A stretch of 64,000 nucleotides of DNA. Source: Capitulum mitella (taxonomy: Eukaryota; Arthropoda; Thecostraca; Pollicipedomorpha; Pollicipedidae). Location: the NCBI GenBank assembly GCA_030062745.1, contig CP099845.1:18826903-18890902 (forward strand), written 5' to 3'. Made by a program: the position numbers and the translations under genes. A model generated the notes under the pieces. It made no database searches, was not told the origin of the DNA, and was given only the letters and a program-made list of their open reading frames with translations. This document shows, piece by piece, positions 1-64,000 of the stretch. Position 1 is the first letter of the stretch. The number at the start of each line of letters is the position of its first letter.

Positions 1-1181
1 AGCCGCTCCAGCTTCTCCGGGTTCTGCGAGAGCGTCGCTGAGAACAGCAACTTCTGCAACGGCAGGTGCGGCGCGGCCAGCGCGGCGGCCGTGGCCGGGC
101 CGGCCGGCCGACGCGGCGGGCCGGCCGGGTCGGCGGCCGCCCGCTCCACGGCCGCCAGCCAGCCCGTCTCGGCCATCTCGATCACGCGGTCGGCCTCGTC
201 CACCACCAGGTAGCGCAGGTGCGCCAGCGAGAAGCCGTCCGTGCCGTCGATGTGGTCCATCAGGCGACCGGGCGTCGTGACGACGATGTCGGCGAGCGAG
301 AGCGGGCCGCGCGGCCCCGGCTCGACCAGGCGGCGCCGCTCGCGCGCCAGCGTGTCGCCGCCCAGCAAGCGCACGCTCAGCGCCTGGCCGGCGGCGTACT
401 GCCGGAACACGGCCGCCACCTGGGCGGCCAGTGCCTGCGTCGGCAGCACGACCAGCGCGCGCACGCGCCGCACCACCGAGTCGCGCAGCGCCTGCACCAG
501 CGGCAGCACGAACGCCAACGTCTTGCCGCTGCCGGTCGGCGCCGAGACGCAGAGGTCGCGCGGCGGCAGCGCCGCCGCCGCCGCGGCCAGCAGCTCGGGC
601 ACCACGGCCGCCTGCACCGGGAACAGCCGGCGCACGCCGAGCTCCCGCAGCCGCCGGCGCAGCTCGGGCGCCAGCTGCGGTACGGCGTCCAGCGGCGGCC
701 GTCGCTCGCCGATCAGGCTCGGTCGCGCCAGCCAGTTGGGCAGCACGCGGTGCACGGGCCGGCGGCCGGCGCGCTCCACCTCCTCCAGCACGGTGAAGCC
801 GCGCGCCGCCGCGCCGCCCCCGCCCTCGGCCGGCGCGTCGGACGCCGCCGACGGCTCGGCGTCGCTCGGCGACGCTTCATCCTCCGCGGCGGCGGCGCCG
901 GCGTCATCATCGTCGTCGTCGTCGTCATCGTCGGCATCGGTGGCGGCGGCGGCGGCTGCGTCGGTCGGCCGGTCCGACCCAGCGTCCCGGGCGTTGGCCG
1001 GGGGGCCGGGACTGGCCTGCCTGTCCGCGCCTTCTCCGGCGGCCCCTGCGCTCTGCAGAGAGCGGCGACCCCTGCGCGCGTTCAGGCGCCGCAGGATCTC
1101 CGCCTCCTGCTGGAGGCACCTGCTGGCGTCGTCTTCCGCCTCCACTGCCATGCTGGCAGCCGGCTGCAATGCAAGGCGCAT
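1..1181 (-). CDS. DDX51: DEAD-box ATP-dependent RNA helicase, DDX51/Dbp6 type (N-terminal part)
   Basis: An open frame runs on the minus strand from an ATG at 1181 to the window edge (about 393 codons, no intron seen). In order it shows an acidic low-complexity N-terminus with a run of ten Asp (about residue 81-90), a Q-motif-like LFPVQAAVV (about 187), Walker A APTGSGKT (about 214), motif Ia PTQALAAQ (about 249), TPGRLMDHIDGTDGFSL (about 304), motif II VDEADR (about 327) and motif III LLFSATLSQNPEKL near the edge. DEADR, the long insert after it and SATLxQNPEKL are typical of DDX51/Dbp6, a nucleolar helicase of 60S ribosomal subunit assembly. The second helicase domain lies outside the window. 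A TGA precedes ATG 1181 in frame; ATG 1151 (A at -3, G at +4) is an equally plausible start. Family assignment is confident; the start is not. Confidence 0.9.
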   Translation of the reverse strand, partial: MRLALQPAASMAVEAEDDASRCLQQEAEILRRLNARRGRRSLQSAGAAGEGADRQASPGPPANARDAGSDRPTDAAAAAATDADDDDDDDDDDAGAAAAEDEASPSDAEPSAASDAPAEGGGGAAARGFTVLEEVERAGRRPVHRVLPNWLARPSLIGERRPPLDAVPQLAPELRRRLRELGVRRLFPVQAAVVPELLAAAAAALPPRDLCVSAPTGSGKTLAFVLPLVQALRDSVVRRVRALVVLPTQALAAQVAAVFRQYAAGQALSVRLLGGDTLARERRRLVEPGPRGPLSLADIVVTTPGRLMDHIDGTDGFSLAHLRYLVVDEADRVIEMAETGWLAAVERAAADPAGPPRRPAGPATAAALAAPHLPLQKLLFSATLSQNPEKLER

Positions 1182-1239
1182 CCTCGTTCATATTGTCGCG
1201 TTGCTTTCGTTGGGGACGCGAATGCCGAGTTTCCATCTC

Positions 1240-3300
1240 GTGTAAACATCATGTGTTTTCCGAGTCCCATACTGACGTAAAAATCAGGATGATACCAGAA
1301 CATCCTTGGACAACCCTAGATCCACAGTATAGACAGCCGTTTGCCGTATCCAGGTAAATGTATGTCAATGGAAACAGATCAAAAATAACACTGGATTTTG
1401 TTTCCAGCAAACCAGAACTCACTTACCGGATTAAAGATCAAAGCTTGATTGCCAACGAACACAAAATGTCAACAAAACAATCCTCGATGTTAGTTATGTT
1501 GACCAGAAACCAATACAACTATTGCAAGTGAGGCTTTTTAATAAACGTCACGAATTCAACCAAAATGTGGTCATATACGTGTACCAAAACCTCGTAGCGC
1601 AAAACTGTGGCATTATGCATCCAGGAACAGCATGCCTAAAGCCACAGTACCAAAGGCAAGAAGTGCAAGAGTTTCCTGCATCAACTCTACTATATTTCAT
1701 GCCTTTCAACATATGCAATTATAGTTTTGTACCGTGACTGATTCATACACACAACTATTTCTGAATTAGGTAATAAAAGTCGAGAACATGACCTCATAAT
1801 GTAGTGTGTAGAAGACACGAGCCTTCTTCACCACCACACAATGTTTCCCAAATTTCGGGACGATTTCAGGTTTAGGTAACACCAGTTTCTGGAAAGATGA
1901 TTGCTAAAAAAAAATTACAAAACCAGGGTGCTTTTCGTAGGTACTCAGTACTGGCATAATTCACTGACTTTTTACCATAAAGTTCATGGAGGCATGTTCA
2001 ACTCTAGGACCCTTGCTCCCACAAGCACCCAACTATCTTATGAGGCTAAATGCAGGATAATCTCAGTAAAGGCCCAAGACAAATGGCAGACATCAGGATA
2101 GCATCCAGTATCAGAACCATGTGTTAGAAACAACGTTCACATATCTCCACCCAACTTTTTGTGGACTGCAAAATGAAGCAACCTAAATCTAGTAAGAAAA
2201 CACTTTTTGGTAGATTGCATTCATACATCCTGCTCTAGGTGAGACAGCTAACTGACCCATTTAAGGAACAATTGAGGCTGCTCCAAGAGTCTCACTGACC
2301 CCTGTGAGATGATTTTTTCACTGGGATATGGCCATATGATCAATCTAATTACATGGAACAGCATGGCAATTTCATTCCAGCAGTAGCACCACTGTGATGC
2401 AGTTCACCAGTCTGCTTCCACATTTCATGCATTAACATCATATTGATTACCTAAAAATATACAACCTACCGACTTGGCATCATGTTTTCTTACACTGTTA
2501 TCATCACACAGTGATGAAAACAGACAGCTTTCTTGACACCAAGAGAAACATTGGTTTACATACAAAAATGCACACAATGAGGACTAAACTTTTCAGCCAT
2601 ATGCCATCTTCAGGAGCAAACCAAAGTTCCTCCTGATATCAAAAAACTGTTCTGTTGTGTAATATAAATAAAAAATAACTGTTCATAAATATAATAATAT
2701 AAAAAACTGTTGTGACATAGGTGCAGGAGCCATGGAGCCAGGAAGCTCCAGCTACTCAAAAATTTTCAAAATTAAACACTGACCCTATGGGCAATCACTG
2801 GAAAGAACTGGCCTAAAATGACTGGAAAGAACTGCCCTCCCCCCCAACTGAAGACGAGTTTCTGTGCCCCTTGCTATTACTGTTCATAACTGTGCTCAGT
2901 CTCCAGGAGCCCATTAAGTCCATTGCAAGGATGGAAAAGGTGGGCCAACAGTAAGATTTTGACCGAGCGCTTCCTCTGACAGTAAATAATCATAATAGTG
3001 GTTGCATACAACGTAAAATACAATATTCATAGAAGCTACTTACGATTTCAGCCAAAAAACCCTGAAACACACATTATTTCCCCCCGAATAAATCGTGTTG
3101 TCACTGCCGTGCCAGCTGCCAGCCTCTCGCATCGGGATTTTTGGCATAGGGATTTTTGACATCTCCGCGTTAAATGGTTTGTTTGCATAAGATCTCAATG
3201 CTGATTGGTCGTCGGTAGGACCCGAAGTCCGATCAAGCGTAATAAAAAAGGGTTCAAAAATAAATAATATGCGATGTAAATTGTCTTCAAAATAAAAGTT
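1240..3300. other. AT-rich non-coding stretch upstream of the helicase
   Basis: No reading frame here looks like a known protein and no RNA gene was recognised. The 5' UTR and promoter of the helicase should lie in the first few hundred bases, but I see no TATA/Inr pair that I would call. Confidence 0.5.
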
Positions 3301-3304
3301 TGTA

Positions 3305-3410
3305 GTAGTAGTAATACTACTAATAACAACAACAACAACAACAACAACAATAATAATAATAATAATAATAATAGTAATAAATAACAATAATAATAGTTAT
3401 AATGAAAGTA
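3305..3410. repeat. (AAC)n/(AAT)n trinucleotide microsatellite
   Basis: A compound AAC then AAT repeat with scattered interruptions. The minus-strand frames through it are runs of Ile, Val, Tyr or Cys and are artefacts of the repeat. Confidence 0.9.
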
Positions 3411-3560
3411 AAAATATCACAAAAATGGAAAAGTGAAGTTGTAATTACAAAATCACAAAGAAAATAATAAAAGAGCAGTGAAATAGAATATCTGACAAAG
3501 AAATCATGGCAAAAACTGGAAAACATTAGCATGCAAAATAAAACAATAAATACAAATTCA

Positions 3561-3592
3561 CCTAACCTAACAGAGCAACCTAACCTAACCTA
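3561..3592. repeat. Short interstitial CCTAA repeats
   Basis: CCTAACCTAA and CCTAACCTAACCTAG flank a short spacer. CCTAA/TTAGG is the arthropod telomere unit, but only five or six copies are present, so this is at most a hint about the lineage. Confidence 0.5.
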
Positions 3593-3599
3593 GCTCAGC

Positions 3600-6500
3600 A
3601 TAACCCATGCTAATGTAATTTAAGGAATATTAAATGTCAAAATGTAATAATGCTGATACCAGATAACCCACCAATTATCACCAATATAGATATAACCAAT
3701 TATCCACTGTGGAATAATGTTGTTCTTTGTGAGCCAACTCCAGCATGGGTATACTGTATGGTACATTATTGTTACAATTTTGTTGTTATTTTAAAGAAAT
3801 TCAAACAGTAGAAAGTATGATCAGACACAGGATGACACACTTTTTACATTGGTAGCAATCATACAAAGAGTTATTTGGGATTTTGTCAGGCAGAAACTTA
3901 CCTTTAGCTAACAGGTCTTGTTTTCTGATGTTGCAAAATGCCAGAAAATACACACTGCAAAAATATTTTATGCTCCAAAACTTACACCTAGAATGCCAGC
4001 TTAAACCAATAACTGTTCGCAAAACTTTTGGTTCTGAAACAAAAATTACGCTGTAATGTTAAGAACAAAAACCAAATTTCCAACCCTTATCCTTTGTTAA
4101 CTTTATTAAGTTACCACATGACCAAAAAAAATGAGCAGCCCACAAAATGGAGCATCCTAGACAAAATGTGTACATATCAATGGTGAAACATGTGCTCCTG
4201 GCCATATATTATACTCTACATGAAGAGAAAGTGTGGAAACATGAGATAAGTGCATCGCCGGAATTTTACACCACCCATCCTACTCTTCAACCGTCCCACC
4301 ATCCAAGCACAAAAATTTGCGGTTAAATGCCACCATCACAAGAATGCCAATAATGCAGTGGTACACGTCAACACATGGCGGAGAAAAGGCAGTATAAGTG
4401 GCTGGTCACCTACCCGTTTCACCACCACAGACCTTGGCGTCACTCCTTACGATCTCTCGATTTCAGACGTGCACATCCATGCAGGAGCTTCCACAACTTC
4501 ACTTGTTGAGACTCTCGCGAAGCGTTTGTCCATACGTCACAGGACACGACTTTCGCTATTCGTCTCATCTTCGCCAGAATCGGTTTTTGGTATGAGCCAG
4601 CAGCTGGTAAATCTGCTCCCAAATCCAAGATTTCGGAAATTTTTGTATTGGCCTTATGGGGAAAAACGACTGGTTCCCACTTTTTCTGGATGCTCCTACT
4701 CCCCCGTAAGCTGCGTTGTGCTTGTGCATCTTGTCGCGAAAAGGGCCAAAAAAACGTTCACCAGATTTTGCAGTGACTGCTTGGTGTTTACCCGAGGAGC
4801 TCAACTTCATATACTTTTGGTATGGAGTTTTCCTTACCAAAGGAAATCATTGGTATTGAATTTCAAATCAGTATCTTGATCCGTTCATGGTTTTTTTTTT
4901 AGAAAACAAAGTACTTTAAATCCGTGATCAGTGCCACATTTTGGGGCTCGAGAAATTTATTTTTCCATGCCAAAATTTGTTTCAATTCAACACCCATGGT
5001 TTACCCCATCAGAAATTCTTGTATTTCACTTTATCACGACAGGAAATGGATTGACGTCGGAGCTGGTTGACGTCGAGAGGAAGCACCCGTTAGGACCCCT
5101 ATAGGAATAGGGCCCCGGACTGAGTTTCGGGATATTGATGATCGGGACCAACGGGAGAGTTTATATCGAAATACAGTTGCGTCAGAAGACTGGATACGTG
5201 TGGTACGACCTTCCGCGGTGGTCAGTCAGCACCAATTACTTTTTCGTGAGTTAGGCCTCACAGGCTCTTAGGCTGACGCGTCCGGAGTTTTGCGTCCATT
5301 GTTGTTTCTCATCAGGCGTCTGTGACGGCCATATATTTTACTCTCATCCGTCTTCGGCCTGAGCCGGTGAGGGTCATATATCCTGCTCACCGCAAACGCG
5401 GGTCTCACTCGGACATCGACCGGCCGTAACGGAACACGATCGGTGCCACTTACCCCATTTGCTTCGACAGCCCCCTTCCTTCCGCCCTCCCCGCCTCATT
5501 TGTTGTCGGCGTCAAACCCTGCGTATCCCCATTTTCTGGGCAATTCCAATAACTGTGGCATAACCGTTCTTTAACTTTGCTTATCGCCATTTCAGCAAAG
5601 CTCCGATTTCTGGAAAAGGCTCGGTCAAAATCGCACAACAAAGAAGGGTACGTTCCATAAACGCCTCATGTTCCAAATATTTATAGAGACTCGAAACCCC
5701 GGCTAGAGGCAGCGGCGCCATGACGTCATCCATTTGGCATCTGGTTCCGGCCATTACCGAAGACAACTGATTGCACGTCAAGCCATTCCTATAACCGGTG
5801 CCACTGAATGGGAGGGCGGCGCTTTACAGCACGCCTAGACCGTCACACCACGGGAACAACTAAGCATGGAGCCAAGGAACGGAAATGCTATCAAGAGACA
5901 GCATTGATTATACAAATGTGATACAAGGAATAGGATCGCAAACAGTCAGAACGACGTAACCAAATGCAGGCTTCCCCTTGCAAGCGGGGAGCCGGAAATC
6001 TGAAAGTCCGTTTCAATAATGTCATGCTTTGCCTCAGTCCAACTGTGCGACATGCAGGGCCTGGGCAGGAGCGTATCCTAAATGTTCGGAAACAGGTACG
6101 GTTATAAAAAGGGTAGCACACATACCCCAGAATCCAAATTTTCCCAAAAAATGAAACAAAGCATAAAAGAAACAGCAGAAGAGGCATGCACTACTCAGTC
6201 CTATTGGGATCCGCGTCTCCTTATACGTGGATTTCCACTGTCATGCAGTATAATGTACTCGATCTGAACTTTCTTGAAGCGCATCATTATTTAAACGTGA
6301 CAACGTAATGGCCCCGAAAGTATTCCACCCAGAATTCGGATACACGCATACCTGTGGACTTACCCCCTGTAGCGCGCTTCTGCACTCCCCTGTATAATGT
6401 TAGACATGAAAAATGCTTTAAATGCAAAGAACGTAGGAATTTTTATTTGCTTCATAATCTACGTTAAGACTTCTGTGTTTTTCTGTTTCCAACCAACGGC

Positions 6501-7500
6501 TGATGGAGAGGCTCTAAATTAGCATAAAATTGGGCATGTATAGCTTGACATCGACAGCAGTTGTTTATTCCTATCCTATAGGATGAGAAGAGGCATGAAT
6601 AATCCAGTGCTTACTGGCCCCCATGCCCCATCCCTTGGAAGCTTTCTAGATTGACACCATGGGTGTGGTTGGGAATGGATGCCGCACCAAGTGCCTTTAA
6701 CAGAATCACTGTCAGTTACATCGTCGTATGGTGTTGGAACTTGCTATCCGGCTTGTTTCAGATTTTGCCGATCTTGTCATTATTCAGTCGAACGCAACAT
6801 CTTTATTTCCATACAATTGGGCCAAGACCAGACTTCACAAGAATATGTATATGATCCGAAGTACACTAATATCTGTCGTCTCTGATTTCATGTCTATGCT
6901 CCATGTCATCTCAAAGCTGACTCGGAAAAAACCGCCTCAGGGCGAATAAAAAACGCTACATGTAGCCAGAGACGGTAGAGGAGCCCAAATAAAATAATGT
7001 GTACTTTGTTTCTAGATATAAGTGACTTGGTTGCAAAGATCGGCTTGCCTTGATGCGATGAAGGTGTGACGGACTAACGCCAACCACTTACGAAGCCCGA
7101 TCAACACACTGACGGGGTGTAGGAAAGAATTCCCGGGATGCAGTGGACAGTAAAGCCAATGAGACGAAAAAACTCCCTTTTGAGTTATTTTATGAGTCCG
7201 TCGTGACATTTTTACTCCGTTGTTGATGACTAAGCTTTTTTCGTTGTTTACGCAAGTAAAACGAGTCAATGATGTTATAAAAGCCCAAATATTTCGCCAC
7301 GACCTGATATGTTTTCGTCAATGGGGTCAGTGGCTGGGAAGCAAGGTAACTAACAAACCTTAAGGAACGTAAAAGAGGCGCCATCTGCAAAAATAATTTT
7401 GTGATTGGTAATACGAGCATATAATACATATAATAATACATATAATACATATAGCATATAAGTATGAAGGAGTTTTAATGGAGTAATATTCCAAGACAGA
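3600..7500. other. Intergenic sequence without recognisable genes
   Basis: I found no domain, splice-framed exon or RNA gene. An open frame at 4250-4879 (+, 209 codons) has no recognisable motif, and its complement is also partly open. A perfect CRE-like palindrome TGACGTCA lies at 5721-5728, with no gene beside it that I can name. Confidence 0.4.
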
Positions 7501-7554
7501 CATTCAGGATGATAAGAAAAAAACACATTCCCACTCACCGACCCTCGCTCCCAC

Positions 7555-7695
7555 ACACACTCGCGCGCACACGCAAACGCACACGCACACGCATAAGTAC
7601 ATGCATACGCATACGCATACGCACACGCACACGCGCACGCAGACGCATAAATACATGCATACGCATACGCATACGCACACGCACACGCACACACA
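7555..7695. repeat. CACACG/CATACG hexamer array with higher-order structure
   Basis: Hexamers ending in ACGC alternate between CACACG and CATACG blocks. A compound unit of about 54 bp (CATAA, GTACATG or ATACATG, CATACG x3, CACACG x2-3) occurs twice. All frames on both strands are open through it, so the long Arg/Thr- or Cys/Val-rich frames are not genes. Confidence 0.85.
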
Positions 7696-7699
7696 AGCC

Positions 7700-9200
7700 A
7701 ACACGAGCCAAGAAAACAAATGAAAAAGCTAGCCAGCGGAAACGTAGAGCAGTATTTCAAAGCAAGCTCCCATATAGAGCTAATGGAAACCTTCCCGCAT
7801 GCTTCATTCACGCCAGCCTCCTGTTTGATTTTTTCTTGGACGAGTCAAGACAAGTCTGTGTAAGAATCCAGGCGTATGGTATCCCAGAGTGTGCTGTGTG
7901 GTGCGGCGCCTGTGGGTCGGTGTGATGTTAGGGTGCGGCATGATACCATTTTTGGGTAAATTCATAACTCTCGGCGAATTTTCCCGTGCTTTCTATCAGG
8001 CTGGTCATGTATACCACATCTATTTTCATTTCAACTATCGAAACACCCAGCCCATTTTAATTTAAAATGTTTTGTTTCGACGTATTTAAGCCATTTTCCT
8101 TTTGCACTAAACCAGACGCTTCAGGTGGTCTGAGCGTGCCAGTGGCAGTGAGTCATCAAAAATATCTATGAAACAGTTTTATTCTTCTCTGAAAGCGCCA
8201 GGAGCCAGCGGTATGGGTCAGAGTTCTAAAAATATGTCCCGTTGCCCTGAAGCTAGGACTAAATATTGGGACGCGTCCGGACTTCACCTGTATTTTATTA
8301 AAGGGTGAATGTTGGATTGTCAGCGATTGGACAGGTGTGAACAAAAACGGCAATGTCGATTTAACCCACCACAAACTGGTTCCGACGCCAGCAGCACCCC
8401 ATACTTATTATCTGGACTTGGCTACTTGCATTCACGAAACTGTTCCACTACCTGCAAGATGGTTCTGAATTACATTTAGATTCGGGCGTATTCATCTCCC
8501 TGGTGGTTAGTCAAAGACGGCTAATGCCGATGATTTAGGGCCTCTTTTGATTGGTTATTATAAAAATGCCTGATAAGCAACTGCAAAATTTCGGATATAA
8601 AAATATTTCAATCATTTCGTTTTAATAATGTTCCTTCGGTATTGCTCTTGATGTGGGAACTGTAATGGTAAACATGCGCTCAGCAGACAATCACTTTGTC
8701 GTTGGGTGCATAAATTCACGTTCATGGAACGGTGCACAGTCTGAATGGTTCAGCCCTGGGCAAGGCTACTGACTCGGGAAGACCAAAATCTCAAAGACCT
8801 CCAGCTAACATCAGTAGCGCGGAGCCCGACAAAATCCTTTCGCCGTCACTGTCAAGGCTCGAGCTGTCCAGGAATGGTTAGTGTCTAACATTCTGAAAAA
8901 GAGCTTGAGACTACACCCATGTCACATAGGTGTGTTCCATAAACTTGAATCCCAAGACATAGAGAAAAGGATGACGATATGTCAGTGGTTCACAAACACA
9001 CTCGAGCAAAAACCAGTCTGTGCTGACGATCTATGAGCACCCCGACAAAGCAAAAGTTTTCAACGACCACCTTGTTCTATTACGCCATAAAATCAATACT
9101 AAGCGGGCCAATACATGAGTTTGACAACTGAAACCCGCAACACATCAACCAAACCCAGGAATTTACGAAACGTCCTCGCAGCAGAGTCACTTCTTAGAAC
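7700..9200. other. Intergenic sequence, nothing recognised
   Basis: No coding frame, repeat family or RNA gene was recognised between the hexamer array and the 3' region of the serine protease. Confidence 0.4.
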
Positions 9201-9210
9201 ATACCAGATT

Positions 9211-9216
9211 TTTATT
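9211..9216 (-). terminator. Candidate poly(A) signal AATAAA for the serine protease
   Basis: TTTATT on the plus strand reads AATAAA on the minus strand about 210 bases downstream of the protease stop codon. It sits at a plausible distance, but the hexamer alone is weak evidence. Confidence 0.4.
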
Positions 9217-9424
9217 TTTCCTCATCTTGGCACATCTTGGTCTGTCCAAAAGTTTCCAACGCCACTGCCACATTTCAAACCTGCGCAGTTCTTTCCAGCT
9301 GTGCGCATTGTTCAGCTATACCTAGTCATCCAACCAATGTTGGATTCTGTTCAGCCTTCTCTGACTTTAGTTGCACAGTTCCCTTTATCACTTCACCCTG
9401 GGAGGAAACTCGAAGGACCTTCCG

Positions 9425-10318
9425 TCAAAAATAATCGGAATTCCGGAAGGCAGCTGCCGGCTTCAGCTGCTCCGTGATCCAGTCGGTGTACTGGCTGAGG
9501 TCGGTGTAGAGGCCGGGCAGCTCGCTGTCGCCACAGCCGCGGCCGCTCGAGATGACGCCCACCAGGCGCTGCTGGCCGGCCGCGCCCACCGCCAGTGGGC
9601 CGCCCGAGTCGGCGCGGCAGGCGTCCCGACCGCCGCCGCTCAGGTCGGCCGCGCACAGCAGGCGGCCGCCGAAGCCGCCCGGGTACAGCTGACGCACCAG
9701 CGAGTCCTCGGCCGCGCCGTCCAGGTGTCGGCGCTCGCACTCGGCGGCGTCCGTCAGCGTGACGGCCGCCTCGAGCAGCACCGGCGACGGCCGCCCGCCG
9801 AACTCGGTCAGGCCCCAGCCGGCCACCTCGGCGCGCTGGCCGGGCCGCGCCGTGCCCAGCCGGGCCGGCGCCTGCGGCACGGCCGCCGACAGCGTCAGCA
9901 CGGCCAGGTCGTGCTGCAGCCGCAGCCGCTGCGGGTGCACGGCGGTGTGCAGCACGCCCCGCTCGGCGTGCTCGCCGTCGGCGGTCGTGCCGAGCCGGGT
10001 CTCGCCCAGCCGCACCACGAGCCGTTCGGTCGGCTGGGTGGCCACGCAGTGGGCGGCCGTCAGCACGTGGATACTGCTGAGCAGCGAGCCGCCGCAGAGC
10101 CACCTGACGGTGTCGTCCTGCTGGCGCACGCCCAGCAGCGCGATGAACGTCCACTTGCGGTCCCGCAGCTCGGCCGGAACCTCGACTCCTTGCGCTACCG
10201 CGGTAGGGAGGTCCGGCCCTGAATGGACCCCCGGCACGCTATCCAACCTCGGCGGCCTCGCCAGCAGGGCTGGAGACACGGCCACCGCGGCCAGCAGGAG
10301 AGCACGGAGCGGTGCCAT
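9425..10318 (-). CDS. Secreted trypsin-like serine protease (S1 family), single exon
   Basis: A complete 297-codon frame. Residues 1 to about 20 (MAPLRALLLAAVAVSPALLA) form a signal peptide, so the product should be secreted. The chymotrypsin-fold triad is present: His90 in LTAAHC, Asp137 in HDLAVL, Ser238 in DSGGP. Asp232 sits six residues before Ser238, the position that gives trypsin-like Arg/Lys specificity. Cys75/Cys91 match the conserved His-loop disulphide, and Cys234 and Cys262 also fit the S1 pattern. The Trp usual just after Ser214 (chymotrypsin numbering) appears to be Ser. The zymogen cleavage site is odd: instead of R-IVGG the aligned segment reads AVAQGVEVP (about 40-48). No clip or other accessory domain is seen. 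The gene is very GC-rich and has its own TATA/Inr promoter. Substrate and physiological role (digestion, immunity or other) cannot be told. Confidence 0.9.
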   Translation of the reverse strand: MAPLRALLLAAVAVSPALLARPPRLDSVPGVHSGPDLPTAVAQGVEVPAELRDRKWTFIALLGVRQQDDTVRWLCGGSLLSSIHVLTAAHCVATQPTERLVVRLGETRLGTTADGEHAERGVLHTAVHPQRLRLQHDLAVLTLSAAVPQAPARLGTARPGQRAEVAGWGLTEFGGRPSPVLLEAAVTLTDAAECERRHLDGAAEDSLVRQLYPGGFGGRLLCAADLSGGGRDACRADSGGPLAVGAAGQQRLVGVISSGRGCGDSELPGLYTDLSQYTDWITEQLKPAAAFRNSDYF

Positions 10319-10333
10319 GACGACACCAGCAGC

Positions 10334-10368
10334 ACTGATGCCCGCTGACCGCGGCGGGCTCTTTTATG
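10334..10368 (-). promoter_or_regulatory. TATA box and initiator of the serine protease
   Basis: On the minus strand CATAAAAG occupies 10368-10361 and TCAGT, the arthropod initiator consensus, occupies 10338-10334. If the A at 10336 is +1, the TATA starts at about -31, the canonical spacing. The predicted 5' UTR to ATG 10318 is only 17 bases. Confidence 0.75.
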
Positions 10369-10979
10369 ATGTGGCCGACCGCGTTCCACGGACCAGTGCC
10401 GAGCCGCCCCGGCCGCCGCCGGCGGGCAAATGCCGGAAAGTACGGACACCTGAACGATGGGCATCGCTGACATTCCATTGGTCGGCTCGGAACAGTGAGG
10501 CTGCTGCTCCAAGTACTGATTACCTGTCCGCGGAACTACTACCTCCGCCTCCGGGCGCCGCAGACGACGTGGAAAACCCTACAGCAGCCTCCGAGCGTCT
10601 CGGAACACGACACGTCGTAACCTCAACATGCGCAACAGCGCCCCGCGGACTCCACTGTCATCGTTTCGCGGAATGCGAGCTGCAAAATGTCGGCGGCACG
10701 GTGACTCATCGTCCGGCAGGTGACGGACGTCGGCAGAATGGAAGGATTCGGGGAAGGGAGACGACGCTGCGGGCGGGTCTCGCACCGTCGGGACACATGT
10801 TTTGAAGTGAGATGGCTAACCTGAAGCCTGTAGCCAAACAACCAAACCGAACCAAGCTCATTTCACGCCTAGAGCAGTTTGCTCCGGAAACAATGAATTA
10901 AACTTCTATGCTTGACCATAGGTAGGTAGGCAGTTCTGTACTTACCCATGTTAATCAGCAGCATAGCCAGGAGGTTCTA

Positions 10980-11760
10980 AGAGTCCTGGAACCTCCGCCC
11001 CGAAATTTTTCGGCCCACGAAGGGGCCCCTCTGGCATTTGCCTAAACAAGCCTCCTGGCCGGGAAAGGCAAACTCATAACCCATTCCTCCGCAAAGGACC
11101 CCTAGACCCCAGGAAAAAACATTTTGGACAGGTAGCGGGGTGCCCCTGACCGGGAAAGGAAACTGGGGCCCCGGCATACGTCTACCAAAAGGCGAGTACC
11201 GTAAAGGATATTCCTCTGCAAAGGAGTCGCCAGCCAGGAAAGGTCCTCCTGCCATGGGATGGCGTCACTGTGTCGGAAAGACCATAAAGGGGCCCCGGTA
11301 TTGCCTAAAGGGCTCCCCGCCGTGGCTGGGAAAGGCAAATGCACTCCACTGCGAAGGGCCCCAGACCCCAGGCAAACACCCCTCTGGCAGGAAGCGGGGA
11401 GCCCCCTGATCGGAAAAGGTAATTCCCCCGGCATGTACCTGCCAAAAGGCATATGCGAGAACAAGGAAAGATGCTCCTCTGCACAGGAATCACCAGCCAG
11501 GAAAGGTCCGCCTTCTACAGATGGTAAAGATATGTCGGGAAGGGGACTCAGTGACTTAACGTAAGCCAAGGGCCCTTGGAGTCTTGCCATCCCAATTTTA
11601 GAAATTCCTGGCATGGGTAGAGAATCCCCTGGGCCGGGCCCCAACGTCCACTGATTTGGAAAGGCCAGGGATCCGGTTAAGCAAAGGCAGTTCCTGGCAG
11701 GAAAGATATTTCTGCCCTGGAATGGCACAACAGTGCCGGGCATTATAGTGGCGTAACTAG
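10980..11760. repeat. Degenerate long-period repeat, GGCCC/CAGG-rich
   Basis: Phrases such as GCCAGGAAAGGTCC, CCTCTGCAAAGG and GGCCCCGGCAT recur with a period of roughly 270 bases (compare 11030-11250 with 11295-11520). Spurious open frames on both strands follow the repeat. Its origin is unknown. Confidence 0.6.
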
Positions 11761-12649
11761 ACGATGAATATCATTGCAATGGAAATGTAGGAGGGCTGGA
11801 GCCTGGTAGACTGTCTGACCATTTAGAGCCAGAAAAAGGGAGCTCTGCCGTTAATGGGGTCCCAGTGGCCAGAACAGTAAATATAGGTAATCCAGGCCAG
11901 CTTTCTCAATAGAAAGCTTGGTTATCATGGGAAAGAAAGCAGGTTCTTACCAAATACCAAATACCCTTAGTGCTCTCGCAATGAGCATAGACTTCATTTT
12001 GTATTCTTTTGAGTGGTCGTGGCCCTCAATGTTAATATCAGCCTCCCCCAATGATGACTTCAGCCCCCTTAGTGTTGAAGTGGGACCCGTGATTAGGGAT
12101 GCACCGGATATCCGGTCCGGCCAGATATCCGGCCGGATATTAGAGATTATCCGGTATGCGGTATCTGGCCGAATATTTTTGTGATCCGGCCGGATATTGC
12201 CGGATATTTAACCTCCCGATGTACAATCAAGACGTTGCTCTAATGTCTGCATCCAAAACTGTTTCAGAAGAAATGTGGCTTGTTGTATTAGATTGTCGAT
12301 GTAACTGGCAGCTCCAGGGCGGTCTGGAGACCTTAGAACCAGTACTTTTCTGTATTGGTCCGAGAGGGTTCGGACATATTTTGCAAGACTGGGACTCAAG
12401 TTCAAAGCTGTGAAACAATAGCCAGCATGCGGTCAGCAGCCCATCTTATGATTTATTATCTTCCTTTTTTCCAAATATTTCTTATCTTTCTCAAATTCTC
12501 CGACCCAAATGCATGAAGGAAAAATATAACGTGTGGGCACTGGAAATGAGGCAGTATTTAAGCACAGTACATAAGCATATTGATTACTGTACCAACATTA
12601 AACTTTGCAGAAATGTAATCATAAACGTTATGGTCAGTTCTTGCCTAAC

Positions 12650-13590
12650 GGATCAACTCCATCACCTCTCATCTGTCGGCAACACGCACGCACCTGGGCA
12701 CGCGTGTCAGCATTTTACGCGGTACCTCTAAGTCCAGAGCAGCGATCACCTGGCTCATCCAGCGCTTTAGGGCGACTTTGGATGTTGCGCACCAGTCCCC
12801 CTGATACATCCTCTGCGTAATGATGCCCCAGATGTAGGACGCACATGGACGCAGCAGGACGCACATGGGGCACATAGGTGGATTGCTGTCACACACTACA
12901 TACGGCACTCTGGCCCCTTCCAGCAACTTGAGCGTTTTCTTCGCATAATGAGCGCTGGCCAAGTCTGGCCAGATCAACATGTCCCTCTCGAAACAGTGCT
13001 CATCCAAATATGGGATGAGCACATCTCCCACTCACTTCTCACGGTACACGTTGCCATCAACATTACCCATACTCGGCATGATAACCGGATTTGTCACACC
13101 CCTTGGAGAGATGGCGGGCCACACGAAAAGATTACGTGGAAACTTGCTCTCTGGCCTCGGTTGTACTTCTTCTGGGCACTCTCCACGAGCTCCAACAGAG
13201 TACCCAAGGTTTCCTGGCATATGCCTCTCGTGAAAGGTGAAGTAGCTTTTGTCGTCCATGGCGATGCCACATTCTTTCCGATTTCATATGATCCGCGCGA
13301 CAGTTTCCGGATGCGGGTCTTTTCGGCGACCTCTTGTTTTTGGGTGACCTGGGGTGAACTCTTACTCTTTTGGTATCGAACCTGTTCGCCACCAACATTT
13401 TCTGTCACGTACGTTCTAGAGATTCCAAACCTTCCAGCCACAACCCGTTATGACACCCTTTGTTTTTACAGCTCGAACTGCAGCTGTCTTTTAACAGGCG
13501 CACCGGAAGGGGGATCTTTTTGTGCCCCCCACCTGTTTTTCTTGAATACCTCGGGAACGGATCGGAGCTGGTTGCTCTTACTTTGTGACA
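12650..13590 (-). pseudogene. Tc1/mariner-superfamily transposase relic
   Basis: On the minus strand several frames together give a Tc1/mariner-type DDE transposase. There is an N-terminal helix-turn-helix-like segment (VVAGRFGISRTYVT), then MDDKSYFTFHERHMPG with the first catalytic Asp, FPRNLFVWPAISPRGVTNP, and LIWPDLASAHYAKKTLKLL with the second Asp. The region where RPIEDFWG is expected reads CASYIWG, so the third acidic residue appears lost. At least one in-frame stop (after GNVYREK) and several frameshifts make it non-functional. It lies inside the outer hAT element. Confidence 0.75.
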
Positions 13591-13814
13591 TTTATGGCAA
13601 CTGAATAACTCGTCGAATGACGTAGCAAAATTGGAAATCGGCCAGAAATTTTTGAAGTTTCAAGCATTTGAAGTCAGGCAAACATTACGAAAACGACGGT
13701 GTTCGCTGACAAATGGGAACTTTGTGAAAGAATTCGCTTTCTACTTAAGACTACCGTTGGAACACAATCAGGCAATGTCATTCGGGCCGTAGTGATGGAC
13801 GTACCAAGACCACA

Positions 13815-16330
13815 GCCAGGGTCAATAAAGGTCAAGGTCATCAAAGGTCAAGGTCAAACAGTTTGTGACTTGATCCAGATTTGCTTTGCAACATGTCAGT
13901 TTGTATGAAATATGCATTCAAACTAGGGATGCACCGGATATCCGGTCCAGCCGGATATCCGGCCGGATATTTGAGATTATCCGGTATCCGGTATCCGGCA
14001 GGATATTTCCATGATCCGGCCGGATATTGTCGGATATTTGGCCTTGCGTTGTACAATCGAGGCGTTCTTACGTCTGTCTATAAAACCGTTTCAGGAGCAA
14101 TGTGCCTTGCTATATTAGACTGTCGATGTGTCTGACAGCTCCAGGGTCTGTCTGGAGCACTATTTTTTCATCTTAGTTCAAAAAACTTGAGGCATTATTT
14201 GCGAGGATTGGACCCAAGCTCAATGTGTAATAATAGTCAGCATATGCTCAGCCGACCATTTCGTGGCGCATCATCCTCCTATTTTCCAAACATTTTTATT
14301 TGACTCAAATACTCTTGTAAAAATTAATTAACCCTCTTAGGGGTTTGGTGGTAAGAGGGGGGGGGGGATGGTGCAACCCCGCTGAGGTTTTCCGAGGGTG
14401 TTGAGCTCATGTCGTGTGGTCATGAGGTACAACGAGAAACACGTTATTTTTTGTCTTTGGGAATGCCATAGGAAATAGGTATTGCAAAACAACCTATATA
14501 TTCGGATTCCTGAAGTTGAAAGGAATCGAGTGGTATACATTTGGTGCAGTTTGCCCCTTATTTCATCTAAAGAGGGCGCAATGCAACGAACGCCTGACTT
14601 TTGCTACGACGGGCAGAACGGCGTCGGCCGCGGAATGATGAGTCTGCAGTACGAGAACATGCCTAAAATTCAACTTTGCTTTGGATCTCAACTCGAAAAA
14701 CGCTTTTAAGGTATCTAGGTTACGACTGTCAGTGAAATCGAGGTCACCGTAGGTCATTGGATTCAGATAACCTTCGGTAACCTAAGATGACCCTTATATG
14801 TTATTTGACAATAGTGTTTGTTAATTGAGATACTACATTTGACTCCGGCATCTATAAGTGTATACAAAAAATGCTTCTACAACCCCGAGAACGCATTAAA
14901 GCTGACGACCCCACTTGACAAGGATTGGCCTAGCATGGCCTGGATCGGACTTCAGGGGTTAAATGCAATCATGTGGTGTACATATAGACTCATAATTGAT
15001 TGACCAACACTATGATATCCGTTCCGTTTCATCATCATTTATTCTTCGACGTTCATTTGCACTTAACTCACAAAGTACCACTTTCTGCCAATTTTTGACA
15101 TTTGACCCGATGTGGAAAATCATCCGTTAACCTGAGACCTTAAGATGGGATGCCAGTCGTGAGATCTCGTCACGTGTTTTTTCCGCACGCCGTTTTTTCC
15201 GCGACGCTCTAGGACTCAAGATGTTGAAATGGCTGGGGGGATCGTACCAACCTCCCTCTCCCTTATACGTCCGCCTTATGCAGAAGGCCCCATACCGGCA
15301 AGTGTTAAGGGCATTGGCGCAGCCAAAGGTGGGCCTGGGGGCCCGGACTTTCTCCTCAGACCCACAGTTTTTGTGAAAAACATTATACATCGTCTTCTCA
15401 GCAGGCGGTTTTTCGTATGATTTCAGTTCACACTGGGCTCTGGAGCCCCTCCTCAAGAAATCCCTGGGTGCGCCCCTGGTTAAGGGACAATGTACTTCAG
15501 TGGACGCACCTTAGTATTTGTACAGAATGCTTCTCAAGCCTGATATTTGAGGTCTACCAAGGCGCTATAATGGCATTCCGCACATTTTGGAGCCTTTGCC
15601 CTTTGCCCTCAGACAGGGATGGTGATCGGTGATCTACGCTATGATCGCTGTGTTCTTTAGTTGTTCTTTTTTTAGAATGGAACATGCGGAAACCTCGCAA
15701 TAACTCTGAGCGAGAGGTGGGATGATTCACAAATTGTTAATATTCTTTTCTATTTAATATTTTCCAGTTTTTTCAGACCTTTCTTTTCCAGCGCAGTCAT
15801 TTTTCGTCTCATTTTCCAGCAACAAATATCAAATAAAAATAGTTGGCCATAATATCCGGTAACCGGCCGGATATCCGGCCGGATATCCAGCACCCGACCC
15901 GGCATATCCGGTATCCGGCCGGATCACAAAAATCCCGGTCCGGTGCATCCCTAATTCAAACACCCCAATAAAAACACGTGTGCGCACATTGATACGCTTA
16001 CATATACCAAGGCCAGTGAAGGTCAAGGTCGTTAAAGGTGAAGGTCAAATATCTTGCAACCTGTCCCAGATTTGTTCTGCAAGATGTCGATCTGTATGAA
16101 ATATGCATTCAGAGACCCTAATAAAGACACGTGTGCGCACATGGATACACATACATATATGCCAGTCATTTCAGGTTAAGGTCATCATAGGTGAAGGGCA
16201 GCTTTTTGTGACCTGGTCCAGATTTGCTTTGCAATATATCGATTTGTGTGAAATACGCATTCAAAGACCCTACTAAAACACGTTTGGCACATTGATATTG
16301 TCATGCATATACATATATACATATACATAC
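13815..16330. repeat. AGGTCA-rich satellite (about 150-175 bp unit) split by a hAT element
   Basis: Units begin with AAGGTCAAGGTCATCAAAGG-like sequence, continue through CCAGATTTGCTTTGCAA and TATGAAATATGCATTCAAA, and end in AAAACACGTGTGCGCACATTG. One unit starts at 13815 and is interrupted at 13923/15954 by the inner hAT. Further units follow at about 16015 and 16175. Each unit carries tandem AGGTCA motifs, the nuclear-receptor half-site consensus. Confidence 0.75.
13924..15953. mobile_element. Non-autonomous hAT element, 2.03 kb, with perfect 8-bp TSD
   Basis: Terminal inverted repeats start TAGGGATGCACCGGATATCC and are flanked by direct repeats ATTCAAAC at 13916-13923 and 15954-15961. The 8-bp duplication and TAGGGATG-type end are diagnostic of hAT. 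Subterminal regions are dense in GGATATCCGG/CCGGATAT. No transposase frame is visible inside, so it would depend on a helper. It inserted into an AGGTCA satellite unit. Confidence 0.9.
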
Positions 16331-17769
16331 ATACAGAAATATGAACCCTGGAAATGACCAGATGTACCGATGTTGGCTGCCGTCATTGAAAACATGCCAA
16401 AAGATGCATGTTGCGCCCTCATTTACTCTCAAACTGTCCCGTGTTGTTCGAAATCTGATCTGTAAAAGATGAAAAATGACACCACAGGTCAATGACCTGA
16501 CATGACCTCGACCCAAAATCCCCAGTCAAGACGCCAAATGAGCGGATTTGTCGTATTCCACGTTTTGACGGCCCCACAAACACCCCGTTTTGTTGGAAAC
16601 GTTGTACAGAATGGCCTGTACGGGCCGAAAAAGTGTCCAAAATTGACCTTTTCCCCCATTTGACCCTGAAGATATCGACCTAGGGTCAGGAAAATTGCAC
16701 ACAACGTAAATCGTTTTCGACCCCACCCTATCCATAAAATTTCATGTTTCTAGCCCTTTCTGTTGCCGAGATCGGAGAGGGCACTTTTAGACCCCCTTCC
16801 AGTGCTCGTTAGTGCGAAAACCCCATGCACTGCACGGGTTAATGCTGAGTCTGGTTGTTTGATGGTGATTCCCAACATGGGAAACATTACCACAACTCTA
16901 CAGGGTTGCCAGCGCTCTGTTAACAGTCGCTCGTGGGTCCCAAAGGGTTCACAGTGCCTTCAGATAAATGATTTGGGCCGTTCCGAGTTCTCACGGGCAA
17001 GTCTGACGACAATCTCTACGTCACCTTGCTTTGATATTGCCTTCTGACTTCAATAAATTGAAATTTCTCACACATTTTGGCACGATTTTAAGGCCAACTG
17101 TGGTTAGCATGCACGAGCCAAATGCCAATGGTGGAACCTGTAATGTTTAAGAAATATCTACAGTTAAAAAGTTTTCAATTTTTCATGTCTGAGTACCCGC
17201 CCGTTACTTTAAGAGGCATACTTTAGTAATAGTAAAGAAGGCCTGTCAAGTCAGGTATTCTAGTTCTACGAAGGCGCTGTAATGGTATTTGCCTATGGGT
17301 GCCCATGTCCCCTACGGTTTTCCAGAAGTGGCGATTTGTCCCCCTAACTTTAAGGTATCAGATAGGAAGTCCCCACTGGAGGCACTATTTCTTGCACTTT
17401 GAAATCCAACAAAAGGACATTCAACCGTAAGTTGAATGTAACTCACCATCTCCCGCTCCCGCATCGAACCGCTATTATTGTTGTGTTCTTTGCTCATTTA
17501 TTTGTTTATTACAAGGAAACCTATGGAAACCTCACAGTAAGTTTATGCACTAGTGGATGACTCACAAACTGCCGACATTTTTCACCAATTTTTTCAGTTT
17601 CCCATATTTGTTTTTATTCGGTCTTTTCGGTTCCATTCTTTCAATAGAAATAGTAAATAAAAACATCTAAGCATGACATCCGGTATCCGGCCGGATATCC
17701 AGCAACCCGGTCCAGCATATCCGGTATCCGGCCGGATCACAAAACCCCGATCCGGTGCATCCCTACCTA

Positions 17770-19690
17770 TGACGCTATGATTTCAGTCTGATGCCAAGCA
17801 TTTGGGAACTTTTCAAATGCCGGCACTAGTCAGTCTGCAAATTCAAGTTGTAGAATTATTTCCTCGTCTGGTTTAGGAAATCCTCTCCTGCAACTTTGAG
17901 GGCTCTCCAAAAACAGTAAGGGCACCCTCGAAAGCTTCAGGGCCCCACAGCATACTCCGATGGGCCCTGTTCATGACCTTAAGAAGGTCCCCTATAGAAA
18001 TCCAATGGAATTTCGTCCGGCCCTAGGGCCCCTCCTTAAGCATTCTTACGTACCCCCTCAAACAACCAGAAGAGGATTTTCGAATCAACGAGGAGATGGT
18101 TAAGGGGCCCTGAGAAAGCGTTTGAGAGGCCTTATGAAAGTACCAAGGGCTCTCTCAAATTTCGAGGGGTGCAAAAAAACTCCCTGGGCCCTTTCTACGG
18201 ACTGAAGCAATGACCCTCTCATAGGTCTGAGTGTTCATTCTTAAATTCATCTCGAGGATTCATTGAGTTTTTTTGTGACACCGTCCAATTTCTCAGATGC
18301 TCCTGACATTAAGAAAGGTAGTTTTGGGCCTAACGATGTTTTGTTTGAGAGGCCCTCTGGAAATATCAAGGGGCCTGTCAAAGCGCTTGAGGGTCCACAA
18401 AAGTCCAACAGACTCTTTAAACTAGTTCAAAGAGAGGCTCTCCCTAACGTCCGAAGAATCCCTTTGAAACGAAACTCCTTGAAATCCCTTCAAAGGAAAT
18501 CCTTGAATTTATTTGGAGGAGCCTCGGTATTTCAACATGGCACCTCAGACATTTTGACAAGGATGCACCGGACGAGGAAATGCTTGAGGCCCCTTTGAAA
18601 GTATCAAGAACCCCAAAGAAAGACTGAGGGCCCAAAAGAAAAATTCTAAGGCCCTTTAGATAATTCCAAGGAGGGGTCCTCTAAGACCTGAGGGACCCTC
18701 ACTGAATTCCTCTCGAGGGCTCCTTGGAGTTTTTTCGCGGCCCTCAACATTTGAGAAGGCCATTGGTATTCCGAAAGGTCTCTAAAATATTCTGGATGGG
18801 AATTTTGAACTGGATGAGGAAATGTCTGAGGCGCCCTCCGATCGCATTAAGGGACTTCTCAAAAGGCTTGAGATTCCACGCAAACTCGACGGTCTTTTAA
18901 AGAAAGGAAATGACCTACCTACGTGACGTTAGTACTCCTTAAATTTATTTGAAATGCCTTGATATTTTCAAAGGCACCTCGTCTATTGTGGAAAGGGTGA
19001 AATGGACGAGTAAATGTTTCAGGGGCATCTGAAAATATCAAGGGCACTCCTGGAACGTTTATGACTCCACAAAAACTCCAATGGACACTTTATATAAATT
19101 GAAGCAGAGATACTCCCGGATTGGTTGCGTGATTATTGCGGCATAGGGGCGCAATGACTTCGAGGTCATTCGGCGCCCATGGCGCTCGTGGAAGTCTACT
19201 TGAATTCATCTAGAGAACCAACTACAATGTTTTTGGACCCATCAAACCCTTCAGGGGGCCTTCAGTACCTTAGGGGCCCACATCCAGGAACGGAGTTTTA
19301 AGCCGGACAAAGGAATGTTTGTAGATCCTCTGAAGAAACCAAAAGCCCTTTCAAAAAGCTTGAGGGTCCAACGAAAAATTCCAATGAGCCCTCAAGATGA
19401 ATTCAAGGAAGGCCCTTATACTACAGGGAGGGTCCCGTCTTAAATTTATCTGGAGGGCCCATTGTAGATTCTATGGGCCCTCAACTCTCTGAGTGGACCC
19501 ATAATCATCGCATTTTCAGAGTAACTCTGAACATTGCGTTAGCGTTAACATTAGCGTGGCTTAAATTTTTTTCCTTAATGTTGGAGGGGTTTTCTGGAAA
19601 CATAAAAGGTCTTCTCCTTAACGGCACCACAAAACTCTAACGACACTTTAGATAAATACGAGGAAGGGCTCATCGCACCTCATAGAACAA
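17770..19690. repeat. Degenerate GGGCCC/AAGGGCC-rich repeat region
   Basis: Variants of GAGGGCCC, CTCAAAAGCTTGAGG, CCACAAAAACTCCAA and GAAATGTTTGAGGCCC recur every 200-330 bases, too diverged to delimit units by eye. No coding frame recognised. It ends just left of the tandem duplication. Confidence 0.5.
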
Positions 19691-20329
19691 TCCGCCATAT
19701 ACGGGGTTGTTGGAGCGCCAAATTTCAAATCGGGACCCCTTCAGTTTTGCCCCCTGTCATTTTCACAAGACGACATTTCTGAGTGTATGTATGTACGCAT
19801 GTGTGTGTGTATGTGTGTGTGTATGAAAACAAACCAGGTATCTTCCATAAATCGTCTTGTTTTAGAACAACTACCGTCGAAGAAAACAAAATGTCCTAAA
19901 TCAGTTGAGAAAGTCACATTTGGGGGAGGTTAGATTGTGGGCCCCTCGATCTTTCCCACAAATCATTTACACAAAACGATAACCCTGGTCATGGCGTCCC
20001 CGTAGTGTTAATGGGGTTCCCTCACCATAAGGGGCCCTTCATTCTTTAGGACCCCTCGAAAAAGTCCTGGTTACTCCACTGTGATGTAACTTGATTTTTT
20101 CAGAGGACTACTCTGGAATATTGTCTGGTGGGATTTACGAACTGAAATTCCTCATTAAAGTTGGGAATGCTTTCCAGATGCCGCAGATGGAGTAGCACAC
20201 ATTAGGCTTTAGGCAAAGTAAGTGCAATTCTAGCAGACGGATTGACCTTGAAAGACAAGCATCTTTCCTGTTACAGAACGATGGCATATCTTTGCGTTGC
20301 GGAAAGCTGGCACAGATAACACTTGACAG

Positions 20330-20574
20330 CTTTCTGTCCGACGACGGCTTCTGAGGCTTCAGTGATCACATGCACGGCTCGCTGGGAGTCTGATCGACTG
20401 AGAGTCTGAGCTCGGGACTCAGCCGCCTCTGATGGCAGCGTCTCCAGCGAGTACATCGGGGCATCCTCCATTCTCCGATGGAGTTCCAGAACTATCCGGT
20501 GTACATGCAGGCAGTGGAGCGAGCCGTGCATGTGGCCATTGAAGCCTTAGCAGCCGTCGTAGGACAGAAAATCG
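20330..20574. repeat. Head-to-head inverted repeat with coding-like arms (unit A)
   Basis: Arms 20330-20391 and 20516-20574 are inverted relative to each other with about 80% identity. Translated outward, the minus-strand arm gives QRAVHVITEASEAVVGQK and the plus-strand arm gives ERAVHVAIEALAAVVGQK. The peptide is not recognised. The same structure occurs in unit B. Confidence 0.7.
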
Positions 20575-22384
20575 CCATGGCTTCATCTGCGCCCGCCCTC
20601 AGCATCGCAGAGCTATGCCGTTATTCTGCAGCAAGAAGGCTTATCGTCTTAAAGTCTATCCATCGGTTGAAAATGTACCTGTTTCGTCAAAAGCAAAATT
20701 TCAGAGTGATCATCTCAGAAACTTCAAGTTGCAGCACCATGACCGTTCTCGATTTCCAGGTTTTGTCCTCATTTGTGCCGTAGTTAAGAACGTTCGTAGC
20801 GCCGTAGCTTTTGATGGAATCATACGAACTCCCTGAAAAGTGCACTCGTGCAATGTGCACCTCAGACTACTCTAGTCGCGTGTAGGATGACTGAATAAAA
20901 CGCTCACAAATATTAATTGCCGATGCACGGCCCCCTCCGCCCGGCCACCGTCCGCAGCCTGCTGTTAACTCACCGGGACGCTGCCGCTTGGTGCCTGGAG
21001 ACTTCAACGTCAGGAGGTACGACCGCGTTCCCCTTGCTTCGACTGGTGGCACCAATAAGCGCCTTCGTGAATTTTTCGACATTTCCTGAATTTTAGGCCA
21101 CTTGCGCCAGTTTTTATTACTCTCGCCAGGAAAATTTTGTCTGATGACGCACCCTAGCGTAAAAGGGCCCAAGCCTTGAAGTTTTACCCAGCCTGAATAT
21201 TCTGGTTGCTGTTTGGCGAACGAGCAGCAGGCTGAGGATGCTCATACTCATGCGTGTCAAGCGGGCCGTTTCAACGGCCGTAACGCAAGTCTGTTAATTG
21301 GACTCTGGCACGGACGTGTTGGCCAAGCGCTCCCCTGCTGCAGCACCGCTTACTTGACAAGTGCTGCTAGTCGCTATGCCGTGTTACAACAGTGCAGCGT
21401 GTCTGCGTATTAAAAGATCAATCGTGTTAGACCGTCCAGTTATACCGGATGTCATTGCACAATTGATGGGCAACCAAGACGAGATCAAGACCATGTGCTA
21501 ACGGGACGAGGGGGAGAGGGGGAGCAAATCTCCACCCGTATGACCAAACCTCCCCGCAAATGTTGGGCTCTCCTCGAATTGATGTTGCAAATGTTGGGCG
21601 CCTGTTTGTTCCTTCACTTTAGGAAAATGAACAATTTTTAATGTTTAGAAAACAAAAAATGCGCTTTTTGCCCGAAGAGGGCAAACTACATGCTGGCCCC
21701 CCTTTTTGAGCGAAAGATGGGGCCATGGCCTTGATGCCCCTCGATCCTCCAGTGTGGCCAATATCGACGGAGAAAATAGGCATGCGTTTCGGCCCAAGCG
21801 TCTCGAACTGCACAGGCGAGGCTCCGGAGGCAGGAACATGAGGTCGACCGGTGGCCGTGGTGCCCCTCCTCCATACACACAAAAACAAACACGGAAAACG
21901 GACAGCTGAATGTCACCGCTGAGAACGCTTCAGTCTGAGTTCAACTTGCAATGAGTAGTCCGTTTTGGTTGTTTGCTTTGCACATTCACTGGTCACTGGT
22001 GCCACAAACTGGACCAAAGATAAAAAATTGAACTTAACGTTAGTATAAAGGAGCCATGATTCGTCTTATTCCTTTCAGGAATCAATTGCGATGAGCAAGA
22101 ATGTCGTGAACTTATATTTCACAGTTCTTTTTTACCCGCGCACCACCGTCGGTCGGTTTGGAACATGCGCGACTGGGGGGGGGGGCAGTTGGCGGCCCCG
22201 CTCTAAGACGTGGGGGCGTGGGGATAAATGCAGTTTTTCATTTGATAAATAGTAGCAAAAAAAACATAAGATTCCGTTGGTCAAAATGAAGTGGGCTAAA
22301 TCCGTCGAGAAATCCTCATTTGAGGGGAGGGGAGGTTGTCGGACACTCGGCTTGGCCTCTAATCATTTACAGAAATCGAAATCC

Positions 22385-23065
22385 CTGTCACAGACAGTCA
22401 GAGGAACCTGCAGCTGACCACGGACGCTCCAGCGTCGGTCAGAACAGCCCCAGAGGCGTTCTGAGAAGTTCCATGGCCGGTCAGAAGCTATGAAGTACGT
22501 GGCACGGGGCCACTGGAACACTTGAGACAGGTGTGTAGAATCCTTTATAGTTGGGGGGTCTCCAATCTCCCAACTTGCAGGTCAGCCCTCCCAGATCTGG
22601 TAGACAGCCTCCGCCCCAACTTTTTTTTCTCAAAATAGCAAAACAAAATGACCCAAATCCGGGGAGAAATCACTCTTTGGGAGTACCCTAGGCTGATCGA
22701 CCCAAGGCTAAGTCCGTTCCCCCAACTGATTCTGGGATCCCACACCCCTGGCTAGAGACGATCTCTCAGGATGCGATGAGAGAAGCCCAGTGCGCAGTGA
22801 CGGTCAGGGAGCCCATGGGATGGACAGGGTGGCTCCTGGGACGATCCGGGACGGCTGAAAGCATGGAGGCCCGTCAGAGTGCCCCCAGGGCCGGTCGGGG
22901 AGGGCCTGGAGACGGTAGGAGGGCTCAGAGACGATCAGAGAATCGCCAGGATACGGACAGAGGAGTCCAGAGACGACCCGGGAGGCTCCAGGTGTGTGCG
23001 GAAGGACCCAGTGACGACCAGGAGGGATGAGAGGGTCGATCAGAGTGGCCGGGGACGGCCAGGGA
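22385..23065. repeat. Degenerate minisatellite GACGGTCAGGGAGGCCC type (unit A)
   Basis: Repeated variants of GACGGTCAGGGAG, GACGATCCGGGAC and GACGACCAGGAGG at roughly 30-40 base spacing. Several frames are open only because of the repeat. Confidence 0.65.
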
Positions 23066-23936
23066 GAACCAGGATAGGTCATACAGTAGACACCTACGGG
23101 AACCATCAGTTTCATTGCACTATGCCGTTGCTCATAACCTCGGTCACTCAAAAATCAGCAAATGAAACGAAGGAGACTGCAATCCTGAAAAGGTGTGGTA
23201 ACGCCTTCAGGTCAGCTTAGTCCACTGAGCCTCGGCACAGCGCAGCAGTTTCTTTCCATTGTCGTACTCAAATGCTCCGTTATTTATCATCCGGGTGGCA
23301 AGAAAAATCGACGGATGAAACAAAGAGGAAAGAAAGTCTTGTGATAGTTGAAACCTTGTGACAGCTGAAATCCTGTGATCGTGCGCGTCAGCCGCATCAT
23401 GGAAAGCTGAAGATGAACAGAATTTTGATAAGATGAGACAATTCGGGGGCAGCAAATGATGCCAATAAAAAAGTAAAAGCAATGAAAGAATTGAAGGTAA
23501 CCATTTCCTTCCACTGAAAATGGAACGCAAATTAATTTTTGACGCGAAATAATTTTTTCATACCTTAAAAAACAAGGCGGAATAATGGTCAAAATACAGT
23601 GTACAAACCAACTCAAATTAGGTAAAATGGCACGACTGAAAGCTTACATTAATTTTCCTCACAACTCAGAATACTGGTAAAGCATATTTTGTATACTTGA
23701 TGGAGCTTTACTTGAACGAGGGCTTACGCTGTTAATTTATTCGTGCTGGATCGCAAAAAGCCCCATTGTACACTGAGCCGACTTTTCGATAAAACACAGT
23801 ATCACTACTGCCTGGCCATCTCGGTATATCCATAAGCAGAAATAACTTCGGCGGAGGTCGCTGGCTTGTCCGAACTCGGCGGCGGTGGCCGACACGTCGA
23901 GGGCATCCGTGTGGAGCCTGTGGACGAAGCACAGCA

Positions 23937-23995
23937 TAGCGGTAAGGTGCTATGTGCTATGCTATGCTAAGCACAGCATAGCACAGCACAGCAAG
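23937..23995. repeat. Imperfect palindrome of GCTATGCT/AGCATAGC units
   Basis: GTGCTATGCTATGCT is followed almost directly by AGCACAGCATAGCAC, giving a 15-bp stem with one mismatch. Further AGCACAGCATAGC copies flank it. It is repeated at about 45503-45560 in unit B. Confidence 0.7.
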
Positions 23996-24411
23996 CCAAG
24001 GCTTTTCAGTTTTGGCTGAGAAATGGCGGTACCCAGGTACGTTTAAGTGCGCCTGAGCTCCGACAAGGTGCGCTCTACACGAACTGTCACGTGGTGAGAG
24101 AACGACCACAATCTACAGACCGAGAGCTGAGATATGGCCTTGCGAGAATGACGCATTTTACCTGCAAACCCAATGGGCTGGTAGATTTAACACGCCGTAG
24201 ACCTCAGTGCTGCCAGCTGACTAGGGGGAGGGGGAGTCGTTCTTGACTTGCGTCCTTCACCAGTTAAATCTACATTTGAAATGAAGTAAAATAGTCAAGA
24301 AGCGGTCCTGCCTGAAATACAGAATACAGCTGCCTTGCAAATGCGTTTTTATTTTTATCTTTGGTATAGCCATGGCAGCGTCTTAATATGTTTGCTGGCA
24401 CTGCTCGATCT

Positions 24412-25157
24412 TAGCAGGTGTTTTTGATGCAGTTGCTCATGACGCAGTCCTGGGAAAGTCCCAGCGGCTGCAGATATCCCAGGAGTGCTTCAAAGTCGGT
24501 GACAGACATTCAGGGCCAAGTGCGCTGCAGATCGACGCGTTTCAAGGGTCGTGCCTTGGTTCACTGCTTAATAACATTGTCACTCGCGAACTGGCCTACC
24601 ACGTCTCTACTGAGATCGACAGCTTCCGCATCTACACTGTTCGATACGCCGATAATATCCAGCAGGTGATCACTGGCCCAAGATGTACGGTGCTTGATAT
24701 GACAGCCACGCTGGGAAACGCCTTCGATTCTCTACGTGTGGCTGTTTCTTCATAGTACGAAGGCAAACGCTAAAAACCCAGCTCATGTTGTTAGGTAGCA
24801 GCCGCAACGTCAGCGGATCACGGATCCAGGCACGGGGTTTTTCGCTCAGCAGACTCTTGCCCTTCAAGAAAGACTAGAAACATAGGTGTGTCTTAGCCGG
24901 GAGCCGCATATGTACAGCGCTGTAACAGAGTGTAGCGGCCTATTCATACTCATGGGTCTTCTTCGAGCCAGCAGCGTCCTTCCACCAAACCTTCTAGCTC
25001 GTCTCATCGAACCTCTGGTTCTGTCTCACATCAGATATTGCTCGCCGGGTAATGGAAACGCATTTGCATCTAGTCAGCTAAAGAAAATGAATAAATTAAT
25101 AAATAAATGCACTTCGCCACTCGCGTGCTTTCATGTCGACGCACATGATATCTGAAG
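24412..25157 (+). pseudogene. Non-LTR retrotransposon reverse transcriptase relic (unit A)
   Basis: One frame gives FDAVAHDAVL (palm Asp region), FQGSCLGSLLNN (equivalent of the QGSxLGPLLF motif) and IYTVRYADNIQQVITG, where the catalytic YADD has become YADN. After a stop, another frame continues with GLLRASSVLPPNLLARLIEP and LVLSHIRYCSP, the usual thumb region of jockey/CR1-like elements. The 5' half and the 3' end are missing and frames are broken. Duplicated in unit B at 45979-46724. Confidence 0.75.
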
Positions 25158-25545
25158 TGATATGATCATTCAGACGGTTAACTGCTAAAACCTAGTCCCT
25201 GTCGCTGATGCCGGTATGCTGCATGGTACAGACTATTTCAACATCAAGTTCTTGTCAGTCATAATCAGAAACGCGGCCCGGATTTTCGTAAGGGGATCAA
25301 GGCTAAAAGAAAAGGGGCTGATACTTCTCTTAACATGGGGAATTAGCCCCGGAGCGCTCACCTGGGGATTCCGGAAATGAAATTTTCATTATATTTTACG
25401 TTAAATGCGTTTGTCTTTTACAGAAACCATTTATGACAATAGACACTTATTGGGGACATCGGGCCATAAGAGAGGGTCATTTGACCCCTCTGGCCCCCCT
25501 CCGGCTTCGCTACTGACCATAATATAATATCCACTGTGCCTTACC

Positions 25546-25905
25546 TCAGGGAGAATCGTGACATGGAATGTTAGTTATCACAATTACATTTGCAGTGCTC
25601 CACGAATCATTCTGGCAACTTTGGAAGGTGATCACTTTAGCTTTCGTCGTATTTGCCTTGAGATGGAAACGCTTGCAGATGGCGCAAGAGAAGATCATTG
25701 ACACGAAGAGGAAAATCCCGACGCCGATCGCGACGCCCCCGAAAAGTTTGCTGTGGTTGTTGATGAAATTCTTCACTTCTGTCAGGCATCCGTTTTTGAA
25801 GAGTTTGAAGGGTTTTGTTTGGTCCCTGTCCTTGTAGCAGGAAGCAGGCTCCCCCTCTGGTCGCACGCGCCAGTCATCGGGCTCGTCCACTCCGCAGCAT
25901 TCAAA
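25546..25905 (-). CDS. Tetraspanin A exon 3 (CCG loop, TM4, tail)
   Basis: The exon begins after TTTTGCAG with FECCGVDEPDDW, carries the C-terminal half of the large loop, TM4 (KLFGGVAIGVGIFLFVSM) and CAICK, then reads RFHLKANTTK and onward to TGA at 25546-25548. A GTAAGG overlapping the stop (CCCTGAG/gtaagg) could be a donor for a downstream exon, so the 3' end is less certain than the rest. Confidence 0.85.
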   Translation of the reverse strand, partial: FECCGVDEPDDWRVRPEGEPASCYKDRDQTKPFKLFKNGCLTEVKNFINNHSKLFGGVAIGVGIFLFVSMIFSCAICKRFHLKANTTKAKVITFQSCQNDSWSTANVIVITNIPCHDSP

Positions 25906-28220
25906 CTGCAAAAGGCCAGCAACTTATGAGCAATGCATAAACACCTGTGAAAACTGTGATACATAGATACGGCTTCGCTCGCAGCCATGACATTGGACAG
26001 TAGCAGCAGCACGTGCTCCGTGGGGGGGGGGGGGCACCGGATACTTTTCAAGTCATTTCTTTCTATGCCACGCCATAGGGTTAACATTGAATTTTGTTAG
26101 TTAGGAAGGGGACTGGGGCAACGTGCCTTCCCCCCTCTTCCGCCGCCATTGGGATTGAGCCTGTTTCTTTTAGGTGCGGTTGGCACCGATACACTGTTCC
26201 CTTGTTGGCACCAATTTGCCCAGAACAGACTCGTGCCCCATTAGAAGTGGAGCGTTTCCCGGCAAAGGAAAGGGGACAACGGCTACTTCCCGTCTTTTCC
26301 TTTCCATGCAAAGCCATAGGATTCATGCCCCCTCCCGGTTCCGCCGCCTATTTCCTGCCGCACTGTCGCTGCCGGTCGTCAGTGGCATGAGTCAACGTCA
26401 GTATGACGGCGCCCAAAGGCATGTTTGGCAGTAGCTGCAGGTAGCATTTACATGATGCGACATTCGTGGGGCAGCAAGGACACGTCCACTTCGGAAGCGC
26501 GAAAACGTTACACATGCCTTGCTCCTCCCCCCCCCCCCACCCGATCAGTCATGAACAATAGAGATTGCGCAGAGCCAGTGTTTGGATCCAAGCGATTCAG
26601 GAAGCCATCTTAGTTTTGTCACTTACGTCTTGCTGTAGGGCATCCCATGATTCCCTGGTAGCCTCATTGGTATCATAATTTTTCAAAGTGTCCTTCAAAT
26701 CTGTCTCGATATCGTTCAGGATGGAGTCTGTTCCCATGACGAACGCTGTCACCGCTCCAGCCACCGTCAGCACGAACATGATGAACACCAGGCAGAAGAA
26801 CGTGCCCAGTAGGCACTTGCTCTCCTGAAAAATGGAAGATGCGGTTAGTCTCCATAAGAAAACGATCTTTTGCAACTCTAAGGTCAAACTCGATGTCACA
26901 ACTTAAGTCACAGCTCACCAAGGATCTTCTTAACCCTATTCCCGGCAGGGGGAGCTGAATCCACCCCCCTTGGGTTTTTTGCTTGCCAATTCCAGGCTTT
27001 TTAACGCAGCTTCACAAAACTTGGTGACTTTTCCTACCTATTCCTTCTATGCGCTGTGACAAAATTTCACAATTCTACATTGGTCAGGGGCGGAGCCAGG
27101 CAACGTTTTTGGGAGGCACCTCAGGCCATTTTTGGCTATGTTGAGGGTAAAAGAAAAATGTCTGTAAAAAACAGCGTTTTTAACATAGAACTTAAAACTT
27201 TATATGGATGTATAGCTAAATAGTTGGGCACTGTGCACAGAAAATTTTGTACATCTGAGGTCACTTGACAAGGTCAGGTCAAGGTCAAAAGGAAAAATGT
27301 ATTTTTTTGCAATAATTTCGGCGCCGTTTTTTTAAATGCCGCACCCGGAATGCGTATGACGTAGAAAGATGCCCTCTACTTGTGTACCAAGTTTCAGCTT
27401 GATATCATGTCGGGTCACGGAGCTATCACCTAAAATGTCAGTGCGCGTACCCTATATCGCAATAGCCATAAAATGAAATTTTTGAAATAGAGTGAATTCA
27501 AATGATTGAAAACGTTTACAGATAATATCAAATGCATACGAGATCATTCCAAGTGACCCCAAGGTCACCGGAGGTCATTTAAGGTGAAAGGTCACAAGTT
27601 GATCTGAAGAACGTGTGACCATGACAGTTTCCCCTTTTCATGTCGCTGGCACCGCCTTTGCTAAGATTATACAAACATTGTAATGCGATTTGTACTTCTT
27701 TAGCATAGCATGACTAGCAGAAGCCAAAAAAGTGTTTTTACCATTTTTGTTCATTCTGCTGTTAGAAAACTAATCCCCCTACTTTTGAAACCCTGTGAAC
27801 GCGCATGAATTTTCTCAAAATTTTAGATTTGTGGACCCATGGTAAAAGCCCTACTTATAATCTCTCGATTCATGCCAGATTCATTGAAATCGGTCCATAA
27901 ACAACGGAGTTATAAGAAGTCCAAAAGTACCCCTCATTTTGACATTTTTGCCCCCTGCATCCACAAATGTCAAAATTTTGAAAATTTCTTTTTATAAAAA
28001 TGTAGTTCACGTCACGGCAAATCGATTGCCGTTTGTTGCGATGAAACCGGACGAGTAGTTCTCGAGATCTCAGGGGGGCCGAATCTCTGCCGGGAATCGT
28101 CCATACCGTCTAGCCCTCCGGGAATAGGGTTAAGGGAAGTGCTAGGACCTCGGCCAGGGGTTCTGCGATCTCAGGGGCCTCTTCATTCGGCAGCATGCAT
28201 TACGTCTGTTTTCCAACCAG

Positions 28221-28276
<56 letters not shown>

Positions 28277-28451
28277 AATTAATATATTAGAGCTAATGTT
28301 CGCATTATACATCACATACCTTGGAAATCTCTCGAAACCAAAAGCCTGATCAAAAATGCGGAAAAAACGAGAAGAAGCAGGTGAAACCGCCTGTCTTGAC
28401 CTTCAGTGAGCAAACCATGTAAGGGTTTGCTCACACGAAACCGAAGTGCAC

Positions 28452-28514
<63 letters not shown>

Positions 28515-31500
28515 GAGAAAAACGCAACGATGAAAAACGCGTCACAAGGAAATGAGAAATTGATTCAAAACTGTTTACTCTCAGTTGCATTTATGGACAC
28601 TAATTTCAGGTTGTTATGGAATGCCACACAGTGCAACATGTTATCGGATAAGACGGCCTATAAACCGGGTTCATGCTGTTTACAGACCAAAGGATGCCCT
28701 TCAGGAGGACAGAGGCCCTGCCTGCCGGGTGAAAATCACTTTATAGGGCTCCGATGACCCCTTTACAGGCGGGCAGCTGCAAGGGTTCTTTAAAAGGCGT
28801 GCAAGGACCTCTTTTCGGGGCTCTTTACAGGGCTTCCTCCAGGTACGCTGGGCTTCTTTACAGGCCGGCAGAAAGTTCCTTTATTGGTCAACAAAGGCCC
28901 CTTTACCGGCCAACAGGTTGCCTTTTTACAGGCCAACGAGACTAACCGTTAGGCTGTAGAGTCGGCACCGGGGTCCCTTTAAAGGCCAGCAGAAGGTCAT
29001 CTAAAGGCCCTTAGGCGTACCCTTTACACGCCGGCACGGACACTTTACAGGCTAACCACTCACTCTTTAGAGGCCTGCATGCGTCGTTTACAAGCCAACA
29101 GGGGTGTGTCTGTCCTGTCCCGCCAGAAAATGTCCCAATCTGCAGGTTCGTGTGCGGACTCTTGAGGTCAGCAGGAGCCTCTCTGTGGATCAGCAGGGAA
29201 CTTTTTAGGAACTAACAGGGGGCCTCTTTAAAGTGTTCCTCTAGAAGCCTGCAGGGGGCCATCTGCAGGAGAACACCGGACACCTTTACAGGCTGGCGGG
29301 AGATCCTTTGCATGTCGGCAAGAGGTTTACCTACATGGCCGGAGGCGGGGGCCCTCTTTGCAGGCCAGAAAATGCTTCCTTCACATTCAAGCGGGATACC
29401 TTAGCTGGTAAATTAGCATTAGCTGGCCAGTAGTCCCGTAGTAAAAAGGCCCCTAATAATGGTGTCCCTTGCCCGAGGGACCCCCAAAAGCAGAGCAGTT
29501 AGTAAATGCTTCCTCGCTATGCGCGGAGGGATACCTACCAGCCCAAACCAGGGACCCCTCCGTGCCAAGGGAGGATCTCCAGCCATAAGTGCCCTAATCT
29601 TGGGCGCGCCTCTGAATTTAAGTCTGTGGTAACAATGTGTGTCAAGACAGCCCACGCTCAGCCCACGGTCAGCCCACGGTCAGCCCAAACTCGAGACCTC
29701 TTTAAAATCGCCCAAAACGCGTTAGGAGATAAATGTTGACTAGCTGAGCTCATTGAAACCATCAGACGTCCATCGCATCTGTTACTTTGCACTCCAGAGC
29801 AAGAAACACAAAACGCCACAAAAATACCGCGGAGACAAATGTACATCAAAACCCCAACAAATAGGCACTCAAAATGTTCGTCTCGGACCGCTGAGTCGAA
29901 AAATGCAACACACAACACATTTTAATCATAACATTTTGAGTTAGTGCGAAAAATAACCGTTTTTTTACCCTATGCTTTATTTCCCATTGGATTTAACATG
30001 GGACCCTATGGAACTGATTTTGGCGGACCCCTTCGATTTCGCCCATTTCTTCTACACTAATACCCAGAACCGTCATACACACGAAACCATCATCAGAACT
30101 CCATCGCATTGATATCCACACGGTCAAATCGGGCTCCAAACAATATACGTCAAAAACACATTTTTTAATGTTATTCCAAACCTAGACAAACAGGTACTCA
30201 AAATGTTCGTCTTGTGCCGCTGAGTTCAAAAATAGCGCATGCGTGACATTTTGACGGACACTTTTCGAGTTATAGCGAAACAAAACCGTTTTTTTACCCT
30301 ATGCTTTATTTCCCATTGGATTTAACATGGGACCCTATTGAACTGATTTTGGCGGACCCCTTCGATTTCGCTTCTCTTCATCTCATGGAAACCCATGGCC
30401 TTACATGGGACCCATCGCACCCGACAAGAGAAGTTGGTCGAGGCCTCGGACGCAGAACTTCGTGACGGCAACACTTCGTCGGTGCGAAGTGCCCAAGTGT
30501 TGCGACAAGCAGCGGCAGAACAACGGGCTAAAGACTGCTACTCTCCCAGAGTAATCGAGGACCTAAACATTATGCGACGGATGTCTCACGCTCTCGATGC
30601 TGCCAGCTCGTCCTCTCTGAAAGGTGACATCCACTTCATCGCGGGTGCTCCGCTCATGGTGCATGTTTACCGAAAGTTTTTTTTCCAAAGGTACAGAATC
30701 GCACCGACGGAGCTCCATTTGGACTCAACCGGTTCAGTGACCAAAAAATATGGCGACATGGAGCCCCTCTACTACGCCGTGGTTGCAAAAGGGCATGGTG
30801 GGAACACGTCGTACCCTATAGCCCACTTCCTGTCAGAGCGACATAACGTCCAAGCCATCATCCATTTTCTAATGCAGGTGGCTTACGACTACCGAGTGGC
30901 AAACGGAAATTCAGTATCACTCCGGCCGCCGCGCGTTGTGACGGACTGTTCGTACGCGCTGCTGCACGCCACGTGTCTGGCATTCAATCAAATGGACCTC
31001 CCAGCGTACCTGGACGCATGCTGGAGCACCGCAGTGGAGGGGGGGTGAGCACGCGCGGCCACCAGCTACATCTGTCAGCTTGTGCACCGCGCACATGAGC
31101 CAGCAAGTTTCGTCTGCGATTATCGCCCGCCTAGGGAGGAAAAAGAAAATCGAGCGGCAGAGGCTGATGTGGCTATTTGCACGCATGCAGCAGGCGTCCG
31201 ACTTGGCAAAGCTAGACCGACTGTTCCGGTTCGCGTGTCGGCTGCTGCTGTCGCCGTGCACGCCTGCTCTCGATGTGCCGCTGCTTGACGACGAAATGGA
31301 CACACCGAAGACCAGCCGAAGCCACCCGAAGGCCAATCAGCCAAGGACAGGTGGCAGTCGTACCGACGCTCCACCAAGTTCGGCAATCACTTCGAAGAAG
31401 TGATGAGGCCTGTCGCAAAAGACGCTCAAAGTGAGAACCAAGGCGAAGAACAGAACAGCAGCTACTGCCCACTGCTGCTGTCTTCTGTTATGCCTCTCGC

Positions 31501-34500
31501 CCCTCTGTGGTCGCAGCTGATCACGACAAGGCCAGCATCAAATGCCTGCGTTGAGTCCTGGTTCAAGACCATCAAGAACCAGCTCATGCAGAAGAGGAGG
31601 CGATTGCAGCCCGGCGAGTTCGTCGAGCTCCTGTTGCAAGACAGTTCGGCGCGACAAAAGGAGTCACTCGTCCCACAGCAAAGCTGGAGACATAAAAGGA
31701 CGATGACAAGTGACATGGATGATGTGAAGGAGCAGTGGAAACCCAGAAAAGAAAAGAAACAGAGAAGGTTCACATACCTCCAGAAAGGTTTTCCTTCGTC
31801 ATCTACTGCCTCCATCCACTCAGCAAGGAGCCAGATTACGCCAGCCGAAACTCCATCCGAAACTCCAGCCAAGACTCCAGCCAGGAATGCAGCCAAGACT
31901 CCATCCGAGACTTCACCTGAGACTTCGACCAAGACTCCAGCCAGGAATGCAGCCAAAATTCCATCCGAGACTTCATCTGAGACTCTGGCCGAGGCTCCAG
32001 CTGAGACTCCAGCTGAGACTCCGGCCAAGATCCTGGCTGAGACTCCAGCCAAGATCTCAGCCCAGACTCCATTCAAGACTTCGGCCGAAACTCCAACAGA
32101 GACAAGGAACCAGAGCATCACACCAGCTGTACAGAGCTCCACGAGCGGGAAGGAACCCAGGAAATCGCTGAAGATCGGCAACTTGCTGGTACATTTTACC
32201 GAAATCGACGACCTGCTCATCAGCGGACGCGTACTTCACAGCGAAAGTGTCGCGTGGCTAGATGACAGTGTCATAGACGCCTTTTTGCTGTGTGTCGCCA
32301 ACGCCAGCATTTTAGCAGTCTCAGTTTTCCAGTCCGCGTCGCTCAGCATAATGACTCGGCTGGCCCAGTCCAGACGCCTGGGCACGTACCTCAAGGAGCG
32401 GTACGGCGTCCACCAGACAATGGCATGGCTCGTACCGTTTAACTTGGCGGCGTACGGAGGACCGTTACACTGGGTGTTGTTCGTCGTCGGACACACCGCC
32501 AAACGTGTCGTACAAGGTCTGTCCGAAAAGTAACGAGACTGGCTTTATAAGAACTTTATTAGAAAAAATTGAAAAGTACCAAAGTCGCATTCCTTCAAAG
32601 TAATCCCCTTCCAGTCTGACACACTTGTGCATTCGCCTTTTCCGGAATTCAATACACTCCTGGAAGGCATCTTCTGGGATCTTCCTGAACTCCGTCGTCG
32701 CGGCCGTTTTGATGGAATCACTATCAGGAAAATGGGTTCCCTTCAGAAAAGATTTGATCTTGGGGAAGAGGAAAAAGTCACAGGGGACCAGGCTGGGGGA
32801 ATATGGAGGTTGTTCCAAAGTTGCAATGTTCCTTTCTGCCAGAAACTGGCGAATACTCAGGGCTGTGTGAGCAGGAGCGTTGTCGTGATGGAGCACTCAT
32901 GCGTTGGTTTCCCAAATGCTCCGCCTCTTGTCCCGCACTGATCTCACGAGGCGCCAAAGAATCTCCTTGTAGACGGTTTGGTTCACTGTTTGGCCTTGGG
33001 GTAAGAATTCGAAGTGAACGATGCCTTGAATATCGAAAAACACAATGAGTATCACTTTCACTTTCGACTTCGACTTCCTTGCTTTCTTTGGCCTTGGGGA
33101 TCCAGGACTTTTCCATTCACGACTCTGTCCCTTCGTTTCCGGATCGTACGAGTATTCGCCAGTTTCTGGCAGAAAGGAACATTGCAATTTCGGAAGGACA
33201 TCGCCACCGTCTGCTTTACTTCGGCAACCCGCTGCTGAACATGGTGCTGGATGTGAACAGTAGCGAACTATCGAGCAAGTGTGGCCTGTGGACCGACGAC
33301 CAGACTGAGACTAACCAGCAGCAGAAGCCGCTGTCCAAGGTGTTCGGCAACGGCCGGGTGTCGTTCTGTCCGGGCGGCTCGGCGGAGAACACCACTCGCC
33401 GGTACCGCCGGGTTCTGGGGGAGCTCGGATCGGTGGCCTTCATCGACGCTGTTGGTGTCGACAAGCTCCGTTAGAGGCTGGAGAAGCTGTTCAGCGCGGA
33501 CGGCGTCGGCACCAGATACGTAGTGCACTTGGGCCAGCCCACGGGACGCTTTAAGAACCTTGTGTGTGGTGCGGACCGCTCTTTAGTGAACGGCATCGAC
33601 GGTGCCAATTTCTGCTGACCTGAGCGCGCCTTCGCGTCGCACAGGCTGGCTCTCCTCAGTAGCGACACTTGTGAATATTCTGATGGTGTTTCGTGACGGG
33701 TGACCCGGAGACGACCTTAGAGGTGCTCCGAACCAGCAAACAGCCGGCGTTCAGTTTGTCGGGCAGTATTTCTGCTAACGGCACGCAGCCACTGTCTGCC
33801 AGATGCTGCCCCACGTCACGCTCCTGGTCGGCCACGCGGCCCTGGCGCGCGCTGTCGGCCTCAAGGAGGACGATTTTGACGTGTCGCCGTCGGGATTTTG
33901 CCGGCTTATCGCCGAGACTGCTGTCGTGCGACAAACGGTGGAGACCATGACAAGAGCAGAAGAGTCGGAACCCTCGGTCAAGGAGCTGCAGGATGGGAGC
34001 GTGCCAGATGTGAAGAACATCGTGACTCACACCGCCGAGTCGTTGGTGCTGCTGAACGCTGTCGGCACCTTATCGGTGGCCGTGCTGACAATCTCGCCGT
34101 CTCTGATCGCCGACGGGAATAAACTTGTCTGTTGTTGATGCGTTGTCTGTCATGGTTTGGGCCAGTTTGGAAGCAGATTACAAAGTGTGGTTTTCACCCA
34201 TTTTCTTTGGAGCCCAGTTTCACCGTTTGGATATCAATGTGATGGAGTTCTGGGGGTGGTTTCATGTGTATTGCGGTTCTAGGTACCAATACAGAAGAAA
34301 TTGGCGAAATGGAAGGGGTCCGCCGAAATCAGTTCCATAGGGTCCAATGTTAAATCCAATGGGAAATAAAGCATAGGGTAAAAAAACGGTTCCGTTTCGC
34401 TACAACTCAAAAAGTTTCCGTCGAAATGTTACTTATGCGCTATTTTTGGACTCAGCGGCACAAGACGAACATTTTGAGTACCTGTTTGTCTAGGTTTGGA

Positions 34501-36655
34501 ATAACATTAAAAAATGTGTTTTTGACGTATATTGTTTGGAGCCCGATTTGACCATGTGGATATCAATGCGATGGAGTTCTGATGATGGTTTCGTGTGTAT
34601 GACGGTTCTGGGTATTAGTGTAGAAGAAATGGGCGAAATCGAAGGGGTCCGCCAAAATCAGTTCCATAGGGTCCCATGTTAAATCCAATGGGAAATAAAG
34701 CATAGGGTAAAAAAACGGTTATTTTTCGCACTAACTCAAAATGTTATGATTAAAATGTGTTGTGTGTTGCATTTTTCGACTCAGCGGTCCGAGACGAACA
34801 TTTTGAGTACCTATTTGTTGGGGTTTTGATGTACATTTGTCTCCGCGGTATTTTTGTGGCGTTTTGTGTTTCTTGCTCTGGAGTGCAAAGTACAGATGCG
34901 ATGGACGTCTGATGGTGTCAATGAGCTCAGCTAGTCAACATTTATCTCCTAACGCGTTTTGGGCGATTTTAAAGAGGTCTCGAGTTTGGGCTGACCGTGG
35001 GCTGACCGTGGGCTGACCGTGGGCTGTCTTGACAGACATGTGGTAACATCATCCTCTTCGCTTCTTGGAACGATTCTGGGGTGAAATAAGGCTAGTAATC
35101 TTCTACGTCAACGGAGTTTTTGTTTGTTTGTTCCTTTGTTTGTGAGTTAGGACACCCAGCCTCTTGGGCTCAGGTGTCTAGAGTCCTGCGTTAAATCCTC
35201 TGACTAATCAGTCGTCAGACAGTCAGGTCTTGTCACTACAAGAAAGTAGACGGACATTTCAAGGTCCGACGTTTGTGTTAAGATTATGTCAACACATTCT
35301 GAGTAAGACAAAATAACACCAGCTGACATCCCATCACTCTGTGCACCAAGCGGATGCCGTAACCAGAGACGCATGAAACGTGAAAATTGCCACAATAGCT
35401 GAAAAACCCCACATCTGCCACATTTCCAATTCGGCCAAATTTATCCTACCCGTTCAAATCATACGCTGATCGCCTCCTTCCGCGGCCAGTGAATGGGGCC
35501 GCCAGCATGTTTACAGTGGCTTCGTATGCTGCATGCCTGGCGTTGTATTTCTTTCAAATAATGATTATTTGTCACACGTCTGCTATGATTTTAACCAATA
35601 TCTGTCACCAACGCTGGTCGGCAACTTGGAAGGTTTGTGCACTTCAGGTTGAAACAGTCATTCAGAACTGAGTTTAAGGGACTGGAGTCCAGAATATCAC
35701 GGCATGACTTGATGGTTCGACGTGACTTGCAGTTCTTTTTCGTTTCAAAAGGTGTGGAAAGCAGTAGTATCTAGTATGGCAAATTCCAAGGTATAATCAC
35801 TAAAAATGTTGCCGTAATTTTAAGAAAGGAGCACAGGGAGTACAGGGCTGCTATGGTGTGTCGTAACCATTTGCTCGCGCTACAGTCGCAACATGGCGAC
35901 CGTGGCGGCCGCAGAGCGAGCCGAGCGTCGATTTCATCACATCGATAGCGGCGTTATCACAGCAGAATGGGCCGTGGTTGAGCTGTCAGATAAGGCCTGC
36001 CGGCCGCATCCTGCCACCACTGACGGTCACGGAAAGGTCAAACCTGAACTGACGAACGCTGGCAATGCCGTGGCTTATTCCGCCAGGGAGTTCAAAAGAC
36101 TATGACTTGAGCTTGTTTGATGTAGTAAGTACAGATGTAGGAACAGTTTGGCCACAGTTTTTGAATATGAAACAATGTTAGTCTTCGAGCAGACGCTTGA
36201 GGTTAAAGCATTCACACTCAGTTCGATGCTCCACATTTAACTAAGATCCATTAAAATATTACAACACAGGCGTGAATGTAGCCAAACTGGAGCCAACCAA
36301 TGCCAGCTGGAAAGAATGGCACATTCATGGACTGTTTCAGCGTAGCGGAGGAATTCCTCCGTTTCACCTGTGTCGTAAGTTGGGTCACCAAGACGTCACA
36401 CATGGTGACCTCTGATGAACCTACCCAGAAGGCTCCGCAGCAGCCGAGGAAGCTGACGATGACGATGATGGAGCCGGCCACGATGATGAGGATCGCTGTT
36501 CCCGTGTACAGCTCCGTCGAGATCAGGCGGCTGATCTTGGAGTTGTCGCCCACCAGCGAGCTAATGCCGATGCCCAACAGCACGGCGCCGCCGACCAAGA
36601 TGACCAGGTTGACGAAGGCGAAGAAGTACTTGATGAGGTTGCCGCAGCCGTCCAT
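25546..36655 (-). CDS. Tetraspanin A, three coding exons (unit A copy)
   Basis: Exons on the minus strand: 36655-36425, 26824-26627, 25905-25546. All junctions are GT-AG and phase 0 (donors GTAGGT and GTAAGT; acceptors TTTTTCAG and CTTTTGCAG). The 262-residue product has four TM segments (about 9-33, 50-72, 82-107, 197-220), the TM2-end motif GCCGAFWESKCLL rebuilt exactly across intron 1, and a large extracellular loop with CCG at 146-148 plus Cys166 and Cys183. This is the four-cysteine class typical of CD9/CD63-like tetraspanins, plasma or endosomal membrane organisers of partner proteins. The start MDGCGNLIKYFFAF matches the family; an upstream in-frame ATG at 36760 is unlikely. Intron 1 is 9.6 kb because of a transposon insertion. 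After CAICK the copy has a 41-residue tail where copy B ends after three residues. Confidence 0.9.
26627..26824 (-). CDS. Tetraspanin A exon 2 (TM3 and first half of large loop)
   Basis: 198 bases, 66 codons, from ESKCLLGTFF to SWDALQQD, followed by GTAAGT. Residues 1-30 (TM3) are identical to copy B. The loop part (GTDSILNDIETDLKDTLKNY onward) differs from it at six positions. Confidence 0.9.
26934..28129. mobile_element. piggyBac-like MITE in tetraspanin A intron 1
   Basis: Flanking TTAA at 26930-26933 and 28130-28133 surrounds inverted ends CCCTATTCCCGGCAGGG and CCCTCCGGGAATAGGG. TTAA target sites with CCC-starting inverted repeats are the piggyBac signature. The 1.2 kb interior encodes no transposase and carries several AGGTCA motifs (around 27260-27290 and 27560-27590). 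It was present before the duplication, since unit B has it at the same place. Confidence 0.85.
28222..28513. repeat. Two (AT)n microsatellites (unit A)
   Basis: AT runs at 28222-28260 (followed by GT repeats) and 28455-28513. Both are longer or differently interrupted than their unit B counterparts, as expected for slippage after duplication. Confidence 0.9.
28740..29400. repeat. Degenerate CTTTACAGGCCGGCAG-type minisatellite (unit A)
   Basis: Variants of CCTTTACAGGCCAGCAGG recur at about 30-45 base spacing. It is intronic in tetraspanin A and duplicated in unit B. Confidence 0.7.
29634..30371. repeat. Left terminal inverted repeat of the 5.4 kb element
   Basis: Starts AATGTGTGTCAAGACAGCCC, then the 11-bp subrepeats at about 29647-29690. 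Two internal units of about 330 bp each contain ACCCTATGCTTTATTTCCCA and ACTGATTTTGGCGGACCCC. The transposase frame begins 24 bases inside it. Confidence 0.9.
30395..32512 (+). pseudogene. DDE transposase fused to a Ulp1-like protease, frameshifted and truncated
   Basis: The frame opens at 30395. Asp110 (LHLDSTGSV) and Asp184 (PRVVTDCSYALLHA) are the first two catalytic acids; Glu in SNACVESWFKTIK (about 31553) fits as the third. The frame breaks in a seven-G run at 31040-31046, continues one frame over (LCTAHMSQQVSSAIIARLG), and returns to the first frame near 31290 (STKFGNHFEEVMRP). A Glu-Thr-Pro-Ala/Lys repeat linker of about 95 residues follows (31840-32110). Then comes a Ulp1/C48-like segment: VAWLDDSVIDAFL, and VPFNLAAYGGPLHWVLFVV with the catalytic His. 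It is cut by a mariner at 32513, so the protease Asp and Cys are absent. The transposase N-terminus may also be missing, because the TIR lies immediately upstream. Confidence 0.8.
31835..32110. repeat. 12-bp minisatellite GAGACTCCAGCC encoding a Glu-Thr-Pro-Ala linker
   Basis: About 20 degenerate copies of GAGACTCCAGCC, in phase with the transposase frame. The repeat keeps all other frames open, including a 252-codon minus-strand frame that is an artefact. Confidence 0.85.
32513..33193 (-). pseudogene. mariner (DD34D) transposase relic, 3' part, nested in the 5.4 kb element
   Basis: The end CAAGGTCTGTCCGAAAAGTA lies after a TA at 32511-32512. The minus-strand frame gives YDPETKGQSREWKSPGSP, KVKVILIVFFDIQGIVHFEF (first Asp), LHHDNAPAHTALSIRQFLAE (second Asp) and LVPCDFFLFPKIKSFLKG (third Asp); exactly 34 residues separate the last two, as in true mariners. 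A TGA stands where Trp is normal, just before VLHHDNAP. The N-terminal DNA-binding half is missing and replaced by an inverted fragment of the element itself. Confidence 0.9.
33145..33193 (+). repeat. Inverted fragment of the mariner at its broken end
   Basis: GAGTATTCGCCAGTTTCTGG and the following bases repeat, in opposite orientation, the mariner segment at about 32823-32863 (the part encoding SIRQFLAERNIA). This marks a local rearrangement at the mariner/adenosine kinase boundary. Confidence 0.8.
33194..34136 (+). pseudogene. Adenosine kinase-like intronless pseudogene fragment inside the transposon
   Basis: Pieces in different frames read in order like adenosine kinase (PfkB family; ATP-dependent phosphorylation of adenosine to AMP): YFGNPLLNMVLDV, KPLSKVFGNGRVSFCPGGSA then ENTTRRY, GSVAFIDAVGVDKL, QPTGRFKNLVCGADRSLVNG, TGDPETTLEVLRTSKQPAFS, MLPHVTLLVGHAALARAVGL and CRLIAETAVVRQTVETM. 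Stops (for example at 33472 and 33616) and frameshifts break it, and the C-terminal DTxGAGD catalytic segment is not found. No introns interrupt the alignment, which suggests a retrocopy. Location between the Ulp1 segment and the right inverted repeat suggests capture by the element. Confidence 0.75.
34304..35038. repeat. Right terminal inverted repeat of the 5.4 kb element
   Basis: Inverted copy of 29634-30371, ending GGGCTGTCTTGACAGACA. A further partial copy of the about 330-bp internal unit lies just inside it (about 34200-34303), so the right arm holds one more unit than the left. Confidence 0.9.
35050..36240. other. Tetraspanin A intron 1, proximal part
   Basis: Matches unit B 51370-52560. 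A 70-codon plus-strand frame at 35893-36105 has a good start context and persists in unit B with one residue change, but nothing else supports it as a gene. Confidence 0.4.
36425..36655 (-). CDS. Tetraspanin A exon 1 (TM1, small loop, TM2)
   Basis: From MDGCGNLIKY to GCCGAFW, then donor GTAGGT. 77 codons, differing from copy B by one residue (VIV versus VII in TM2). Confidence 0.92.
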
Positions 36656-36794
36656 GGTGAGGCGCTGGAGGGGACGGACGGCAGGTGCGCAGAACGTTCC
36701 GACAGAGCATGCCGACCGACGAGGCGAGTCTGGGCTATCTGACCGTCGAAGGCGTCGCAATATGCATTACCGGCCACGGCCTATCTAATCATAG

Positions 36795-36880
36795 TGTCTG
36801 CTGAGACTGAGTCACTTAGCGTGGGTCGATCGGCCGCCATGCGACTGTGACGGTCGTCACCTTGTGACGGAGCATTCGTC
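36795..36880 (-). promoter_or_regulatory. Possible tetraspanin A promoter with TGACG cluster
   Basis: About 150 bases upstream of the ATG, TCAGT (initiator-like, about 36805) is followed further upstream by GTGACGGTCGTCAC and GTGACGG, i.e. three CREB/ATF-type TGACG half-sites. No TATA box is seen. The block is conserved in unit B around 53120-53200, but so is everything else. Confidence 0.3.
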
Positions 36881-38859
36881 ATCTCTGACGCAGAACGAAT
36901 AACGGCACAGTTCGGCCCATTTCAGCTTTATTTTACCCCAACATCGGCGTATTTTGTGGCAGTTGACAGTGAAGCTAAAAACAGGCATGAGTTAAAAAGC
37001 TGAAACTAAAAAGTGAAGCAAAAACCATACCTTAACTAAAAGTATGCGTGTAGGTGTCGGTAGGACTTTCAGGTAATGCCTAGTCAAACATTTACAACCA
37101 CCAATCTGGTTCGGGTCAAATCCTGAGTTTTTCATCGCTTGCGAGTTGGCAGCCGTCTCTGCGTGCCATGTCGGGAAACACATGCACAATCCTTTTTTCA
37201 AACTGACATCACCAAAGCAGCTGTCGCCATGGTCAGGCCAGGCGGCCAGCACAGGTTCACGTCTCTACTGTTGGTGTCAAACTCTGCATGCCTTAATCTT
37301 CCTCGATAATTTAAACAATTGAGGCATCACGCTGATCACACATTGCGCGTGAAAACATTGTGCACGTATGAAAGAAGAAAAATTTCGCCATTTCAGCTAC
37401 AACGCCAGTTTTGATAAAAAGTTCCTTCAAGATCGGGCGGAAAATAAATGTGTTTCCCCTAGGAGCCATTGTTTCAACAGTTCATGTCACTGGGCATCCC
37501 CGTGTAGAGGCTTTGAGACCTCCGACACGTCATATCATACGTCACGCTAGCGGCAGGACTCACATCAGGCGACCGGCCCAATGGGTTGCCAGAGGCATAG
37601 ACACATCCAACAGAGAGAGAAAACATCGTACTCGAGCATCTCCCTTAGGCTATCGATCAACATTATAGGAACACACGTGTCAGAGCAAATCTCAGAGGAA
37701 ATCATAAATGTCTGTGCTATTGAAACTATTTTTTCTGGGTAGAAAGTCAGATTTTAAACGCATGGAAGCGCCCCTGGTCGGAGAAATATGGTAGAACGCG
37801 TCCGCCGGCAGGCGTACTTGTTGGTTTGTGAATACTCGGGCGGTGAATATCTTCGCGTCACCCGAGTCATCGTGTTTGAATAGCTACATACTTGGGAGAA
37901 ATTCAGAGCAAGCACATTATAATGGCGCTGACAAGAAAGGAGAACGGGGCCAGTTGTAACACGGGGTTAACGTAACCGAAGCTTTAATTCCAGCAGCATC
38001 CGTCAGTCGGTGCTGTTGGCTCCACCAAGGAGCCGTGGTCAGCTGATTCCTTTTTTCACGATGTGGCGGCAGGTTACGAAAGGATCATGTCATTTTTGGC
38101 TGTAAAAAATATTCCGATTTTCGGAGATTATTTTGCTTTCTGTGGTAGTCAGAAAGCCGAGGGCTTCAGTGTTTTCCAAGTGAAGACTGGCTCATTTGTC
38201 CACAAACCTGCAACCTAGCTGCTCGCCTGTGAGACCTTGCTTTGTCCGTGTGGTCGGTTGAAGATGGCAGGCGCATACGAGGCGGAATGTAACATTCTTC
38301 ACGGGGCAGATTGTAACAGTGTTACAATTGCATCCAATGACTGTGGCAGCTGCGACAGATGACATGACAGCGACCTATCTGTCATTCGACGGCACTACCA
38401 GGTGGCTATTTTGCGACGAAATGAGCCTTATATTTGGTGTCCAGGATTTCATGATGAAAGGATGGGCTGTATGGCCTCTTGAACATTACGTTTGCTAATT
38501 AAGTTGATTTTTTGGCATTCCTTGGCTATTATAGCTCAAGAGACAAATCGAGAATGGCTTGCGGAAAATGGTTATTTCATCAAAATATAGTTGCGCTATA
38601 AATCTGAGTATGCAGAATTCAAACAAATTATTTTTAGTGGTGTTTTCCATATTTTTTCAGGGTAGTTCGTCAGCGACAACGAACTATCACAAGGGGCATC
38701 GCTTCGCACAGAGGAGCGGACGGTCGAAACGATCGAAACTGGGGAAACCACGCGAAGGACAGCGAAGACAAACGGGTTGTGCCACGTCACGCTTAGTTGT
38801 TAGGTGAGACGAAAAAAGAGCAGGAAAAAGAAATCAAAGTGGGATACCACCCACCATCT

Positions 38860-40980
38860 TTTCAGACGACGATGAAGACATTCTGCAGGCTTACCTGCTC
38901 AGATGTGTAGACATATACTTTTGGCTGACGCCTCTGGACGTGCGTAATTTGACGTGCCAGTGGGTGGTGTTTAGAAAGATGAAAATGACATGGGCTCAAA
39001 AAAAGTCATGGGCTGAGAAAGAGAGGGCCGGCTGGCGTTGATTGGTTTGGAGCCTTTCTGAAACACGTCATCCCGCGCTCTCTGTTCGGTCTTCCCAGGG
39101 TATCAGTCTGTCAAGGGCAACCAGCTTCAGAAAAGAAAAGGTGGGAGGTTTTTCGATAGGTTGGAGAGCGTACTGAACAAACATAAGCTGGAGCAATCCA
39201 GAATTTGGAACTTGGACGAGACGGGTTGCACAACCATTCAAATGCCGAAGAGCACAGTGGCCAGCAAGATGGTCAAGCAGGTGCGAGGAGTGACCTCAGG
39301 GGAACGTGGTCAACTGTTTACAATGTGTGAGGCCGTCGGTACCATTGAGAACACTGTGCCTCCGATGTTCGTTCTCTCACGAGTTAAGCACCATGAGTGG
39401 TTCATCCGAGGCGTACTGACTAACTGTGTCGGGCGCCTACAAGCCCGGCTGGATAAAGGAGCCAGACTTCACTCTTCGTGGAAAATTTCACCAAACACGT
39501 AAGACCCAGCACCCACTCAACAGCGTTCTTGCCGCTGGACAGTTATTCACGTCACCTGTCTGTTGAAGTTCTGAACCTGGCGAAGAAGAGCGGGAGTATC
39601 ATGCAGTTCTTTCCTCTCACTGCTCCCATTGACCACGGCCGCTTGATCGGAGCGTCTTCGGGCCATGCAGGAGAAGCCGTTCCACCCGGCTAGACTGTAG
39701 ATCTAGGTGGGTGGACGCCAGCGTCGCCATCCTGGGAAGCCAGCGACGATATATGGAATCCCAGAGGTCGCTTCGGATGCGTGGAAAATAGCTACAGCTC
39801 CGACAAACATCACCGGCGCATTCCACGCGGCCGAAATAAGCCTCTTCAATTCGGATAAGTTCACGGATCAGGACTTAGTGCCGAGTTATGACACCGACCA
39901 GAACTCAGGACGCGGGCGCAGTGGGCCCCTCGTATGCCAGTGTGGAGTGCCCATCGCAAACCGCCAGCGCGGACCTATCGCAAAAAGTGGGATTTCTTTT
40001 TTGTGAGATGAAACCTCGGAAATTGTTTTTGGAGCAGCTGAAAGCTTCATGGGGTATGAACATCGGCATAAAAAACTGATGAGATTAGATGTAGCAAACA
40101 CATAAGATTCGCCTGTTAAACATGGCTAAGTGTGAAAATAAATAGGAGGAAAATTTGTGGAAGCACCGAAAGAGAAATCATTGATATCTGTAGTGACAAT
40201 GACATGTTTTTGAGGAAAGAAAAAATAATCATGCGGCCACACTGTTCCCAGAAATATTCTCCCAAGGTTTGGCAATTGAGGAATGTTGGCACATCCTGTC
40301 CTGCACTTGCAGGACGCCAGCGCGGCAGACCGGCCGCAGGACGCCAGCGCGGCAGACCAGCCGCAGGACTCCAGCGCGGCAGACCCTCGCAGGTCGTCAG
40401 TATGGGCACCACAAGCCGCAAGAGTCTACAACATCCAGTAACGGAGACGATTCGATGGGGCTTGGGCGCGTGCTGTGTCCGGAAATCATTTGGACTCAGT
40501 TCAAAGCCGGTCCGAGAAAGACAAACACACACGGGGAAAAAGAGAGAAGGTCGGCGAGCCTGGCAGAAACACGGGGGAAGAGAGCACAGCAGGAGGAACA
40601 AGAACGGCGTAAATGCAAGGAAAGGAAAGGAGAACATAGTCACAGCGGCTCTACAACAAAGGGAAAGTGCTCCAAATGAAAGGGAAAGAAGAGGATGCAG
40701 AGGAGGTTTTAGTTCTCTGGCAGTGATACGACGTGTTTTGCCTTGTGTGCGTCGAAAGCTTTGGAAACAGTAAACCTAGGGAAAAGTGGATATGGTGCCA
40801 AAAGTTCGCGATGCGGGCCCATGAAGCTTGTACAACACTTGAGGATGCCCAGGCTGCCTCCAACGTCTGTGAGGACTGTGAGGACTCAGACTCGTAAGCC
40901 TGTGTGCAGTAAAAGTTTGCTCAGGAAGCAGCTCAGGAAGGTGTGCGACATTAACCACAGAAGCAGCCCTTCATTTTAAC
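38860..40980 (+). pseudogene. pogo/Tigger (CENP-B superfamily) transposase relic, unit A
   Basis: Across several frames: SDDDEDILQAYLLRCVDIYF (N-terminal domain), DRLESVLNKHKLEQSRIWNL followed by DETG (first DDE Asp), PPMFVLSRVKHHEWFIRG, then FLPLDSYSRHLSVEVL where the usual LLLDNHxSH motif is altered, NPGKPATIYDIPEV-like and FTDQDLVPSYDTDQ. A Cys-rich PHD-like tail follows near 40720-40900. Stops and frameshifts are numerous. An in-frame 27-bp repeat lies at 40311-40391. Confidence 0.8.
40311..40391. repeat. 27-bp VNTR, three units (unit A)
   Basis: Three copies of AGGACGCCAGCGCGGCAGAC-CGGCCGC encoding a nine-residue QDASAADRP-type repeat. Unit B has four copies. Confidence 0.9.
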
Positions 40981-41879
40981 CACTGTTTTCTTGGGAAAAA
41001 ACAATTTGTTCATGTAAACTCGTATGCAGCAAGCTGCACAAGAAGGTTTGTGTGATATGAAGCACACAAGCAATCTTTCGATATGATGGTAGAATTGACC
41101 TTGTGCTGTATTACAATTCACGTCACGTCCGAGGTCAATTCTGACATGTGCAGGGACAATTTGGCGCGATTTTTTACCCGTTAGAATGGGATTTAGAATG
41201 GGATAGAAATAGGGATAGAATAGAAATTTAGATTTAGAATGGGAGTTTTCGTTATTTCTCGCCACCACATTGTTAAGAAAACATCAAACTTCATCATTCA
41301 ATTAGGGAAAAATTCTAAGTTCGAAAGCTTCCTGAGTGTATGTATGCATGCATGTGTGTGTGTATGTGTGTGTGTATGAAAACAAACCAGGTATCTTCCA
41401 TAAATCGTCTTGTTTTAGAACAACTACCGTCGAAGAAAACAAAATGTCCTAAATCAGTTGAGAAAGTCGCATTTGGGGGAGGTTAGATTGTGGGCCCCTC
41501 GATCTTTCCCACAAATCATTTACACAAAACGATAACCCTGGTCATGGCGTCCCCGTAGTGTTAATGGGGTTCCCTCACCATAAGGGGCCCTTCATTCTTT
41601 AGGACCCCTCGAAAAAGTCCTGGTTACTCCACTGTGATGTAACTTGATTTTTTCAGAGGACTACTCTGGAATATTGTCTGGTGGGATTTACGAACTGAAA
41701 TTCCTCATTAAAGTTGGGAATGCTTTCCAGATGCCGCAGATGGTGTAGCACACATTAGGCTTTAGGCAAAGTAAGTGCAATTCTAGCAGACGGATTGACC
41801 TTGAAAGACAAGCATCTTTTCTCTTACAGGAGAATGGCATATCTTCGCGTTGCGGAAAGCTGGCACAGATAACACTTGA

Positions 41880-42127
41880 CAGCTTTCTGTCCGACGACGG
41901 CTTCTGAGGCTTCAGTGATCACATGCACGGCTCGCTGGGAGTCTGATCGACTGAGAGTCTGAGCTCGTGACGCAGTCGCCTCTGCTGGCAGCGTCTCCAG
42001 CGAGGACATCGGGGCATTCTCCATTCTCCGATGGAGTTCCAGAACTATCCGGTATACATGCAGGCAGTGGAGCGAGCCGTGCATGTGGCCATTGAAGCCT
42101 TAGCAGCCGTCGTAGGACAGAAAATCG
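41880..42127. repeat. Head-to-head inverted repeat with coding-like arms (unit B)
   Basis: Counterpart of 20330-20574: minus-strand arm QRAVHVITEASEAVVGQK, plus-strand arm ERAVHVAIEALAAVVGQK. Confidence 0.7.
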
Positions 42128-43964
42128 CCATGGCTTCATCTGCGCCCGCCGTCAGCATCGCAGAGCTATGCCGTTATTCTGCAGCAAGAAGGCTTTTCGT
42201 CTCAAAGTCTACCCATCGGTTGAAAATGTACCTGTTTTGTCAAAATCAAAATTTCAGAGTGATCATCTCAAAAATTTCAAGTTGCAGCACCATGACCGTT
42301 CTCGATTTCCAGGTTTTGTCCTCATTTGTGCCGTAGTTTAGAACGTTCGTAGCGCCGTAGCTTTTGATGGAATCAGACGAACTCCCTGAAAAGTGCACTC
42401 GTGCAATGTGCACCTCAGACTACCCTAGTCGCGTGTAGGATGACTGAATAAAACGCTCACAAATATTAATTGCCGATGCACGGCCCCCTCCGCCCGGCCG
42501 CCGTCCGCAGCCTGCTGTTAACTCACCGGGACGCTGCCGCTTGGTGCCTGGAGACTTCAACGTCAGGAGGTACTACCGCGTTCCCCTTGCTTCGACTGGT
42601 GGCACCAATAAGCGCCTTCGTGAATTTTTCGACATTTCCTGAATTTTAGGCCACTTGCGTCAGTTTTTATTACTCTCGCCAGGAAAATTTTGTCTGATGA
42701 CGCACCCTAGCGTAAAAGGGCCCAAGCCTTGAAGTTTTACCCAGCCTGAATATTCTGGTTGCTGTGTGGCGAACGAGCAGCAGGCTGAGGATGCTCATAC
42801 TCATGCGTGTCAAGCGGGCCGTTTCAACGGCCGTAACGCAAGTCTGTTAACTGGACTCTGGCACGGACGTGTTGGCCAAGCGCTCCCCTGCTGCAGCACC
42901 GCTTACTTGACAAGTGCTGCTAGTCGCTATGCCGTGTTACAACAGTGCAGCGTGTCTGCGTATTAAAAGATCAATCGTGTGAGACCGTCCAGTTATACCG
43001 GATGTCATTGCACAATTGATGGGCAACCAAGACGAGATCAAGACCATGTGCTAACGGGACGAGGGGGAGAGGGGGAGCAAATCTCTACCCGTATGACCAA
43101 ACCTCCCCGCAAATGTTGGGCTCTCCTCGAATTGATGTTGCAAATGTTGGGCGCCTGTTTGTTCCTTCACTTTAGGCAAATGAACAATTTTTAATGTTTA
43201 GAAAACAAAAAATGCGCTTTTTGCCCGAAGAGGGCAAACTACATGCTGGCCCCCCTTTTTGAGCGAAAGATGGGGCCATGGCCTTGATGCCCCTCGATCC
43301 TCCAGTGTGGCCAATATCGACGGAGAAAATAGGCATGCGTTTCGGCCCAAGCGTCTCGAACTGCACAGGTGAGGCTCCGGAGGCAGGAACATGAGGTCGA
43401 CCGGTGGCCGTGGTGCCCCTCCTCCATACACACACAAAAACAAACACGGAAAACGGACAGCTGAATGTCACCGCTGAGAACGCTTCAGTCTGAGTTCAAC
43501 TTGCAATGAGTAGTCCGTTTTGGTTGTTTGCTTTGCACATGCACTGGTCACTGGCGCCACAGACTGGACCAAAGATAAAAAATTGAACTTAACGTTAGTA
43601 TAAAGGAGCCATGATTCGTCTTATTCCTTTCAGGAATCAATTGCGATGAGCAAGAATGTCGTGAACTTATATTTCACAGTTCTTTTTTACCCGCGCACCA
43701 CCGTCGGTCGGTTTGGAACATGCGCGACTGGGGGGGGGGGGGGGCAGTTGGCGGCCCCGCTCTAAGACGTGGGGACGTGGGGATAAATGCAGTTTTTCAT
43801 TTGATAAATTGTAGCAAAAAAAACATAAGATTCCGTTGGTCAAAATGAAGTGGGCTAAATCCGTCGAGAAATCCTCATTTGAGGGGAGGGGAGGTTGTCG
43901 GACACTCGGCTTGGCCTCTAATCATTTACAGAAATCGAAATCCCTGTCACAGACAGTCAGAGGA

Positions 43965-44640
43965 ACCTGCAGCTGACCAGGGACGCTCCAGCGTCGGTCA
44001 GAACAGCCCCAGAGGCGTTCTGAGAAGTTCCATGGCCGGTCAGAAGCTACGAAGTACGTGGCACGGTCATACGGGGCCACTGGAACACTAGAGACAGGTG
44101 TGTAGAATCCTTTATAGTTTGGGGGTCTCCAGTCTCCCAACTTGCAGGTCAGCCCTCCCAGATCTGGCAGACAGCCTCCGCCCCCAACTTTTTTTCTCAA
44201 AATAGCAAAACAAAATGACCCAAATCCGGGGAGAAATCACTCTTTGGGAGTACCCTAGGCTGATCGACCCAAGGCTAAGTCCGTTCCCCCAACTGATTCT
44301 GGGATCCTACACCCCTGGCTAGAGACGATCTCTCAGGATGCGATGAGAGAAGCCCAGTGCGCAGTGACGGTCAGGGAGCCCATGGGATGGACAGGGTGGC
44401 TCCTGGGACGATCCGGGACGGCTGAAAGCATGGAGGCCCGTCAGAGTGCCCCCAGGGCCGGTCGGGGAGGGCCTGGAGACGGTAGGAGGGCTCAGAGACG
44501 ATCAGAGAATCGCCAGGATACGGACAGAGGAGTCCAGAGACGACCCGGGAGGCTCCAGGTGTGTGCGGAAGGACCCAGTGACGACCAGGAGGGATAAGAG
44601 GGTCGATCAGAGTGACCGGGGACGGCCAGGGAGAACCAGG
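43965..44640. repeat. Degenerate minisatellite GACGGTCAGGGAGGCCC type (unit B)
   Basis: Counterpart of 22385-23065 with a few substitutions and a small insertion near 44067. Confidence 0.65.
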
Positions 44641-45978
44641 ATAGGTCATACAGTAGACACCTACGGGAACCATCAGTTTCATTGCACTGTGCCGTTGCTC
44701 ATAACCTCGGTCACTCAAAAATCAGCAAATGAAACGAAGGAGACTGCAGTCCTGAAGAGGTGTGGTAACGCCGTCAGGTCAGCTTAGTCCACTGAGCCTC
44801 GGCACAGCGCAGCAGTTTCTTTCCATTGTCGTACTCAAATGCTCCGTTATTTATCATCCGGGTGGCAAGAAAAATCGACGGATGAAACAAAGAGGAAAGA
44901 AAATCTTGTGATAGTTGAAACCTTGTGATAGCTGAAATCCTGTGATCGTGCGCGTCAGCCGCATCATGGAAAGCTGAAGATGAATAGAATTTTGATAAGA
45001 TGAGACAATTCGGGGGCAGCAAATGATGCAATAAAAAAGTAAAAGCAATGAAAGAATTGAAGGTAACCATTTCCTTCCACTGAAAATGGAACGCAAATTA
45101 ATTTTTGACGCAAAATAATTTTTTCATACCTTAAAAAACAAGGCGGAATAATGGTCAAAATACAGTGTACAAACCAACTCAAATTAGGTAAAATGGAACG
45201 ACTGAAAGCTTACATTAATTTTCCTCACAACTCAGAATATTGGTAAAGCGTATTTTGTATACTTGATGGAGCTTTACTTGAACGAGGGCTTACGCTGTTA
45301 ATTTATTCGTGCTGGATCGCAAAAAGCCCCATTGTACACTGAGCCGACTTTTCGATAAAACACAGTATCACTACTGCCTGGCCATCTCGGTATATCCATA
45401 AGCAGAAATAACTTCGGCGGAGGTCGCTGGCTTGTCCGAACTCGGCGGCGGTGGCCGACACGTCGAGGGCATCCGTGTGGAGCCTGTGGACGAAGCACAG
45501 CATAGCGGTAAGGTGCTATGTGCTATGCTATGCTAAGCACAGCATAGCACAGCACAGCAAGCCAAGGCTTTTCAGTTTTGGCTGAGAAATGGCGGTACCC
45601 AGGTACGTTTAGGTGTGCCTGAGCTCCGACAAGGTGCGCTCTACACGAACTGTCACGTGGTGAGAGAACGACCACAATCTACAGACCGAGAGCTGAGATA
45701 TGGCCTTGCGAGAATGACGCATTTTACCTGCAAACCCAATGGGCTGGTAGATTTAACACGCCGTAGACCTCAGTGCTGCCAACTGACTAGGGGGAGGGGG
45801 GAGTCGTTCTTGACTTTCGTCCTTCACCAGTTAAATCTACATTTGAAATGAAGTAAAATAGTCAAGAAGCGGTCCTGCCTGAAATACAGAATACAGCTGC
45901 CTTGCAAATGCGTTTTTATTTTTATCTTTGGTATAGCCATGGCAGCGTCTTAATATGTTTGCTGGCACTGCTCGATCT

Positions 45979-46724
45979 TAGCAGGTGTTTTTGATGCAGT
46001 TGCTCATGACGCAGTCCTGGGAAAGTCCCAGCGGCTGCAGATATCCCAGGAGTGCTTCAAAGTCGGTGACAGACATTCAGGGCCAAGTGCGCTGCAGATC
46101 GACGCGTTTCAAGGGTCGTGCCTTGGTCCACTGCTTAATAACAATGTCACTCGCGAACTGGCCTACCACGTCTCTACTGAGATCGACAGCTTCCGCATCT
46201 ACACTGTTCGATACGCCGATAATATCCAGCAGGTGATCACTGGCCCAAGATGTACGGTGCTTGATATGACAGCCACGCTGGGAAACGCCTTCGATTCTCT
46301 ACGTGTGGCTGTTTCTTCATAGTACGAAGGCAAACGCTAAAAACCCAGCTCATGTTGTTAGGTAGCAGCCGCAACGTCAGCGGATCACGGATCCAGGCAC
46401 GGGGTTTTTCGCTCAGCAGACTCTTGCCCTTCAAGAAAGACTAGAAACATAGGTGTGTCTTAGGCGGGAGCCGCATATGTACAGCGCTGTAACAGAGTGT
46501 AGCGGCCTATTCATACTCATGGGTCTTCTTTGAGCCAGCAGCGTCCTTCCACCACACCTTCTAGCTCGTCTCATCAAACCTCTGGTGCTGTCTCACATCA
46601 GATATTGCTCGCCAGGTAATGGAAACGCATTTGCATCTAGTCAGCTAAAGAAAATGAATAAATTAATAAATAAATGCACTTCGCCACTCGCGTGCTTTCA
46701 TGTCGACGCACATGATATCTGAAG
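45979..46724 (+). pseudogene. Non-LTR retrotransposon reverse transcriptase relic (unit B)
   Basis: Same relic as 24412-25157, with FQGSCLG and YADN. The stops are shared, so the relic was dead before the duplication. Confidence 0.75.
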
Positions 46725-47561
46725 TGATATGATCATTCAGACGGTTAACTGCTAAAACCTAGTCCCTGTCGCTGATGCCGGTATGCTGCACGGTACAGAC
46801 TATTTCAACGTCAAGTTCTTGTCAGTCATAATCAGTAACGCGGCCCGGATTTTCGTAAGGGGATCAAGGCTAAAAGAAAAGGGGCTGATACTTCTCTTAA
46901 CATGGGGAATTAGCCCCGGAGCGCTCACCTGGGGATTCCGGAAATGAAATTTTCATTACATTTTACGTTAAATGCGTTTGTCTTTTACAGAAACCATTTA
47001 TGACAATAGACACTTATTGGGGGCATCGGACCCTAAGAGAGGGTCATTTGACCCCTCTGGCCCCCCTCCGGCTTCGTTACTGACCATAATATCCACTGTG
47101 CCTTACCTCAGGGAGAATCGTGACATGGAATGTTAGTTATGACAGTTACATTTGCAGTGCTCCACGAATCATTCTGGCAACTTTGGAAGGTGATCACTTC
47201 AGCTTTCGTCGTATTTGCCTTGAGATGGAAACCCTACCACAGAGCCAAAAGCTTAAAGAGCTGAGATAAGCTGCACATGTCAGATTTAACGCTGTATTGT
47301 AGCATCACCAAAGTTATCAAAATATTATGCGCCGATTTTGGGATGTTCCATGGCCTTTCTACTTCATATGGTATGCTAAAACACATCATGTGCTTATCTC
47401 AGCCTAATTGTTGACGCTCTGTTGCCGCTCATCGCCATAAAATGCATGCCCATAGGATTGCCGAACTACAAGGACAAGCTATATGCGCGATGCAAACCAC
47501 TACGGGACAGAGGGGAAGCGGAAACCTCCTCGGTTTTCTGCCCAATCTCGGTACGACAGAA

Positions 47562-47792
47562 TCAGCGGATCGACTTGCAGATGGCGCAAGAGAAGATCAT
47601 TGACACGAAGAGGAAAATCACAACGCCGATCGCGACGCCCCCGAAAAGTTTGCTGTGGTTGCTGACGAAATCCTTCACTTTTTTCAGGCATCCTTTTCTG
47701 AAGGGAAGACTTTTGTCACTGTTCTTGTAGCAGGAGTTGGGCTTTTCCCTTGGTGCCCAGTCGTTGGGTCCGTCCACTCCGCAGCATTCAAA
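47562..47792 (-). CDS. Tetraspanin B exon 3 (CCG loop, TM4, tail)
   Basis: 76 codons plus stop, from FECCGVDGPNDW through TM4 to CAICKSIR. The 344 bp that follow on the minus strand (47573 down to about 47230) are absent from unit A. Confidence 0.88.
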   Translation of the reverse strand, partial: FECCGVDGPNDWAPREKPNSCYKNSDKSLPFRKGCLKKVKDFVSNHSKLFGGVAIGVVIFLFVSMIFSCAICKSIR

Positions 47793-50017
47793 CTGCAAAA
47801 GGCCAGCAACTTATGAGCAATGCATAAACACCTGTGAAAACTGTGATACATAGATACGGCTTCGCTCGCAGCCATGGCATTGGACAGTAGCAGCAGCACA
47901 TGCTCCGTGGGGGGGGGGGGCACCGGTTACTTTTCAAGTCATTTCTTTCTTTGCCACGCCATAGGGTTAACATTAAATTTTGTTAGTTAGGAAGGGGACT
48001 GGGGCAACGTGCCTTCCCCCTCTTCCGCCGCCACATTGGGATTGAGCCTGTTTCTTTTAGGTGCGGTTGGCACCGATACACTGTTCCCTGGCTGGCACCA
48101 ATTTGCCCAGAACAGACTCGTGCCCCATTAGAAGTGGAACGTTTCCCCGCAAAGGAAAGGGGACAACGGCTACTTCCCGTCTTTTCCTTTCCATGCAAAG
48201 CCATAGGATTCATGCCCCCTCCCGGTTCCGCCGCCTATTTCCTGCCGCACTGTCGCTGTCGGTCGTCAGTGGCACGAGTCAACGTCAGTATGACGGCGCC
48301 CAAAGGCATGTTTGGCAATAGCTTCAGGTAGCATTTACATGATGCGACATTCGTGCGGCAGCAAGGACACGTCCACTTCGGAAGCGCGAAAACGTTACAC
48401 ATGCCTTGCTCCTCCCCCCCCCCCGATCAGTCATGAACAATAGAGATTGCGCAGAGCCAGTGTTTGGATCCAAGCGATTCAGGAAGCCATCTTAGTTTTA
48501 TCACTTACGTCTTGCTGTAGGGCATCCCATGATTCCTTGGTAGCCTGATTGGTATCATAATTTTTCAAAGTTTTCTTCAGTTCTGTCTCGAAATCGTCCA
48601 GGATGGAGTCTGTTCCCATGACGAACGCTGTCACCGCTCCAGCCACCGTCAGCACGAACATGATGAACACCAGGCAGAAGAACGTGCCCAGTAGGCACTT
48701 GCTCTCCTGAAGAATGGAAGATGCGGTTAGTCTCCATAAGAAAACGATTTTTTTCAACTCTAAGGTCAAACTCGATGTCACAACTTACGTCACAGCTCAC
48801 CAAGGATCTTCTTAACCCTATTCCCGGCAGGGGGGAGCTGAATCCGCCCCCACTCGGGTTTTTTGCTTGCCAATTCCAGGTTTTTTAACGCAGCTTCACG
48901 AAACATGGTGAATTTTCCTACCTATTCCTTCTACGCGCTGTGACTAAATTTCACAATTCCACATTGCTCAGGGGCGGAGCCAGGCAACGTTTTTGGGAGG
49001 CACCTCAGGCAATTTTTGGCCATGTTGAGGGTAAAAGGAAAATGTCTGCCAAAAACAGCGTTTTTAACATAGAACTTAAAACTTTATATGGTTGTATAGC
49101 TAAATAGTTGGGCACTGTGCACAGAAAATTTTGTACATCTGAGGTCACTTGACAAGGTCAGGTCAAGGTCAAAAGGCAAAATTTTTTTTTTGCAATAATT
49201 TCGGCGCCGTTTTTTTAAATGCCAGACCCGGAATACGTATGACGTAGAAAATAGCCATAAAATGAAATTTTTGAAACAGAGTGAATTCAAATGATTGAAA
49301 ACGTTTACAGATAATATCAAATGCATACGAGATCATTCCAGGTGACCCCAAGGTCACCGGAGGTCATTTAAGGTGAAAGGTCACAAGTTGATCTGAAGAA
49401 CGTGTGACCATGACAGTTTCCCCTTTTTCATGTCCCTGGCACCGCCTTTGCTAACATTATACAAACATTGTAATGCGATTTTTACTTCTTTAGCATAGCA
49501 TGACTAGCAGAAGCCAAAAAAGTGTTTTTACCTTTTTTGTTCATTCTGCTGTTAGAAAACTAATCCTCCTATTTTTGAAACCCTGCGAACGCCCATGAAC
49601 TTTCTCAAAATTTCTCAGCTTATAAGTAGGGCTTTCTCAAAGCCCTACTTATAATCTCTCGATTCATGCCAGATTCATTGAAATCGGTCCATAAACAACG
49701 GAGTTATAAGAAGTCCAAAAGTACCCCTCATTTTGACATTTTTGCCCCCTGCATCCACAAATGTCAAAATTTTGAAAATGTCTTTTTGTAAAAATGTAGT
49801 TCACGTCACGGCAAATCGATTGCCGTTTGTTGCGATTAAATCGGACGAGTAGTTCTCAAAATCTCAGGGGGGGGCCGAATCCCCGCCGGGAATCAACCAT
49901 ACCGTCTAGCCCTCCGGGAATAGGGTTAAGGGAAGTGCTAGGACCTCGGCCAGGGGTTCTGCGATCTCAGGGGCCTCTTCATTCGGCAGCATGCATTACG
50001 TTTGTTTTCCAACCAGG

Positions 50018-50076
<59 letters not shown>

Positions 50077-52979
50077 AATTAATATATCGGAACTAATGTT
50101 CGCATTATGCATCACATACCTTGGAAATCTCTCGAGACCAAAAGCCTGATCAAAAATGCGGAAAAAACGGGAAGAAGCTGGTGAAACCGCCTGTCTTGAC
50201 CTTCAGTGAGCAAACCATGTAAGGGTTTGCTCACACGAAACCGAAGTGCACGTATATATTATATGTATATATATATATATATACGAGAAAAACGCAACGA
50301 TGAAAAACGTGTCACAAGGAAATGAGAAATTGATTCAAAACTGTTTACTCTCAGTTGCATTTATGGACACTAATTTCAGGTTGTTAGGGAATGCCACACA
50401 GTGCAACATGTTATCGGATAAGACGGCCTATAAACCGGGTTCATGCTGTTTACAGACCAAAGGATGCCCTTCAGGAGGACAGAGGCCCTGCCTGCCAGGT
50501 GAAAATCACTTTATAGGGCTCCGATGACCCTTTTACAGGCGGGCAGCTGCAAGGGTTCTTTAAAAGGCGTGCAAGGACCTCTTTTCGGGGCTCTTTACAG
50601 GGCTTCCTCCAGGTACGCTGGGCTTCTTTACAGGCCGGCAGAAAGTTCCTTTATTGGTCAACAAAGGCCCCTTTACCGGCCAACAGGTTGCCTTTTTACA
50701 GGCCAACGAGACTAACCGTTAGGCTGTAGAGTCGGCACCGGGGTCCCTTTAAAGGTCAGCAGAAGGTCATCTAAAGGCCCTCAGGCGTACCCTTTACACG
50801 CTGGCACGGACACTTTACAGGCTAACCACTCATTGTTTAGAGGCCTGCATGCGTCGTTTACAAGCCAACAGGGACCCATCTGCAGGTCCGTGTGCGGACT
50901 CTTGAGGTCAGCAGGAGCCTCTCTGTGGATCAGCAGGGAACTTTTTAGGAACTAACAGGGGCCTCTTTAAAGTGTTCCTCTAGAAGCCTGCAGGGGGCCA
51001 TCTGCAGGACAACACCGGACACCTTTACAGGCTGGCGGGAGATCCTTTGCATGTCGGCAGGAGGTCTACCTACATGGCCGGAGGCGGGGGCCCTCTTTGC
51101 AGGCCAGAAAATGCTTCCTTCACATTCAAGCGGGATACCTTAGCTGGTAAATTAGCATTAGCTGGCCAGTAGTCCCGTAGTAAAAAGGCCCCTAATAATG
51201 GTGTCCCTTGCCCGAGGGACCCCAAAAACAGAGCAGTTAGTAAATGCTTCCTCGCTATGCGCGAAGGGGTACCTACCAGCCCAAACCCGGGACCCCTCCG
51301 TGCCAAGGGAGGATCTCCAGCCATAAGCGCCCTAATCTTGGGCGCGCCTCTGAATTTAAGTCTGTGGTAACATCATCCTCTTCGCTTCTTGGAACGATTC
51401 TGGGGTGAAATAAGGCTAGTAATCTTCTACGTCAACGGACTTTTTGTTTGTTTGTTCCTTTGTTTGTGAGTTAGGACACCCAGCCTCTTGGGCTCAGGTG
51501 TCTAGAGTCCTGCGTTAAATCCTCTGACTAATCAGTCGTCAGACAGTCAGGTCTTGTCACTACAAGAAAGTAGACGGACATTTCAGGGTCCGACGTTTGT
51601 GTTAAGATTATGTCAACACATTCTGAGTAAGACAAAATAACACCAGCTGACATCCCATCGCTCTGTGCACCAAGCGGATGCCGTAACCAGAGACGCATGA
51701 AACGTGAAAATTGCCACAATAGCTGAAAAACCCCACATCTGCCACATTTCCAATTCGGCCAAATTTATCCTACCCGTTCAAATCATACGCTGATCGCCTC
51801 CTTCCGCGGCCAGTGAATGGGGCCGCCAGCATGTTTACAGTGGCTTCGTATGCTGCATGCCTGGCGTTGTATTTCTTTCAAATAATGATTATCTGTCACA
51901 CGTCTGCTATGATCTTAACCAATATCTGTCGCCAACGCTGGTGGGCAACTTGGAAGGTTTGTGCACTTCAAGTTGAAACAGTCATCCAGAACTGAGTTTA
52001 AGGGACTGGAGTCCAGAATATCACGGCATGACTTGATGGTTCGACGTGACTTGCAGTTCTTTTTCGTTTCAAAAGGTGTGGAAAGCAGTAGTATCTAGTA
52101 TGGCAAATTCCAAGGTATAATCACTAAAAATGTTGCCGTAATTTTAAGAAAGGAGCACAGGGAGTACAGGGCTGCTATGGTGTGTCGTAACCATTTGCTC
52201 GCGCTACAGTCGCAACATGGCGACCGTGGCGGCCGCAGAGCGAGCCGAGCGTCGATTTCATCACATCGATAGCGGCGTTATCACAGCAGAATGGGCCGTG
52301 GTTGAGCTGTCAGATAAGGCCTGCCGGCCGCATCCTGCCACCACTGACGGTCACGGAAAGGTCAAACCTGAACTGACGAACGCTGACAATGCCGTGGCTT
52401 ATTCCGCCAGGGAGTTCAAAAGACTATGATTTGAGCTTGTTTGATGTAGGAAGTACAGATGTAGGAACAGTTTGGCCACAGTTTTTCAATATGAAACAAT
52501 GTTAGTCTTCGAGCAGACGCTTGAGGTTAAAGCATTCACACTCAGTTCGATGCTCCACATTTAACTAAGATCCATTTAAATATTACAACACAGGCGTGAA
52601 TGTAGCCAAACTGGAGCCAACCAATGCTAGCTGGAAAGCATGGCACATTCATGGACTGTTTCAGCGTAGCGGAGGAATTCCTCCGTTTCACCTGTGTCGT
52701 AAGTTGGGTCACCAAGACGTCACACATGGTGACCTCTGATGAACCTACCCAGAAGGCTCCGCAGCAGCCGAGGAAGCTGATGATGACGATGATGGAGCCG
52801 GCCACGATGATGAGGATCGCTGTTCCCGTGTACAGCTCCGTCGAGATCAGGCGGCTGATCTTGGAGTTGTCGCCCACCAGCGAGCTAATGCCGATGCCCA
52901 ACAGCACGGCGCCGCCGACCAAGATGACCAGGTTGACGAAGGCGAAGAAGTACTTGATGAGGTTGCCGCAGCCGTCCAT
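47562..52979 (-). CDS. Tetraspanin B, three coding exons (unit B copy)
   Basis: Exons on the minus strand: 52979-52749, 48706-48509, 47792-47562, with the same phase-0 GT-AG junctions as copy A. The product is 219 residues. TM1, TM2 and TM3 match copy A except for one residue, and TM4 differs by one (GVV versus GVG). The large loop has CCG at 146-148, Cys164 and Cys178. Its variable part reads VDGPNDWAPREKPNSCYKNS, then LPFRKGCLKKVKDFV, very different from copy A and with two small deletions. The tail is only SIR after CAICK, which fits the usual short tetraspanin C-terminus. Intron 1 is 4.0 kb. Both genes look intact and could be expressed from their own duplicated promoters. Confidence 0.9.
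48509..48706 (-). CDS. Tetraspanin B exon 2 (TM3 and first half of large loop)
   Basis: 66 codons. TM3 is identical to copy A. In the loop half I read eight base substitutions relative to copy A, seven of which change the residue. Confidence 0.9.
48816..49925. mobile_element. piggyBac-like MITE in tetraspanin B intron 1
   Basis: Flanking TTAA at 48812-48815 and 49926-49929 with ends CCCTATTCCCGGC and CCGGGAATAGGG. Same insertion as 26934-28129, with an internal deletion near 49250 and a new hairpin at 49620-49654. Confidence 0.85.
49620..49654. repeat. Perfect 16-bp hairpin created in unit B
   Basis: TTATAAGTAGGGCTTT, loop CTC, AAAGCCCTACTTATAA. Unit A has only the right arm at the homologous place; the left arm replaces about 20 unrelated bases. 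Confidence 0.9.
50018..50283. repeat. Two (AT)n microsatellites (unit B)
   Basis: AT runs at about 50018-50066 and 50252-50283, counterparts of those at 28222-28513 with different lengths. Confidence 0.85.
50510..51130. repeat. Degenerate CTTTACAGGCCGGCAG-type minisatellite (unit B)
   Basis: Counterpart of 28740-29400 with one deletion of several tens of bases near 50872. Confidence 0.7.
52749..52979 (-). CDS. Tetraspanin B exon 1 (TM1, small loop, TM2)
   Basis: 77 codons, MDGCGNLIKY to GCCGAFW, donor GTAGGT. The upstream in-frame extension from 53084 is conserved but is unlike tetraspanin N-termini. Confidence 0.92.
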
Positions 52980-55189
52980 GATGAGGCGCTGGAGGGGACG
53001 GACGGCAGGTGCGCAGAACGGGCCGACAGAGCACGCCGACCGACGGGGCGAGTCTGGGCTATCTGACCGTCGAAGGCGTCGCAATATGCATTACCGGCCA
53101 CGGCCTATCTAATCGTAGTGTTTGCTGAGACTGAGTCACTTAGCGTGGGTCGATCGGCCGCCATGCGACTGTGACGGTCGTCACCTCGTGACGGAGCATT
53201 CGTCATCTCTGACGCAGAACGAATAACGGCACAGTTCGGCCCATTTCGGCTCTATTTTACCCGAACATCGGCGATATTTTGTGACAGTTGACAGTGAAGC
53301 TAAAAACAGGCATGAATTAAAAAGCTGAAGCTAAAAAGTGAAGCAAAAACCAAACCTTAACTAAAAGTATGCGTGTAGGTGTCGATAGGACTTTCAGGTA
53401 ATGCCTAGTCGGACATTTACAACCACCAACCTGGTTCGGTCAAATCCTGAGTTTTTCATCGCTTGCGAGTTGCTTGCGAGTTCATCGTCTCTGCGTGCCA
53501 TATCGGGAAACACATGCACAATCCTTTTTTTCAAATTGACATCACCAAAACAGCTGTCGCCACGGTCAGGCCAGGCGGCCAGCACAGGTTCACGTCTCTA
53601 CTGTCGGCGCCAAACTCTGCATGCCTTAATCTTCCTCGATAATTTAAACAATTGAGGCATCACGCTGATCACACATTGCGCGTGAAAACATTGCGCACGT
53701 ATCAATGAAGAAAAATTTCGCCATTTCAGCTACAACACCGGTTTTGATAAAATGTTCCTTCAAGATCGGGCGGAAAATAAATGTGTTTCCCCTACGAGCC
53801 ATTGCATCAACAGTTCATGTCACTGGGTATTCCCGTGTAGAGGCTTTGAGACCTCCGACACGTCATATCATACGTCACGCTAGCGGCAGGACTCACATCA
53901 GGCGACCGGCCCAATTGGTTGCCAGAGGCATAGACACATCCAACAGAGAGAGAAAACATCGTACTCGAGCATCTCCCTTAGGCTATCGGTCAAAATTATA
54001 GAAATACACGTGTCAGGGCAAATCTCAGAGGAAACCATAAATGTCTGTGCTATTAAAACTATTTTTCCTGGGTAGCAAGTCAGATTTTAAACGCATGGAA
54101 GTGCCCCTGGTCGGAGGAATATGGTAGAACGCGTCCGCCGGCAGACGTACTTGTTGGTTTGTGAATACTCGGGCGGTGAATACTTTCGCGTCACCCGAGT
54201 CATCGTGTTTGAATAGCTACATACTTGGGAGAAATTCAGAGCAAGCACATTATAATGACGCTGACAAGAAGGGAGGACGGGGCCGTTGTAACACGAGGTA
54301 AACGTAACCGACGCTTTAATTCCAGCAGCATACGTCAGTCGGTGCTGTTGGCTCCACCAAGGAGACTTGGTCAGCTGATTCCTTTTCTCACGAAGTGGCG
54401 GCAGGTTACGAAAGGATCATGTCATTTTTGGCTGTAAAAAATATTTCGATTTTCGGAGATTATTTTGCTTTCTGTGGTAGTCAGAAAGCCGAGGGCTTCA
54501 GTGTTTTCCAAGTGAAGACTGGCTCATTTGTCCACAAACCTGCAACCTAGTTGCTCGCCTGTGAGACCTTGCTTTGTCCGTGTGGTCGGTTGAAGATGGC
54601 AGGCGCATACGAGGCGGAATGTAACATTCTTCACGGGGCAGATTGTAACAGTGTTACAATTGCATCCAATGACTGTGGCAGCTGCGACAGATGACATGAC
54701 AGCGACCTATCTGTCATTCGACGGCACTACCAGGTGGCTATTTTGCGACAAAATGAACCTTATATTTGGTGTCCAGGATTTCATGATGAAAGGATAGCCT
54801 GTATGGCCTCTTGAACATTACGTTTGCTAATTAAGTTGATTTTTTGGCATTCCTTGGCTATTGTAGCTCAAGAGACAAATCGAGAATGGCTTGCGGAAAA
54901 TGGTTATTTCATCGAAATATAGCTGCGCTATAAATCTGAGTATGCAGAATTCAAACAAATTATTTTTAGTGGTGTTTTCCATATTTTTTCAGGGTAGTTC
55001 GCCAGCGACAACGAACTATCACAAGGGGCATCGCTTCGCACAGAGGAGCGGACGGTCGAAACGATCGAAGCTGGGGAAACCACGCGAAGGACAGCGAAGA
55101 CAAACGGGATGTGCCACGTCACGCTTAGTTGTTAGGTGAGACGAAAAAAGAGCGGGAAGAAGAAATCAAAGTGGGATACCACCCAGCCT

Positions 55190-57260
55190 CAAAGGTTTTT
55201 TTCAGACGAGGATGAAGACATTCTGAAGGCTTGCCTGCTCAGATGTGTAGACATATACTTTTGGCTGACGCCTCTGGACATGCGTGATTTGACGTACCAG
55301 TGGGTGGTGTTCAGAAAGCTGAAAGTGAGAAAGTCATGGCTGAGAAAGAGAGGGCCGGCTGGCGTTGATTGGTTTGGAGCCTTTCTGAAACAAGTCATCC
55401 CGCGCTCTCTGTCCGGTCTTCCCAGGGTATCAGTCTGTCAAGGGCAACCAGCTTCGGAAAAGAAAAGGTGGGGAGATTTTTCGACAGGTTGGAGAGCGTA
55501 CTGAACAAACATAACCTGGAGCAGTCCAGAATCTGGAACTTGGACGAGACGGGTTGCACAACCATTCAAATGCCGAGGAGCACAGTGGCCAGCAAGAGGG
55601 TCAAGCAGATGGGAGGAGTGACCTCAGGGGGACGCGGTCAACTGCTTACAATGTGTGAGGCCGTCGGTACCCTTGAAAACACTGTGCCTCCGATGTTCGT
55701 CCTCTCACGAGTTAAGCACCATGAGTGGTTCATCCGAGGCGGACTGACTAACTGTGTCGAGCGCCTACAAGCCCGGCTGGATAAAGGAGCCAGACTTCAC
55801 TCTCTTGGAAAATTTCACCAAACACGTAAGACCCAGCACCCACTCAACAGTGTTCTTGCCGCTGGACAGTTATTCACGTCACCTGTCTGTTGAAGTTCTG
55901 GACCTGGCGAAGAAGAGCGGGAGTATCATGCAGTTCTTTCCTCTCACTGCTCCCATTGACCACGGCCGCCTGATCGGAGCGTCTTCGGGCCATGCAGGAG
56001 AAGCCGTTCCACCCGGCTAGACCGTAGATCTAGGTGGGTGGACGCCAGCGTCGCCATCCTGGGAAACCAGCGACGATATATGGAATCCCAGAGGTCGCTT
56101 CGGATGCGTGGAAAATAGCTACAGCTCCGACAAACATCTCCGGCGCATTCCACGCGGCCGAAATAAGTCCATTCAATTCGGAGTTCACGTTCACGGATCA
56201 GGACTTAGTGCCGAGTTATGACACCGACCAAAACTCAGGACGCGGGCGCAGTGGGCCCCTCGCATGCCAGTGTGGAGTGCCCATCGCAAACCGCCAGCGC
56301 GGACCTATCGCAAAAAGTGGGATTTCTTTTTTTGTGAGATGAAGCCTCGGAAATTGTTTTTGGAGCAGCTGGAAGCTTCAGGGGGTATGAAAATCGGCAT
56401 AAAAAACTGATGAGATTAGATGTAGTAAACAGATAAGATTCGCCTGCTAAACATGGCTAAGTGTGAATACAAATGGGAGGAAAATTTGTGGAAGCACCGA
56501 AAGAGAAATCATGGATATCTGTAGTGACAATGACATGTTTTTAAGGAAAGAAAAAAATAATCATGCGGCCTCACTGTTCCCAGAAATATTCTCCCAAGGT
56601 TTGGTAACTGAGGAATGCTGACAAATCCTGTCCTGCACTTGCAGGACGCCAGCACGGCAGACCGGCCGCAGGACTCCAGCGCGGCAGACCGGCCACAGGA
56701 CTCCAGCGCGGCAGACCAGCCGCAGGACTCCAGCGCGGCAGACCCTTGCGGGTCGCCAGTGTGGGCACCACAAGCCGCAACAGTCTACAGCATCCAGTAA
56801 CGGAGACGATTCGATGGGGCTTGGGCGCGTGCTGTGTCCGGAAATCATCTGGACTCAGCTCAAAGCCGGCTCGAGAAAGACAAACACACACGGGAAAAAG
56901 AGAGAAGGTCGGCGATCCTGGCAGAAACACCGGAGAAGAGAGCCAAGCGGAAGGAGCAAGAACGGCGTAAATGCAAGAAAAAAGGACAACATAGCCGCAG
57001 CGGCTTTACAACAAAGGGGAAGTGCTCCATATGAAAGGGAAAGAAGAGGACGCCGAGGAGGTTGGAGTTCTCTGGCAGTGATGACGACGATGTGTTTTGC
57101 CTTGTGTGCGTCGAAAGCTTTGGAAACAGTAAACCTAGGGAAAATGGATTTGGTGCCAAAAGTGCGCGATGAGGGCCCATAAGACTTGTACAACATTTGA
57201 GGATGCCCCGGCTGCCTCCTACGTCTGTGAGGACTGTGAGGTGGACTCAGACTTGTAAGC
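55190..57260 (+). pseudogene. pogo/Tigger (CENP-B superfamily) transposase relic, unit B
   Basis: Better preserved than unit A. It reads SDEDEDILKACLLRCVDIYF, GPAGVDWFGAFLKQ, SLSRATSFGKEKVGRFFDRL, then ESVLNKHNLEQSRIWNLDE with the first Asp, a 174-codon open stretch at 55369-55893, FLPLDSYSRHLSVEVLDLAK, GKPATIYGIPEVASDAWKIA, FTDQDLVPSYDTDQ, and a Cys-rich tail FSGSDDDDVFCLVCVESFGN with later CEDCEVDSD. Shared breaks show it was already inactive at duplication. Confidence 0.8.
56643..56752. repeat. 27-bp VNTR, four units (unit B)
   Basis: Four copies of the QDSSAADRP-encoding unit, against three in unit A. Confidence 0.9.
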
Positions 57261-57689
57261 CTGTGTGCAGTACAGGTTTGCTCAGGAAGCAGCTCAGGAA
57301 GGTGAGTGACATTAACCACAGAAGCAGTCCTTCATTTTAACAAACGTTTTCGTGGAAAAAAAAAATTGTTCATGTAAGCCCGTATGCACAAGAAGGTTTG
57401 TGTGACATGAAGTACAGAAGCAATCCTTCGACATGATGGTAGAATTGACCTTGCGCTCTGTTTCAATTCACGTGACGTCCGAGGTCAATTCTGACACGTG
57501 CAGGGACAATTTGCCCCGATTTTTAACCCTTTAGAATGGGAGTTTTTTTATTTCTCGCCGCTACATTGTTAAGAAAACATCCAACTTCATCATGCAATTA
57601 GGGAAAAAGTCTAAGTTCGAAAGCCTCTAGTGCACTGCCTGAGATGTCAAACCCGTTTCAATTGGCCCACTCCCCTTCTTTGTGAGCAG

Positions 57690-57775
57690 GCTGAATTCGG
57701 ACGTATATATATAAAATTATATATATAATAATATATATATATATAATTATAAATATATGCATATATATAATTTTG
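57690..57775. repeat. AT-rich microsatellite just right of the duplication
   Basis: Interrupted (AT)n with inverted blocks such as AAAATTATATATATAAT and TATATATAATTTT, about 70 bases past the unit B boundary. Confidence 0.8.
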
Positions 57776-57778
57776 CGG

Positions 57779-58054
57779 GACGTTTGGGTTTCGGGGTCTT
57801 TGCAGTACAGTTTTGCCCGGTTTCCGAACGTCCAGGATCTCCGGCTGCTCAGGGTCTACATCTTGCACCATTGGCTTTGTTTTGCAAGGGTGCACGTGGA
57901 TAGTTTGGTCTCCTAGCAGTCTTAAAGACTTTCGGGTGAGATGTTCACTAGGACCGTGGTCTAATCCTCGCTCCGAAAACCACCGAGGAATCTTTATCAG
58001 GTGGGCTATGATAGCATTGCCCACATCGACTATCACGCCGTCTGCCGCGTTCAC
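57779..58054 (-). other. Unrecognised open frame
   Basis: A minus-strand frame beginning MNAADGVIVDVGNAIIAHLI and continuing to RPRNPNVPQNY before it enters AT repeats. Composition looks protein-like, but I recognise no family and see no promoter or splice support. It could be a TE fragment. Confidence 0.2.
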
Positions 58055-58079
58055 CCTCTCATGCTCTGAGTAGAAATTT

Positions 58080-59500
58080 GGTAAGATTTGGATTTGGGGA
58101 ATGACGTGTAAGTGTGCATAACTGAGAGTGTAGATCTACATAGAGTGTAGATGGCAGATTGCCGGTGTGGGGAGGGGGAGAACAGGTGTCTGTCCACCAG
58201 TTGTGCCAATGCCAATGTCAATGCCGCTGAATCCCTGAATCAGAGGGCAGCATCGCCACTCGCTCCGTGGCCTAGACTATTGTGGGTGGCGGTAGAAGGT
58301 GCTTGTTGTGAATGTTGTGGTGATCTGATTGCTTCGTAAATGGTTGGAGCCGTTTTGGGGGTTGCCAGTCGGTGGCTTGGGCCTAGTGCTGTAGGAAATC
58401 GGGGGAGGGGGGAGGGAGGGCAAGAGAGCCACGGCTGCCCTTTGGGGCTGGAAATTTAACGTTGTTTATTCGTCGCAAATGAGCATTAATAAAAACTTCC
58501 GCAATTCGGAAATAAAGTGGACCAAATTCGAGGAGTTCTAGTTTTGAGGAGGGTTCGCCTATCCTGGCCTCCTCCGTGGTGAGATCATGGTGAAGCGCCT
58601 ACGTGGGTCTGAGTGTTTACGGTCCTGCCGACCTGGCGTGGTCTGCTCGGGGGTTATCGCAGATCTGGCTGGGGCTCAGGGCGGCGTCGGCCCAACGGCG
58701 TCTCTGTCGCTCAAGTGTTTGCGTAGAAAACTGTTTCGAGAACGTGCTATCACGGTGACGTGCGATGCAGACGTTCATCGGAGATAAATCCACACGGCCT
58801 AGGCGGAAGGGACAGTATTCAAACATTGGGTAAGCGGAGGCCTTTTCTATTGACGTCAAACAGTTGTGGAGATTGCCTGCGCGCGTTTCGGTCAGGAGCG
58901 CAGGCCGAACCGGAAAAAATTGTGTGGTTGTGGGGTGGGGGTGGGGGGAGGGGGATAATCGAGGCACAGAGACAGAGGAGATCGAGGATGTTTTGAGTTC
59001 CGCCAGCAGTGTACCGGTAATGGTCTAGTCATGAAGACCGGTCACCACATTCAGCCTCTTAAGTGGATCATAACATTCCTGCAAAGTGAGGTAATTTTTC
59101 CTCTTCGGTACACCGTTTCACATAGACAGATACACAATATCTCGTGTCTAGTCAGTGGGTGGTTCAAATAAAGACAGCCTTGAGGAGCACGTGCAGCCGG
59201 TGAAATTTACATGGACTCGGGGGCGTGTTCCAAAGCCCGGAAAACAGCTGCCTTCAGTAGACAGCAGAAAACGGCGGAAATCACCGGTTTTGTTGGACGA
59301 TGCATGCTGATATGACTACACCCACTGGATCCTCTCCTACACGTCAGTTTGACGCCACTCAGGCACGTACCCAGGATTTTCCTCAATGAAGGGAGGGCCT
59401 AGCAAAAAACGGCAGTTTTATGTAATCGACATCATGTTTAGCGCTCAGGAAAAACACGTGATGTTTGTTTTGCAGCATATATGATCATTGATCCGCATTC
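58080..59500. other. Intergenic sequence, nothing recognised
   Basis: No domain, RNA gene or transposon end was recognised. G-rich runs occur at about 58400 and 58935. Confidence 0.4.
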
Positions 59501-59616
59501 CTGCGAAATCGCTGAATATCTAATGCAGATCGTTTGACTCAGGAAGGAGTATTGCCCTATGACTCCCCTTGGCTACGTACCTGGCGCCTGTGGAGGCCAC
59601 ACAGAAGTATCTTTTG

Positions 59617-59815
59617 CGACTCCGTTGGTGTGCTCACACACCAGCGGAACACTAGTGGCGATGTTTTCATCTTCACACACCAACGGATCGTTAGTGGCGA
59701 CCTTTACACCTTCACGCGCCACCGGGTGGCCAATGGAGACCTTCTAACCTCACGCACCAACGGATTGCCAGTGAAGATCTTTTTAATTCTCATACCCGGA
59801 CTGGTCGCCACATGC
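59617..59815. repeat. About 45-bp minisatellite, roughly four units
   Basis: Units contain CACACACCAACGGATCGTTA then GTGGCGACCTTTACACCTT, diverging along the array. Two frames stay open through it, one giving a THQRxxSGDxFxF 15-residue repeat, but no gene context supports translation. Confidence 0.75.
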
Positions 59816-60111
59816 CAACGCACAAACCGTCAATGAACGGCGATGCACAAGACAGCAGCGAACATCGACAGGACGTGGCAAAACAATACTCGTGTTAACG
59901 AGTCCTCAAGTAGCGGTCTGGAAAACACTTGCTTCGACGCGGATATTGGACACAGGAATATCGGGAGCATCGCCGATATGCTTTTTTATAAATGTGGTCC
60001 GAGTAGTTGCGGGGTGATGTGGTGGGTCATAGCCCGCCCTAAGCATAGCTTGTTGCTGAAACTCCGATCCCTTTACCCAACCGAGCAATTTCTGGTAAGG
60101 GCTAATTTTGT

Positions 60112-60288
60112 AGCGAAAGTTTAACGTGCCGCCAAGGGTGCAGCACGGCCGTGTGGTACTCAGCTGGACCGCATGTTGGCCAGCTGCCAGCTGACCCACG
60201 GGCCAAATAGCGAGTGCCGAGGTGAGACGATCCCGTGTTGCCAGGACGGGGAGACCAGCGCTCTAATCATCTGAACTACCGATCACGT
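60112..60288 (-). mobile_element. tRNA-derived SINE candidate
   Basis: On the minus strand a Pol III A box-like TAGTTCAGATGATTAGAGCG (60278-60255 region) is followed by a B box-like GGATCGTCTCACC (60233-60221). A non-tRNA body and an ACGTTAAACTTT tail follow. The D-arm resembles a tRNA, but the acceptor and anticodon stems do not fold as a functional tRNA by eye. Confidence 0.55.
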
Positions 60289-60299
60289 TTACAGTAAAT

Positions 60300-63200
60300 A
60301 TTATGATGTTACGAGAAAAACCATGGAGTACGAAATCCTGGAATTCCACGGCACCAGCGTTGTCGACATCCAAACCGTGTTTTTCTTCTTGGACCAGACA
60401 CCAACTTCCATAACATGGAAACGTTCACATGCCATTCATTTTTGCTCGCCACTTCACAGTCGAAAGTATGTGATATTGCAGTGGGGCGGCTACCCCTGTC
60501 GGCCCCTTTGCGACGCCCGCGAACCTCAGCTTATCTCAGAGACCAGGGCTATGAACCTTGTGACGTCAGTCAGGTTCACAAGTTCTTGTGGACCGCGCGA
60601 AGTGCTAAGGCGGGTCAAAGCTCACGAGTGTACTTAAAGCAATGCGCTGAACGATGTCATCCGTTTCGGGCGACATCCGGTTCAGTCTGGAGGAGGGCTC
60701 ATTGCAGTTGCTGACTCGATGGGGCCAATGCACGTCCCCGAGAGAAAATGGTACTGGGGCAGCGTGAAAAAAAAATCATGGGATCACTTCTGGCGTCTTT
60801 AGAGGCTTCAGGAGGCTCCAGAGGGCGGGAACAGAGGCCCGGAAACCTGGATCGACAGTGCCGTTTGTCTCCAGAGAGCGAAACATGAAAGCGAAACCCG
60901 GGGCCCTCTCGTCTGCATGAGGGTATTCTGGATGGTTTTGATTAGGTAACGAGACTGCTAGGAGGGACTGAGCACGGAGCGAGAACGCCATACCGTACAG
61001 GCGAAACCGGACTTTGCGTGCAAACTCGCGCATGGGCTTCTGAGTTGCCGGAACTGAGTCATACAGAGAAATCGTCGATTTGCCCTCCAAATTGAAGAGA
61101 TAAGAATAAGAAACGATGATGACTGGTTGCCTCTAACATGCTTCTCTGAGATGCTTCTTCGGGTTTTAGTTCGCCATTTTGATTGGCCATCTGACGGCGC
61201 AGGGCTTTTGAAGACTTTCACAGTAAAACGTCCAGTCCAATTCCACCCATCTCGCAAGGGATCATGTGTCCAGGACCACAGGCCATCGCTCGTGGGGGAA
61301 TCTTCAGCGGAATAGTGCGGAAGCGGCGAGAACGCAGCGGCCGCAGCTGCGGGTGTTCGCTCCAGCCGGCCACGTCATGTCGCCGAGTAGATAAGCCGCG
61401 GAATGCAACGCCACGCCGGGGCTGATGTTTGCTTCGCAAAGTCCCCTGCGCTGATTACCCAAATGCGGTCGGCCAGCGCAGCGCTTTTCAGCGGCGATTG
61501 AAATAGGCTTGTGGCGTGGCACGGCTCAAAATATCGCCTGGCCACGCCCGAAAAATAACTTGGCTAAGAGACCTTACTAGCCCAAAACATCGACATAGCG
61601 CAGGGCCGCTTTTTACACAGATGTCAACGGGGAAGCAGCCTCGCTGCAAAAGGCAGTTTAGAAGCAAGAGGTAACCTCGGCACTGATGTTGACTTCTGAT
61701 CGGGACCCTGGTGCTTCAGAGACACGGACAGGGAAGACTCAGTTTCGACCCGTGCCGGACTTGGTGAACAGAAAGTATCCGTTAGGAGCACTTTGAAGGG
61801 CCCAGGGCACGCCCCGGCCGGGGCGGAGGCAGCGTTTTGCATGGCGTTCCCGCTGACGTCGCCACTGCACGCGGGCGGGACCTGCACTGCTTCCATCGTG
61901 TGCTGACTCCGCCACCTGCAGTACAAGTGAAAAACTAAAGACTACTGGACAGGCCGCGTTTCAAAGCTAGTCTTGGGAGGTAAGAAAAATTATCGTCTAC
62001 ACTTATAAATCGTTGTATTTCCTGGCAAAATGAGCTGCCAAGATAACTGGCATGACACGCCATAAGCCTTGGTATCGAAACAGGCTTAATGCAGCCACCG
62101 GCGTGCAGGTCCGTTTGCGCAATGCGCAGTGTGGATGTGGTGATGGCTGCCCGTCCTCATTGCTCGCCCTGGCCTCTTCCCCGTTTCTGACCGGGTTCCA
62201 TCTTCCGTCTCAGTCGTCTGTCTTCTTTCCTGTTCCAGTTCTAGTCCAGGTCCTCACTCGTGATTCATCACTCCCGTTCCCTGTCTGGTGTTCTCCATGC
62301 CTTTCTCCTAAGCAGTAATCCTCCTCCAGGCCCTAGTTTTCTGTTACGTTCCCCGCTCGAGTTGCGTTGTCGCTTTTTCCTGTCGTGCTTCCCAATCCTG
62401 GTTCCCTATCTAAGTTCTTGTCTCTTATCTCGGTCCCGTAACGTTCCCCTCGACTGGTCCACGGTCTGGTCATGGTTCTGCTCTCGCCTGTTGAGTTCTT
62501 TGCCTAACTTTGTTTATTTCCGGCGACATCTGTCTGGATTTGTCTTCAGCGCCACAATTAGCGACAGTTCTTTTTCAGCGGTTTTGAAATCCTGGAATCG
62601 GAGGTTGCCTTAAATTGCAGCACGGTTGTATAATTTTATTTTCAGCTATGAACAAAACGAGTGATTTCGTATCAGGACAGCAAAAGAATGCGCTTGACGT
62701 CGGCTACGATTTCGTCTCAGAAATGCATTCCTTTGCTTTCGAAATTGCAGTGCAAACGGAAACAGTGCGGCATTCACCAATATTCTCACTATGATCACGT
62801 GCCGTGGCCACCCCGTCCGGTGGACGGGGTCGGACCTTCAACACGATTCGCGGTCGGTACTTTGCTGCGTCTGATGGCGTGGCCGCCGATTTCGTATTGC
62901 CACCGGTTTCCGAGATCGGCACCTAGTTAGCCTTGTAGAGCGGTAGTTTTTGCCGTTGGCGCGAGAGACACACGCCACGTGCCGTTCTCAGCACGCATCG
63001 TTTGACGCACGATACGATTCTCCGATCGATTATCTGTCTATTGCTCCCGGTTTCACCTCGGTGAGACGCGGCTTCACCGAGATGGAACGCCTCAAAGCGG
63101 ACCCAGTCGATCGCGCGAGAAATTTTTTCGTGTTTTCCGAGTTAACGTGTTAACCCTATGGGAAACGTTTGTGCATGCCACGTGCCGCTACGGCGTCGCA

Positions 63201-63570
63201 CGCACACCACATTTTGGCAAAATTTAAGTTCGCACGAAACTAGTCACATGATCAAACTTCGGCCACGTGCCACAGATCATCTCTGTGCACCAGCTCGTCA
63301 AAAAGTGGCGGACACGTGCCATCTCATGTTTCATATTGCGGATTTATCAAATAACAAACTTTGTTTCCTGTTTCCCACATTGAAACTGGTTGACAGAATT
63401 CGGGGAGCTAAATTCAGCTTTGGAGGGGCCAAGATCCAAATTGGCAGGGTATGGCCCTCGCAAAAGAATACAGTTCTACACCCCTGCTTCTTACTAACGA
63501 AGTACAACTGTCGTAAAACGACGCAAACTCTGGAAGATGCTGATTTTGAAAAACGATGCTTCGCTTGCTG
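60300..63570. other. Intergenic sequence, nothing recognised
   Basis: Several open frames of 60-117 codons occur on both strands, with no recognisable domain and no splice framework. Confidence 0.4.
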
Positions 63571-63576
63571 GGCACT

Positions 63577-63617
63577 CTCAGCTGCTGTTTTTCCTACCAG
63601 GAAAAACAGCAGCTGAG
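63577..63617. repeat. Perfect 19-bp hairpin with 3-base loop
   Basis: CTCAGCTGCTGTTTTTCCT, loop ACC, AGGAAAAACAGCAGCTGAG. No T-run or gene end adjoins it. Confidence 0.95.
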
Positions 63618-64000
63618 TATGTCAAAAAACTACAAAAAAATGCTATGTAGCAGCCTGCGCTCATTTCTTTAAAAGAGTCGTCACAGTTGTCACTGTTCGT
63701 TGTTCACTGTTAGGGGCTCACTCTAGTTCACTTCCGCGCCGCGTAAATGACCAGGCAAAAATCGCAATATTCACAGCTGCAAAACTCCCACAACGCTGAC
63801 AGGATCATCCGCGTCCGGGAAGACAAGACAGCTCCGTCAGGAGAAGCCACATTTTGGATCACATCAACACGTGCAGTCATTGCAAAAGGCTTCTGCCCCC
63901 ATAAGTTCGGGAGAAGCTATTTGTGTCAGCGATTCCAGCAGGGCGGTCGCGGCTCCAGCTTCTCCACTTCCAACAGACATTTCGGCGCCAAGATCAGCGT

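Follow-up and report, generated by a model that had tools for sequence, protein, structure and literature searches.

How did two neighbouring copies of a tetraspanin gene in the barnacle Capitulum mitella come to differ so strongly in one loop, when the DNA around that loop is nearly the same in both? Tetraspanin loops are the face of these proteins that binds partners and pathogens. We analysed a 64,000-nucleotide stretch of contig CP099845.1 (the window), for which a sequence-only reading had proposed divergence of the large extracellular loop (LEL) between tandem duplicates with nearly identical surroundings. The copies, A and B, lie in two tandem units that align over 15,869 columns with 3.1% mismatches, most of the unit being 95–99% identical; the comparison rests on one assembled haplotype.

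Both copies are three-exon tetraspanin genes on the minus strand, whose phase-0 introns are bounded by GT-AG splice sites (Table 1). They matched PF00335 at 171.3 and 168.8 bits against a cut-off of 32.1, across profile positions 1–224 of 225. Both carry the CCG motif and four loop cysteines (FECCG...SCY...GC). The features of the six-cysteine type a (PxxCC plus a further loop C) are missing from A, B and an older third copy, C, all of which have SCY; copy C sits outside the window and was absent from the sequence-only reading. Paralogue D keeps PxxCC and the further C, that is, six cysteines. The solved structures closest by sequence to copy B are CD53 (5e-23), CD9 (2e-21) and CD81 (7e-20), which are paralogues in another genome. 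Table 1 of PMC2965184, as excerpted, gives CD53 without the fourth and fifth cysteines of the six-cysteine pattern; like CD53, A and B have four loop cysteines, the fourth and fifth of six being missing. Because D keeps all six, this loss was probably independent of that in CD53.

Table 1 Features of the tandem tetraspanin units, in window positions.
Feature	Position	Strand	Basis and remarks
Tandem unit A	19776..41328	.	Self-BLAST and unit alignment; ends sharp
Tandem unit B	41329..57624	.	Self-BLAST and unit alignment; directly abuts A; ends sharp
Copy A exon 1 (TM1, small loop, TM2)	36425..36655	-	Gene model
Copy A exon 2 (TM3 plus the initial portion of the LEL)	26627..26824	-	Gene model, codon counts
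Copy A exon 3, coding for the CCG motif, the variable loop, TM4 and a 41-residue read-through tail	25546..25905	-	Gene model, codon counts
Copy B exon 1	52749..52979	-	Gene model
Copy B exon 2	48509..48706	-	Gene model, codon counts
Copy B exon 3, end CAICKSIR stop	47562..47792	-	Gene model; tail resembles that of paralogue D
Exon-3 divergence island	A 25760..25883; partner B 47662-47770	-	Base-by-base alignment, codon table
Exon-2 divergence island	A 26655..26716; partner B 48537-48598	-	Base-by-base alignment, codon table
340 bp directly after TM4 in B	47233..47572	-	Missing from A at the 25670/25671 junction

Coding divergence is concentrated in the loop, as the sequence-only reading had said: the LEL makes up 39% of the aligned coding sequence yet holds 38 of the 41 coding differences (binomial P = 1e-12). 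Exon 1 differs by one non-synonymous and no synonymous substitution, TM4 by one of each, and the TM3 half of exon 2 by none in 90 bp. Eight substitutions in the loop half of exon 2, seven non-synonymous and one synonymous, change six residues. All these counts agree with the earlier claims, as does intron 2, put at about 2% and measured at 2.1% in a finer alignment (15 mismatches in 714 aligned bases). For the exon-3 loop, about 17 residue differences and two small indels had been read; the indels hold, as in-frame gaps of 2 and 3 residues, and the residue count rises to 19. That loop carries 30 substitutions over 49 aligned codons (147 bp), 24 non-synonymous and 6 synonymous by Nei-Gojobori. 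The island in exon 3 is a dense block mixing both classes of substitution with indels, its edges are sharp, and the top 134-bp window for divergence in the 15.9-kb aligned unit falls on this loop (31 mismatches). The second, in intron 1 (27743-27876, 21 mismatches), was rejected as a non-coding counterpart, being largely a hairpin-type replacement in B.

Within the exon-3 loop, non-synonymous changes are not in excess over synonymous ones (pN 0.20, pS 0.22; Fisher P = 0.8; binomial P = 0.8). Synonymous differences, at 6 of 27.5 sites, run at about ten times a 2.2% background (P = 4e-5). This background draws on 1 kb of 3' flank and on intron 2 as counted more coarsely, and it omits a more divergent stretch of intron 1 adjoining exon 2 (21 of 475, 4.4%). 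Against 4.4% the synonymous excess gives P = 0.0016, and the non-synonymous excess over non-coding DNA goes from P = 2e-15 to P = 2e-9. The equivalent values for non-synonymous change in the exon-2 loop are 0.0035 and 0.09 and thus depend on the background chosen; that loop and helix E (5 non-synonymous to 0 synonymous) lean non-synonymous, with 13 changes too few to establish it (binomial P = 0.49). The raised synonymous divergence, missing from the sequence-only reading, makes the exon-3 loop look older than its flanks.

Divergence is also uneven along the unit, a feature that the sequence-only reading lacked together with the 4.4% stretch. It ranges from 1.45% to 8.1% by region and from 0 to about 10% in 250-bp windows outside the loop. 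Across 60 such windows non-coding divergence is overdispersed (mean 7.3, variance 31, P = 4e-26), a figure inflated by one hairpin event and by coarse gap placement, since the unit-wide alignment misplaces some intron gaps (intron 2 scores 23/715 there versus 15/714 in the finer alignment). Overdispersion would be expected of alleles as well as of concerted evolution. The most divergent end, 40300-41328, reaches 8.1% (78/959); for its part 40760-41328, unit B is the sole full-length relative (80% identity), with one further partial match. With the exon-3 loop set to the age of this 8–10% end, a yardstick chosen post hoc, non-synonymous change (24/119.5) still exceeds neutral (P = 8e-5 to 1.4e-3) and synonymous change is borderline (P = 0.03 to 0.06).

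Scaling A–B divergence by A–C divergence (JC) gave 0.48 for the exon-3 loop, 0.13 for the exon-2 loop, 0.09 for TM4, 0.02 for exon 1 and 0 for TM3, with the limit that C is a distant copy whose loop is close to saturation. The exon-3 loop therefore stands about 5-fold above TM4 and about 25-fold above exon 1 (loop versus non-loop, Fisher P = 1.6e-7; P = 0.02 for the exon-2 loop), an excess for which weak constraint alone is insufficient. Direction of change was read from loop alignments to C, D and pseudogene E that are themselves uncertain. Over 22 differences examined, base changes split into 9 A-derived and 9 B-derived with C as outgroup, and 9 and 5 with E, whose exon-3 part was aligned separately and whose intron-2 counts were left out. 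C and D together gave 7 and 8, leaving 15 of 30 unpolarised. Among residue changes in the exon-3 loop, 6 were A-derived and 1 B-derived, 7 of the 19 being polarised and 12 unpolarised. A burst in one copy was rejected on the rough balance of base changes, with residue changes leaning to A. Elsewhere in the genome there is another tetraspanin duplicate, its copies some 42 kb from each other, in part inverted, and 92.5–95.6% identical. Used as a control, this single pair (L014/L015), whose matched frame contains a stop, has 3 mismatches in the 201 columns shown around the loop exon and no island.

The sequence-only reading had offered conversion of the loop segments from another paralogue as a second explanation, and our searches found no source for it among the best candidates scored. 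At the DNA level, the A exon-3 loop matched only itself and B (77%) in the genome, B exon 3 matched only A, B and C, and A exon 2 returned no donor; these three were the parts searched separately. As protein, the A exon-3 domain, apart from its self-match, hit B at 73% and C at 54%, with no more than 50% for each of five further sequences. Intron 1 contains repeats, which filled the best 40 candidates in one genome search. A template-switch origin was rejected: in the 2.4 kb around the A loop and the 2.7 kb around the B loop, no loop-specific word of 11 to 14 bases turned up again, whether inverted or direct. Across the whole window, a single 15-mer from the B loop has a second occurrence, at 32737-32751 within the element inserted in unit A; since roughly 0.03 matches of this kind would be expected for the 15-mers of the two loops combined (estimated from 1.3e-4 per word), this one is probably chance.

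The concentration of divergence in an exposed loop, with exon 3 far above the local introns, supports selection for different loops. The diversifying selection after duplication that the sequence-only reading favoured keeps this much of its case; its simple form, a dN/dS > 1 burst following recent duplication, fails on the near-equality of pS and pN in the exon-3 loop. Of the two divergence patterns named beforehand as telling against it, silent divergence as high as non-synonymous divergence is found in the exon-3 loop, whereas intron 2 is low. We tentatively prefer an account in which two older, functionally different versions of the LEL have been kept distinct by selection, and exchange has preserved or created uniformity elsewhere in the unit. 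The tandem copies would then be an ordinary four-cysteine tetraspanin bearing two older loop lineages. Gene conversion between A and B, or unequal crossing-over, would hold the unit outside the loops near identity, and exchanges that wiped out the loop difference would be selected against because each loop presumably binds a different partner. The A-leaning residue changes suit faster change in A and would count against two old lineages. They sit more easily with point-by-point positive selection on the loop alone after a recent duplication, as do the 7:1 and 5:0 ratios of the exon-2 loop and helix E and the low divergence of intron 2 between the islands. We nevertheless consider that scenario improbable, given the tenfold synonymous excess, which survives the higher background; multi-base mutations might lessen the synonymous argument, but the short-word search around the loops gave them no template.

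A strong rival to the paralogue reading, if on balance an unlikely one, is that the assembly has placed two haplotypes of one locus, A and B, side by side and that the loop is a balanced polymorphism of long standing. The overall mismatch rate and the spread among 250-bp windows fit a highly polymorphic animal, a 5.4-kb inserted element is present in unit A and absent from unit B, and such a layout looks the same in sequence as a real duplication. Against it, the window holds no Ns and the junction at 41328/41329 is clean, with no overlap common to both sides for an assembler to exploit; the other tetraspanin duplicate, moreover, indicates that duplicates of such age are not merely misplaced alleles. 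If conversion had brought one copy's loop block in from a different paralogue or allele, this would account for the dense, sharp-edged mixture of changes and for an N:S ratio like that of random divergence, and the balanced branches also fit a sister-lineage source. With no donor among the best genome candidates, however, the source would have to be lost or off this haplotype, and we regard import as quite improbable. Relaxed constraint without selection is very unlikely: it too predicts a near-random N:S in the exon-3 island, but it cannot raise divergence about tenfold above adjacent non-coding DNA, and reading frames, CCG and loop cysteines are preserved in both copies.

Besides the loop, the two proteins differ at the C terminus. 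Without the 340 bp that follow TM4 in B, an indel that the sequence-only reading did not include, copy A gains its predicted 41-residue tail; the B tail (KSIR) resembles that of D (KSIF), which suggests loss in A. Net loop charge is -8 in A, -1 in B, -6 in C and -3 in D, figures that are no more than suggestive. It is a doubtful but conceivable extension that A and B, as paralogues or alleles, represent two old recognition specificities on one otherwise uniform scaffold under balancing or divergence-favouring selection, with A also having a new cytoplasmic tail. Recognition of pathogens, gametes or self may be the selecting role of the exposed loop, and the outer partner and inner wiring of copy A may have changed together through the tail.

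Among the matches listed in our literature search, no paper concerned a barnacle tetraspanin, and the nearest known case found was the Sj-TSP-2 subclasses of Schistosoma japonicum. Excerpts of PMC3104969 and PMC10012309 put dN/dS at 1.186 in the SjTSP-2 LEL and at 0.447 over the coding sequence as a whole, and define the subclasses by a short variable region (residues 155-158) in sequences that, like A and B, are mostly identical outside the LEL. Unlike in the flatworm protein as described there, the A/B island spans most of the exon-3 loop and includes indels, and two genomic units, introns included, can be compared. Selection on tetraspanin coding sequence has been reported in vertebrates after whole-genome duplication (PMC2965184) and in tsetse and other flies (PMC4592607); as excerpted, those studies compare old genes, whereas in A and B no coding part other than the loop stands out.

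Copies A and B thus encode nearly the same protein save for the loop and the tail of A, which amounts to a natural loop-swap experiment. The pair would be a case of selection holding out against gene conversion at the scale of a protein domain; if A and B are instead alleles, the locus would be a candidate for recognition under balancing selection.

The window belongs to contig C7 of a 477-Mb eukaryotic genome in 16 contigs, and each of its tandem units, A and B, carries one complete three-exon tetraspanin gene (minus strand, GT-AG splice sites, phase-0 introns; PF00335 scores of 171 and 169 bits). Further relatives lie outside: gene C, with its exon 3 ~21.7 kb past that of B; gene D, whose intron positions are those of A and B; and fragment E at locus L028, which contains frame breaks. 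The E loop lacks bases at sites where B is shorter than A.

Features in and around the tandem tetraspanin units (window positions unless another contig is named)
Feature	Position	Strand	Remarks
DEAD-box helicase-domain open frame	3-1187	minus	
Trypsin-domain open frame	9428-10363	minus	
Unit A	19776-41328		exact abutment with unit B
Inserted element	29635-35039		5.4 kb, in intron 1 of copy A; its terminal inverted repeats are 737 bp long and share 97% identity
Unit B	41329-57624		exact abutment with unit A
Gene C	~69.2-71.6 kb, beyond window	as A/B	
Gene D	contig C9		fourth relative
Fragment E	contig C13, L028 about 4237-5031		decayed; aligns with A/B exon 2, intron 2 and start of exon 3

Comparison of A and B part by part placed 38 of 41 coding differences in the large extracellular loop (LEL), and the loop-concentrated divergence claimed in the sequence-only reading was borne out in what was countable. 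Exon 1 has one residue change, TM3 none, and TM4 one non-synonymous (N) and one synonymous (S) change. The exon-2 loop has eight substitutions (7 N, 1 S). Over 49 aligned codons the exon-3 loop has 30 (24 N, 6 S), and also two gaps that keep the frame; intron 2, between these two islands of dense divergence, differs at 15 of 714 bases. Within exon 3, all six S changes and both gaps fall in alignment codons 1 to 39, and helix E, a name we assign by analogy with known tetraspanins, has 5 N and 0 S.

Weak constraint by itself hardly accounts for the exon-3 loop, because this loop diverges more than the surrounding non-coding DNA: intron 2 stands at 2.1%, 1 kb of 3' flank at 1.5%, and the stretch of intron 1 adjoining exon 2 at 4.4%. 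Its A-B distance is also high relative to A-C, with a ratio of 0.48; the exon-2 loop has 0.13 and the other coding parts have 0 to 0.09 (Fisher P = 1.6e-7 for exon 3, 0.02 for exon 2). Another duplicated tetraspanin in this genome, a single control pair whose frame contains a stop, showed no island (3 of 201 printed columns differ). A burst of positive selection after recent duplication, also proposed earlier, is probably not sufficient alone. Of the 27.5 S sites in the exon-3 loop, 6 differ, which is roughly ten times the local 2.2% (P = 4e-5; 0.0016 against 4.4%), and N:S matches the random-change expectation; the loop core therefore seems to predate the sequence next to it, and replacement changes may have been added around that core. 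The exon-2 part and helix E do lean towards N, in small numbers (binomial P = 0.49), and the exon-2 N excess over neutral varies with the background chosen (P = 0.003 or 0.09).

A single age for the whole unit fits poorly (overdispersion P = 4e-26, a value that gap placement and one hairpin event make somewhat too extreme). Divergence ranges between ~1.5%, as in the 3' flank and much of intron 1, and 8.1%, at 40300-41328. If this most divergent end kept the true unit age, the middle would have been homogenised and the loops would have escaped; even with that age, exon-3 loop N exceeds neutral (P = 8e-5 to 1.4e-3). Base substitutions polarise to A and B as 9:9 with C and 9:5 with E (22 differences examined), or as 7:8 when C and D are used together, which leaves 15 unclear; polarisable residue changes lean to A, 6:1. 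Changes on both branches argue against a one-copy burst and still allow import from a sister lineage. The suggested loop conversion from another paralogue found no donor by DNA search, nor by protein search with exon 3 of A. The main doubt is that A and B may be two alleles placed in tandem by the assembly, which would look identical; their divergence could equal heterozygosity, but the window has no Ns and the join is clean, with no sequence common to both sides.

Gene D carries the six-cysteine pattern CCG-DW-PSSCC-C-DGC, of which the fourth and fifth cysteines are lost in A, B and C. This resembles CD53, described in PMC2965184 as likewise missing both. The short tail is probably ancestral, given the similar ends of B (CAICKSIR) and D (CAIMKSIF); A lacks 340 bp directly after TM4, and its predicted read-through tail extends 41 residues beyond CAICK.

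The inserted element has a 9-bp target duplication, GTGGTAACA, on either side, and B has the empty site; this duplication length is reminiscent of Mutator-like elements. Three open frames tested matched no Pfam family. A 15-mer of the B loop (47693-47707) recurs within the element (32737-32751), probably by chance. At ~27815-27845 (A) and ~49610-49640 (B), a hairpin-forming replacement in B is an inverted copy of adjoining TTATAAGTAGGGCTTT, resembling what template-switch mutations leave. Positions 26929-28061 in intron 1 are a high-copy repeat with a 77% copy of the whole near C; for 26929-27400, the best 40 of 7179 candidates include 38 additional matches at 90-91%. In 40760-41328, unit B is the sole other full-length relative (80%), beside one partial 180-bp match on contig C15. 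Inverted repeats at 12281-17766 and at ~1720-4910 of locus L009 flank both copies (three long pieces, 89-90% identity). The control tetraspanin pair on C7 (L014 and L015, ~12.66 and 12.70 Mb) sits within a segmental duplication that is inverted in part, with 92.5-95.6% identity.

The closest parallel found in the literature is Sj-TSP-2 of Schistosoma japonicum, whose subclasses, according to PMC3104969, are mostly identical in sequence and defined by the LEL; PMC10012309 gives a dN/dS of 1.186 for the LEL, compared with 0.447 over the entire coding sequence. Near-identical tetraspanins differing in the LEL are thus an already known kind, here in an unusually clear genomic context. If A and B were alleles, the finding would be an old loop polymorphism, probably balanced.
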